Made by a program: the position numbers and the translations under genes. From NCBI GenBank assembly GCA_017958305.1, contig JAGDCW010000110.1, positions 1 to 37,760 of the forward strand: a DNA stretch of 37,760 nucleotides, written 5' to 3'. The DNA comes from Bacteroidales bacterium. GTDB taxonomy: Bacteria; Bacteroidota; Bacteroidia; Bacteroidales; UBA1402. Each line of letters begins with the position of its first letter. The stretch's first letter is position 1. Below the pieces are notes generated by a model that saw only the letters and a program-made list of their open reading frames with translations, made no database searches and was not told where the DNA came from. Shown here in pieces: positions 1-37,760 of this stretch.

Positions 1-1521
1 CGCACCGATGAGTCGTGTGGCTGAGAACTTCTCCTGGTACTCGGACATGTCGATACGGGTCATCATGTTCTCGTCGTCAAACAGGTAGTCCGCGAGGGCT
101 TTGGCGAGTTCGGTCTTGCCCACGCCGGTGCTGCCCAGGAAGATGAACGAACCGATGGGTCGCTTGGGATCCTGCAGTCCGGCCCGGCTGCGGCGCACGG
201 CATCGGCGATGGCCGTGATGGCCTGGTCTTGTCCGATGACCCGGCGGTGCAGCTCCTCTTCGAGGTGGAGCAGCTTGTCGCGCTCGCTTTGCATCATCCT
301 GCTCACGGGAATGCCCGTCCAGCGCGATACGACGTCGGCGATGTCCTCGGCATCGACTTCTTCCTTGATCATGCGATGGCCGTTTTGCTGCTGCTTGAGC
401 TCTTCGCTCTCGCGGGCGATCTGCTCTTCGGCCTGGCGTATCTTGCCGTAGCGGATTTCGGCCACCCGGCCGTAGTTGCCTTCGCGTTCGGCCCGGTCGG
501 CCTCGAAACGCAGCTGCTCGATGTCGCGTTTGAGCTGCTGGATATGGTCGATGTGCTGTTTTTCCTTTTCCCAGTCGCTGCGCATGCCGCTTTCCTTGTC
601 GCGCAAGGATTTGAGCTCTTCGTCTATGTGTTGGAGCTTGAGTTCGTCCTTTTCACGCTTGATGGCGGCCCGTTCGATTTCGAGCTGGCGGATCCGGCGT
701 ACGGTCTCGTCGAGTTCTTCCGGCACGGAGTCCGACTGCAGACGCAGCCGGGCGGCGGCCTCGTCCATCAGGTCGATGGCCTTGTCGGGGAGGAAACGGT
801 CGCTGATGTAACTCTGCGACAGTTGCACGGCGGCAATCACCGCCTCGTCTTTGATCCGGATGCGGTGGTGGTTCTCGTATTTTTCCTTCAAGCCCCTGAG
901 GATGGAGATGGCGTCGGCTTCGTCGGGTTCATCGACCATGACGGGCTGGAACCTCCTTTCCAGGGCCTTGTCCTTCTCGAAATACTTTTGGTATTCGTTG
1001 AGGGTGGTGGCACCCACGGCTCTCAATTCGCCACGGGCCAGGGCGGGCTTCAGGATGTTGGCGGCATCCATAGCGCCTTCGCTGGCACCGGCGCCTACCA
1101 GGGTGTGGATTTCATCGATGAAAAGGATGATTTCGCCGTCGGCTTTGATGACTTCGCCAACGACGCCTTTGAGCCTTTCCTCGAATTCGCCTTTGTATTT
1201 GGCGCCTGCAATCAAGGCACCCATGTCCAGGGAATAGACTTGCTTGGTCTTCAGGTTCTCGGGTACGTCGCCCCGCACGATACGGTGGGCCAGCCCTTCG
1301 GCGATGGCCGTCTTGCCCGTACCTGGTTCACCGATCAGGATAGGGTTGTTCTTGGTTCTTCGGCTCAGGATCTGCAATATCCGCCGGATCTCCTCGTCAC
1401 GGCCGATGACCGGGTCGAGCTTGCCGCTGCGGGCCCGCTCGTTCAGGTTGACGGCGAACTGGTCCAGGTTGGGATGCTGGCTTTGGCCTTGAGTCTGGTA
1501 ATTGCGATAGTTGTTGTCCAT
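1..1521 (-). CDS. clpB: ATP-dependent disaggregase ClpB, 5' part, apparently lacking the N-domain
   Basis: Hsp100 AAA+ disaggregase that works with DnaK to rescue aggregated cytosolic proteins. The first 507 codons are visible; the gene runs off the left edge within the second ATPase domain. Walker A motifs are GEPGTGKT (residues 64-71) and GSTGVGKT (463-470). Between them lies a long charged M-domain coiled coil (about residues 255-375), which marks ClpB rather than ClpC. The start is ATG at 1521, preceded 9 nt upstream by a strong AAGGAGA ribosome binding site (1531-1537), unusual for this phylum. The protein begins with a Gln/Asn-rich stretch and reaches the conserved [15 protein letters not shown] block by about residue 33. 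Full-length family members have about 150 residues of N-domain before that block. I find no N-domain code in the bases upstream. Identity is certain; the missing N-domain is seen directly, and its functional effect is inference. Confidence 0.95.
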
Positions 1522-1530
1522 ATACTGTGT

Positions 1531-1572
1531 TCTCCTTTCTTGCTTTTTTTTGCCGCCCTTCTTCGGGCAGGC
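1531..1572 (-). promoter_or_regulatory. clpB leader: hairpin, A-tract and strong Shine-Dalgarno
   Basis: Reading the minus strand, a GC-rich stem (GCC-T-GCCC pairing with GGGC-GGC, plus-strand 1552-1572, loop of six) is followed by a run of eight A residues and then AAGGAGA, 9 nt before the clpB ATG. It cannot be an intrinsic terminator for clpB because the tail is A rather than U. It may shape translation initiation of a stress gene. No TAnnTTTG promoter box was found for clpB. Confidence 0.5.
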
Positions 1573-1653
1573 TTCCCTTGTGCTGCAAAAACCGCGCCTG
1601 CCCGTATTGCTGTGTCACATCGCCCGTCGGGCGTGCCTGTGAATTATGTAAGA

Positions 1654-1666
1654 TGTCATTATGACA
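1654..1666. promoter_or_regulatory. Perfect palindrome TGTCATTATGACA with nearby half-sites
   Basis: A perfect 13-bp dyad lies in the 246-bp region between divergent clpB and the DUF4861 gene. Half-sites recur at 1693-1698 (ATGACA) and 1728-1733 (TGTCAT), the latter between the -33 and -7 elements of the plus-strand promoter. This is the layout of a repressor or activator operator. The binding protein is unknown. A second small dyad, CGCCCGTCGGGCG, sits at about 1620-1633. Confidence 0.4.
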
Positions 1667-1718
1667 GATAATTAGCTTGTTTTAATGCCAGAATGACAGC
1701 GTATGATTTCGGGCGGGA

Positions 1719-1750
1719 TTTTGCTATTGTCATTGTATTGAGTAATTTTG
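1719..1750 (+). promoter_or_regulatory. Bacteroides-type promoter of the DUF4861-folA-DUF1573-meaB operon
   Basis: TTTTG at 1719-1723 and TAATTTTG at 1743-1750 match the Bacteroides -33 (TTTG) and -7 (TAnnTTTG) elements with a 19-bp spacer. Transcription would start near 1757, about 11 nt before the chosen ATG at 1768. This supports that start over the longer open frame beginning at 1693. Confidence 0.7.
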
Positions 1751-1767
1751 CGGAGTCCATTATAAAA

Positions 1768-2640
1768 ATGCGTATGAAAAACCCATTCAAAAAACTGACG
1801 GTGGCTGTGATGCTGGCCCTGCCCATGTGGCTGTCGGCCCAGACCGATGTGAGCCTGTTCTGGCGCTCCGACAGCGTTCAACTCGGCGAAGTTTCCGTTG
1901 CCGACGGCGACCAATACCGTCGGATCGGCCATCACGGCCCGGCCATCGAAAACATGTACATGGCCTTGCGTATCTATTTCAACCACAGCGGTTCGATCGA
2001 TGTCTATACCAAGAAGCAGCCCCAGTTGGAACTGGCCACGGCCCATTGGTATCCCACCGATGCAATGCAGGCGGCCGGCTATGGCTGTGACGAATACAAA
2101 GTCGGCTCGACCGTGGGCCTGGGTGGCTACAACCTTTGGGACGGCGAGCAGATTGTCAAGCTGACGGCCACCGAGGGTCGCGAAGTGCGCGTCAGGAAGG
2201 TCAAAGGCGGTGCCGTGGCCGAGATGCTGGCCAAGGGCGTGCCCTATCAGCAGAAAAAAGTCGATATCCTCATCCGTGTCACGATGAAGGACAATGAGCG
2301 CTGGGCCGTTGTCGAGGCCTTCTCGAAGAAGGGCGGCAAGGTGCAGTTTGTGACGGGCGTCAATTTCCACCCCGGCAAGCAGGCCTTCACCGACCAGGGA
2401 CATATCGCCGTCTGGGGCCGTCATCCCGAGGATGTCTCCAAAAACCCGATCAACATCGGCGGCGGCATGGTCTATAAGCAGCGCACCGTGGCTCAGAAGA
2501 AGGTGACGGACGATGCCGTGGTGATCATCTCCCGGCCCACGAAGCACTACAAGACCAAGGTGGTCTCGGCCGGTGAAAAGGAGGCCGATCTGAACACGGC
2601 CGACAAGTTTATCCAATATGTCCAGCATCTGAAATATTGA
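1768..2640 (+). CDS. Secreted DUF4861-family protein
   Basis: Predicted 290-residue exported protein. From MRMKNPFKK there is a typical Sec signal peptide ending near LSAQ (about residue 27). The mature part matches what I recall of DUF4861 proteins of Bacteroidota, including the block around SIDVYTKKQPQLELA, HWYPTDAMQAAGYG and the GSTVGLGG-LWDGE segment. The family has no firm biochemical role known to me; members often occur in polysaccharide-degradation loci, so a carbohydrate-related extracytoplasmic function is possible. It is the first gene of a plus-strand operon, 4 bp before folA, which is an odd partner. I chose ATG 1768 (or 1774) because of the signal peptide and the promoter just upstream. 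The family call is by memory of the pattern and not by search. Confidence 0.75.
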   Translation: MRMKNPFKKLTVAVMLALPMWLSAQTDVSLFWRSDSVQLGEVSVADGDQYRRIGHHGPAIENMYMALRIYFNHSGSIDVYTKKQPQLELATAHWYPTDAMQAAGYGCDEYKVGSTVGLGGYNLWDGEQIVKLTATEGREVRVRKVKGGAVAEMLAKGVPYQQKKVDILIRVTMKDNERWAVVEAFSKKGGKVQFVTGVNFHPGKQAFTDQGHIAVWGRHPEDVSKNPINIGGGMVYKQRTVAQKKVTDDAVVIISRPTKHYKTKVVSAGEKEADLNTADKFIQYVQHLKY

Positions 2641-2644
2641 CACT

Positions 2645-3130
2645 ATGGAAATAGCATCTATCGTGGCTGTCGCCCGCAACATTGCCATTGGCCGCAACAA
2701 CGGCCTGCTGTGTCACCTGCCGGAGGATCTGAAGCATTTCAAGGCTGTCACCTCGGGTCATACGGTGATTATGGGCCGCAACACGTTTTTCTCGTTGCCC
2801 AAGGGGGCCCTGCCGCATCGTCGCAACATCGTGATGAGTCCCGACGAGGAACAGTTCCCGGGCTGCGAGACGGCGCATTCCTTTGCCGAGGTGATGACGC
2901 TGTGCCAAGGGGAAGACAAGATTTTCTTCATCGGCGGAGCCATGATCTACCGGCAGGCGATGGAATGGGTCAACTCGCTCTACATCACCTGGATCCATCA
3001 CGATTTCGAGGCCGATGCCTTCTTCCCGGAAATTGATATGTCCGTGTGGAAGGAAGCCGAGCGCGAAGACCATTTCGAGGCCGAACCCTATCCTTATTCG
3101 TTTGTCCACTACGTAAAAAAAGAAGCATGA
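2645..3130 (+). CDS. folA: Dihydrofolate reductase
   Basis: Cytosolic NADPH-dependent reduction of dihydrofolate to tetrahydrofolate, needed for thymidylate, purine and methionine synthesis. The length of 161 aa is normal. Visible family marks are the N-terminal IASIVAVARNIAIGRNNGLL strand-loop, the catalytic acid D28 in LPEDLKHFK, the NADPH-binding GHTVIMGRNTFFSLP segment, RRNIVMS, and the GGAMIY motif near residue 98. The position equivalent to Trp22 of the E. coli enzyme appears to be Cys23, in LLCHLPED. In many genomes folA sits beside thyA. Here it lies between DUF4861 and DUF1573 genes, and its TGA overlaps the next start (ATGATGA), indicating translational coupling. Confidence 0.96.
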   Translation: MEIASIVAVARNIAIGRNNGLLCHLPEDLKHFKAVTSGHTVIMGRNTFFSLPKGALPHRRNIVMSPDEEQFPGCETAHSFAEVMTLCQGEDKIFFIGGAMIYRQAMEWVNSLYITWIHHDFEADAFFPEIDMSVWKEAEREDHFEAEPYPYSFVHYVKKEA

Positions 3131-4209
3131 TGAAAACATTGCGTCTGAGTCTGATGATGCTCTGCCTGTGCGGCAGTGCCGCGGTTGCCCTGGCCGAAGG
3201 TCCGGACATCTCGTTCAAGGAGAATGTCCACGATTTCGGCACGGTCAAGGAAGACGGCAAGGTAACCTGCACCTTCGAGTTTACCAATACGGGCGACATG
3301 CCCTTGGAAATCCAACGGGCCACTGCCAGCTGCGGCTGCACCACGCCCAGCTTTACCCGCGAGCCGGTGGCCCCGGGCCAGACGGGCCGCATCGAGGTGG
3401 CCTACAACACCGAGGGCCGTCCGGGCAACTTCAACAAGACCATCACGGTCTATAGCAACTCCATCCTGCATCCGACCTATTCGCTCAGTATCCGTGGGTC
3501 GGTCATTCCTCGTGAGAATTCTCCCGAATCGACCTATCCCAAGGCATTCGGGCTGTTGCGCCTGAAAACGACTGCCCTGGCCCTGGACGATGTCCGCATC
3601 GGCAGCATCGTCTCCCGGACCATCCCCATCTACAACACCAGCAACGACCGCACCATGACAATCAGTTTCAGCCAGGTACCCGCCCACATGAGGGTGTCGG
3701 TCTCCAACTCGCAGTTGCCGGCCGGCGGCATGGCCATTGTCACGGTCAACTACATCAGCACCGAGGCCAAGGATTTCGGTCACCGCGAAGACTGTTTCTA
3801 CATTCATGGCAAAACGGCCACCGAGTCGTCGGGCAAGATCACGGTCACTGCCAATCTGGTGGAGGATTTTTCCAGTCTGCGGTCCAGCGGCAAACTGCCG
3901 GTGGCCAAATACTCGCGCAGCTCGGTCAGTTTCGGCGAGGTCAAGGCCGACGGGCCCCACACCACCGAGATTGTGCTGACCAACGAGGGCGAGGCTCCCT
4001 TGAAGATCCGCAAACTGAGCAGCCTGGTGCCGCAACTGTCTTTGAAATCGGACAAGAAGGAGATACAGCCGGGTAAGTCGGCTACCATCAAAATCGAACT
4101 GAATACCCAAGATCTGCAATCGGGCATCCGTTATTATGCGGAGGTGATCACCAACGATCCCGCCCAGCCTGTCAAGCGGATCGTGGTCAATGCCAACATC
4201 GTCCACTAA
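3127..4209 (+). CDS. Exported DUF1573 protein with three Ig-like repeats
   Basis: Predicted 360-residue exported protein. The signal peptide MMKTLRLSLMMLCLCGSAA ends near ALA-EG. Three beta-sandwich (ASH/DUF1573-like) repeats follow: one beginning at the KENVHDFGTVKEDGKVTC block with the hallmark SCGCTTPSF, one at DDVRIGSIVSRTIPIYNTS, and one at SSVSFGEVKADGPHTTEIVL. Such proteins are common in Bacteroidota and are thought to be periplasmic or surface scaffolds; no enzyme function is known. Start: ATG 3127 or 3130, overlapping the folA stop; an upstream frame to 3046 runs inside folA and lacks a signal peptide, so I rejected it. The stop overlaps the meaB ATG by one base. Confidence 0.88.
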   Translation: MMKTLRLSLMMLCLCGSAAVALAEGPDISFKENVHDFGTVKEDGKVTCTFEFTNTGDMPLEIQRATASCGCTTPSFTREPVAPGQTGRIEVAYNTEGRPGNFNKTITVYSNSILHPTYSLSIRGSVIPRENSPESTYPKAFGLLRLKTTALALDDVRIGSIVSRTIPIYNTSNDRTMTISFSQVPAHMRVSVSNSQLPAGGMAIVTVNYISTEAKDFGHREDCFYIHGKTATESSGKITVTANLVEDFSSLRSSGKLPVAKYSRSSVSFGEVKADGPHTTEIVLTNEGEAPLKIRKLSSLVPQLSLKSDKKEIQPGKSATIKIELNTQDLQSGIRYYAEVITNDPAQPVKRIVVNANIVH

Positions 4210-5303
4210 TGCACCATCCCGAGAATGAGGAACAGTACCAGGGGCTGACGGTCAATTCCGGCGTAGAGCGCATGCCGGATGTCAATCCTTACCGGCGGCG
4301 GGTGAGCCGTCATGAATACACGGTGAGCGAATTTGTCGAAGGCATCCTCGCCGGCAACAAGGTGATCCTGAGCCAGGCTGTCACCATGATCGAGAGTTCG
4401 CTGCCCCGCCATCAGCAGATGGCCGCCGAAATCATCGAAAAATGTCTGCCCTATGCCGGCCATTCGGTGCGCTGGGGCATTACCGGCGTGCCTGGTGCGG
4501 GCAAGAGCACTTCCATCGAGGCTTTCGGCATGGAACTGTTGCGCCAGGGACGCAAGCTGGCCGTGCTGGCCATCGATCCGAGCAGCGAGCGCAGCAAGGG
4601 CAGTATCCTGGGCGACAAGACCCGCATGGAGCAGCTCTCCGTGCAGCCCGACGCCTTTATCCGGCCTTCCCCCTCGGGCGGTTCGCTGGGCGGTGTGGCC
4701 CGCAAGACGCGCGAAAGCATCGTGCTGTGCGAGGCGGCCGGTTTTGATACCATCTTTGTCGAGACCGTGGGGGTGGGCCAGTCGGAGACGGCTGTCCATT
4801 CGATGGTCGATTTCTTCCTGCTCATCCAGATTGCCGGGGCGGGCGACGAGTTGCAGGGCATCAAGCGCGGCATCATGGAGATGTCGGACGGCATTGCCAT
4901 CAACAAGGCCGACGGCGACAATCTGCAGCGGGCCCTTTTGGCTGCGTCCAACTATCGCAACGCGCTCTTCCTGTTTCCCATGCCCGAATCGGGTGTCCGC
5001 CCCCAGGTGCTCACCTATTCGGCCAAGACACTGGACGGTGTCAAGGAGGTGATCAAGATGGTGGAGGACCATATTGCCCTGTGCCGCGAAAACGGTGCTT
5101 TCGAAGCCCGTCGCCGCCGTCAGGACAAATATTGGATGCAGGAGACCATCGACGAGGCCCTGCGCAACAATTTCTATCGCAATCCCCTGATCGAGTCGAT
5201 GATGGAGGCCAAGCAGCAACAGGTGCTGGGCAGCGAAATCACGGCATTCCGTGCCGCTCAGGATTTGCTGGACACCTATTTCGACAGCCTGTCGAAAAAA
5301 TAG
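4209..5303 (+). CDS. meaB: Methylmalonyl-CoA mutase-associated GTPase MeaB (ArgK/LAO family)
   Basis: G3E-type P-loop GTPase that loads and protects the adenosylcobalamin cofactor of methylmalonyl-CoA mutase, the enzyme of the succinate-propionate route used by many Bacteroidales. 364 aa. Seen: P-loop GVPGAGKS (93-100), the family block DPSSERSKGSILGDKTRM (123-140), ETVGVGQSE (185-193), and the guanine-specific NKAD (232-235). A helical C-terminal dimerisation arm follows. The mutase genes are not next to it. The ATG overlaps the TAA of the DUF1573 gene (TAATG), so it is the last cistron of the operon and converges on ispH with a 13-bp gap. Confidence 0.96.
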   Translation: MHHPENEEQYQGLTVNSGVERMPDVNPYRRRVSRHEYTVSEFVEGILAGNKVILSQAVTMIESSLPRHQQMAAEIIEKCLPYAGHSVRWGITGVPGAGKSTSIEAFGMELLRQGRKLAVLAIDPSSERSKGSILGDKTRMEQLSVQPDAFIRPSPSGGSLGGVARKTRESIVLCEAAGFDTIFVETVGVGQSETAVHSMVDFFLLIQIAGAGDELQGIKRGIMEMSDGIAINKADGDNLQRALLAASNYRNALFLFPMPESGVRPQVLTYSAKTLDGVKEVIKMVEDHIALCRENGAFEARRRRQDKYWMQETIDEALRNNFYRNPLIESMMEAKQQQVLGSEITAFRAAQDLLDTYFDSLSKK

Positions 5304-5316
5304 ATTTCTTCCGGAA

Positions 5317-6183
5317 TTATGCTTTTGTGAGGGCCTCGATGCGGTCTCTCACCTGCTCCATGAGCCAGGTCGGCGTGGAAGTGGCCCCGCTGATGCCTAT
5401 TCTCTCCTTGCCTTTGAACCAGTCGGCTTGCAGATCCTGCGGCCCCGACACGAAATACGAATCCGGGTTGGTGGCCTGGCAGGCCTTGAACAAGGCCTTG
5501 CCGTTGGAACTCTTGTCGTCGCTGACAAAGACCAGGCAGTCGTGGGCGGCGGCGAAACTCTGTACCTGGGGCAACCGGTTGGCAAACTGCCGGCAGATGG
5601 TGTCGTAGCTTTCGAAAGGAACGCCCGGCCTTATCCGCTCTTGAATCATGGCGATCAGGCGGTGGTAGTCTTGTTCCGACTTGGTGGTTTGGGAGAACAG
5701 CACCACGGGCCGGCCGAAATCCACCTGGTCGAGGTCTTCGGGCTTTTCGATGACAATGGCCGTGTCGCGGGTCTGCCCCACCAGCCCGTTCACTTCGGCG
5801 TGGCCGGCCTTGCCGAAGATGAGCAGCTGGGTCTCTGCCCCCCGGCTTTCGTACATGCGTTTGATGCGTTGCTGCAGGTGGAGCACCACCGGGCAGGTGG
5901 CGTCGATCACCTCGATGCGGTGTTGCCGGGCGGTTTCGTAGGTGGCGGGCGGCTCGCCGTGGGCGCGCAGCAGCAAACGGATGTCTTGCAAGCTGTCCAA
6001 CTGGTCGCGGTTCACCGTCTGAAGGCCCTTGCGACGAAGGCGCTCCACCTCGGTCGAATTGTGGACGATGTCGCCCAGGCAGTACAACTGACGGTGCTGC
6101 GTCAACTGGTCTTCGGCCTTGCGGATGGCGTTGACCACCCCGCCGCAGAATCCCGAGTGCTTGTCTATCTCAACTGCGGCCAT
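5317..6183 (-). CDS. ispH: 4-hydroxy-3-methylbut-2-enyl diphosphate reductase
   Basis: Last step of the MEP isoprenoid pathway: reductive dehydroxylation of HMBPP to IPP and DMAPP by a [4Fe-4S] enzyme. 288 aa. The three cluster cysteines are visible: C13 (SGFCGG), C97 (DATCPVV) and C197 (YDTICRQ). Active-site histidines appear at H41 (DIVHN), H75 (AHGE) and H128, and the catalytic Glu is E130 in GHAEVNG. It overlaps the end of cmk by 14 bp and is the last gene of ftsK-porQ-cmk-ispH, an arrangement known in Bacteroidales. Confidence 0.97.
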   Translation of the reverse strand: MAAVEIDKHSGFCGGVVNAIRKAEDQLTQHRQLYCLGDIVHNSTEVERLRRKGLQTVNRDQLDSLQDIRLLLRAHGEPPATYETARQHRIEVIDATCPVVLHLQQRIKRMYESRGAETQLLIFGKAGHAEVNGLVGQTRDTAIVIEKPEDLDQVDFGRPVVLFSQTTKSEQDYHRLIAMIQERIRPGVPFESYDTICRQFANRLPQVQSFAAAHDCLVFVSDDKSSNGKALFKACQATNPDSYFVSGPQDLQADWFKGKERIGISGATSTPTWLMEQVRDRIEALTKA

Positions 6184-6865
6184 GGAGTACCTCCCCGACT
6201 TTTTCGTTCAACCAGGCATCCTGCTCTTCGAGCGTCATGAAGCTGTTGTCGAGCACCAGAGCGTCGGGCGCCTGGCGTAGCGGACTGACTGGACGGGTCA
6301 GGTCCATCTGGTCGCGCATCTCTATATTTTTCACGATCTCGTCGAAGCTGGCCTCCTGGCCCTTGGCCTTGAGCTCGTCGTAGCGGCGCTGCGCCCTGAC
6401 GCGGGCCTGGGCCGTGACAAATATCTTGAGTTCGGCATCGGGCAACACCACTGTGCCTATGTCGCGACCGTCCATCACCGTGCCTTTGCGGGCGGCTATC
6501 TGCCGCTGGAGCAGGACCATCTTTTCGCGGACAGCCGGCACCTGGGCCACGATGCTTACCCCGTTCGATACGGCCATACCGCGGATCTGGCCCTCGACAT
6601 TCTCCCCACCCAGGCAGACCTCGGACTGGCCCTGGCTGTTGCAGCAGAAGCAGATGTCGATCTCGTCCAGCCTGGCTTTCAGGGCTTCCTCGTCGAGCTG
6701 CCCATCGTGCAAGAGGCCCTCGCGCAGGGCATAAAGCGTGACGGCACGGTACATGGCGCCGGTATCTATATAGATGTACGACAGTCTTTTGGCCAGACTT
6801 TTGGCCATGGTGCTCTTGCCGCAGGATGAGTAGCCGTCGATGGCAATGGAGATTTTTCGGTCCAT
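6170..6865 (-). CDS. cmk: (d)CMP kinase
   Basis: Cytosolic cytidylate kinase that phosphorylates CMP and dCMP with ATP. 231 aa, normal for the family. The N-terminal P-loop is DGYSSCGKST (10-19), followed by the family block YIDTGAMYRAVTLYALR, the NMP-binding region with DGRDIGTVVLPDAELK, and the lid region VRAQRRYDEL. It starts 4 bp after the porQ stop and overlaps ispH downstream, so it is translationally coupled within the ftsK-porQ-cmk-ispH operon. Confidence 0.97.
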   Translation of the reverse strand: MDRKISIAIDGYSSCGKSTMAKSLAKRLSYIYIDTGAMYRAVTLYALREGLLHDGQLDEEALKARLDEIDICFCCNSQGQSEVCLGGENVEGQIRGMAVSNGVSIVAQVPAVREKMVLLQRQIAARKGTVMDGRDIGTVVLPDAELKIFVTAQARVRAQRRYDELKAKGQEASFDEIVKNIEMRDQMDLTRPVSPLRQAPDALVLDNSFMTLEEQDAWLNEKVGEVLHGRS

Positions 6866-6869
6866 AGGG

Positions 6870-7865
6870 CTATTTGGTGGGTAATTGGGTGGAAAAGTTC
6901 ATTTGCAGGCTGTTGCCCGACAAGTGATATTTGGCATAGGAGGCTCCCAGGCGCATTTTCTTGATCTGGAAGCTGAAGGCGGCCGAAAAGCCGCTCAGCA
7001 TGGATCGTTGCTGGATGGCCAGCTGGTAGCGCCGCCCCGGATTGTAGCCCAGGGCCAGGTGAAGATTGTCGCCGGGCAGCAGTTCCACGCCCAGCAACAG
7101 GTGGCTCAGAATCTGCCTGAAGAGTTTCTCGTCCTGGATCCTGGATTGGCTGTCGTTGTCGTAGTGCGACGATGTCCAGCGGTCGAAACCCTGGGCGGTG
7201 AGCGACAGGCGGAAGGGGGCGTGCTCCAACTGCTTGCTCAGGCCTATCTGGACATCCCATGGAAGGCCTTCGTAGTGCTCGTCGTAGGCACTGAACTGAG
7301 AGCCCAGACTCTTGACGCTCAGTCCGGCCCAGAAGCCGTTCTCGGGTTTCATATAGTACACGCCCAGATCCACGGCCATGCCGACAGAGGTGTATTCATC
7401 CAGCAGGGAATAGACCAAGTGGGCGTTGATGCCGCCTCGCCAATACTCGTCCAGCAGGAAGGCGTAGCCTCCCGTGAAGGCCATGTCCTTGGCATGGACC
7501 TGCCCCAGTGAAACATTATGGTGGTCGTAGCCTTCGATCTGCCCGTAGTCCAGGTAGCGGGCCCCCGCCGTCCAGGCACTGTGGTCGTTGATACGGCGGC
7601 TGTAGGCGACATGACCGAAATGCACGTCGGCTATGTAGTTCATGTAGCCCAACGACAGGATATTAGTCTGGTCGGGACTGAGCAGGGCGGGGTTGTGGTA
7701 GAACAGGTCGGGGTCGGTCTCGGGACTGGCCACGGTGTTGCCGCCCAAGCCGGCGGCCACCGTCGCGACTGGCAGCCGGAGAAATTCATAGACGTAGGCT
7801 CCTGTCTCGGCCCGGGCCGTCAGACAGGACAGGCAAATCAGTGCTATGAATCGCAGTGTTTTCAT
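6870..7865 (-). CDS. porQ: Type IX secretion system protein PorQ
   Basis: Outer-membrane beta-barrel of the PorV/PorP-type fold; PorQ takes part in the type IX secretion attachment complex that removes C-terminal signals and anchors cargo at the surface. 331 aa from ATG 7865, with a signal peptide (LRFIALICLSCLTARAE). Visible family features are the N-terminal YEFLRLPVATVAAGLGG, the DPDLFYHNPALLSPDQ segment, alternating amphipathic strands, and a barrel-like C-terminus. The frame is open upstream to 8267 but that part overlaps ftsK on the same strand and has no signal peptide. The gap to the ftsK stop is 35 bp. Its presence suggests a working type IX system, relevant to the C-terminal tails of the pectin enzymes in this window. 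Confidence 0.9.
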   Translation of the reverse strand: MKTLRFIALICLSCLTARAETGAYVYEFLRLPVATVAAGLGGNTVASPETDPDLFYHNPALLSPDQTNILSLGYMNYIADVHFGHVAYSRRINDHSAWTAGARYLDYGQIEGYDHHNVSLGQVHAKDMAFTGGYAFLLDEYWRGGINAHLVYSLLDEYTSVGMAVDLGVYYMKPENGFWAGLSVKSLGSQFSAYDEHYEGLPWDVQIGLSKQLEHAPFRLSLTAQGFDRWTSSHYDNDSQSRIQDEKLFRQILSHLLLGVELLPGDNLHLALGYNPGRRYQLAIQQRSMLSGFSAAFSFQIKKMRLGASYAKYHLSGNSLQMNFSTQLPTK

Positions 7866-7900
7866 CGGCGGATGCTTCCCCCCTTCCTTATAATAATGGA

Positions 7901-10360
7901 CTATTTCAAGCTGCTGAGCAGCATATCGAGTTGCATCTCGCTGTCGATAAGCACCTGGCGGGGTTTGCTGCCCTCGGCCGGGCCGACGATGCCGGCTCCC
8001 TGCAACTGGTCCATGATGCGACCGGCCCGGTTGAAGCCAATGGAGAACTTGCGCTGGATATAGGAGGTGGAACCCTGCTGTTGGAGCACCACCAGGCGGG
8101 CGGCCTCCTCGAAGAGGGAGTCGCGTGCACCGCCATCCAGGTCGCCTATGGCACCTCCGCCACCTTCGGGAACATACTCGGGCAATTCGAAGGCATGGGG
8201 ATAGCCTCGCTGGTCGGCGATGAAGTGGACCACTTCTTCCACTTCGGGCGTATCGACAAAGGTACATTGGATACGGGTCAGGTCGCTGCCCTGCGAGAAG
8301 AGGGCGTCGCCCTTGCCGATGAGTTGCTGGGCGCCGCTGGCATCCAGAATGGTGCGCGAGTCGATCTGCGAAGCGACGCGGAAGGCCAGGCGGGCCGGGA
8401 AGTTGGCCTTGATGGTGCCGGTGATGATGTTGGTCGTCGGGCGCTGGGTGGCGATGATCATGTGCATGCCCACGGCGCGGGCTTTCTGGGCAATGCGGGC
8501 GATGGGTAGTTCGATTTCCTTGCCGGCCGTCATGATCAGGTCGCCGAACTCATCGATGATGATGACGATGTAGGGCATGAAGTGGTGTCCCTTTTCGGGA
8601 TTCAGCTTGCGCTGCTTGAACTTTTCGTTGTATTCCTTGATGTTGCGGCAGGTGGCCATGCTCAGCAGCCGGTAGCGGTCGTCCATCTCGACGGTGAGCG
8701 ACTGCAGGGTCTGGATCACCTTGTCGGAATCGGTGATGATGGCTTTGCCGTCGCCGGGTATCTTGGCCAGATAGTAGTTCTCGATGTCTTTGTAGATGCT
8801 GAACTCGACCATTTTCGGATCGACCAGCACGATCTTGAGCTCGGCTGGGTGCTTCTTGTAGAGCAGCGAAGTGATGATGGCGTTCAAACCCACCGATTTG
8901 CCCTGACCGGTGGCACCGGCCACCAAAAGGTGGGGCATCTTGCACAGGTCGAAGGCGAACACTTCGTTCATGATGGTCTTGCCCAGCACGATGGGCAGGT
9001 CGTATTTGCTTTCCTGGAATTTCTTGGACTGGATCAGGCCGCGCATATAGACGACACTGGGATTGCGGCTCGGCACTTCGATGCCGATGGTGCCTTTGCC
9101 AGGGATGGGGGCGATGATGCGGATGCCCAGGGCCGAGAGGCTCAGGGCGATGTCGTTTTCGAGGCTCTTGATCTTGGAGATGCGGATGCCGGCTTCGGGA
9201 ACGATTTCGTAAAGGGTGACGGTCGGACCCACGGTGGCATGGATGCTTTGGACGCGGATGCCGAAGCTCTGCAACACATCGAGGATCTTGTGCTGGTTCT
9301 CCTCGTGTTCGCGTCGATTGATGGTGGGGGCGTCGTCGTTGCCTTCCTTGAGCAGGCGGGCCGGCGGATTGCGGAAGCTGTGCAGGTCGGCTGTCGGGTC
9401 GTAGGGCCCCAGTTCCTTGAGGGCATCGTAATGATCGTCGGCGGTTGTGGATACGTTTACAGGCTCTTCGTCGCTGTCGGCAGGGGTGTCTTCGGCCTTG
9501 GCCACTTCGATGGTCGTCTCGATGCCCTCCTCGCCGGTAATGGTGATGGGCTCAGTCTTGACGGCAGGCTGGGGCTCAAGGGTTTCCGGCTCCGTTTCTG
9601 CGGCCGGTTCGGATTCGCGGTCGGCAGCCTCGCGCTCTTCGGCCTCGCGTTCGGCGGCCTCGCGTTCGGCGGCTTCACGCTCCTGCTCTTTGCGCCACTG
9701 CTTTTCTTCCCGGCGGGCGGCTCTCTTTTCTTTGAGGTCGTCGAGGAAGGACAGTTGCAATATTCTGCGAATAAAAGGAATGGTGTTCTGGAAAACAAAA
9801 ATGAGGAAGATCACCAGTGTGACAACCAATATCAGGATGGTGCCCACGCTGCCGGCCTGCAGGCGCAGCCACTGGCTGATGTGCCAGCCGTAGGCGCCGC
9901 CCAGGAAGACGAGTTGCTGCTGGCCGGAGAAGAAGAAGCCGAAGAAGACCGATAGCCAGAAAAACATGAACAGGCAATAGACAAACCATTTGCCCAGCGA
10001 AACGGTCTTGACCCGCATCAGACGGAAGGAGGCCAGGAGGCCGTAGAAGGCCAGCAGAAGGGACGACACGCCGAACCATTTGTTCATGATGATGTTCGAC
10101 AGCCAGGCGCCGAAAGTACCGGCCCAGTTGCCCGTCGGGGCGGCTCCTTTGAGCTGACCCAGGCTGAGGCTGCCCACAATGCTCTGGTCGGCGGCTCCGG
10201 TGAAGAAGAACGAGATGATCGCCACGCTCAGATAGAGCATCAATACCACCAGCGTCAGGCCCGTGATGAAGTAGGCTTTGTCGTTTTTGAGAATCTCGGT
10301 GAAATTGATTTCCCGGATTCTGTCTATCAGTGATTTCGTTCTTTTCTTCTTGGCTGTCAT
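7901..10360 (-). CDS. ftsK: DNA translocase FtsK/SpoIIIE
   Basis: Septal, membrane-anchored hexameric DNA pump that clears chromosome dimers and moves DNA through the closing septum. 819 aa. Four hydrophobic segments lie near residues 28-52, 90-112, 120-146 and 170-195. A charged Ala/Glu/Arg linker (about 212-350) contains repeats of EREAAEREAAEREAEE type. The motor has Walker A GATGQGKSVGLNA (about 478-490) and Walker B IVIIIDEFGDLIM (about 595-607). The C-terminal 60 residues form the DNA-reading winged-helix gamma domain (QRKFSIGFNRAGRIMDQLQ). First gene of the ftsK-porQ-cmk-ispH operon. Confidence 0.97.
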   Translation of the reverse strand: MTAKKKRTKSLIDRIREINFTEILKNDKAYFITGLTLVVLMLYLSVAIISFFFTGAADQSIVGSLSLGQLKGAAPTGNWAGTFGAWLSNIIMNKWFGVSSLLLAFYGLLASFRLMRVKTVSLGKWFVYCLFMFFWLSVFFGFFFSGQQQLVFLGGAYGWHISQWLRLQAGSVGTILILVVTLVIFLIFVFQNTIPFIRRILQLSFLDDLKEKRAARREEKQWRKEQEREAAEREAAEREAEEREAADRESEPAAETEPETLEPQPAVKTEPITITGEEGIETTIEVAKAEDTPADSDEEPVNVSTTADDHYDALKELGPYDPTADLHSFRNPPARLLKEGNDDAPTINRREHEENQHKILDVLQSFGIRVQSIHATVGPTVTLYEIVPEAGIRISKIKSLENDIALSLSALGIRIIAPIPGKGTIGIEVPSRNPSVVYMRGLIQSKKFQESKYDLPIVLGKTIMNEVFAFDLCKMPHLLVAGATGQGKSVGLNAIITSLLYKKHPAELKIVLVDPKMVEFSIYKDIENYYLAKIPGDGKAIITDSDKVIQTLQSLTVEMDDRYRLLSMATCRNIKEYNEKFKQRKLNPEKGHHFMPYIVIIIDEFGDLIMTAGKEIELPIARIAQKARAVGMHMIIATQRPTTNIITGTIKANFPARLAFRVASQIDSRTILDASGAQQLIGKGDALFSQGSDLTRIQCTFVDTPEVEEVVHFIADQRGYPHAFELPEYVPEGGGGAIGDLDGGARDSLFEEAARLVVLQQQGSTSYIQRKFSIGFNRAGRIMDQLQGAGIVGPAEGSKPRQVLIDSEMQLDMLLSSLK

Positions 10361-10416
10361 GATCGGCTTGCTTGGAGGTCGTTAATGGGGCTCCCGAAAA
10401 GGGAGGTGTCAATCGA

Positions 10417-10424
10417 CAAAGATA
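10417..10424 (-). promoter_or_regulatory. -7 box for ftsK operon
   Basis: Minus-strand TATCTTTG fits TAnnTTTG, 57 nt upstream of the ftsK ATG. A clear -33 TTTG at the usual 19-21 bp is not seen (one lies only 14 bp away). The leader contains a small hairpin, CTCCC-GAAAA-GGGAG, at 10391-10405. Confidence 0.5.
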
Positions 10425-10470
10425 GTGTTTTATTTTGGCAAATGTTTCACGTTTCCCGATGAATAATTTG

Positions 10471-10478
10471 TACTTTTG
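10471..10478 (+). promoter_or_regulatory. -7 box for the DEDDy exonuclease gene
   Basis: TACTTTTG matches TAnnTTTG and would start transcription near 10485, about 30 nt before the ATG. The -33 element is poor. It faces away from the ftsK promoter in a 156-bp divergent region. Confidence 0.45.
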
Positions 10479-10516
10479 TACCCGTTTGAACAACCCCGAC
10501 CAGCATCAGCGAACGG

Positions 10517-11098
10517 ATGGACTATCAGCCGACCATCGACAAGGAATCTTTGCAGGACCTGCCCCTCGAGAAGTTTACGGGCCGCATACATCTTTATGAG
10601 GCCGACGCAATCCCGTCCGGGGTGGCCTCGGCCTGGCTGCGCGAGCCCTTGATGGGTTTCGACACCGAGTCCAAACCCGTGTTCGTGCGTGGAATGCACA
10701 GCCGGGTGTCACTCCTCCAGCTGGCCGGAGCGGACGATTGCTGGCTGATCCGGCTGGCCGGACATCCCTTTCCGCAAATCCTGGCCGATCTTTTCAACTC
10801 TCCCGATGTGACCAAGGTGGGGTTGTCGTCCAAGGACGATTTCCATCAACTCCGGGCTGTCTGTCCCGACTTCGCACCCCAGGGAGTGGTCGAGCTGCAG
10901 TCGATGGTCAAAGACTATGGCATCGAGGAGATGAGTTTGCAGAAGATTTATGCCATCTTGTTCGGTCGGCGGATTTCCAAGGCACAGCGTCTTTCCAACT
11001 GGGAGGCGGACGAACTCAGCGAGGCCCAACAGCAGTATGCCGCACTGGATGCCTGGGCTGTCAGGCAGATCTATCTCCGTCTGTTGGAAAAAATCTGA
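10517..11098 (+). CDS. 3'-5' exonuclease, RNase D-like DEDDy family
   Basis: 193-residue single-domain protein of the DnaQ-like DEDDy exonuclease superfamily, with no extra HRDC domain, so shorter than RNase D. The metal-binding set is visible: D49 and E51 in GFDTES (ExoI), D107/D108 in VGLSSKDDFHQLR (ExoII), and Y174-x3-D178 in YAALDAW (ExoIII; the Tyr marks the DEDDy type). Expected activity is Mg-dependent 3' trimming of RNA or DNA in the cytosol; the substrate cannot be told. Monocistronic, with its own upstream -7 box, and convergent with hemW with a 12-bp gap. Confidence 0.9.
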   Translation: MDYQPTIDKESLQDLPLEKFTGRIHLYEADAIPSGVASAWLREPLMGFDTESKPVFVRGMHSRVSLLQLAGADDCWLIRLAGHPFPQILADLFNSPDVTKVGLSSKDDFHQLRAVCPDFAPQGVVELQSMVKDYGIEEMSLQKIYAILFGRRISKAQRLSNWEADELSEAQQQYAALDAWAVRQIYLRLLEKI

Positions 11099-11105
11099 TT
11101 TTTCC
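11086..11105. terminator. Possible bidirectional terminator between exonuclease gene and hemW
   Basis: GGAAAAA pairs with TTTTTCC around a six-base centre, overlapping the exonuclease stop codon. The stem is mostly A-T, so termination strength is doubtful; the position between convergent genes is suggestive. Confidence 0.35.
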
Positions 11106-11110
11106 GGTGA

Positions 11111-12247
11111 CTAGACTTGCATCAGGTCCCGGATGATTTCGTCCGAGACAAGCCAGCTGTCGGGATCGATGACAAGCCGGCCGCCTTCCAGGTGCATATT
11201 CCCTGCCTTTATCCACTTTTGCGCCGAGGCCAGGCAAGTGTCGTACAGGTCCTGGCCGAATGACTGGTGCAACTGCTCCAGGCAGATGCCTTCCAGACAG
11301 CGCAAACGTGTCATCACCAGTTCGTTGTAGCGCTCCTCAGGGTTGGGGTTGTCGTATTCCCGTTGAAAATCGTGCCTGAGATAGGCGGCCAGATCGGGGA
11401 CATTCCAGCGGCGGCCGTGTCCGTCGAAACTATGGGCCGAGGGCCCCAAGCCCAGGTAGGGGCGCCCTTGCCAATAGGCCGAATTGTGCCGGGAACGGAA
11501 ACCCGGCCGGGCGAAGTTGGACACTTCGTAATGCTCGTAACCGGCGGCTGTGAGCCGCTCGTGAAGCCGTCGGTACATGGCCGTGGAGAGCTCTTCGCCG
11601 GCTTCTTGCCAGCGGCCCTGCCGCAGGGAACGGTGAAGCGGCACTCCGGGCTCGAGGCTGAGCAGATAGGCTGAAATATGCTGCACGCCCAGGTCGAGCG
11701 CCTGCGACAGACTTTGGTCGAAACTCTCGAGGGTCTGTCCGGGCAGGGCCATCATCAGGTCGATGCTGATGTTGTCGTAACCATGCTCTTTGCAGCGTCT
11801 GACGGCATCTATGGCCTGTTGGGCCGTGTGTCGCCGGCCGATGAAGGCCAGTTCGCTGTCGATGAAACTCTGGATGCCGATGCTGAGGCGGTTGACGGGC
11901 AAGGAACCCAAGGCTTCCAGGTAGTCTTCCTTGAGGTCGTCGGGGTTGGCTTCCAAGGTAATCTCAGCCTCCGGCAGCAGTGTGAAGCTCTGGGTGATAT
12001 GTTCGAAAATGCGGGCCAGTTGGGCGGCGCTAAGCAGTGAGGGCGTACCACCTCCGAAATAAACTGTCGTGAGCCGTGGCCGGCCCTCGGGCTTTGAGGT
12101 CAGAAACCTTCGGCTTTCGTCCATTTCGGCCAGCAGTGCCGTTACGTATTCGTCGCCGTGGTCACCGAATGCCCTGGAGTAGAAATCGCAGTAGGCGCAT
12201 TTGCGCCGGCAAAAGGGAATGTGTATGTACAGGCCGGAAGTGTCCAT
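11111..12247 (-). CDS. hemW: Radical SAM heme chaperone HemW
   Basis: 378-residue HemN-like radical SAM protein. The CX3CX2C cluster motif is C13-C17-C20 (IPFCRRKCAYCDF), followed by the SAM-binding VYFGGGTPSLL segment, EANPDDL, NRLSIGIQSF and the IDLMMALPGQT block. The C-terminal winged-helix HemN_C region has the YWQGRPYLGLGPSAHSF signature. The protein is shorter than HemN and lacks the extra N-terminal extension of true coproporphyrinogen dehydrogenase, so HemW (heme insertion into respiratory proteins) is preferred; older annotations call this family oxygen-independent coproporphyrinogen oxidase. Divergent from fusA2. Confidence 0.93.
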   Translation of the reverse strand: MDTSGLYIHIPFCRRKCAYCDFYSRAFGDHGDEYVTALLAEMDESRRFLTSKPEGRPRLTTVYFGGGTPSLLSAAQLARIFEHITQSFTLLPEAEITLEANPDDLKEDYLEALGSLPVNRLSIGIQSFIDSELAFIGRRHTAQQAIDAVRRCKEHGYDNISIDLMMALPGQTLESFDQSLSQALDLGVQHISAYLLSLEPGVPLHRSLRQGRWQEAGEELSTAMYRRLHERLTAAGYEHYEVSNFARPGFRSRHNSAYWQGRPYLGLGPSAHSFDGHGRRWNVPDLAAYLRHDFQREYDNPNPEERYNELVMTRLRCLEGICLEQLHQSFGQDLYDTCLASAQKWIKAGNMHLEGGRLVIDPDSWLVSDEIIRDLMQV

Positions 12248-12263
12248 CGGATTATTTTCCGGG

Positions 12264-12271
12264 CAAAGATA
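12264..12271 (-). promoter_or_regulatory. -7 box for hemW
   Basis: Minus-strand TATCTTTGCCC, 16 nt upstream of the hemW ATG, fits TAnnTTTG. The same 11-mer appears upstream of the pectate lyase gene. No convincing -33 element is visible. Confidence 0.5.
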
Positions 12272-12280
12272 TAATTATTG

Positions 12281-12310
12281 TTGCAGTTTACCTTCTTTAT
12301 TACTAACTTG
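12281..12310 (+). promoter_or_regulatory. Candidate promoter of fusA2
   Basis: TTG at 12281-12283 and TAACTTG at 12304-12310, spaced by 20 bp, approximate the Bacteroides -33/-7 pattern (the -7 box is one T short). Transcription would start near 12317, giving a leader of about 50 nt. In Bacteroides thetaiotaomicron the orthologous gene is reported to be activated by the Cur regulator during carbon limitation; I cannot recognise a Cur site here. Confidence 0.4.
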
Positions 12311-12369
12311 CGCCACTTTTTCGGGCCCTGCGCTTCAAAGCAACAATCTATACAATAACAATACGATTT

Positions 12370-14532
12370 ATGAAGACTTATCAAACCTCTGAAATCAGAA
12401 ACATCGCTATCATCGGTGCGTCTGGATCTGGAAAAACCACTCTCGCCGAAGCCATGCTTCTCGAGGGTGGAACCATCAAACGTCGCGGAACTGTCGAAGC
12501 CAAGAACACGGTTTGCGACTATTCCATGGTAGAACAGGAATATGGCTATTCCGTCTTTTCTACCCCGTTCTTTGTAGAATGGAACGGCAAAAAGCTCAAT
12601 TTCATCGACTGCCCCGGTGCCGACGACTTTGTAGGCGGTGCCGTCACGGCGCTGAATGTCTCCGAAACGGCTGTCATCCTGGTCAATGGCCAGTATGGTC
12701 TGGACGGTGGCACGATGAATGCTTTCCGCAATGCCGAGACCTACAGCAAGCCTGTCGTGTTTGCCGTCAACCAGCTCGACCGCGACCAGATCGACTACGA
12801 AGCTGTTGTTGAACAGCTCCAAGCCGCCTACGGTGGCCAGGTGGTCAAGGTGCAGTATCCGGTCAATGCCGGCACCGGTTTCAACCAGGTGATCGACGTC
12901 CTGCTCATGAAGCGTCTCACTTGGAAGGCCGAAGGCGGCACGCCCGAGATCGACGACATCCCTGCCGACCAGCAGGCCAAGGCCGAAGAGCTGCATGCCG
13001 CCCTGGTGGAGGCTGCCGCCGAGAACGACGAGGCTCTGATGGAGAAATACTTCGAAGAAGGCGACCTGAGCATGGAGGATGTCCGCGAAGGTATCCGCAA
13101 GGGCTTGATTGCCCGTGGTATCTGCCCGGTATTCTGTGTCTCCGCCCAAAAAGACATGGGTGTCCGCCGTCTGATGGAATTCCTGGGAGATGTAGCTCCT
13201 TCGCCCGCCGATGTCGAAGCACTGAAGGACAGCGACGGCAAGGAAGTCCCCTACGACAGCAACAATGCCGCTGCCAGCATCTTCTTCTTCAAAACCACCG
13301 TCGAACCGCATATCGGTGAAGTCAACTACTTCAAGGTGATCAGCGGTACGCTGCACGAAGGCGACGACCTGGTCAACGCCGACCGTGGTTCCAAGGAGCG
13401 TCTGGCCCAGATTTTCTGCGCCTCCGGCTCGAACCGTACGCAGGTGACCGAACTGAAAGCCGGCGACCTGGGTGTCACCGTCAAGCTGAAAGACGTCAAG
13501 ACGGGCAATACCCTCAATGGCAAGGGTGCCGACCACAAGTTCAACTTCATCAAATATCCCGATCCCAAGTATCGTCGTGCCGTCAAGCCGGTCAACGAGG
13601 CTGATATGGAAAAAATGATGTCCATCATGAACCGTATCCGCGAAGAGGATCCCACCTATATCATCGAACAGTCGAGAGAACTCAAGCAGACCATCCTGCA
13701 CGGTCAGGGTGAGTTCCACCTGCGCACGCTCAAGTGGACGGTCGAAAACCAGGACAAGCTGCCCATCGAATTCCTCGAGCCCAAGATTCCCTATCGCGAG
13801 ACCATTACCAAGGCTGCCCGTGCCGACTACCGTCACAAGAAGCAGTCGGGTGGTTCGGGCCAGTTCGGCGAGGTTCACCTCATCATCGAACCTTACACCG
13901 AAGGCATGCCCAATCCCGATGTCTTCCGCTTTGGCAACCAGGAATTCAAGATGAGTGTCAAGGGTGTGGACGAATTTCCGCTGGAATGGGGCGGCAAGCT
14001 GGTCTTCGTGAACAGTATTGTCGGCGGTGCCATCGACGCCCGCTTCATCCCCGCCATACAGAAGGGTATCATGCAGCGCATGGAACAGGGCCCGCTCACG
14101 GGTTCCTACGCCCGCGACATCCGCGTCATTGTCTATGATGGTAAGATGCACCCGGTCGATTCCAATGAAATCTCCTTCATGCTGGCCGGCCGCAACGCCT
14201 TCAGCCAGGCCTTCAAGGAGGCTGGTCCCAAGGTGCTCGAGCCGATTTACGATGTCGAGGTGCTGGTCCCCAGCGACCGCATGGGTGATGTCATGAGCGA
14301 CCTGCAGGGCCGTCGTGCCATGATCATGGGTATGCACAGCGAAAAGGGACTGGAGAAACTCTCCGCCAAGGTTCCTTTGAAAGAGATGTCCGACTATTCG
14401 ACCTCTCTGAGCTCGATTTCGGGCGGCCGTGCTTCCTTCACCATGAAGTTTGCTTCCTACGAACTGGTTCCGGCCGATGTCCAGGACAAACTCCTGAAGG
14501 AATACGAAGCCCAGCAGCAAGACAAGGAATAA
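12370..14532 (+). CDS. fusA2: Elongation factor G paralogue EF-G2 with altered GTPase centre
   Basis: 720-residue, full-length EF-G-like translation factor. The G1 P-loop is GASGSGKTT (16-24). Switch II reads DCPGADDF (80-87) where ordinary EF-G has DTPGHVDF, so the catalytic His is Ala84 (codon 12619-12621). G4 is NQLD (134-137) instead of NKMD. Domain II, domain III, the domain IV region around HKKQSGGSGQFGEV and the C-terminal LQGRRAMIMGM are intact. It fits the Bacteroides EF-G2 type, described as supporting translocation without GTP hydrolysis and important under carbon starvation and for gut colonisation. It is not the rpsL-rpsG-fusA operon copy. Stand-alone gene with its own terminator. 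Confidence 0.93.
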   Translation: MKTYQTSEIRNIAIIGASGSGKTTLAEAMLLEGGTIKRRGTVEAKNTVCDYSMVEQEYGYSVFSTPFFVEWNGKKLNFIDCPGADDFVGGAVTALNVSETAVILVNGQYGLDGGTMNAFRNAETYSKPVVFAVNQLDRDQIDYEAVVEQLQAAYGGQVVKVQYPVNAGTGFNQVIDVLLMKRLTWKAEGGTPEIDDIPADQQAKAEELHAALVEAAAENDEALMEKYFEEGDLSMEDVREGIRKGLIARGICPVFCVSAQKDMGVRRLMEFLGDVAPSPADVEALKDSDGKEVPYDSNNAAASIFFFKTTVEPHIGEVNYFKVISGTLHEGDDLVNADRGSKERLAQIFCASGSNRTQVTELKAGDLGVTVKLKDVKTGNTLNGKGADHKFNFIKYPDPKYRRAVKPVNEADMEKMMSIMNRIREEDPTYIIEQSRELKQTILHGQGEFHLRTLKWTVENQDKLPIEFLEPKIPYRETITKAARADYRHKKQSGGSGQFGEVHLIIEPYTEGMPNPDVFRFGNQEFKMSVKGVDEFPLEWGGKLVFVNSIVGGAIDARFIPAIQKGIMQRMEQGPLTGSYARDIRVIVYDGKMHPVDSNEISFMLAGRNAFSQAFKEAGPKVLEPIYDVEVLVPSDRMGDVMSDLQGRRAMIMGMHSEKGLEKLSAKVPLKEMSDYSTSLSSISGGRASFTMKFASYELVPADVQDKLLKEYEAQQQDKE

Positions 14533-14555
14533 GGAATTTTTTCTTGATATTAAGT

Positions 14556-14590
14556 AAAAGGGTATGGCTATCAATGTCATACCCTTTTTT
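14556..14590 (+). terminator. Intrinsic terminator of fusA2
   Basis: AAAAGGGTATG (14556-14566) pairs with CATACCCTTTT (14578-14588) around an 11-nt loop, ending in a run of six T. It lies 24 bp after the fusA2 stop. Confidence 0.9.
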
Positions 14591-14668
14591 CGTTTATTAC
14601 GAATTCTGCTTCCATTTGCTGTCAATTGTGAATTAACATTTTTGTTTTGATTAAATCTCTTTTATGGC

Positions 14669-14699
14669 TTAGAAATATAAAATCCATCGCTTATATTTG
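14669..14699 (+). promoter_or_regulatory. Promoter of rprXY, box very close to the start codon
   Basis: TATATTTG (14692-14699) matches the -7 consensus, with TTAG at 14669-14672 as a weak -33 element 19 bp upstream. Only 4 nt separate the box from ATG 14704, so transcription would begin at or next to the start codon, giving a leaderless or nearly leaderless message if this ATG is correct. Confidence 0.5.
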
Positions 14700-14703
14700 C
14701 GAC

Positions 14704-16230
14704 ATGAAAAAGAAAACCATTTGGGCGTTGATTGCTCTGCTTACTGTCACCTTTGTGGCTTTGATCGGTTTGCAGATTGTCTATGTGTCCTCGCTGATCT
14801 CTATCCAGACCGAGGCCTTCGACGATGCCGTCCAGCGCAGTCTGGCCCAGGTCTCTTATTTGCTGGAGCGTGACGAGTCCCGTCGTTACTTGGAAAAGGA
14901 GCTGAGTGACCGCGACCGGGAAATGCTTTCCATCCGTTCCTCGGCCTACGTGCTGGCCATGACCAGGAAGAACCATGGTTTGACCGATCCTTCCCGCCTG
15001 ATGCCTCCGACGCTGGAGTACCATTCGGCCATCTGGCAGCCTGACATGTCCTCGACAGATGCAGCCAAGGAAGAGGACGCTGAAAACGCCATTGATGAAA
15101 AAGTATTGAAAGAGCGCTATCTCAGCCAGCAGGATCTGTTAAACAATGTAGTCTTGGAAATCCTCTACCAGGCCAGTTCCTCGCCGCTTTCACAACGGAT
15201 TAATTATAAAAAATTAGAAGATTACCTTCGCTCCGAGATGATGGAAAACGGGCTGGATGCAGTGCCTTTCCATTATCAAGTGGTGGACAAGGACGGCGAG
15301 GTGGTCCATGCCAGTGAGAACATTCCCGAGCAGGTGGGGCTTCCCGATTATGTCGAATTGCTCTTCCCGAACGACCTGGGCGACACCCGTGCGATGCTCT
15401 ACCTTTATATACCGTCGCGCAAAGGCTATATCCGCAATCCCCTGATGACCTTCATCCCGACGGTCATCCTCAGCCTGATTTTGTCCTTGACGGCCATCTT
15501 CGTGGTCTCGACCCTCTGGCGCCAGCGCAAGTTGTCGGACATGAAGAACGATTTCATCAGTAACATGACCCATGAGCTCAAGACGCCGGTTTCGAGCATC
15601 CTGTTGGCTTCCCAGATGCTGAACGACAAGGATGTGCAACGCCCGGCCTCGGCCAACGAACATATAATCAGTGTGATTTCGGACGAGAGCAAGCGCCTGA
15701 ACCTTCTGATCGAAAAGGTGCTGCAACTGTCCATGTTCGATCAGACACGCCACGCTTCCAACAAGATGGCCGAACTGGACATGAACCAGATTATCCGTAC
15801 CGTGGCCGACACCTTCACCTTGAAGGTCGAGCAGTCGGGGGGGCGCCTGGAAACAAACCTTCAGGCCGAAAACGCCTTGGTGTTCGGTGATGAAATGAAT
15901 TTGACCAACGTTGTCTTCAATTTGCTTGACAATGCATACAAATACCGCGAGCCCAACAGGCCGTTGCTGTTGAAAGTGTCCACGGCCTGGCTGCAGGATG
16001 TGTTGGAGATCAGGGTCAGCGACAACGGCATCGGCATCCGCAAGGATGATCGTCGAAAGATATTCGACCGGTTCTTCCGGGTGTCATCGGGCAATGTGCA
16101 CAATGTCAAAGGCTTCGGCCTGGGCCTGGCCTATGTCCACCAGGTTATCCGCCAGCATGACGGCGACATCCGCGTGGAAAGCGAATTCGGAAAAGGAACT
16201 ACTTTCATTATACATTTACCTCTTATCTAA
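14704..16230 (+). CDS. rprX: Sensor histidine kinase, RprX-like
   Basis: 508-residue inner-membrane sensor kinase. Transmembrane segment 1 is about residues 6-27, a periplasmic sensing region of roughly 220 residues follows, and transmembrane segment 2 is near 252-276 (MTFIPTVILSLILSLTAIFV). The HisKA dimerisation helix carries His290 in NMTHELKTPVSSI. The ATPase domain shows the N-box NVVFNLLDNAYKY, G1 DNGIGI and G2 GFGLGLAYVHQVI. No HAMP domain is evident. The pairing with the next gene and overall pattern match RprX of Bacteroides. The signal is unknown. Start chosen at MKKKTIW; the frame is open upstream to 14647 but that extension overlaps the promoter box. 11 bp before rprY. Confidence 0.9.
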   Translation: MKKKTIWALIALLTVTFVALIGLQIVYVSSLISIQTEAFDDAVQRSLAQVSYLLERDESRRYLEKELSDRDREMLSIRSSAYVLAMTRKNHGLTDPSRLMPPTLEYHSAIWQPDMSSTDAAKEEDAENAIDEKVLKERYLSQQDLLNNVVLEILYQASSSPLSQRINYKKLEDYLRSEMMENGLDAVPFHYQVVDKDGEVVHASENIPEQVGLPDYVELLFPNDLGDTRAMLYLYIPSRKGYIRNPLMTFIPTVILSLILSLTAIFVVSTLWRQRKLSDMKNDFISNMTHELKTPVSSILLASQMLNDKDVQRPASANEHIISVISDESKRLNLLIEKVLQLSMFDQTRHASNKMAELDMNQIIRTVADTFTLKVEQSGGRLETNLQAENALVFGDEMNLTNVVFNLLDNAYKYREPNRPLLLKVSTAWLQDVLEIRVSDNGIGIRKDDRRKIFDRFFRVSSGNVHNVKGFGLGLAYVHQVIRQHDGDIRVESEFGKGTTFIIHLPLI

Positions 16231-16241
16231 AATTTACAACT

Positions 16242-16958
16242 ATGACCGAAGAAAAACTTCAACTGATGTTGTGCGAGGACGACGGAAACCTGGGTTTCCT
16301 GTTGTGTGAGTATCTGCAGGCAAAGGGCTACGGTGTGGACCTGCTGCTTGACGGCGAACAAGGCTACAAAGCTTTCCAGAAAACCAAGTACGACCTATGC
16401 ATCCTGGACATCATGATGCCCAAGAAGGATGGTTTCACCCTGGCTCAGGAGATTCACATGATGAACTCCGAAGTGCCCATCATTTTCTTGACCGCCAAGA
16501 ATATGAAGGAAGATATCCTGAATGGTTTCAAACTGGGTTGCGACGACTATCTGACCAAACCTTTCAGCATGGAAGAGCTGCTGTTCCGTATCGAGGCCAT
16601 CATGCGTCGTGTCAGGGGCAAGAAGACCAGGGAAGTCACCTTCTACCAGATCGGCAACTTCTCGTTCGACGTACCCAAGCAGCTGCTCACGCTCAAAGAT
16701 GGTCCGACAACCCGTCTCACCACCAAGGAATGCGAACTGCTCACCCTGCTCTGCAGCCATCAGAACCAGATTCTGGAGCGTAACTACGCCCTGATGACCA
16801 TCTGGGGAGAGAATTCCTACTTCAATGCCCGCAGCATGGATGTCTATATCACCAAACTGCGCAAACACCTGAAGGATGATCCGGGTATCCAGATCATGAA
16901 CATCCACGGCAAGGGCTACAAACTGGTGGCTCCGCGTGGTGAGAATGGAGAGTATTGA
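16242..16958 (+). CDS. rprY: OmpR-family response regulator, RprY-like
   Basis: 238-residue DNA-binding response regulator. The receiver domain (5-120) has the acidic pocket E12-D13-D14, phosphoacceptor D56 in LCILDIMMPKKDGF, Thr in FLTAKN and Lys in YLTKPF. The winged-helix effector (about 135-232) shows RLTTKECELLTLL, the recognition region SMDVYITKLRKHL and IHGKGYKLV. Cognate partner of the kinase just upstream. RprY of Bacteroides fragilis was first found through tetracycline-efflux effects; its regulon in this organism is unknown. Last plus-strand gene before the convergent pectin operon. Confidence 0.93.
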   Translation: MTEEKLQLMLCEDDGNLGFLLCEYLQAKGYGVDLLLDGEQGYKAFQKTKYDLCILDIMMPKKDGFTLAQEIHMMNSEVPIIFLTAKNMKEDILNGFKLGCDDYLTKPFSMEELLFRIEAIMRRVRGKKTREVTFYQIGNFSFDVPKQLLTLKDGPTTRLTTKECELLTLLCSHQNQILERNYALMTIWGENSYFNARSMDVYITKLRKHLKDDPGIQIMNIHGKGYKLVAPRGENGEY

Positions 16959-16980
16959 TCGTTTGCCACACAAAAATGAG

Positions 16981-17020
16981 AATCCGCCGGAGGAGCAGCT
17001 GCTTCTTCGGCGGATTTCTT
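16981..17020. terminator. Long hairpin terminator shared by rprXY and the pectin operon
   Basis: AATCCGCCG (16981-16989) pairs with CGGCGGATT (17008-17016), and the inner bases continue the helix with two G-T pairs to an AGCT tetraloop, giving a nearly unbroken 16-bp stem. T-rich bases follow on the plus strand (TTTCTTATAT) and weaker T content on the minus strand. It lies exactly between the convergent rprY and pectinesterase genes. Confidence 0.75.
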
Positions 17021-17039
17021 ATATGCGGATTGACCCGGA

Positions 17040-18854
17040 CTAGCGGATCTGTTTCTCGACCTGGACTTTGCCGTCAGACCAGACGGTCTTGCACAGGACA
17101 AGCTGCCGGCGGCCGGTATTGTCGTCGAGGCTGATGCGGCGGCCGGTCAGATCGTAGTACTCCGTGGCCAGGAGCACGGCATTGCCCATAGTGGTCTGAT
17201 GCAGTGCGGTGGCATAGTCGGACAGGTTGCCGCGGCCACCCCATTCGTTGACGGCCAGCACCTGATAGCGGGCATTGGCATCGTCGGCGGTATAGCTGGT
17301 CTCGGTGGTGAAGCAGACAAAGTCGCCGTTCGTGCGCACTTCGGAGCAGATGGCACAGGGAACAGCTTCCCACTTGACGGTGGTGCCGCCCACCAGATTG
17401 AGCACGGGGGCAGGCAGCCGCTCGGCCATCAGGTCGGGCCGCCAGCCGTCACTGGCAGGAATGACACGATTGAAAGTGTACTGTGCGGCTTCCTCGTCGG
17501 AGATGTATTGCTTGGCATAGCCTTGGACGGTGTCGCCTACGTCCCTGAGATACCAGTACCAGTTGTTGCGCTGGCTCAGATCGACCATCTCACCGTTGGC
17601 ATAGTGGGTGTGCCAATCGGCAAAGATGATGGGGATGGCGTTGCCGAAGTGGCTGTCCCAACCTTCAGGACGCAAATAGATTTTATCGTCCAATTCCAGA
17701 TTGATGAATACAGTCTTGGGGGAGGCAATCCAGGCACGACCCAGGTAGATGGAGTCGCCGGCCACCTCGGATGTCAGGCGACAGTCTTTGAAGACATAGC
17801 CCCAAGTGGTGCCACTATGCGAGGGAGCCACGATCCAGCCGGCTTCTTCGGTGGGCTTGTGGTTCTTGATGATGTTGATTTGACAGTTTTCGAAGAAGGC
17901 GTCGCCGTCACCATAGATGAAATCGACATTGCCTTCGATGTAGCAGTCCTTGATGTACTGGCGGCTGCCGTCCCCGTCGGGGGTGCGCCAGGTGTCCTGA
18001 TAGCTCAGGGCGCGGCAGTGATAGAAGGCGGTGCGGTCTTTCAGACAGCGGATGGCCAGGGCCTGGGGATAGTCGCGGTCTTCCGAACCCCAGCGGTTGT
18101 TGTAGGTGATGTTCTCGCTGTAGAAGTTCTTGGCGTCGATGTAGGCCATGGGATCCTGCCCTTGCGAGTTCTTCACCCGGCCGGTGGCAAACTGATCGAC
18201 ATAGGCTTTCCACTGGGCTACGAATTCAGGATCTCTCGAGCCGGTATAGCCGCCATCGACCAGAAAGTCGCAGCAGATCTTTTCCTGGATGACAGTACTG
18301 TCGACATCTTCCCCGATCAGATGGATGTAGGGCTTGGAGGAGGGGATGCGCAATACACCGTTATAGACACCCTTGCGGACAAAAATGAGCCAGGGCTTGG
18401 TCTGGTTTTCAGGTGCCTTGTTGATTGCCTCCTGCACACTGGTGTAGTCACCGCTGCCGTCGGGGGCGACGATGGCGTCGAACAGCCGGGCCTCGGGCTG
18501 GGTGCGGGCCTTGGTGGTAAAGCTGAACCTTACCTCGGGCGAAGCATTGGCCGTGTTGCCTTTCTCAGAGAAGGCAGCGGCCGGCGCCACGAAGGTATAG
18601 GTGGTGGAATAGTCCAGACAGGGCAGGATGAAGGTGGCCATCTTGTTGGCGATGGAGGGCGTCAACGCCTCTCCGTTCAGCGTGCAGCCGCCATTCAGGA
18701 CTTCGATGTTTTTGTCGAACATCACGATGACACGGGCATTGATATCGACATTGACCGATCCGTCGGTCGGGACGATGCGCGTGGTGCTGAGCGTGGCCTG
18801 GAGCGTAGGCAGCAGGACCAGCAGTGACAGAAACAGAGTAAAGATTCTTTTCAT
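17040..18854 (-). CDS. Secreted pectinesterase (CE8 type) with Ig-like N-domain
   Basis: 604 aa. Expected to remove methyl ester groups from homogalacturonan outside the cell. Signal peptide ends near LQA (residue 20). An SbsA/Big_5-like Ig domain (about 22-115) begins STTRIVPTDGSVNVDINARV. The right-handed beta-helix starts near DAIVAPDGSGDYTSVQEAIN. Catalytic signatures are D287 in YQDTW, D311 in GNVDFIYGDGD, and R373 in YLGRAW, matching the Asp-Asp-Arg triad of the family. The last 45 residues contain EYYDLTGRRI and end in EKQIR, resembling a short type IX sorting tail. No lipobox. Last gene of the nine-gene operon, 1 bp after SusD2. Confidence 0.93.
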   Translation of the reverse strand: MKRIFTLFLSLLVLLPTLQATLSTTRIVPTDGSVNVDINARVIVMFDKNIEVLNGGCTLNGEALTPSIANKMATFILPCLDYSTTYTFVAPAAAFSEKGNTANASPEVRFSFTTKARTQPEARLFDAIVAPDGSGDYTSVQEAINKAPENQTKPWLIFVRKGVYNGVLRIPSSKPYIHLIGEDVDSTVIQEKICCDFLVDGGYTGSRDPEFVAQWKAYVDQFATGRVKNSQGQDPMAYIDAKNFYSENITYNNRWGSEDRDYPQALAIRCLKDRTAFYHCRALSYQDTWRTPDGDGSRQYIKDCYIEGNVDFIYGDGDAFFENCQINIIKNHKPTEEAGWIVAPSHSGTTWGYVFKDCRLTSEVAGDSIYLGRAWIASPKTVFINLELDDKIYLRPEGWDSHFGNAIPIIFADWHTHYANGEMVDLSQRNNWYWYLRDVGDTVQGYAKQYISDEEAAQYTFNRVIPASDGWRPDLMAERLPAPVLNLVGGTTVKWEAVPCAICSEVRTNGDFVCFTTETSYTADDANARYQVLAVNEWGGRGNLSDYATALHQTTMGNAVLLATEYYDLTGRRISLDDNTGRRQLVLCKTVWSDGKVQVEKQIR

Positions 18855-18855
18855 A

Positions 18856-20652
18856 TCAGTTGTTGTTTAAATCGTCGGTTTTCAGATCCCATTTCACCCA
18901 ATAGTCGCCAGCCAGGATGGCCGAACGGACCTTTTCGTAGTAGGGCGTGTTCTTGTATTTGTCGGCGATGCGATCGACCACGGCAGCGGCGCCATAGCGC
19001 TCGGCCATGCGGCATACATAGGCATAGGCCCGGCCTTCACCGGCATACTCCGACAGGGCTTCGTCCATGATGAGCAGGTCGTATTCGCGCATGCGGGCGG
19101 CCTCGTCGAAGGTTTCGTCCTTGCTGTTGTGATACAGGCCGTCGGGATAGGTGCTCTTGGTCTTGGTGAGCCAGTCGTAGATACCCATCGGGAAATCGTG
19201 GGTGTTGCCGTAGGCACAGGAGGCTACGCCGATATCGCCATAACCGCCGCCGGGGCAGAACCAGGAATTGTATTCGAAAGCCCAGTACGAGGGCAGGGTC
19301 TTGTCGGCAAATTCGTTGGTCACACCGTTGTTCATGATCACTTCGGCCTGGTGCCAGTTGCCCAGATGGTTTTCGGCTTCGGCCAGGTAGAAATGGTAGT
19401 CGTGGCCGCGGAACAGGGGGATGACGGGCTGGATCTCCACAATGCGGGTACGCAGCCACTCGCCGCGGTGATAGTAATACTTGCAGAAGCAGGTGTCACC
19501 GTCGATGATGTCCATATTGTTGCGCTGGGTCAGGCTGCGCAGGTCGGACTGGTTGTATTTGCCAATGGCGTAGTTTGAAGGTCGCAGATAGTACTTGCCG
19601 GGCGTACGCGGGCAGAAATACTCGATGATGTGGTTGGTCTGGTGATGTTCGTAATCGTACATGATGCCGGTAATCACCTGGTAGAAGTTGGTGAAGTTGC
19701 TGGCATTGTACAGTTCGTTGTAGAACATACGGTAGTATTCGGTGGCATACAGGTTGTCGGCACCCGTGCGGATCGGGATGTTGCAGGCGTAGCGCCAGTC
19801 GTTGTAGGCCACTTCGATGCCATCGTTGATGGTGCCCTGATGCACTTTGTAGAGGTATTTGATCACCGTGTCGCGCACCCAGAGATAGTCTTCGGGATTG
19901 CCCCGCCACAGCAGCAGCTCGCAGCGCAGCGTCAGGTAAGGCGGAATCATGTACTGCCAGTGGGTGTAGTTGTCGGTGACGTCCTCTTCGTTGATCCAGG
20001 CGGCCCAGTCCATGATGAGCTGGGAGGAGATGTTCTGGTCGCGATAGAGCACCAGGCCTTTGTCGAGCAGGTCGAGGCACTTGTCCACCAACTGGCTCAT
20101 ATTGCAAAGGGTAAAGGTCTCGCTGTCGCTCAGCTCTTTTTTCTCTTCCAGCGGGTCGTCAAACCAGACGGCCTGTCCGTAGATGGAGCCCATTTTCAGG
20201 TAGGCCCAGACTTTCAGACGGATGGTGCTGCTGATGAGGGCATTGAAATGGTTGATGGCCTTTTCGTCCATGTTTTCACCCGTTTTTTCCCGATAGGCCT
20301 TCATCTTGTCGATATAGTCGTTGCAGGCAATGACAATGGCATAATAGGGGGCGGGATCGGCATAGGAGTTGCCGTCGGTGGGATCGTAGGTGTAGATCTT
20401 CTGCAACTCCAGCGGCGCATTGGCGGTAACCTGGAAATAGTCGCCGCGGGTATCCGTCAGGATGATGGAATGGTCGGCGGCCTGCTGCATGCGGGTCATG
20501 ATGCCCAGGAAACCTTTGTACATTTCATCGTCCTGGCTGATGTAGTCGTCCACGTTGATGATGTCGTCGGGATCGGTCAGGAACATATCCCGGCAGGAAT
20601 TGCACCCCAGAGCCAGGGTAAGGGCGATGACAGGTAACAATATCTTTTTCAT
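18856..20652 (-). CDS. SusD/RagB-family outer-membrane lipoprotein (SusD2)
   Basis: 598-residue surface lipoprotein that should cap SusC2 and bind glycan. The signal peptide ends in a double cysteine region: C17 (ALGC) or C20 (NSCRD). The residues CRDMFLTDPDD resemble the usual SusD start, so either cysteine may be lipidated. The body is alpha-helical with TPR-like segments: RLKVWAYLKMGSIYGQAVWFDDP corresponds to the SusD region that usually reads A-x-Y-x-L, and HFYLAEAENHLGNWHQAEVI to the later helices. It is quite divergent from SusD1 in the same operon, so the pairs probably bind different ligands. 5 bp downstream of SusC2 and 1 bp upstream of the pectinesterase gene. Confidence 0.88.
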   Translation of the reverse strand: MKKILLPVIALTLALGCNSCRDMFLTDPDDIINVDDYISQDDEMYKGFLGIMTRMQQAADHSIILTDTRGDYFQVTANAPLELQKIYTYDPTDGNSYADPAPYYAIVIACNDYIDKMKAYREKTGENMDEKAINHFNALISSTIRLKVWAYLKMGSIYGQAVWFDDPLEEKKELSDSETFTLCNMSQLVDKCLDLLDKGLVLYRDQNISSQLIMDWAAWINEEDVTDNYTHWQYMIPPYLTLRCELLLWRGNPEDYLWVRDTVIKYLYKVHQGTINDGIEVAYNDWRYACNIPIRTGADNLYATEYYRMFYNELYNASNFTNFYQVITGIMYDYEHHQTNHIIEYFCPRTPGKYYLRPSNYAIGKYNQSDLRSLTQRNNMDIIDGDTCFCKYYYHRGEWLRTRIVEIQPVIPLFRGHDYHFYLAEAENHLGNWHQAEVIMNNGVTNEFADKTLPSYWAFEYNSWFCPGGGYGDIGVASCAYGNTHDFPMGIYDWLTKTKSTYPDGLYHNSKDETFDEAARMREYDLLIMDEALSEYAGEGRAYAYVCRMAERYGAAAVVDRIADKYKNTPYYEKVRSAILAGDYWVKWDLKTDDLNNN

Positions 20653-20657
20653 AAGCC

Positions 20658-23600
20658 TTAGAAATTCAAATTAAAACCGAGTTTGACAGTGCGGGGCTGC
20701 GGTATCTTGGCATAGTCGATGCCGTAGAGGGCGTCGCCGTAGCTGTAGGATGTTTCCGGATCGTTGCCCAGGTAGTTGGTCCAGGTGAGCAGGTTTTCAG
20801 CCGAGACCCACAGTTCGCCCGAACGGAAGAAGTTGGCGATCGGGTGCTCGATGCTGTAGCTCAGCGTGAGGCTGCCCAGTTTGAGATAGCTGGCATCTTC
20901 CACCCAGCGGTCGGAAAACAGGTTGTTGCCACTGGGATCGCCGTAGGCGGCGCGAGGCATGTCGGTGTGCTGTCCTTCCATCTGCCAGCGGTTCCTGACA
21001 GACTGGGCCTGGTTGTAGAAGTTGTCCATCGATTCCAGGTGGCGGCGGACCGCATTGTAGATCTTGCCGCCCAAGCTGTAGTTGAACTGGGCGTTGAGGC
21101 CAATCTGGCCGTAGCGCAAGTGGGTAAAGAAGGAACCGAAGCAGTCAGGCCGGGTACTGCCCAGCAGCACCTTGTCCTGCTCGTTGATGAAACCGTCGCT
21201 GTGATGGTCGATGAAGCGGACATCACCGGCCTGGAACTTGGCCCCTTTCGTGCCCGTCAGGTTGTCGGCCTGGGCCTGGGCCGTCGTGGCATAGATGCCG
21301 TCGGTGGCGTAGCCGTAGAACTGGTAGGGGGCTTCGCCTACTTTCAGGCGGATCACCATGTCTTCGCCCTGCGACAGCGCGTCGTATGTGATGTCGAGGT
21401 AGTCCTGCCCGCCCAGGTCTTCGACCAGGCTGCGGTTGGCCGTCAGGTTGCCGCCCAGGGTCCAGCTGAAACGGCGGGTCTCCACCGGCGTGATCCGAAG
21501 GCTCACAGTCACGCCCTTGGTCGAGACGGCTGCGGCATTCTCATAGTAGTTGTCCGATGCATAGACACTCGAAATGGCCCGCGGGATGATCAGGTCGTAG
21601 GCATAGGTGTCGTGGACATCGGCGCCCAGTTGCAGGCGGTGGCCCAGCAGACTGGCTGTCACCCCGGCGGTGAGCTGGCGCTGCTTCTCGGGTTCAAGCA
21701 GGGTGTTGGGGATGTCGCCCCGGATGATCGAACCCATCGTGAAGAAGTTGGCGCTGGTGTAGTAGTTCTTGGCGTAGTTGCTCGAGAAACGGCTGTTGCC
21801 GCTCAAGGCAGCGGATACCTGCACATCGAGGGTGTTGACCCAGTCGGGCATGACACCCAGGTTGGCGGCCATCAATTTGAGCGCACCGGCCGGATAGAAG
21901 TAGTAGAGCGGTGCATCGATGCCGCTTACCGAGCTGCCGTCGAGCGTCAGGCTCAGACTGGCATCCACGAGACGGTTCCAGGTGTAACCGCCGCGCAGGT
22001 AGTAGTTGGCCCAGGTCCAGAGATTGATATAACCGTCGGAATTTTCCTCGTCGGTGGTCTTGTCCAGGGTCTTGTAGAAGTCGTTGGCCGTATTGTAGCC
22101 GCTCGACATGTCATACTCCGAGGAGGTGGTCATGATGCGGGCGCCCACATCGGCACGCAGTTCGTGGATCTGGTCGAATATGTTGCGGTAGGCGGCATTC
22201 AGTCCGTAGTAGGAATTGCTGCGCTCCGACACGGCCTTGCGTACCGTGTTGCGGCCGATGCCGTAGAACTGCGGATAGATGGCCTGGTTGCTCACACCGG
22301 GAATAAACAGGTTTTCTTCGACATAGCGGTACTGGCGGTTGAAGGTGCCGGTCAGTTTCAGGTAGTCGAGTACCTGGTAGTTGAGTCCCATGTTGATGTT
22401 TACATCATAGATCTTGTCGCCGGCTTCGAGGGTCTTGACGATGGCCGTGGGGTTGCTTACGTTCTCGTAGGGGAACAGCGGATAGTCGTTGATGTTGGAG
22501 AAGTCGTAGGTGGCAAAAGTGTTGGTCAGCTTGCCGTCGTTGCCCGCGAAGTAGGGGCTCAACACCGGCATCTTGTACCAGGCGGCCAGCATGGGGTTGG
22601 TCTCCTCGCTCATGCCTTGTTCCTGCAGGCGGCTGTTCATGTAGGACAATCCCACCGATGTGAAGATATCCACCTTGCGGCTCACCATGATGTTGGAGTT
22701 GAGCAGGGTGTGGTAGCGTTCGGTCTTGGTGCCCGAGATGATGCCACCGTCGGAGGAATAGCCCACGCTCATGTTGTATTTGGCCACTTCGTCACCGCCT
22801 TCGACGCGGAATACGTTGTTGGTGAGGAAGGCCGAGTGGTAGATTTCGTTCTGCCAGTCGGTGTTGTTGTTGAAGATATAGGCCGTCGGATAGTCGGTCG
22901 AAGTCTGCAGGAAGGGATAATCGGTCGTGAGGGCGTTCATCGAACCGTAGCGTCCCAGACCGACCGATCGGAGGTAGTTCTTGTAGCCGTCGGCATCGAG
23001 CACATCCACGCTGCGGCCTTTCATATGCATACCGTACTGGCCGGAGAAGGAGATCCGGGTGTCGAGATTGTTGCTGGTGGCCCGCTCGGTCTCGATGACC
23101 AGCACCCCGTTGGATCCCAGACTGCCATACTGGGCAGCCTCGGCCCCGGTGAGCAGGGTGATGTTGCGGATGTCATAGATGTTGAGGGCGGCAAACAGGC
23201 TGCGGCTGTAGCCGTTGATGGCCGTCGATACTTCGGTGTCGTTGAGATAGGGCACATCGTTCACCACGATCAGGGGCGTGTTCTCGGCATACAGGGAGTG
23301 CAAACCGCCGATGTTCAGATAGGCGCCTTCGGCGGGCATTCCGCTTTTCTGTACGGTCTGTAAGCCGGGGATCTTGCCCTGGATGGCCATGTCGATGTTC
23401 ATGGCCTGGGCCATGTCTTTCTTGTTGAGCGAAGACCCTTGGGTGTAGTTTTTCCAATTCTCGGGAATCAACGTGACATGAGCCGGCTGATTGCTTTCAC
23501 TGACCGGCAGTTCGACGCTGTAGTAACCGCTCAGGGAGATTCTGACGATGGCTTGCGGTACGGTCATTTTCAGTTCGACCCGACCGGATTCATCGCTGAA

Positions 23601-23753
23601 GGCCGAAGCTTCGGCACCGGTCGATTCCACCATGACACCCTGGAGCCCCTGGCCCTTGGTATCGACAACCTTTGTGCTCAGCACAAAGCCCTGGGCCAGC
23701 ATGGAAGCCACACCCAGCAGTGATATGATGACAAAAGCAAGAGTTCTTCTCAT
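20658..23753 (-). CDS. SusC/RagA-family TonB-dependent transporter (SusC2), divergent
   Basis: 1031-residue outer-membrane importer. Signal peptide ends near SMLAQG. A carboxypeptidase-like regulatory domain (about 24-95) precedes a plug domain (about 110-230) and a 22-strand barrel. The plug is unusual: where most SusC proteins have a VLKDASA-YG-GANGVILITTK type segment, this one reads ITLLTGAEAAQYGSLGSNGV then LVIETER, and the RIRG motif is replaced by LNIGGLHSLYAEN. The end, RTVKLGFNLNF, is a normal outer-membrane insertion signal. It starts 1 bp after the FAS1-C stop and is paired with SusD2. Likely cargo is a pectin-derived oligosaccharide, inferred from context. Confidence 0.92.
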   Translation of the reverse strand: MRRTLAFVIISLLGVASMLAQGFVLSTKVVDTKGQGLQGVMVESTGAEASAFSDESGRVELKMTVPQAIVRISLSGYYSVELPVSESNQPAHVTLIPENWKNYTQGSSLNKKDMAQAMNIDMAIQGKIPGLQTVQKSGMPAEGAYLNIGGLHSLYAENTPLIVVNDVPYLNDTEVSTAINGYSRSLFAALNIYDIRNITLLTGAEAAQYGSLGSNGVLVIETERATSNNLDTRISFSGQYGMHMKGRSVDVLDADGYKNYLRSVGLGRYGSMNALTTDYPFLQTSTDYPTAYIFNNNTDWQNEIYHSAFLTNNVFRVEGGDEVAKYNMSVGYSSDGGIISGTKTERYHTLLNSNIMVSRKVDIFTSVGLSYMNSRLQEQGMSEETNPMLAAWYKMPVLSPYFAGNDGKLTNTFATYDFSNINDYPLFPYENVSNPTAIVKTLEAGDKIYDVNINMGLNYQVLDYLKLTGTFNRQYRYVEENLFIPGVSNQAIYPQFYGIGRNTVRKAVSERSNSYYGLNAAYRNIFDQIHELRADVGARIMTTSSEYDMSSGYNTANDFYKTLDKTTDEENSDGYINLWTWANYYLRGGYTWNRLVDASLSLTLDGSSVSGIDAPLYYFYPAGALKLMAANLGVMPDWVNTLDVQVSAALSGNSRFSSNYAKNYYTSANFFTMGSIIRGDIPNTLLEPEKQRQLTAGVTASLLGHRLQLGADVHDTYAYDLIIPRAISSVYASDNYYENAAAVSTKGVTVSLRITPVETRRFSWTLGGNLTANRSLVEDLGGQDYLDITYDALSQGEDMVIRLKVGEAPYQFYGYATDGIYATTAQAQADNLTGTKGAKFQAGDVRFIDHHSDGFINEQDKVLLGSTRPDCFGSFFTHLRYGQIGLNAQFNYSLGGKIYNAVRRHLESMDNFYNQAQSVRNRWQMEGQHTDMPRAAYGDPSGNNLFSDRWVEDASYLKLGSLTLSYSIEHPIANFFRSGELWVSAENLLTWTNYLGNDPETSYSYGDALYGIDYAKIPQPRTVKLGFNLNF

Positions 23754-23754
23754 A

Positions 23755-25587
23755 TTAGTAGTTGTTTTTTGTCGGACGCAGGCACCAGTGGTACATCATC
23801 AGCTGATTGACGTTGGAGGTGTTGCGGTCAGCGCCGTAAGTATATAGGTAGTACATATCCGAAGAGGAGACGGTGATGGTGAAATTGCCGTCTTTTTTGA
23901 CATTGACTATGCCGACCTGATAGCCGTCGGTATCGTAGGCCTGGGCTTTCTCGCTCAGCGACGACCAGTCGTGCCAGTTGTAGCCTTCGGGATAGCCGAT
24001 GGACGATTCACCATAGTTGTCGACCACCGAAACCGATCCACGGTCGAAGTGGTAGTTACTGCCCTGGGCATACATCACCATGTCCTTGATGAGCAGCGTG
24101 TCGTTGAACTGGATGCTCAGCGAGTACAGCAGGCTGTGCTTGAATCCCATGCGCAGGTAGTATTCGCCGGCGGGGATGAAGCATTCCTTGATGCGCTGTT
24201 CGCGCGGGTTGTTTTCCAAATAGAGCGTGCCGTCGTAGGTGACGCTACAGATGACCGGCTCGGTGTTGTAGAGCTTGGCCTTGCGGGCCGTGTCGTCGGG
24301 AATGGCGGTCAACACATGATAGTACATGGTGGGCATGGTCGGCGTCAGTTCGAAGGATCCCTGTGCGTCGTTGATGATCATCGGGTCGATCCAGTGTTTC
24401 CAGCGGAAATACTGGTTGCGCTGATCGGTGGTCATGTTGTTCCAGAGTTCGTAGAAACGGCTCTTGAGACGGTAGATGATGACGTTGTTGGGCACTTTCA
24501 TCCAGTCGATGAAGAACAGGTTGCCGTTGCTGGCCTGGATCATGTCGGCGGTGCGGACCTTCTGGACGGTGGGTCGCCACATGGCCGCGTCGGCATGGCT
24601 GAACTTGGTGCCTTCCAGGGTGTCTTTCATATAGCCGCCCACGCAGTCGATGTCGTCGGTGCCGGTGATTTCCTCGGCGCTGAGGCGGCGGTCGATGAAG
24701 CAGGCCCGGACGATCCATTTCTCAAATTTGGCACGATCGACGGAGGTGGCGGCGCGACCCAGGTAGCGGGGCACTTTGGCCAGAGCGGTGTCGAGGGCTT
24801 CCTTGATGACGGCGTTGGAGGGAACCAACACGGTGGTGTTGTAGCTTTCGCTGCGCATGTTCCACATTTCCTGGCCGTCTTCAGTGTAACGGTCCATCAA
24901 GGTGTTTTTGACGGTCCAGCCCTTGGCAGAGTCGGCATAGATGGTGTTGCCCTGTTCGTTGGTGCCGGCAGGCGTGCACTTGTCGGCATCGAACCAGATG
25001 CGTTCGTAGTCTTTGACCAACTGCTTGAAGGTCGAATACTCGGCATCGTCCAGTTGCATGATCTGGTCATAAACCGAGGGCGTGACCGTCAGCAGGTGGT
25101 CGCCGATTTCATAGATGAATGCATCCTGGGTGCGGAATACCCGGCTCAGCAGACCGTTGTTGACATAGGTCTTGCCATCGGCCGTGACCGAAATCCACAG
25201 GTTCTTGCCATACCAGGTGGAGATGCCCAGCCCGTCTTTCATGTCGGCGGGAGCCAGGGCAATATCGCTGATGCAGTAGCCGGCATAGTCGGCCTGGGTG
25301 GCATAGGGACTGGCTTCCAGCAGGCTGTTGTCGTAAACCAGCACAGTGTATTCCTGCCCGGCTTCCATCTTGTCGAAGACGCCGGCAGCGGCAAACAACT
25401 TGCTTTGGGCACTGAATTCCTGATGGGAGGCCAGGAACTCCTGCAGGGTTCCCTGGTAAATGTCCGTCTGGCTGTCAGCATTGAGCTCCTGCTGGCCATA
25501 GTGGTCGCTCCAGCTGTCCTGACAGGAACTTGTCACCAAAGCCATGGCTGCGGTGGCAAGCATCATAAGGAAGGTATGTTTTTTCAT
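23755..25587 (-). CDS. Fasciclin (FAS1) domain lipoprotein, FAS1-C
   Basis: 610 aa. Signal peptide with lipidated Cys22 (VTSSCQDSWSDHYG). The first FAS1-like domain (about 45-210) has TLQEFLASHQEFSAQSKLFA and the FAS1 H1-type YTVLVYDNSLLE segment. A second, degenerate one (about 215-380) includes TTVLVPSNAVIKEAL and GNLFFIDWMKVP. The C-terminal 200 residues are strand-rich, with the block CFIPAGEYYLRMGFKHS, and end with NVNQLMMYHWCLRP, resembling the end of FAS1-B. FAS1 folds usually mediate adhesion or ligand binding. Here a surface glycan-binding role in place of SusE/SusF is plausible but unproven. It lies 14 bp after FAS1-B and 1 bp before SusC2. Confidence 0.82.
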   Translation of the reverse strand: MKKHTFLMMLATAAMALVTSSCQDSWSDHYGQQELNADSQTDIYQGTLQEFLASHQEFSAQSKLFAAAGVFDKMEAGQEYTVLVYDNSLLEASPYATQADYAGYCISDIALAPADMKDGLGISTWYGKNLWISVTADGKTYVNNGLLSRVFRTQDAFIYEIGDHLLTVTPSVYDQIMQLDDAEYSTFKQLVKDYERIWFDADKCTPAGTNEQGNTIYADSAKGWTVKNTLMDRYTEDGQEMWNMRSESYNTTVLVPSNAVIKEALDTALAKVPRYLGRAATSVDRAKFEKWIVRACFIDRRLSAEEITGTDDIDCVGGYMKDTLEGTKFSHADAAMWRPTVQKVRTADMIQASNGNLFFIDWMKVPNNVIIYRLKSRFYELWNNMTTDQRNQYFRWKHWIDPMIINDAQGSFELTPTMPTMYYHVLTAIPDDTARKAKLYNTEPVICSVTYDGTLYLENNPREQRIKECFIPAGEYYLRMGFKHSLLYSLSIQFNDTLLIKDMVMYAQGSNYHFDRGSVSVVDNYGESSIGYPEGYNWHDWSSLSEKAQAYDTDGYQVGIVNVKKDGNFTITVSSSDMYYLYTYGADRNTSNVNQLMMYHWCLRPTKNNY

Positions 25588-25601
25588 AATCCGATAGTTT
25601 T

Positions 25602-27380
25602 CTAATCAATGGGCACAAACTTGATGTAATCCCACATCTGACGGTAGTTGGCGTTGCTTGTGGCGTTGGCGTCCATCAAGATGGCTTTCAGTGTGTGGCT
25701 GGAAGTCTTGTCGAAGATGACCTTGTCGAAAAGCGTGTCGCCTGAGACAGCCTGTTGCTTGCTGTCCCAACCTTTCCAGACATAGTAGTTTTTCAGGTAG
25801 TCGTCGAGCGTGAACTTGATCAGACTGCCCTGACCATAGAATTTGGAGGCCAATGCCTTGGCTCCGGCGTAATAGAACTCAACGCGGTATTTTCCCTTGA
25901 CCAGGGTCGGGGTCTTGAACTCCACCCAACCCGTGTAGCCCAGGTTGACAATGAACAGGTTGTTCAGATAGGCATTCAAATCGTTCTCATAGTCGACCGA
26001 GGTATCCGTGTTGGCCTTGATCTTCCAGAAACCGACCTTGAGCCAGGAACTCTTGGGCGAGGCCACCGAATATTTGAAAGAGGTGATGGTGCCATACTTG
26101 TTGCCGGTCGAGAGGTCGATTCTGTATTCGGCGGCATCGGAGGGAGTGCTGTAGAGTATGCCCAGACTGTTGTCAGCACCATAGGCGTTGACCAGGGTGA
26201 TGATGTCGGGGCTGTTGCAGAAGTCCCAGATGACTTCGCTCGGGGCCGGGCTCCAGATGGGCATGATGCCGTCGATTTTGTGAATGTAGCCGTTGCAGGC
26301 CTTGATGTCGGAATGGACAAATCCGCAGCCGTCGGTTCCGTTGATAAAGGTCTGGCCAACGAGCGTCTGCAGGGTGATGATCTCGCCCGTTTCGCGGGTG
26401 TCGTAGGTCTTGACGGCGGTGGGGTCGGCGCTGTAGGTCAGCGCTGCCTTGTTGTTGGCTCCGTCCAGGATGTGATAGCTGACGTAGCGATGGATCACAC
26501 TGGCACTGTCGCTGCGGCTGATGCCGGTCTTGCCGTCGGCATCGCGGGCGCCCAACCATGTTTCCAGTTCATCCAAAGAGTGGATGCCGGCCTGGGCGTA
26601 GGTGGCATCGTCAACGGCAAACACGGTGTAGTTGACTGCATTGATGGTGGTCTGGCCCATGGCCTGTTCGACCGTGTCGGCGGTGATTTCCAACAGATCG
26701 GTCATGCCGGCGGCCTCGATGGCTTCCAAGAAGAGCTTGTATTCTCCGTAGTCTTTCATTTTTTCGACCACGTTCTCAATGAGCGGCCTGATCACACCGC
26801 CCAGTCGATAGACCATGCCGTTGACGGTCTGGTGGGCCATCTCCCTGACTAGGGACATGTTGTTGATATAGATCGACAAGGTGTCCTGCGGGGTCATGTT
26901 GGCCAGTTCGACGTCATCGACATCGGTGTCCAGGTAGCCGTAACCCAGGGTCAGATAATCGCCGAACAGGGTGGGCGTGCTGATGCTTCCTTCGTTGGTG
27001 AACTGGATGAAGGAGTTTTCCGACAGACTGGTTTTGATGACATGTACCTGGACCACCTGACGGGAGTATTCCCGGTCCAACTCATCGAAGGACGAGATGC
27101 CCTTCAACTCCATGAACGCCCTCATGGCCTCGTTGTCGGGGGCGAAGAGCGTGACAGTGGTGCTGGCATCGTTCAGGGCATTGTAATAGTCGGCTGCGTC
27201 GAGAAACTCCAGGAAGAGCGAATAGTCTTCGATATGCTTTTCGAGATAGGCGATGTTGGTGATTTTCGTGTCATCGCCGTCGTCCAGCACGAACATCTGC
27301 CCTGCATAGGGGTCCTTGCAGCCCCAGAGGGTCAGCAGAAGGGCCGAAGCCAGGATATTTTTCAACAGTGTCTTATTCAT
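25602..27380 (-). CDS. Fasciclin (FAS1) domain lipoprotein, FAS1-B
   Basis: 592 aa from ATG 27380, with lipidated Cys21 in LLTLWGCKDPYAG. Two clear FAS1 domains are visible. The first (about 45-200) has DYSLFLEFLDAADYYNAL, VTLFAPDNEAMRAF and VNGMVYRLGGVIRPL. The second (about 202-395) has EYKLFLEAIEAAGM, YTVFAVDDATYAQAG and CNGYIHKIDGIMPIW. A strand-rich C-terminal domain (about 400-592) contains LVKGKYRVEFYYAGAKA and ends in YRQMWDYIKFVPID, similar in layout to FAS1-C. Alternative ATGs at 27386 and 27407 are in frame; the last would overlap the SusD1 stop. The C-terminal domain may be a carbohydrate-binding beta-sandwich (inference). It lies between SusD1 and FAS1-C. Confidence 0.87.
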   Translation of the reverse strand: MNKTLLKNILASALLLTLWGCKDPYAGQMFVLDDGDDTKITNIAYLEKHIEDYSLFLEFLDAADYYNALNDASTTVTLFAPDNEAMRAFMELKGISSFDELDREYSRQVVQVHVIKTSLSENSFIQFTNEGSISTPTLFGDYLTLGYGYLDTDVDDVELANMTPQDTLSIYINNMSLVREMAHQTVNGMVYRLGGVIRPLIENVVEKMKDYGEYKLFLEAIEAAGMTDLLEITADTVEQAMGQTTINAVNYTVFAVDDATYAQAGIHSLDELETWLGARDADGKTGISRSDSASVIHRYVSYHILDGANNKAALTYSADPTAVKTYDTRETGEIITLQTLVGQTFINGTDGCGFVHSDIKACNGYIHKIDGIMPIWSPAPSEVIWDFCNSPDIITLVNAYGADNSLGILYSTPSDAAEYRIDLSTGNKYGTITSFKYSVASPKSSWLKVGFWKIKANTDTSVDYENDLNAYLNNLFIVNLGYTGWVEFKTPTLVKGKYRVEFYYAGAKALASKFYGQGSLIKFTLDDYLKNYYVWKGWDSKQQAVSGDTLFDKVIFDKTSSHTLKAILMDANATSNANYRQMWDYIKFVPID

Positions 27381-27399
27381 AATCATTGAGCAAAATGGC

Positions 27400-28944
27400 T
27401 TATTCATAATAGGGGTTCTGGTGGAGCAGCGGATTGTTTTCCAGCTCTTTGTCATAGACGGGCAAGTACAGGGAGTTGTTGTCCGACAACACGGCGCGGA
27501 ACCAGCTGGTGCTGGCCTGCTTGTTGAAGTCCAACAGGCGGGCGGTGATGAAGGTCTCTTTGTACTTGTAGTTGTCGCGACGGCCCATGCGCAGCATGTC
27601 GTACCAGGCTTTCGCCTCGCCGGCAAATTCCGTAGCCCGCTCGTCGAGCAGGCAGCTGAGCAGTTCTATTTCATTGGTTCCGGCCGGGTCGATGGTGACA
27701 TCGCCCAGGTTGGAACGGTTGTGTACCTTGTTGATCAGCGCCACAGCTTCGGCATAGCGACCCTCACCCTGCATGATCAGGGCTTCGGCTTTCATCAGGA
27801 TGACTTCGGCCACCCGGTAGAGGATGAAGTTGGGATCGTAATGCTCCGACGTACGCTTTTCGGTGAGCACCTGCGAGCCGTAGTATTTCCAGCAGTAGCC
27901 CGTGGTGGCTGCCAGGTAGGCCGAAGGCGTCTGGATATGGAAACCACCGTACATGGAGCGTACATACTCGCCGTGATGCGAGTCGGTATAGGTGCATTCC
28001 TGGATAAAGAGCTCGGTCATGCGCTGGCTGTAGGCATAGACCCTGCCGTTGCCGGTTTCCTCGAACAGGACGGGCAGCGTGTTGAGCTGTTCGTCTTCTT
28101 CGTTCCACTGGAGCTCGAGAATCGACTCGTTGCTGTTGCCCGGATTGAAGATCGAGAACCACGATCCGTGGGAAGGTGTCGAAAGGAAACTGGGAGCATA
28201 GGGCGAAGTGGCGTTGAGCAGCATGTCGCAATAGCGCTCGCATTCGGCATAGTCGCCGTTCCACAGGCAGACATCGGCCATCAGGGCCAGCATGGCCCAT
28301 TTGGTGGCGCGGCCCTTGTTTTCCCATGTCTTGTTGTAATACTCCTTGGCAGCCCCCGATTCGATGGCGGTCTTCAGGTCTTCCTTGATCTGGGCGATGA
28401 CCTGCTGTTCGGTGGCCTGAGGGAAGTAGTAGTCCTGGGCATCCGTCTCGTAGGGTTGCAGGATGAGCGGCACCTCGCGCCAGTTGCGCACCAGATAGAA
28501 GTAGGTCAGGGCACGCAGGAAATAGGCTTCGGCCTTATGGGCATTGAGCATGTTCTCATCGTAGGTGTAATCTACTTGATATGCTTTCTCGGCATTGGCC
28601 AGCACCCCGTTGGCTACGTTGATCACTTCGTAGAAGGGACCCCAGTTGCAGATGTCCTGGTTTTCCTTGACACGGAATTCCTGCACGCTGGAATAGGCAC
28701 CGCGGCTGAAGATATGCCCGGCACGGAGCTCTCCGAGCGGGATAAGTTTGGTGGTGACCATCTCGCGGTAGTAATAGTAGCAGCCGTTCAACATGGCTTC
28801 CACTTCTTCCTTGTTGGTCCAGTAGTAGTCGCTCACCTGGTCGTTCTGAGGATAGACCTCAAGCCATTTCGTGCAGCTGGTGCTGCCTGTCGTCATCAGG
28901 ACGGCAGCCGTCATAGCGATGATATATGATCTGATTTTCTTCAT
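27400..28944 (-). CDS. SusD/RagB-family outer-membrane lipoprotein (SusD1)
   Basis: 514-residue canonical SusD homologue. Lipidated Cys24 in TGSTSCTKWLEVYPQND. The N-terminal SusD-like region includes EVEAMLNGCYYYYREM; the helical region HKAEAYFLRALTYFYLVRNW then REVPLI is the most typical SusD signature, and the C-terminal part has LYRVAEVILMKAEAL and the final RAVLSDNNSLYLPV. It should form the lid over SusC1 and capture glycan at the cell surface. 15 bp after SusC1 and 19 bp before FAS1-B. Confidence 0.94.
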   Translation of the reverse strand: MKKIRSYIIAMTAAVLMTTGSTSCTKWLEVYPQNDQVSDYYWTNKEEVEAMLNGCYYYYREMVTTKLIPLGELRAGHIFSRGAYSSVQEFRVKENQDICNWGPFYEVINVANGVLANAEKAYQVDYTYDENMLNAHKAEAYFLRALTYFYLVRNWREVPLILQPYETDAQDYYFPQATEQQVIAQIKEDLKTAIESGAAKEYYNKTWENKGRATKWAMLALMADVCLWNGDYAECERYCDMLLNATSPYAPSFLSTPSHGSWFSIFNPGNSNESILELQWNEEDEQLNTLPVLFEETGNGRVYAYSQRMTELFIQECTYTDSHHGEYVRSMYGGFHIQTPSAYLAATTGYCWKYYGSQVLTEKRTSEHYDPNFILYRVAEVILMKAEALIMQGEGRYAEAVALINKVHNRSNLGDVTIDPAGTNEIELLSCLLDERATEFAGEAKAWYDMLRMGRRDNYKYKETFITARLLDFNKQASTSWFRAVLSDNNSLYLPVYDKELENNPLLHQNPYYE

Positions 28945-28959
28945 AGCTTAAGTCCTCCT

Positions 28960-31900
28960 TTAGAAATTGATGGTTATACCGGCGGAAATACGCTTGCTCG
29001 GCGGAGTCTGCGCCGTATCCATGGCGATACTGGTCACATTCGAGGGCAAGGTCACTTCGGGGTCCTGGCCCGTGTAGTTGGTCCAGGTGAACAGGTCGTA
29101 GGCGGTGATATAGGCCGTCACGCTGTTCAGGCTGAGCCGGCTGCACAGTTCCCTGGGCAGGCTGTACGACAGGGAAACGGTCTTCAGACGCAGGAAGGAG
29201 CAGTCTTCGACAAAACGGTCGCTGCCCAGGTAGTTGAGACCGTATTTCCACAGGGCGCGGGGGATGTCCGTGTCGTCGCCCGGGCTGCGCCAGCGCTTGA
29301 GCACGGCCAGGCTCTGGTTGTCGGTGCCGTACATCGATTCGCTGTTCATGCGAGCCTGGTTGATGATTTTCTGTCCCAGACGGTAGTGGAAGAAGGTGTT
29401 GACCGACAACTTCTTGTATTTGACTGTGAAGCCGCCGCCACCGGTGACCACCGGGTTGGAGTTGCCCAGGTAAACGATATCGTTCTCATTGATGACACCG
29501 TCGTGATTGACATCCTCGTATTTGGCGTCGCCCGGGAAGCAGACATAGGAGCCGTTCTTCATGACAATGGGCTTGCCCTGGAGGTCGGTCATCACGTTGC
29601 CTTTGGCATCGCGGGCATAGGTTTCGACCGTGGTGTCATAGACACCCAGGTAGCGGTAGCCGAAGAAGCTGCCTACGGGAGCGCCCTCGATGATGCGTCG
29701 GGCATAGTTGCCGTTGGCCAGCGAGTAGGTGCTTTCGGGCAGGTTGGTCGGCAACTTCTCGATGCGGTTGATGTTGCGGGCGATGTTGTAGTTGAGTTTG
29801 ACGTTCCAGTCTTTTTCCTGCAGCAGGGTGTAATCGATGCGGAATTCCCAACCCGTGTTGCTCATCTCGCCCGAGTTGTAATAGGCGATGGTGTTATTGC
29901 GCGAGTTGTAGCCGATGGTGGTCGGAATCGAGACATTGCGCTGCAACAGGTCGGTGGTGTATTTGTAATATATATCAAAGGTAGAGCTGAGCCGTTCTTC
30001 GAACAGACCGATATCGATACCGGCATCATATTCGCTGGCCGTCTGCCATTTGAGGTTGTTGAGCTGGATGGAGATGGGGACGATCGATGGATTGTCGCGA
30101 TAGCCGTCGCCCAGGGAAGAGTACTTGCCCATGTAGGGAGCGGCACCCGAGGGAGCGGCACCGCTCTGGCCATAGCTGGTACGCAGCTTGAGCGAACTGA
30201 GCCAATCTTTGTCCTGCAGGAAGTCTTCTTCCTTCATGTGCCATGCCAGACCCACCGAGGGGAACAGGCCCCATCGGTTGGACTTACCCAGCGATGACTT
30301 GCCTTCGAAGTTGACCGTACCCGAAACGATGTACCGGTTCATGAAGGTGTAGTTCAATCCGCCGATACCACTCACCGAGCGGACTTGCGAAGCACCCGAG
30401 CCGCGTTCCACGACGGCACCGTTGGTCGAGGGGTCGGAGGCATGCTGCGAGGCGGCCCCGTAGATGGTACTGGTGTAGTTGCTCGTCTCGTTGTCGCTCG
30501 TGCGCCATACCCCCGTCAGGACCAGGTTGTGCAGCTCGTCCCAGTTGCGGCGGAAGATGAGCTTGTTTTCGGTCTGCAGGGCCAGGTTGTCGCTGTAGGC
30601 GTCGGTACTGCGGTTGGCGTAGGTGTTGTCCATCGTCACACCGGTGGCGCTTTGCGGCAGGAAGGCGCGGTTCTTGATGGTCAGGAACTTCATGGAGACG
30701 TAGGCCGTATAGGTGAGGCCGGGAATGATGTCGTAGTTGAGCCGGAAGTTCATCTTCTCTTCCTGCTGGGCGCTGTTGTTGTAGCTGTCGCGCGCCATGG
30801 CGATGGGATGGAAGTTGCGTGAGCCGGTGAAAGCGCCCTGAAACTCCTCGGCATTCTGACGGCCGAAGTAGCGGTTGGTGGGCTCCAGAGTGACATCGTC
30901 TATCCAGTAGGGACTCTTGTTAGGCATCTTGAGCATGGCTTCCGAACGCACGCGGTCGGTCCAGTTGGCCTCTTTGCCCGTCTGGGCAAACGACAGGTCG
31001 GCATCCACCCGCAGCTTGTCACTGAAGCGGTAGCCGATGTTCAGGGAGGTGGAGAAGCGGCTCAGATTGGTGCCGATGGTCGTACCATCCTCGTCCATGT
31101 AGGCCAGGCTGAAACGGTAGGTGGCCTTTTCACCGCCGCCCGACATGGAGAAGTTGTTGTCGAAGGTGTAGGCATCCTGCACCACGGTCGAGAGCCAGTC
31201 GGTATTGACGTTGTATTCGTTGAAATAGCGCCACTCCTTGTTGAAGTTGATTTCGGGCGTGTCGTATAGCAGTTGCAGCAGGGAGGCACTGGTCGAGACA
31301 CCCTTGGCATTGGCCGTGTTCCAAACGGCATCCTCGATGAAGGAGACATATTCCTTACCGTTGAGCATGGGGATGGAGGCCGGCTCATACTTGGCCGTGA
31401 ACTTCGAGGAGAAGGTGAAGCGCGGACGGCCCCGTTCGCCGGTCTTGGTGGTGATGAGCAGCACACCGTTGGCGCCGGCCGTACCGTAGATGGCCGTCGA
31501 GGCAGCATCTTTCAGCACTTCGATCGACTCGATGTCGAAGGGCGAGAGGTTCAGCATGGCGGCGTAGTCTTCGTTGTTGGCGGTGGCAAAGTCGAAGCTG
31601 TCGTCAATGTCGGTCGAATAGGGCACGCCGTTGATGACAATGAGCGGGTCGGCACTGGTGTTGAGCGTGGCGGTACCGCGGATACGGATCGAGTTGCGGG
31701 CACCCGGGTCGCCGCTGGCCAGGATATCGACACCGGCCAGTTGGCCCTGCAGGGCTTCTTCGACCGATGTGACGGGCGAAAATTCAATGATTTCGCTCAT
31801 GGAGATACGCTCCGTGGCGGCCGTCTGTTCACGCAGGGTGATACCCATTTCGTTCTTTTGTTCGCGCTTGACGGAGATGACCACGTCGCTCAGGGTCTTG

Positions 31901-32223
31901 GAATCTTCTTCCATGACCACGTCCAGGGTGGTCTGGCCCGTGTAGGGAATGGTCTGCGTCTTCATACCGATGTAGGAAAAGACCACGGTCATTTCGCCCC
32001 GGCCTTCGGGTACGCGCAGGCTGTATTCGCCGTTGTAGTTGGTCACCGTACCGTCGATGATACGGTTCTGGCTGTTACGGAACGAGATGTTGACGCCGAT
32101 GGCCTCTTCGCGGTGGCCGTCGAACAGCTCATAGACATGTCCGGTCAGCATCTTCTGCGCAGAAGCAGACAAAGCCAGTGTCAGTGACAGGATCAGGATA
32201 GCAAATATCTTTTTCATACGCAT
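28960..32223 (-). CDS. SusC/RagA-family TonB-dependent transporter (SusC1)
   Basis: 1087-residue (1085 from the second Met, 32217) outer-membrane importer with all usual parts: signal peptide to SASAQ, carboxypeptidase-like regulatory domain (about 25-108), a TonB-interacting stretch near LSDVVISVKR, plug with SVEEALQGQLAGVDI, SIRIRGTATL and the classic IEVLKDAASTAIYGTAGANG segment, then the barrel ending SAGITINF. Its start overlaps the FAS1-A stop (TGATG-type overlap), so the two are translationally coupled. Expected substrate is an oligogalacturonide, by context. Confidence 0.95.
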   Translation of the reverse strand: MRMKKIFAILILSLTLALSASAQKMLTGHVYELFDGHREEAIGVNISFRNSQNRIIDGTVTNYNGEYSLRVPEGRGEMTVVFSYIGMKTQTIPYTGQTTLDVVMEEDSKTLSDVVISVKREQKNEMGITLREQTAATERISMSEIIEFSPVTSVEEALQGQLAGVDILASGDPGARNSIRIRGTATLNTSADPLIVINGVPYSTDIDDSFDFATANNEDYAAMLNLSPFDIESIEVLKDAASTAIYGTAGANGVLLITTKTGERGRPRFTFSSKFTAKYEPASIPMLNGKEYVSFIEDAVWNTANAKGVSTSASLLQLLYDTPEINFNKEWRYFNEYNVNTDWLSTVVQDAYTFDNNFSMSGGGEKATYRFSLAYMDEDGTTIGTNLSRFSTSLNIGYRFSDKLRVDADLSFAQTGKEANWTDRVRSEAMLKMPNKSPYWIDDVTLEPTNRYFGRQNAEEFQGAFTGSRNFHPIAMARDSYNNSAQQEEKMNFRLNYDIIPGLTYTAYVSMKFLTIKNRAFLPQSATGVTMDNTYANRSTDAYSDNLALQTENKLIFRRNWDELHNLVLTGVWRTSDNETSNYTSTIYGAASQHASDPSTNGAVVERGSGASQVRSVSGIGGLNYTFMNRYIVSGTVNFEGKSSLGKSNRWGLFPSVGLAWHMKEEDFLQDKDWLSSLKLRTSYGQSGAAPSGAAPYMGKYSSLGDGYRDNPSIVPISIQLNNLKWQTASEYDAGIDIGLFEERLSSTFDIYYKYTTDLLQRNVSIPTTIGYNSRNNTIAYYNSGEMSNTGWEFRIDYTLLQEKDWNVKLNYNIARNINRIEKLPTNLPESTYSLANGNYARRIIEGAPVGSFFGYRYLGVYDTTVETYARDAKGNVMTDLQGKPIVMKNGSYVCFPGDAKYEDVNHDGVINENDIVYLGNSNPVVTGGGGFTVKYKKLSVNTFFHYRLGQKIINQARMNSESMYGTDNQSLAVLKRWRSPGDDTDIPRALWKYGLNYLGSDRFVEDCSFLRLKTVSLSYSLPRELCSRLSLNSVTAYITAYDLFTWTNYTGQDPEVTLPSNVTSIAMDTAQTPPSKRISAGITINF

Positions 32224-34622
32224 CAGAACATACCGTTAATAAATTGGACACAGCCGTCTTCGAAGACGAAGGGCAAGTAATGATAGTCGCCGCAGAAATC
32301 GATGGTCTTGTCGCCGTCGAGCAGCTTGACCGTGAGCTTGTCGCCCTGGTCGGTGACGACCACCTTGACCGACTGATAGGAGACTTTGCCGGTGTTCTCG
32401 TCATAGATTTCGATGGTGTTGGCCGTCTGCATTCCCTTGGTGGTGGTTTCACCCCAGCCCAGGTAGGGATAGTTGGTGATACCGGCCGATGACAGGGGCA
32501 CGAAATAGTCCTTGAGATACATCTGCAGGCTGTCGAGCCCGGTGTCGCGTACTGAGCAGCATTCGAAGATGTCGGCACCGCCGGCGTAGGCGGCGGCATC
32601 GAAGTTGAGACCGGGCAGGCTGCCGCCCTGGATGGCGTCAAAGACGGCCTGGTTGCCGGGGATGAGCATCAGGTAGCTTTCGGCGGCTTCGGTGAAGTTG
32701 AAGTTGGCCCCGTTGTACATGGAGGCCTCGATCAGCAGGTTGACAAAAGCATAATAAGGCAAAGTGTTGTCTATGCGGTTGTTTTGCATCATCTGCTGGA
32801 ACTTGCTGTAGGTGGTCTCCTTGGGCAGGCCGGTAAACAGTGAGCCGTCGTACGAGTAGGCATGTCCGTTGCTCCACCGTCCGTCTTCGGTGTAGGAGGG
32901 CAGTTCAGTGAAGGTGACAAACAGCTCGTCGTCGGTCTTCTGGATGGGATAGATGCGCTCGTTGAAGCGGAAGCTGTTGGTGATCTTGCCGTTCATCACA
33001 TACCAATAGAAGGTGTAGTCGGGCGAGAAGGCTTTGAACACCTGTGTTTTGGCGCCTGTGGCATCCAACTCGGTGTCGGTGCCGGTGCAAGCTGACAGAT
33101 CGACCAGGTGGGCGTAGGCGGTGCCGTTGAGCACATCGTTGCCCAGGGCCTTGTTATCGCGTTCCAGGTAGTTGTTGCGGCTGTTGTAGCTGATGTTGGC
33201 CCCCGTGATCTGATCGTTGGAGGGAATCAGGGCCAGCAGTTGTACCTGGTCGCTCCAGAGCGAGTTCTGCAAATCGCCCAGCGATTTGAGCATGAACAGA
33301 TAGTAGCTGTAGTCGCGGTACTGGTAGGCAGGACCGGTCACGGCAGCGAACATGGTGGGCACGGCCAGTTCCTCGCAGCCGTAGAGAAGACCGTTGTTGC
33401 AGAGGATGCGGTATTTCTGCGGCACGGCATCGAGATCGACTTTGATGACGGCATCATAGCTGTTGATCACCTCGCCTTTGCGCAGGTTCTCGGGCCATGC
33501 CAGCTGACCGTCGTAGTTGTTTCCGTCCTTGGCACCTTGATAGACGCAGTTGTAGAGCAGGCGTTCGACCGATTCGGTGCTTACCTGGCTCAGGCTGGCA
33601 TAGCCGCCCTTGGCCCAGTAGCCGTTGAAGAACGACTCCATGGCCTGGTTGGTGGGGGCGAAAATGGTGTAGCCGACCGAGGAATTCTCCGTCAGGCGCG
33701 AATAGTCGGTGCTGGGCCATTCGCAGGCGATGTTGGGCATCGGGCTGTTGAACAGGTGCTGGTACAGGCGGGTGCCGTTGCCGTATTCCTGCGTGAGGTC
33801 GGGATCGTAGGCAAAGGTCTCCTTCTTCTTGTAGAGCGTCAGGAACTGGCTGAAGTTGCTGTCGTTTTTCAGTTCGGTGTAGATGGTGTTGAGCGGCTTG
33901 AGCACGTGGTCGATGGCATGGATATAGCCGTTGCTGGTGATCTGGTTGCCCTCGGTCACGGCCGCGCCGGCCACGTTGTAGCCGATCTGGGTGGGATTCC
34001 ACTCGACATCCGGGAAGAAATAGTGGTAGTTTTCGGCGGCATTGAGCTGACGGGTGTCGAAATACTGCTGGGAGAAGACCGGCAGGAAACGCTCGCGATG
34101 GTAGATGGTCACATCCAGGTCGCGCCGGAAATCATACTCGGTGGTATTGGCATCCTTGCTCTTGGTGCGGTGCTTGTAGTACAGGCCCGCATTGATTTTC
34201 TTCTCCTCGTCGGTGACATCGTCGCCTTCTTCGGGGCGGAAATTGATGAGTTTGTCGGCACTGTAGGCATAGTACATCAGATGGAAGCCGATGAGTTTGT
34301 CCAACTCGACGGAATCCATCTCTTCGATGCTGCCCAGGCCCTGTTCGCGCAGATACACCTTGAAGGCCTCGTCGTTGGGTGCCATGACCGTGAGGATGCT
34401 CTTGCCGTCGACCATGTCGTGGAAACCGGCCAGGTCGATACCTTTGAGGAAAATGGAGTAGTTGCCCGCTTTGTCCAACACTTCGTAGCAGTTGCCCTTG
34501 ATCCAGGTGGGCCGTTCATAGTATTCGGCCATGTGGTCTTTACAACTGCCCATTGCAAGTGTCAGAGCGACTGCTGCCAGGCATCTCCATTGGCTTCTTT
34601 TTTGGAAAAGCTTGATTTGCAT
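32223..34622 (-). CDS. Large multi-domain fasciclin (FAS1) lipoprotein, FAS1-A
   Basis: 799 aa with lipidated Cys27 (LAMGSCKDHMAEYYERP). At least four FAS1-like repeats can be traced. The first (about 50-245) has YSIFLKGIDLAGF, ILTVMAPNDEAFKVYL and NGYIHAIDHVLKPL. The second (about 248-435) has FSQFLTLYKK and VGYTIFAPTNQAMESFF. The third (about 440-600) has YYLFMLKSLGDL and QLLALIPSNDQ. The fourth (about 605-790) has FVNLLIEASMYNGANFNF and YLMLIPGNQAVFDAI. Later copies are degenerate. It probably projects far from the outer membrane. Being translated just before SusC1 with overlapping codons, it may be a structural part of the uptake complex or a glycan-binding arm; neither is shown. Confidence 0.85.
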   Translation of the reverse strand: MQIKLFQKRSQWRCLAAVALTLAMGSCKDHMAEYYERPTWIKGNCYEVLDKAGNYSIFLKGIDLAGFHDMVDGKSILTVMAPNDEAFKVYLREQGLGSIEEMDSVELDKLIGFHLMYYAYSADKLINFRPEEGDDVTDEEKKINAGLYYKHRTKSKDANTTEYDFRRDLDVTIYHRERFLPVFSQQYFDTRQLNAAENYHYFFPDVEWNPTQIGYNVAGAAVTEGNQITSNGYIHAIDHVLKPLNTIYTELKNDSNFSQFLTLYKKKETFAYDPDLTQEYGNGTRLYQHLFNSPMPNIACEWPSTDYSRLTENSSVGYTIFAPTNQAMESFFNGYWAKGGYASLSQVSTESVERLLYNCVYQGAKDGNNYDGQLAWPENLRKGEVINSYDAVIKVDLDAVPQKYRILCNNGLLYGCEELAVPTMFAAVTGPAYQYRDYSYYLFMLKSLGDLQNSLWSDQVQLLALIPSNDQITGANISYNSRNNYLERDNKALGNDVLNGTAYAHLVDLSACTGTDTELDATGAKTQVFKAFSPDYTFYWYVMNGKITNSFRFNERIYPIQKTDDELFVTFTELPSYTEDGRWSNGHAYSYDGSLFTGLPKETTYSKFQQMMQNNRIDNTLPYYAFVNLLIEASMYNGANFNFTEAAESYLMLIPGNQAVFDAIQGGSLPGLNFDAAAYAGGADIFECCSVRDTGLDSLQMYLKDYFVPLSSAGITNYPYLGWGETTTKGMQTANTIEIYDENTGKVSYQSVKVVVTDQGDKLTVKLLDGDKTIDFCGDYHYLPFVFEDGCVQFINGMF

Positions 34623-34638
34623 AGGGTTATTGTTTTTA

Positions 34639-36303
34639 TTATCGAATTATCATCTTTTGGTGGCGACTCAGGTAAATGCCCGGCTGGGTGGGATTCAGCA
34701 CGATGCGGCCCGTCAGGTCGTGCCATACGACGTCCTGGCTGTCGCTGCCTTGTGTGGGCGTATGGATGGCCGAAGGCAGGTCGTTGACGCCATTGCCCGT
34801 GACATATTCATAGTCGGAAAGCTCCTGGGCCACGATGTGGGCCACCAGGCTGTGGAGATAGACTTCCAGGTTGGTATAGCCGATGTCGGAGAGGTCGGTC
34901 TTGTTGCGGTCGCGCGGATCGCGGGCGTTCAAGCCGTTGGCTTCTTCCCACTCATCGGGCATGCCGTCCTGGTCGGTGTCCTTGGGGGCTTCGACGCTTT
35001 CGAGTGTGGGCCAGGCGCTCCAGTCGCTGCCGGCACCGGAGGGCTTGAGGTCGTTCTGGCTGTCGATGATGCCGCCCACCTGGCTGTAGCTACCCATGAA
35101 GGTGGCCGTACCGCCACGTGTTTCACGCACGATGCGCTCATCGATGATGTCGCGCTTGAGGGAGCAGCCGGCCGTGGCCAGCACTTTTTCGAAGGCCACC
35201 TGGGCGCTGTGGGTAGTCACCGTGCCGGGATCCAGGGGCTCACTGAGTTTCATGGCGGCTATTTCGGCCGAGGTGGCACCGTCGATGTTGTTGGCCACCC
35301 CGTAGCGCCAGTTGTCCTGGCAGGTGAGTTTTTCGTAACTGTCGGTCGGAGTCTTGTAGGTGTCGCTCAGCGAAGAGCACCAGTTGCCGCTCACATAGTA
35401 TTTGCCCCATTTGGGCCGGGCGGCATCGTCGTTGTTGGGACTGATGCCGATGATCATGCTGCGGCGGTTGTGATTGGTTTTGGTCGAGGGGCCGGGCTTG
35501 TAGTAGCAGTTGATGAAATTACAGTCCATGCCCTCGGCTCCATAGCAGCCTACGACCATGCCATAGTTGTAGATGACGTTGTTGCGCAGATCCACCTTTT
35601 CACGGCCGGCTGTGCTGGAACCGCTGCCGATGCGCGGGGTACGGCTGCTGTGATGGGCCAGCAGGTTGTGGTGGAAGGATGTGTTGGCCCCGCCCCAGAT
35701 GCCGCCGTAGCCGTGGTTGCCTTTCTCGTGGTTGGAGTGGCGCAGGCTTTCGCTGATGATGCACCATTGGAGGCTCAGGTTTTCATCGCCGTAGAACGAA
35801 ACGCACTCATCCACGCTCCATGAGCAGGAGCAGTGGTCGATGATGATGTTTTTGATGAAGCGTCCACCCAGGGCATCGTCTTCCTGGTTGGGGTCGGTGT
35901 CGCCCATACGGAAACGCATGAAGCGGATGATGACGTTGTTAGCGTTGACGTGCACCGGTTCACCTGCCAGGCAGATGCCATCACCCGGGGCGGTCTGGCC
36001 GGCAATGGTCAGGTTGCCGTTGTTGATGTTGAGTCCGGCTTTCAGGAAAATGGTTCCCGAAACATCGAACACGATGGTGCGGGTTTCGTTTTTGTTGATA
36101 TAATAGCGCAACGATCCGAATGTGGGATTGTTTTCATCGTCATCGAGGTTGGTGACATGATAGACATAACCGCCTCGTCCGCCGGTGGTGGTGTAGCGGC
36201 CGTGGCCTTCGGCCCCGGGAAAGGCGGGCAGATTGTCGGCCCAGACGGGCAGCACTGCGGTGATGATACCAATGAAAAGCGAAGAGAGTAGATGCTTTTT
36301 CAT
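34639..36303 (-). CDS. Secreted pectate lyase, PL1 type
   Basis: 554 aa. Expected calcium-dependent beta-elimination of de-esterified homogalacturonan. Signal peptide ends near PVWA (residue 22). The catalytic beta-helix starts AFPGAEGHGRYTTTGGRGG and includes GSLRYYI, TIVFDVSGTI, LTIAGQTAPGDGI, the calcium-side block IIIDHCSCSWSVDE and HSSRTPRIGSGS with likely catalytic arginines R221 or R224. A calcium-binding repeat DTDQDGMPDEWEEANGL lies near the C-terminus. The last 30 residues (VVWHDLTGRIVL then PGIYLSRHQKMIIR) resemble a short type IX sorting tail. Start at 36303 is set by the signal peptide and the upstream -7 box. First gene of the operon, 16 bp before FAS1-A. Confidence 0.93.
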   Translation of the reverse strand: MKKHLLSSLFIGIITAVLPVWADNLPAFPGAEGHGRYTTTGGRGGYVYHVTNLDDDENNPTFGSLRYYINKNETRTIVFDVSGTIFLKAGLNINNGNLTIAGQTAPGDGICLAGEPVHVNANNVIIRFMRFRMGDTDPNQEDDALGGRFIKNIIIDHCSCSWSVDECVSFYGDENLSLQWCIISESLRHSNHEKGNHGYGGIWGGANTSFHHNLLAHHSSRTPRIGSGSSTAGREKVDLRNNVIYNYGMVVGCYGAEGMDCNFINCYYKPGPSTKTNHNRRSMIIGISPNNDDAARPKWGKYYVSGNWCSSLSDTYKTPTDSYEKLTCQDNWRYGVANNIDGATSAEIAAMKLSEPLDPGTVTTHSAQVAFEKVLATAGCSLKRDIIDERIVRETRGGTATFMGSYSQVGGIIDSQNDLKPSGAGSDWSAWPTLESVEAPKDTDQDGMPDEWEEANGLNARDPRDRNKTDLSDIGYTNLEVYLHSLVAHIVAQELSDYEYVTGNGVNDLPSAIHTPTQGSDSQDVVWHDLTGRIVLNPTQPGIYLSRHQKMIIR

Positions 36304-36323
36304 ACGCTTGTTTCTTTCGTGGG

Positions 36324-36331
36324 CAAAGATA
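36324..36331 (-). promoter_or_regulatory. -7 box of the nine-gene pectin operon
   Basis: Minus-strand TATCTTTG, 20 nt upstream of the pectate lyase ATG, fits TAnnTTTG. There is no good -33 TTTG at the expected distance, as expected of an activator-dependent promoter. An imperfect dyad, GCGCATATACGCG, lies directly upstream (about 36337-36352). No further promoter is apparent in the 19 kb operon because gaps are at most 19 bp. Confidence 0.6.
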
Positions 36332-36365
36332 CCTCGCACGCGTATATGCGCAGGTGTATTTTTTT

Positions 36366-36456
36366 GTGAAATAGGTGGACAAATCGTCCGGGCAGATAAA
36401 ACGTAACGGTGAAAAAATTGCACCAATCCCCATAAAAAATCCACCTCTTCCTGTGG
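36366..36456. promoter_or_regulatory. Possible shared operator motif in the divergent pectin promoter region
   Basis: A CCACCTnTTnC element occurs once facing each gene: CCACCTATTTCAC on the minus strand (36366-36378) and CCACCTCTTCCTG on the plus strand (36441-36453). They lie 47 and 25 bp upstream of the respective -7 boxes, a difference of about two helical turns. The plus-strand copy also forms a CCAC-N8-GTGG dyad (36441-36456). Binding protein unknown; this is a pattern only. Confidence 0.3.
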
Positions 36457-36465
36457 AAGGAGGCG

Positions 36466-36473
36466 TACCTTTG
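36466..36473 (+). promoter_or_regulatory. -7 box of the beta-helix gene
   Basis: TACCTTTG fits TAnnTTTG and lies 43 nt before the ATG at 36517. The -33 region is covered by a GGAAGGAGG/CCTCTTCC inverted repeat (36444-36462) instead of a clear TTTG. Confidence 0.5.
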
Positions 36474-36516
36474 GGCCACTTGAATTTCCTATGTTTAACC
36501 AATAAATTATTTGAAC

Positions 36517-37760
36517 ATGAAGAAAATTACTCTTTTGGTTTGTTCGTTTGCAGTAGCAATGTTTGCTTCTGCTGCCAACATCACTGTTGAGAGCCCTGCC
36601 GATTATGCTACCGCATACGCAGGCGCTGCCGACGGCGATGTCCTGCTGCTTTACAGCGGTACCTATGCCAACCAGGATCTGCCCACTGGCAAGTGCATCA
36701 CGGTCAAGGCTTTTGCCGACACCTGCGAAGTCTTCCTGACGGGTGAAATCCGTGGCGGCGGTACGGACGGTGGTATTACCTACGAAGGTGTCACCATCGG
36801 TGACGGAGCTTCTTATCTGTTCAACTTTGCACCGACAGGTCACATCAAGCACATCCGTTTTGTCAACACCACCCTGCAGAATGTCAGCCGCTGTACCTTC
36901 TATCTGGGCGGTGATGCTACGACGTCTGCCCTGGAGTTGGTTGAATTCCAGAACTGCGTATTGCGCAATCTGAACACTGGTAACTGGAACATGTCCTGGC
37001 ACAGCACACCTATTTACAAATGGGTGATCAACGAATCGACTCTCTATGGCAACGAAGGCATGGAATGTTTCTATAACCCGACGGGCAGTTACGGTGAGAT
37101 GAGTCACCAGTTTATTTTCACACACAATACGATGTACTCCGGATGCCGTGATGCCAATCGCCAGATTGCCAGTCCGACCAATAAGTTTGCCGGTGAGGCT
37201 TCTGTTCTGACTTTCACCGACAATGTCATCCTCTGCCCGGCCGGAAAGAGCGCCGGCTCGCTCTGGAACATCAGCGCAGGTTATTGGACCGTGACCGTCA
37301 AGAATAACTTGATTGACGGCTGGCAGATTCCTGCCTGGAACGATGATCTGGGTGATGCCGAAATCGCCAACAACTATACGCTTACCGACCTGGGTCTGGC
37401 CACTCCGGCCAGTGCTTTCGCCGATGCTGCCAATGCCGATTTTACTTTGTACAAAGGCTATTCTGCTCTGGAAGGCAAGGGTACGGAAGGCAGTGTCCTG
37501 GGTGATACCGAATGGTTGGTTGAGGTTAGCGGTCTCTATACTTTGACTCAGGGCTTAGCTGCCAATGTCGATTCTTTGGCCGGTGTGGTCAGTGGCCCTT
37601 CGGGCATGGTTCCTGGTGGCAACCAAGTTACCCTGAAAGCAGTCAAGAACTACGGTTACAAGTTTGTCAAGTGGGTTGATGCCACTGGTACACAGCTTAG
37701 CACCGACGCTGAATATACTTTCGAAATGACCGGTGACAAGACCGTCCTGGCTGTCTTCGA
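36517..37760 (+). CDS. Secreted beta-helix protein with C-terminal InlB-like repeat, 3' end missing
   Basis: The first 414 codons are visible. The signal peptide MKKITLLVCSFAVAMFASAA is followed by a polysaccharide-lyase-like region (about 22-330) rich in parallel beta-helix rungs such as ITYEGVTIGDGASYLFNF, IRFVNTTLQNVS, VEFQNCVLRNL and LTFTDNVILC. It resembles DUF4957/DUF5123-type pectin-lyase-fold proteins. From about residue 347 a Listeria-Bacteroides (InlB-type) repeat begins, with GGNQVTLKAVKNYGYKFVKW and a Gly-Asp-Lys-Thr-Val turn. No lyase or hydrolase catalytic residues can be assigned in the visible part, so it may be an enzyme whose catalytic domain lies further on, or a binding protein. 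Divergent from the pectin operon across a 213-bp control region, suggesting co-regulation. Confidence 0.8.
   Translation, partial: MKKITLLVCSFAVAMFASAANITVESPADYATAYAGAADGDVLLLYSGTYANQDLPTGKCITVKAFADTCEVFLTGEIRGGGTDGGITYEGVTIGDGASYLFNFAPTGHIKHIRFVNTTLQNVSRCTFYLGGDATTSALELVEFQNCVLRNLNTGNWNMSWHSTPIYKWVINESTLYGNEGMECFYNPTGSYGEMSHQFIFTHNTMYSGCRDANRQIASPTNKFAGEASVLTFTDNVILCPAGKSAGSLWNISAGYWTVTVKNNLIDGWQIPAWNDDLGDAEIANNYTLTDLGLATPASAFADAANADFTLYKGYSALEGKGTEGSVLGDTEWLVEVSGLYTLTQGLAANVDSLAGVVSGPSGMVPGGNQVTLKAVKNYGYKFVKWVDATGTQLSTDAEYTFEMTGDKTVLAVF

Follow-up and report, generated by a model that had tools for sequence, protein, structure and literature searches.

Glycan capture by Bacteroidota is usually described as the work of one SusCD pair assisted by SusE/F- or SGBP-type partners. 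The locus considered here, which lies in a window of 37,760 nucleotides (the whole stretch of Bacteroidales DNA that was analysed), is of another type, in which FAS1 proteins are the partners and two unlike SusCD pairs are kept together across much of the phylum. It raises a clear question, namely what the cell gains from a second transporter and from a set of three FAS1 proteins. The reading regarded as probable is that this is a pectin-utilisation operon built on a seven-gene outer-membrane cassette, in which the FAS1 proteins would be glycan-binding partners and the two SusCD pairs would perform import.

The operon and its products

Nine genes, all on the minus strand (36303..17040), form an operon in the order PL1, FAS1-A, SusC1, SusD1, FAS1-B, FAS1-C, SusC2, SusD2, CE8. 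Their intergenic gaps in operon order are 16, -1, 15, 19, 14, 1, 5 and 1 bp, taking the ATG at 27380 as the start of FAS1-B; an alternative in-frame ATG lies upstream at 27407, and its use would make FAS1-B overlap SusD1. A previous sequence-only reading had described the same nine genes, strand, order and range of gaps (-1 to 19 bp), as well as the overlap of FAS1-A with SusC1 and the single base pair separating FAS1-C from SusC2, and the coordinates agree with it throughout. The features are as follows.

34639..36303, minus strand: PL1-like pectate lyase of 554 aa, opening the operon (NCBIfam PelZ, 7e-35)
32223..34622, minus strand: FAS1-A lipoprotein, 799 aa (PF02469, 7e-15; lipobox cysteine at residue 27)
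28960..32223, minus strand: SusC1, TonB-dependent transporter, 1087 aa (TIGR04056, 733 bits)
27400..28944, minus strand: SusD1 lipoprotein, 514 aa (PF07980, 2e-27; PF14322, 4e-18)
25602..27380, minus strand: FAS1-B lipoprotein (two PF02469 matches; PF17133, DUF5108, 3e-22)
23755..25587, minus strand: FAS1-C lipoprotein, 610 aa (FAS1 by orthologs and predicted fold)
20658..23753, minus strand: SusC2, divergent TonB-dependent transporter, 1031 aa (TIGR04056, 490 bits)
18856..20652, minus strand: SusD2, divergent SusD-like lipoprotein, 598 aa (identified by a Bacteroides ortholog and position)
17040..18854, minus strand: CE8 pectin methylesterase with an N-terminal Big_5 domain, last gene of the operon (PF01095, 6e-42)
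36324..36331, minus strand: putative promoter -7 element, a TAnnTTTG pattern match ahead of PL1
36517..37760, plus strand: secreted beta-helix-like protein (DUF5123/DUF4957; PF17161, 1e-5), truncated by the end of the window

TAnnTTTG is the consensus of the Bacteroidota-type -7 element, and the match ahead of PL1 may mark a single promoter for the operon, within which the only other minus-strand match lies inside SusC1. Scans for sigma70-type promoters and for terminators gave no excess over shuffled sequence. The DUF5123/DUF4957 gene is divergent from the operon and is preceded by a TAnnTTTG of its own at 36466; relatives of its product adjoin sister cassettes, being encoded downstream of SusD2 in loci L087 and L089.

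Pfam and NCBIfam profiles confirm the labels first given to FAS1-A, FAS1-B, SusC1, SusC2, SusD1 and CE8, both transporters scoring above the TIGR04056 cut-off of 368. The PL1 label agrees with the PelZ match, while that to Pfam PF00544 is weak (E=0.07). FAS1-C and SusD2 lie beyond single-sequence detection, the Pfam scan of the window proteins giving no match even at E=1, and PDB sequence relatives amount to none for SusD2 and a single chance-level match for FAS1-C. Both labels are nevertheless upheld: a SusD2 ortholog from Bacteroides matches PF14322/PF07980 at 3e-6, whereas for FAS1-C the PF02469 matches of 16 of 26 orthologs, profile-profile alignment with FAS1-B (hhalign probability 99.8%) and the predicted FAS1 fold rule out a non-FAS1 protein.

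The hallmarks of a Sus-like polysaccharide utilisation locus are present, namely SusC homologs, a SusD beside each of them, and linked CAZymes (CE8 and the PL1-like enzyme). A SusE/SusF-like domain, the usual though not obligatory third partner, was found by Pfam in none of the nine proteins. In this slot stand FAS1 lipoproteins, as had been proposed. A lipobox-like cysteine motif is visible on inspection in FAS1-A, FAS1-B and FAS1-C, and simple counting of the motif finds it in most of their orthologs.

A seven-gene cassette inherited as a unit

The core of the operon is the series FAS1-A, SusC1, SusD1, FAS1-B, FAS1-C, SusC2, SusD2, whose full order recurs in 112 of the 135 loci examined, in a wide range of families and also in orders of the class other than this one. 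That FAS1 linkage is no search artefact follows from loci fetched with SusC1 alone, since 66 of the best 80 show the full order, contig ends interrupting most of the others; in these 80 a FAS1-A ortholog precedes SusC1 in 78, and SusD2 follows SusC2 in 71. Seven of the ten full-length SusC genes of this genome sit in such cassettes. More broadly, at least 573 relatives of SusC1 were found in one scan, a FAS1-C homolog is present in 86 of 284 Bacteroidaceae genomes, and carriers include gut, rumen and environmental Bacteroidota.

The seven gene trees are parallel (distance correlation r 0.93-0.98, where permutations reach at most 0.25), and the cassette has therefore been inherited as a unit. 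FAS1 domains are known from adhesion proteins, which would suit the idea that they stand beside SusCD by chance or are adhesins carried in the same operon. No result of the analysis favours this idea, and the invariant order across so many families and the parallel trees speak against it, so that it is extremely improbable as a whole; they rule out a chance neighbourhood outright, and in the co-occurrence check that the sequence-only reading had called for, FAS1 lipoproteins prove to be tied to SusCD far beyond chance.

SusC1 and SusC2 fall into separate clades, each with support of 100. The SusC1 clade is cassette-specific, and the window's SusC1 groups within it with Bacteroides cassettes flanked by PL11 or PL1 (support 98). 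The two SusCD modules are thus ancient paralogous clades retained together. The alternative that a single FAS1-SusC-SusD module was recently duplicated in tandem is ruled out by the age of the two clades and their matching branching, so that the earlier description of "repeated" modules fails if read as a recent local repeat.

Neighbouring enzymes and the likely substrate

The neighbours of the cassette are mostly pectin-directed, comprising PL1, CE8, PL11, PL4, GH28, GH88 and esterases (GDSL/SASA). In close relatives, as in the Bacteroides loci L290 and L296, the gene immediately before the cassette is PL1; among Bacteroides copies it flanks L290, L291, L295 and L296, and the rhamnogalacturonan lyase PL11 flanks L298 and L299. 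With the window's own profiles, PL1 or CE8 was recognised in only 13 of the 135 loci, a count that weighs against the pectin reading. Of the nine-gene unit first proposed, the seven-gene core stands, but PL1 and CE8 are exchangeable neighbours rather than fixed parts.

A conserved six-gene copy on another contig of this genome (C129) lies between dnaG and V-ATPase genes with no adjoining enzyme; thus, not all cassettes need serve pectin, and the pectin association originally claimed holds for the commonest neighbours but not for every copy. This enzyme-free copy, together with the GH95, GH2 and GH43 found among the neighbours of Prevotella- and Muribaculaceae-type loci, might indicate that the cassette imports plant glycans in general, with a different substrate from locus to locus, pectin being just its commonest use. 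However, pectin side chains are also targets of GH95, GH2 and GH43, and the close neighbours that can be identified are mostly pectin enzymes. In addition, both homogalacturonan and RG-I induce a locus of S. copri that contains GH95, CE8, PL1 and GH28 (PMC11784079), and the transporters of that locus are presumably those of this cassette. A general importer is accordingly judged unlikely, though it keeps an appreciable chance of being right.

FAS1 partners and comparison with known systems

FAS1-A probably consists of four FAS1-like domains, as judged by inspection, and FAS1-B and FAS1-C each comprise two FAS1 domains followed by a C-terminal sandwich (DUF5108 in FAS1-B). The FAS1 fold is recovered in the models of FAS1-B (m5939c733a4a5, Z about 18) and FAS1-C (m76ba4bf4c7d1, E 2e-9, Z 16). 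The C-terminal sandwiches match carbohydrate-binding modules with Z 7-8 at pLDDT 33-70, values of Z that unrelated sandwiches also reach; as the whole-protein models are middling (pLDDT 66-67), claims about the C-terminal fold are kept weak, and the resemblance is a low-confidence one. FAS1-C occupies the position of BT4167, an SGBP of B. thetaiotaomicron.

In the pectin-utilisation reading favoured here, PL1 and CE8 would act as surface enzymes that de-esterify and cleave pectin, and the three FAS1 lipoproteins would be surface glycan-binding partners, their FAS1 domains serving as spacers or contact modules and the CBM-like sandwich of FAS1-B and FAS1-C holding the glycan chain. Pectic oligosaccharides of two classes might then enter through the two unlike SusCD pairs. 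Glycan binding, surface location, this division of labour and a physical complex are inferred. A bolder version, that all seven proteins assemble into a single obligate machine of the outer membrane whose FAS1 proteins bridge the two SusCD so that two pectin product classes are imported side by side, is doubtful; the papers searched describe no complex with FAS1 lipoproteins bridging two SusCD transporters.

FAS1 domains mediate protein contacts in other systems. The lipoproteins might accordingly be scaffolds joining the two SusCD and the surface enzymes, with SusD1, SusD2 and the enzymes recognising the substrate, which would fit an FAS1-A that adjoins SusC1 and seems to be made up wholly of FAS1 domains, and the continued linkage and coevolution of seven genes that include two different transporters. 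Such a role is improbable in view of the conserved extra C-terminal sandwich, possibly CBM-like, of FAS1-B and FAS1-C, and of BT4167, at the FAS1-C position, which is reported to bind RG-I (PMC8002723).

The cassette offers a likely function for DUF5108 and the FAS1 lipoproteins, and a sequence marker by which gut and rumen bacteria that probably take up pectin may be recognised.

The closest known system is the RG-I locus of B. thetaiotaomicron, in which BT4164-69, with a DUF5108 protein among its products, has been placed (PMC10434189; PMC3243724). According to a review, BT4164/65 and BT4168/69 import RG-I oligosaccharides and BT4167 is an RG-I-binding SGBP (PMC8002723). As known from these papers, its order is SusC, SusD, DUF5108 region, SGBP, SusC, SusD and then a lyase (BT4170), which the core order of the window matches; this seven-gene order of the window is also that of Bacteroides L290 and L299, and in L299 a PL11 gene comes after the complete set of seven. 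The window cassette may be taken as equivalent to BT4164-69 because the order agrees, a DUF5108 protein is annotated there and PL11 flanks the Bacteroides locus L299. In contrast to that locus, matched by order and papers, the window carries the homogalacturonan enzymes PL1 and CE8 instead of PL11, and its FAS1-C, SusC2 and SusD2 are far diverged in sequence. The system is thus not wholly undescribed, given the matching order of BT4164-BT4169 and the reportedly RG-I-binding BT4167. In the open papers searched, the partners are nowhere identified as FAS1 proteins, the cassette is nowhere called invariant, and no paper joins fasciclin, pectin and TonB.

The eukaryotic proteins periostin and TGFBIp, with tandem FAS1 domains, share the fold of FAS1-B and FAS1-C (Z 16-18), but the window proteins are lipoproteins of a bacterium, end in a CBM-like sandwich and have an unrelated function. 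An analogy is proposed with outer-membrane utilisomes, complexes that unite SusCD with enzymes and with glycan-binding proteins of the cell surface (PMC7618045); a putative complex of the window proteins would differ in its FAS1 partners and two transporters. With canonical Sus-like systems, whose partners are SusE/SusF or SGBP-B, it shares the SusC/SusD pair, lipoprotein third partners and linked CAZymes, whereas its own third partners are FAS1 proteins in which no SusE/F-like domain was found, and its two dissimilar SusCD pairs invariably occur together.

The window operon and its flanking genes

Nine contiguous genes run from 36303 to 17040 on the minus strand, from PL1 (34639..36303) to CE8 (17040..18854), with intergenic gaps of 16, -1, 15, 19, 14, 1, 5, and 1 bp. 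Together with profile searches, which directly support CE8, FAS1-A, FAS1-B, SusC1, SusD1, and SusC2, these coordinates bear out the order proposed in the sequence-only reading (PL1, FAS1-A, SusC1, SusD1, FAS1-B, FAS1-C, SusC2, SusD2, CE8). By profile, FAS1-B is composed of two FAS1 (fasciclin) domains and DUF5108, and PL1 matches Pfam weakly and the PelZ model clearly. Scanned alone, FAS1-C and SusD2 of the window gave no Pfam match. The FAS1-C label stands because 16 of its 26 orthologs match PF02469, profile-profile comparison gives 99.8% against FAS1-B and 99.6% against FAS1-A, and its predicted structure resembles tandem FAS1 proteins; SusD2 is so labeled because a Bacteroides ortholog matches SusD families.

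Features flanking the operon
36324-36331, minus: TAnnTTTG element upstream of PL1 (pattern match)
36466-36473, plus: TAnnTTTG element upstream of the divergent beta-helix protein (pattern match)
36517-37760, plus: divergent secreted beta-helix-like protein, truncated at the end of the window, with DUF5123/DUF4957 and an InlB-like repeat
14704-16958, plus: a 508-aa histidine kinase and a 238-aa response regulator, both named by eye, converging on CE8

Inside the operon, the sole further minus-strand TAnnTTTG match falls within SusC1, and as motif matches these positions would fit one operon and one divergent gene. Relatives of the beta-helix protein (700-955 aa) sit downstream of SusD2 in four sister cassettes (L069, L087, L089, L091), which suggests a candidate uncharacterised pectin-active or pectin-binding family. 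The C-terminal tails of PL1 and CE8 (DLTGR..., ending KQIR/MIIR) resemble, by eye, type IX secretion sorting tails; a Pfam scan left both unscored as such, and Por_Secre_tail is present in several neighbouring proteins of sister loci. Opposite-strand genes similar in size to the two regulators follow CE8 at two other loci (L068, L084), and no hybrid two-component regulator was seen at the window locus.

Conservation and co-inheritance of the cassette

Relatives of the seven-gene core (FAS1-A to SusD2, here the cassette) were gathered with FAS1-C in the family and order, with a FAS1-C profile in Bacteroidaceae and the phylum, and with SusC1 alone. The SusC1 scan, an unbiased test of FAS1 linkage, covered the named genome collection and yielded at least 573 relatives, of which the 80 best loci were fetched. 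The proposed co-occurrence of FAS1 with SusC/SusD was upheld, as 66 of these 80 loci keep the full order, most of the others being cut by contig ends. FAS1-A lies immediately upstream of SusC1 in 78 (median gap 17 bp), and FAS1-C upstream of SusC2 in 72 (median gap 9.5 bp). Among all 135 loci examined, 112 have the full order, 14 a contiguous part and six lack FAS1-B; in the remaining three, FAS1-B is shifted to the front (one) or gene calls are split (two).

Carriers include Paraprevotella clara, P. xylaniphila, Prevotella communis, Xylanibacter rodentium, and Paludibacter, Muribaculaceae, and Prolixibacteraceae MAGs. FAS1-C has a strong match in 86/284 genomes of the family taken to be Bacteroidaceae, and other orders of the class have loci with these seven genes. 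One record (L163, JAMPGR010000001.1), bearing the title Clostridium sp. MAG, holds a complete Bacteroidota-type cassette; probably its title is wrong or the bin mixed.

The window's own genome (a MAG of 1.98 Mb, 82.5% complete) has FAS1 domains on five contigs, four of which bear the cassette, and 7 of its 10 SusC genes above the family cut-off are cassette members.

Cassette copies on its other contigs
C86: PL1-related protein in front
C29: broken off by the contig end
C129: six-gene form without FAS1-B

A solitary 686-aa FAS1 protein without SusCD (L013, contig C181, 1565-6485) adjoins a 922-aa protein resembling, by eye, alpha-L-rhamnosidase.

Compared pairwise across 78 complete cassettes, the seven gene trees have patristic distances that correlate at 0.93-0.98, against a maximum of 0.25 for any pair in 200 permutations. 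This correlation reflects species descent in part; paralogous copies within one genome show the same parallel-tree pattern. When other SusC proteins of one Bacteroides genome were included in a tree, SusC1 fell into one clade and SusC2 into another, both with support of 100 and with nearly identical inner branching. The two SusCD modules are therefore old partners, and a recent local repeat of one module is ruled out. SusC1 of the window clusters with Bacteroides cassettes adjoining PL1 or PL11 (support 98).

Neighbouring enzymes and the putative role of the FAS1 proteins

The enzymes beside cassettes are mostly a pectin set. PL1 and CE8 adjoin the cassette in the window and close relatives, and PL1 precedes it in four Bacteroides genomes. 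Elsewhere its neighbours are PL11 rhamnogalacturonan lyase (L153, L298, L299), PL4 (L300), GH28 (L070), GH88 (L093), a rhamnosidase (L081), and GDSL, AXE1, and SASA esterases (L095, L292, L293, L301); Prevotella- and Muribaculaceae-type loci have GH95, GH2, and GH43 nearby. The exception is the C129 six-gene copy, beside which no recognisable carbohydrate enzyme was found (L015, C129:1-20000; L341, C129:19000-38900); its dnaG-like and V-ATPase-like flanking genes were named by eye. A goat reticulum MAG (L158) carries a near-identical copy. The six-gene form, also present in L075, has a long FAS1-A (about 980-1061 aa) and occupies this same site in different genera.

FAS1-B and FAS1-C are each modeled as two FAS1 domains, resembling periostin or TGFBIp (Z about 18 and 16, respectively), followed by a C-terminal part that likely has a sandwich fold. 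Best matches of this low-confidence region (Z 7-8) include a xylan-binding module, an alginate-binding CBM, CBM86, and CBM35, one CBM35 having been solved with unsaturated galacturonic acid. The simplest reading of these models would be a pectin-binding tip on FAS1 domains that act as spacers, in the place where surface glycan-binding proteins (SGBPs) usually have Ig-like ones. Surface enzymes would release pectin fragments, which the C-terminal tip might capture and hand to both SusCD pairs. FAS1-A appears to be composed solely of FAS1 domains and may serve SusC1 as a spacer or contact protein. The core of the earlier proposal, that FAS1 proteins probably take part in pectin uptake with SusCD, is well supported by linkage, co-inheritance, and pectin-enzyme neighbours.

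Relation to known systems

The cassette belongs to the Sus-like systems, of which it is a conserved variant with FAS1 partners and two transporters. No description of it as a FAS1 system or invariant cassette was found in the openly licensed papers searched, an absence that is weak evidence. The rhamnogalacturonan-I (RG-I) locus of B. thetaiotaomicron is BT4145-83 (PMC3243724), in which the SGBP BT4167 binds RG-I, BT4170 cuts it, and BT4164/BT4165 and BT4168/BT4169 import it (PMC8002723); BT4164-BT4169 are annotated as SusC, a DUF5108 protein, hypothetical proteins, and a TonB receptor (PMC10434189). Gene order there matches that of the cassette, with BT4167 at the FAS1-C position. In a 6.47-Mb Bacteroides genome (G794), PL11 comes after one cassette whose three FAS1 proteins, FAS1-B with its DUF5108 among them, each match the fasciclin model. 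Strong but indirect evidence, the B. thetaiotaomicron side being known from the papers' gene lists, thus assigns the cassette to the BT4164-BT4169 type, one form of it being already under study in that species. In Segatella copri, homogalacturonan and RG-I induce two SusCD pairs and an SGBP-B situated next to CE8, GH95, PL1, and GH28 (PMC11784079); we infer that this locus is the same cassette.

Follow-up and report, generated by a model that had tools for sequence, protein, structure and literature searches.

In the excerpts available from the published accounts, utilisomes are assemblies in which accessory lipoproteins dock on SusC, and those for levan and dextran comprise SusC, SusD, one surface glycan-binding protein (SGBP) and one glycanase (PMC7618045). 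In SusE/SusF-type SGBPs and in DUF1735/BACON spacer proteins, as excerpted, spacer domains lie near the membrane and are followed by a sugar-binding end (PMC11216935). Among pectin loci of Bacteroides thetaiotaomicron, the excerpted accounts place in the RG-I locus the surface glycan-binding protein BT4167, which by its number lies between the SusCD pairs BT4164/65 and BT4168/69 (PMC8002723), and a DUF5108 protein within BT4164-69 (PMC10434189); the HG locus, around BT4108-BT4124, has two SusCD pairs, the SGBP BT4112 and pectate lyases (PMC8002723, in part). The sole match in the literature that we searched to combine fasciclin (FAS1), SusC and polysaccharide utilization was PMC10199937, in the available part of which FAS1 is taken as an adhesion domain; the part of PMC11107044 that we consulted held nothing bearing on FAS1. 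No description of FAS1 lipoproteins as partners of SusCD was found in this literature, which comprised papers available without subscription.

The window analyzed here, a stretch of 37,760 nucleotides from a Bacteroidales bacterium, contains a gene, FAS1-A, that is one of three FAS1 lipoprotein genes in a module with two SusCD pairs and pectin enzymes, a setting that goes beyond what the first-pass annotation of this DNA had described. All of the genes considered lie on the minus strand, in the order FAS1-A, SusC1, SusD1, FAS1-B, LPC, SusC2, SusD2. The FAS1-A open reading frame, present at exactly 32223-34622, encodes a lipoprotein of 799 amino acids that was assigned from Pfam Fasciclin, AlphaFold2, fold matches and profile-profile comparison. 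It is followed by the TonB-linked outer membrane transporter SusC1 (28960-32223, with a start at 32223 or 32217; TIGR04056, 732.9 bits), the lipoprotein SusD1 (27400-28944; PF07980, 96.9 bits, and PF14322, 66.9 bits), FAS1-B (25602-27386), LPC (23755-25587), the SusC2 transporter (20658-23753; TIGR04056, 490 bits) and a lipoprotein (18856-20652) without a Pfam or NCBIfam match that we named SusD2 for its position directly after SusC2. Directly upstream of FAS1-A is a PL1-like pectate lyase (34639-36303; PDB 9buj, 'Pectate lyase', E 1.3e-70 over query residues 23-336), which gave no Pfam match above the cut-off and which we take to belong to PL1, and at the downstream end of the module is a pectin methylesterase (17040-18854; PF01095, 143.8 bits; PDB pectinesterases, best E 3.4e-23), presumably of family CE8.

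The module looks partly similar to a published pectin locus of B. thetaiotaomicron. The RG-I locus BT4164-BT4169 shares with it, as far as the excerpts describe, a pectin target, two SusCD pairs, intervening genes (by number) and one DUF5108 protein; however, a four-FAS1 protein upstream of SusC goes unmentioned in the excerpts on the RG-I and HG loci, which are compared with the module through their published descriptions. Like the levan and dextran utilisomes, as excerpted, the module combines accessory lipoproteins and SusCD in one locus (PMC7618045), whereas it has three FAS1 lipoproteins alongside two SusCD pairs, as predicted from its genes. With the SusE/SusF-type SGBPs and the DUF1735/BACON proteins it has in common a lipoprotein gene beside SusCD and, in the case of LPC, a predicted layout with a membrane-proximal spacer and a sugar-binding end, but the spacer of SusE/SusF is Ig-like in the excerpted account and that of the module is FAS1 (PMC11216935). 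FAS1-A itself differs from the SusE/SusF type in being made of FAS1 folds, without a recognized sugar-binding end. This conserved set, in which two SusCD pairs go with three FAS1 lipoproteins, suggests that Bacteroidales have a second architecture for capturing glycans.

The first-pass annotation had placed FAS1-A next to SusC1, and this neighborhood proved to be widely conserved. The order from FAS1-A through SusC2, the last gene that the loci of the 80 named relatives covered, is kept in 63 of the 80; the remaining 17 are cut by a sequence end, and none has a contrary order. SusCD is present at least in part in 79 of the 80 loci, and the median identity of FAS1-A is 41% (60 of the 63 complete loci). 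The same module, made up of divergent proteins and in one case without LPC, occurs in all five stretches from five other Bacteroidales families, which were chosen for their FAS1 hits. Relatives of the two pectin enzymes lie upstream in 35 of the 80 loci and are absent upstream in 44, with at least 2.5 kb of sequence present there in 64 of the 80; inspection by eye of the flanks of the divergent modules revealed no obvious pectinase. In a distance-matrix analysis of 60 of the 63 complete loci (the other three were excluded for split genes, and SusC2 was partial only), the strongest partial correlations were those of FAS1-B with LPC (0.59) and of SusC1 with SusC2 (0.48); those of FAS1-A were 0.33 with SusD1, 0.23 with SusC1 and 0.20 with LPC, so that SusC1 was not singled out as its partner.

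FAS1-A had been read initially as a lipoprotein with four tandem FAS1 domains, for which structure prediction and a FAS1 profile search were proposed as checks. Consistent with a lipoprotein, its N-terminus has a signal peptide and a lipobox (SCK), and the lipid-anchor residue Cys27 is shared by all 62 sequences that were aligned. The profile search returned three partial stretches of PF02469 (55.7 bits, E 7.3e-15; cut-off 22 bits), and Pfam alone is thus too insensitive to count the domains. The AlphaFold2 model (mean pLDDT 90.3, pTM 0.81) confirmed, at the level of predicted structure, that FAS1-A encodes four FAS1 folds: D1 (residues about 41-245, with an insert of ~86 residues at 127-212), D2 (246-431), D3 (432-575) and D4 (605-799), the borders of which were set by hand. 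The best PDB matches of the model in Foldseek were human periostin and TGFBIp (E down to 1.1e-20), which likewise have four tandem FAS1 folds, and VIA-align aligned 504-511 residues of these proteins with model residues 37-799 or 39-799 at Z 16.1-16.5 and 12-17% identity. We put down the high rmsd of these alignments (12.8-13.7 over the whole chain) to differing angles between domains. Periostin and TGFBIp are secreted animal matrix proteins with an N-terminal EMI/cysteine-rich domain; because no such domain was found in FAS1-A, where a signal peptide and short linker alone precede D1, we regard FAS1-A as sharing their fold without being a member of their family.

Profile-profile comparisons support the later domains to differing degrees. 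The FAS1 pair of the FAS1-B family aligned with FAS1-A over domains 1-2 (99.5%), over profile positions 313-501 (96.6%) and over positions 402-694, corresponding to domains 3-4 (79.8%), and the LPC family aligned over domains 1-2 (98.5%) and positions 417-690 (61.5%). Compared directly, D3 and D4 matched at 75%, D1 and D3 at 2.8%, and D1 and D4 at 0.9%. Searched singly in Pfam, D3 and D4 each matched Fasciclin in 9 of 37 relatives (E<=1), and those of the window gave no match; against the PDB, the D3 profile found periostin at a mere E of 0.033, outranked by an unrelated chain at 0.005, and the D4 profile found no FAS1 chain. Because these sub-profile searches were weak or negative, the assignment of D3 and D4 rests mostly on the whole-chain fold match, in which both are part of the single model that was searched.

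As had been suggested at first pass, the copies diverge unequally: the mean fraction of the top residue among 62 FAS1-A sequences falls from 0.660 in D1 through 0.547 in D2 and 0.456 in D3 to 0.447 in D4. The accompanying idea that the later copies decay did not hold, however, in that D3 and D4, although more divergent, have a confidently predicted fold and positions invariant among the 62 sequences, which rules them out as dead remnants. Within D1, conservation of the insert (0.673) is barely higher than that of the core (0.647 and 0.661), and 46 of 673 sliding stretches of the same length score as high. Five basic residues of the insert (R129, K150, R152, H175 and R178) are invariant or at least 90% conserved. 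The divergent FAS1-A-like sequences keep the lipobox-proximal segment and the FAS1 core, and the second half of the insert could be recognized by eye in two of the six (L130 and L131).

The two sister lipoproteins have their own C-terminal ends. FAS1-B (594 amino acids), for which the start was assigned from relatives and the domain make-up from profiles, without a structure model, contains two FAS1 domains (PF02469, 68.3 bits in two stretches) and a DUF5108 domain (PF17133, 79.9 bits). LPC (610 amino acids; AlphaFold2 pLDDT 87.7) had no Pfam match itself, but 35 of 52 relatives matched Fasciclin at E<=0.1, and its model has FAS1 matches at residues 45-370, accounting for two FAS1 domains, and CBM-like matches at about 369-610, a C-terminal beta-sandwich. 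The latter resembles several carbohydrate-binding modules (7ehg MiXBM, Z 9.6; CBM86, Z 9.4; a CBM35, Z 8.3), as well as sandwich folds of other function at similar Z (8.0-9.1). Foldseek also matched this end to a CBM35 in complex with delta-4,5-anhydrogalacturonic acid (E 6.6e-3), one of the unsaturated ends that pectate lyases leave. In a profile comparison of FAS1-B with LPC the FAS1 parts align (to about residue 368) and the C-terminal ends do not; the comparison therefore does not link DUF5108 and the LPC sandwich by descent.

Taken with its gene company, these features indicate that FAS1-A probably serves the SusC1/SusD1 transporter of a pectin (polygalacturonate) utilization locus as a lipid-anchored accessory subunit, and by analogy it would most likely be a FAS1-built counterpart of SusE/SusF-type proteins. 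From the lipobox and the neighboring genes we infer that FAS1-A is exposed at the cell surface, where its four folds would form a rod starting at the membrane and in a physical complex with SusC1. Labor would be divided between cores and insert: the FAS1 domains would most likely be the structural or docking part, as are the Ig-like domains of SusE/SusF, and pectate would be contacted by the D1 insert, by the CBM-like sandwich of LPC and possibly by the DUF5108 end of FAS1-B. The three lipoproteins together would keep pectate close to the lyase and hand fragments to SusD1/SusC1 (and SusD2/SusC2). Ligand binding by FAS1-A is the weakest step of this proposal because no carbohydrate-binding domain was recognized among its VIA-align matches, which also listed no SusE/SusF or utilisome chain; neither result excludes anything. 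A bolder version, which we hold tentatively and think rather unlikely, is that the products of the seven genes make up a single double machine, in which the three FAS1 lipoproteins join two different SusCD transporters at the cell surface with the four-domain FAS1-A rod as the bridge, and that FAS1 is a general building block of this class of Bacteroidales transporter, with inserts and ends alone varying by substrate.

That D1 is the most conserved domain, that the basic residues of its insert are plausible for binding an acidic polymer, and that an N-x-R-P motif in the insert sets the closer group apart (62 of 62 sequences, against none of the six divergent ones) raise the possibility that FAS1-A is not a scaffold but the main SGBP of the locus, binding pectate through D1. 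We consider this possible but doubtful: LPC and FAS1-B, with their CBM-like and DUF5108 ends, are better candidates; the published RG-I SGBP of B. thetaiotaomicron appears, in the excerpted account, in the FAS1-B/LPC position; and a carbohydrate-binding fold is lacking among the FAS1-A matches. Less probable again is an adhesin for plant fiber or neighboring cells, akin to animal FAS1 proteins. Periostin and TGFBIp do share the fold and domain number of FAS1-A, and FAS1 domains of other bacteria are taken as adhesive in the available parts of PMC10199937 and PMC7661554; however, a common fold shows no function, and FAS1-A keeps a fixed place in the transporter operons of diverse Bacteroidales. 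By hand count, 21 of 23 FAS1 open reading frames in three genomes have a SusC gene no more than 3 kb away. The operon position and this SusC company argue against a lone adhesin, a reading that we rejected. The conserved module gives bacterial FAS1 domains a testable role in nutrient uptake, and in the genome of the window 8 of the 10 SusC genes above the cut-off, again counted by hand, adjoin such FAS1 genes. The accessory-subunit reading of FAS1-A remains the one that we favor.

The FAS1-A stop codon overlaps the SusC1 start as TGATG, an overlap that had been taken at first pass to hint at a fixed stoichiometry. The overlap is real in the window, but among 79 relatives the gap from the stop to the SusC1 ATG lies between -4 and +126 nt (median 19), with an overlap (-1 or -4) in just 6 and a positive gap in 73. 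The SusC1 frame of the window also contains another ATG, two codons (six bases) further downstream, that is compatible with a normal signal peptide. Because the overlap is so rarely conserved and the SusC1 start is ambiguous, it is uninformative on stoichiometry, and translational coupling that fixes the ratio of FAS1-A to SusC1 is very improbable.

One or two domains had also been supposed to be the number in most FAS1 proteins of Bacteroidales. This is doubtful, given that among the matches listed from 14 genomes at least one protein has four strong FAS1 matches and at least two have eight each; long proteins resembling FAS1-A are recurrent.

The FAS1-A gene (32223-34622, minus strand, start at 34622) is a single open reading frame of 799 codons plus a stop, whose product the first-pass annotation had described as a surface lipoprotein with four FAS1 (fasciclin) repeats. 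Pfam Fasciclin matched the protein in three stretches (55.7 bits, cut-off 22), which by themselves are insufficient to demonstrate four domains. The predicted structure of the window protein (mean pLDDT 90.3, pTM 0.81) had as its top PDB matches periostin and TGFBIp, with four FAS1 domains apiece (Foldseek E down to 1.1e-20), and VIA-align superposed residues 37-799 or 39-799 of the model on these proteins with Z scores of 16.1-16.5 and 504-511 residues aligned. The first domain (D1, residues ~41-245) by itself aligned with TGFBIp FAS1-4 over 131 residues (Z 16.9, rmsd 2.0). In separate Pfam scans, neither D3 (432-575) nor D4 (605-799) of the window protein matched Fasciclin, and each matched in 9 of 37 relatives (E up to 1); the D3 profile reached periostin in the PDB only at E 0.033, a PDB search with the D4 profile found no FAS1 chain, and the D1 profile showed only weak similarity to D3 or D4. 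In profile–profile comparisons, the FAS1 pair of the family of FAS1-B, a sister lipoprotein, fell on FAS1-A profile positions 402-694, that is, domains 3-4 (79.8% probability), and that of the family of LPC, the third lipoprotein, on positions 417-690 (61.5% probability). The whole-chain model and these profile alignments together make four FAS1 folds, rather than one or two, well supported, with D3 and D4 resting chiefly on the model. Among the matches listed for 14 genomes, besides the proteins discussed here, at least one frame of 624 residues has four strong FAS1 matches, and two frames have eight (G154 contig C3, 361176-364388, 1224 residues; G278 contig C5, 89871-93818, 1458 residues); the latter two differ from the divergent module copies. 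Such proteins make the first-pass statement that one or two FAS1 domains are the rule in Bacteroidales doubtful.

The four copies have diverged unequally, as had been suspected, with the mean top-residue fraction among 62 aligned sequences (the window protein and 61 of the best 80 named relatives) falling from 0.660 in D1 through 0.547 in D2 and 0.456 in D3 to 0.447 in D4. D1 carries an insert of ~86 residues (127-212) in which 32 of 86 columns reach at least 90% identity; its mean top-residue fraction, 0.673, is barely above that of the D1 core, and 46 of 673 equally long sliding stretches score no lower. An N-x-R-P motif in the insert is present in 62/62 sequences of the window's group and in 0/6 divergent FAS1-A-like proteins, which keep the lipobox-proximal segment and the FAS1 core blocks; from this pattern we infer that FAS1-A combines constant docking or framework parts with a group-specific, possibly ligand-binding part. 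Given that two of these six proteins (L130 and L131) still have an insert whose second half can be recognised by eye, the insert is less sharply specific to the window's group than its motif.

FAS1-A begins with a signal peptide followed by a lipobox that ends in Cys27, and since this cysteine is invariant in all 62 aligned sequences, FAS1-A is a lipoprotein; its gene company suggests exposure at the cell surface. The TGA of FAS1-A and the ATG of SusC1, the transporter gene that follows, have one base in common, an overlap that had been taken as a sign of fixed stoichiometry. However, across 79 relatives the gap lies anywhere between -4 and +126 nt, with a median of 19, and only 6 of the 79 have an overlap; SusC1 also has another ATG two codons further on. 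The first-pass reading is thus supported in part: the four folds, the lipoprotein and the unequal divergence stand, and the overlap says nothing about the ratio of the two proteins. The tight spacing supports placement of FAS1-A and SusC1 in one operon.

On the minus strand the gene order is pectate lyase (34639-36303; PDB 9buj, E 1.3e-70), FAS1-A, SusC1, SusD1, FAS1-B (25602-27386; two FAS1 stretches and DUF5108 by Pfam), LPC (23755-25587), SusC2, a gene in the SusD2 position and pectin methylesterase (17040-18854; Pfam and PDB matches). Window LPC had zero Pfam matches, and 35 of 52 LPC sequences match Fasciclin (E up to 0.1); its model (pLDDT 87.7) has two FAS1 folds, aligned with TGFBIp 7asg over 239 residues (Z 15.8, rmsd 6.5), and a C-terminal beta-sandwich. 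The latter matches a xanthan lyase domain (Z 10.4), 7ehg MiXBM (9.6), CBM86 (9.4) and a CBM35 (8.3), and Foldseek matches of LPC include a CBM35 with bound delta-4,5-anhydrogalacturonic acid (E 6.6e-3); the fold is a common one, because plant receptor ectodomains and insecticidal-toxin domains also match it (Z 8.0-9.1). With the FAS1-B count taken from Pfam stretches, these numbers add up to eight FAS1 domains across the three lipoproteins (four, two and two).

A scan of GTDB species genomes gave 186 pattern matches, 120 of them confirmed, and we used the best 80 of the 120, selected by FAS1-A alone. The order FAS1-A, SusC1, SusD1, FAS1-B, LPC, SusC2 runs on one strand throughout in 63 of these 80 loci, which are not 63 independent intact cases, some being near-duplicates and some paralogs within one genome; median FAS1-A identity is 41% (60 of the 63). 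The other 17 loci end early, after SusC1 (8), SusD1 (5), LPC (2), FAS1-B (1) or FAS1-A (1), and in all 17 the sequence stops at most 352 bases past the last gene. Split genes occur in loci L081, L089 and L113; in L081 (Bacteroides reticulotermitis, 15470-22179) the SusD1, FAS1-B and SusC2 relatives are each broken into two or three frames, through either decay or sequencing error. In five additional stretches, one from each of five other families and selected for having FAS1 hits, a FAS1-A-like gene, SusC, SusD, a FAS1-B-like gene and a second SusC were found in 5/5 and an LPC-like gene in 4/5. The FAS1-A profile matches 56 of 295 Bacteroidales genomes, many through partial FAS1 matches only. 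A divergent module in the window's own genome (L122, contig C129, 5878-19998) has a FAS1-A-like frame of 1117 residues, and between its two SusCD pairs lies just a single additional FAS1 lipoprotein. Within three genomes, 21 of 23 FAS1-bearing frames (Pfam) lie at most 3 kb from a SusC gene; one of the two exceptions (L127, contig C181 of the window's genome, 1568-6491) is a FAS1-B-like lipoprotein adjoining an alpha-L-rhamnosidase, with no SusC nearby. By hand count, such modules contain 8 of 10 SusC genes above the cut-off in the window's genome; the corresponding figures are 8 of 13 for G005 and 4 of 11 for G080. Our literature search found no description of a conserved module of two transporters and three FAS1 lipoproteins.

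FAS1-A is thus best read as a PUL accessory lipoprotein built of FAS1 folds within such a conserved module, and it probably, though by no means securely, serves a pectin SusCD system. This reading is tempered by the less sharply group-specific D1 insert and by the upstream pectin enzymes: relatives of the two lie upstream in 35 of 80 loci and none was found in 44, which is mostly not due to short sequence, because 64 of the 80 have at least 2.5 kb there. The FAS1 rods would act as spacers and docking parts, and sugar would be contacted by the D1 insert and the end of LPC, perhaps also by the DUF5108 end of FAS1-B. Accessory lipoproteins of the levan utilisome stay docked on SusC (PMC7618045), which supports the accessory reading, and SusE/SusF and DUF1735 proteins fill the same spacer role with Ig-like domains (PMC11216935), whereas FAS1 folds would do so here. 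B. thetaiotaomicron BT4167 is named as the RG-I surface glycan-binding protein, flanked, by gene number, by two SusCD pairs (PMC8002723), and a DUF5108 protein is among BT4164-69 (PMC10434189); these may be relatives of FAS1-B.

Convergent with the module, and ending a short way downstream of the pectin methylesterase, are the genes for a histidine kinase and a response regulator (14647-16958, plus strand), a pair that could regulate the locus. Adjoining the pectate lyase, a divergent gene start (36517-37758, plus strand, open at the window end) has an InlB-repeat match above the cut-off and DUF5123/DUF4957 matches below it, and may encode one more surface protein belonging to this locus.
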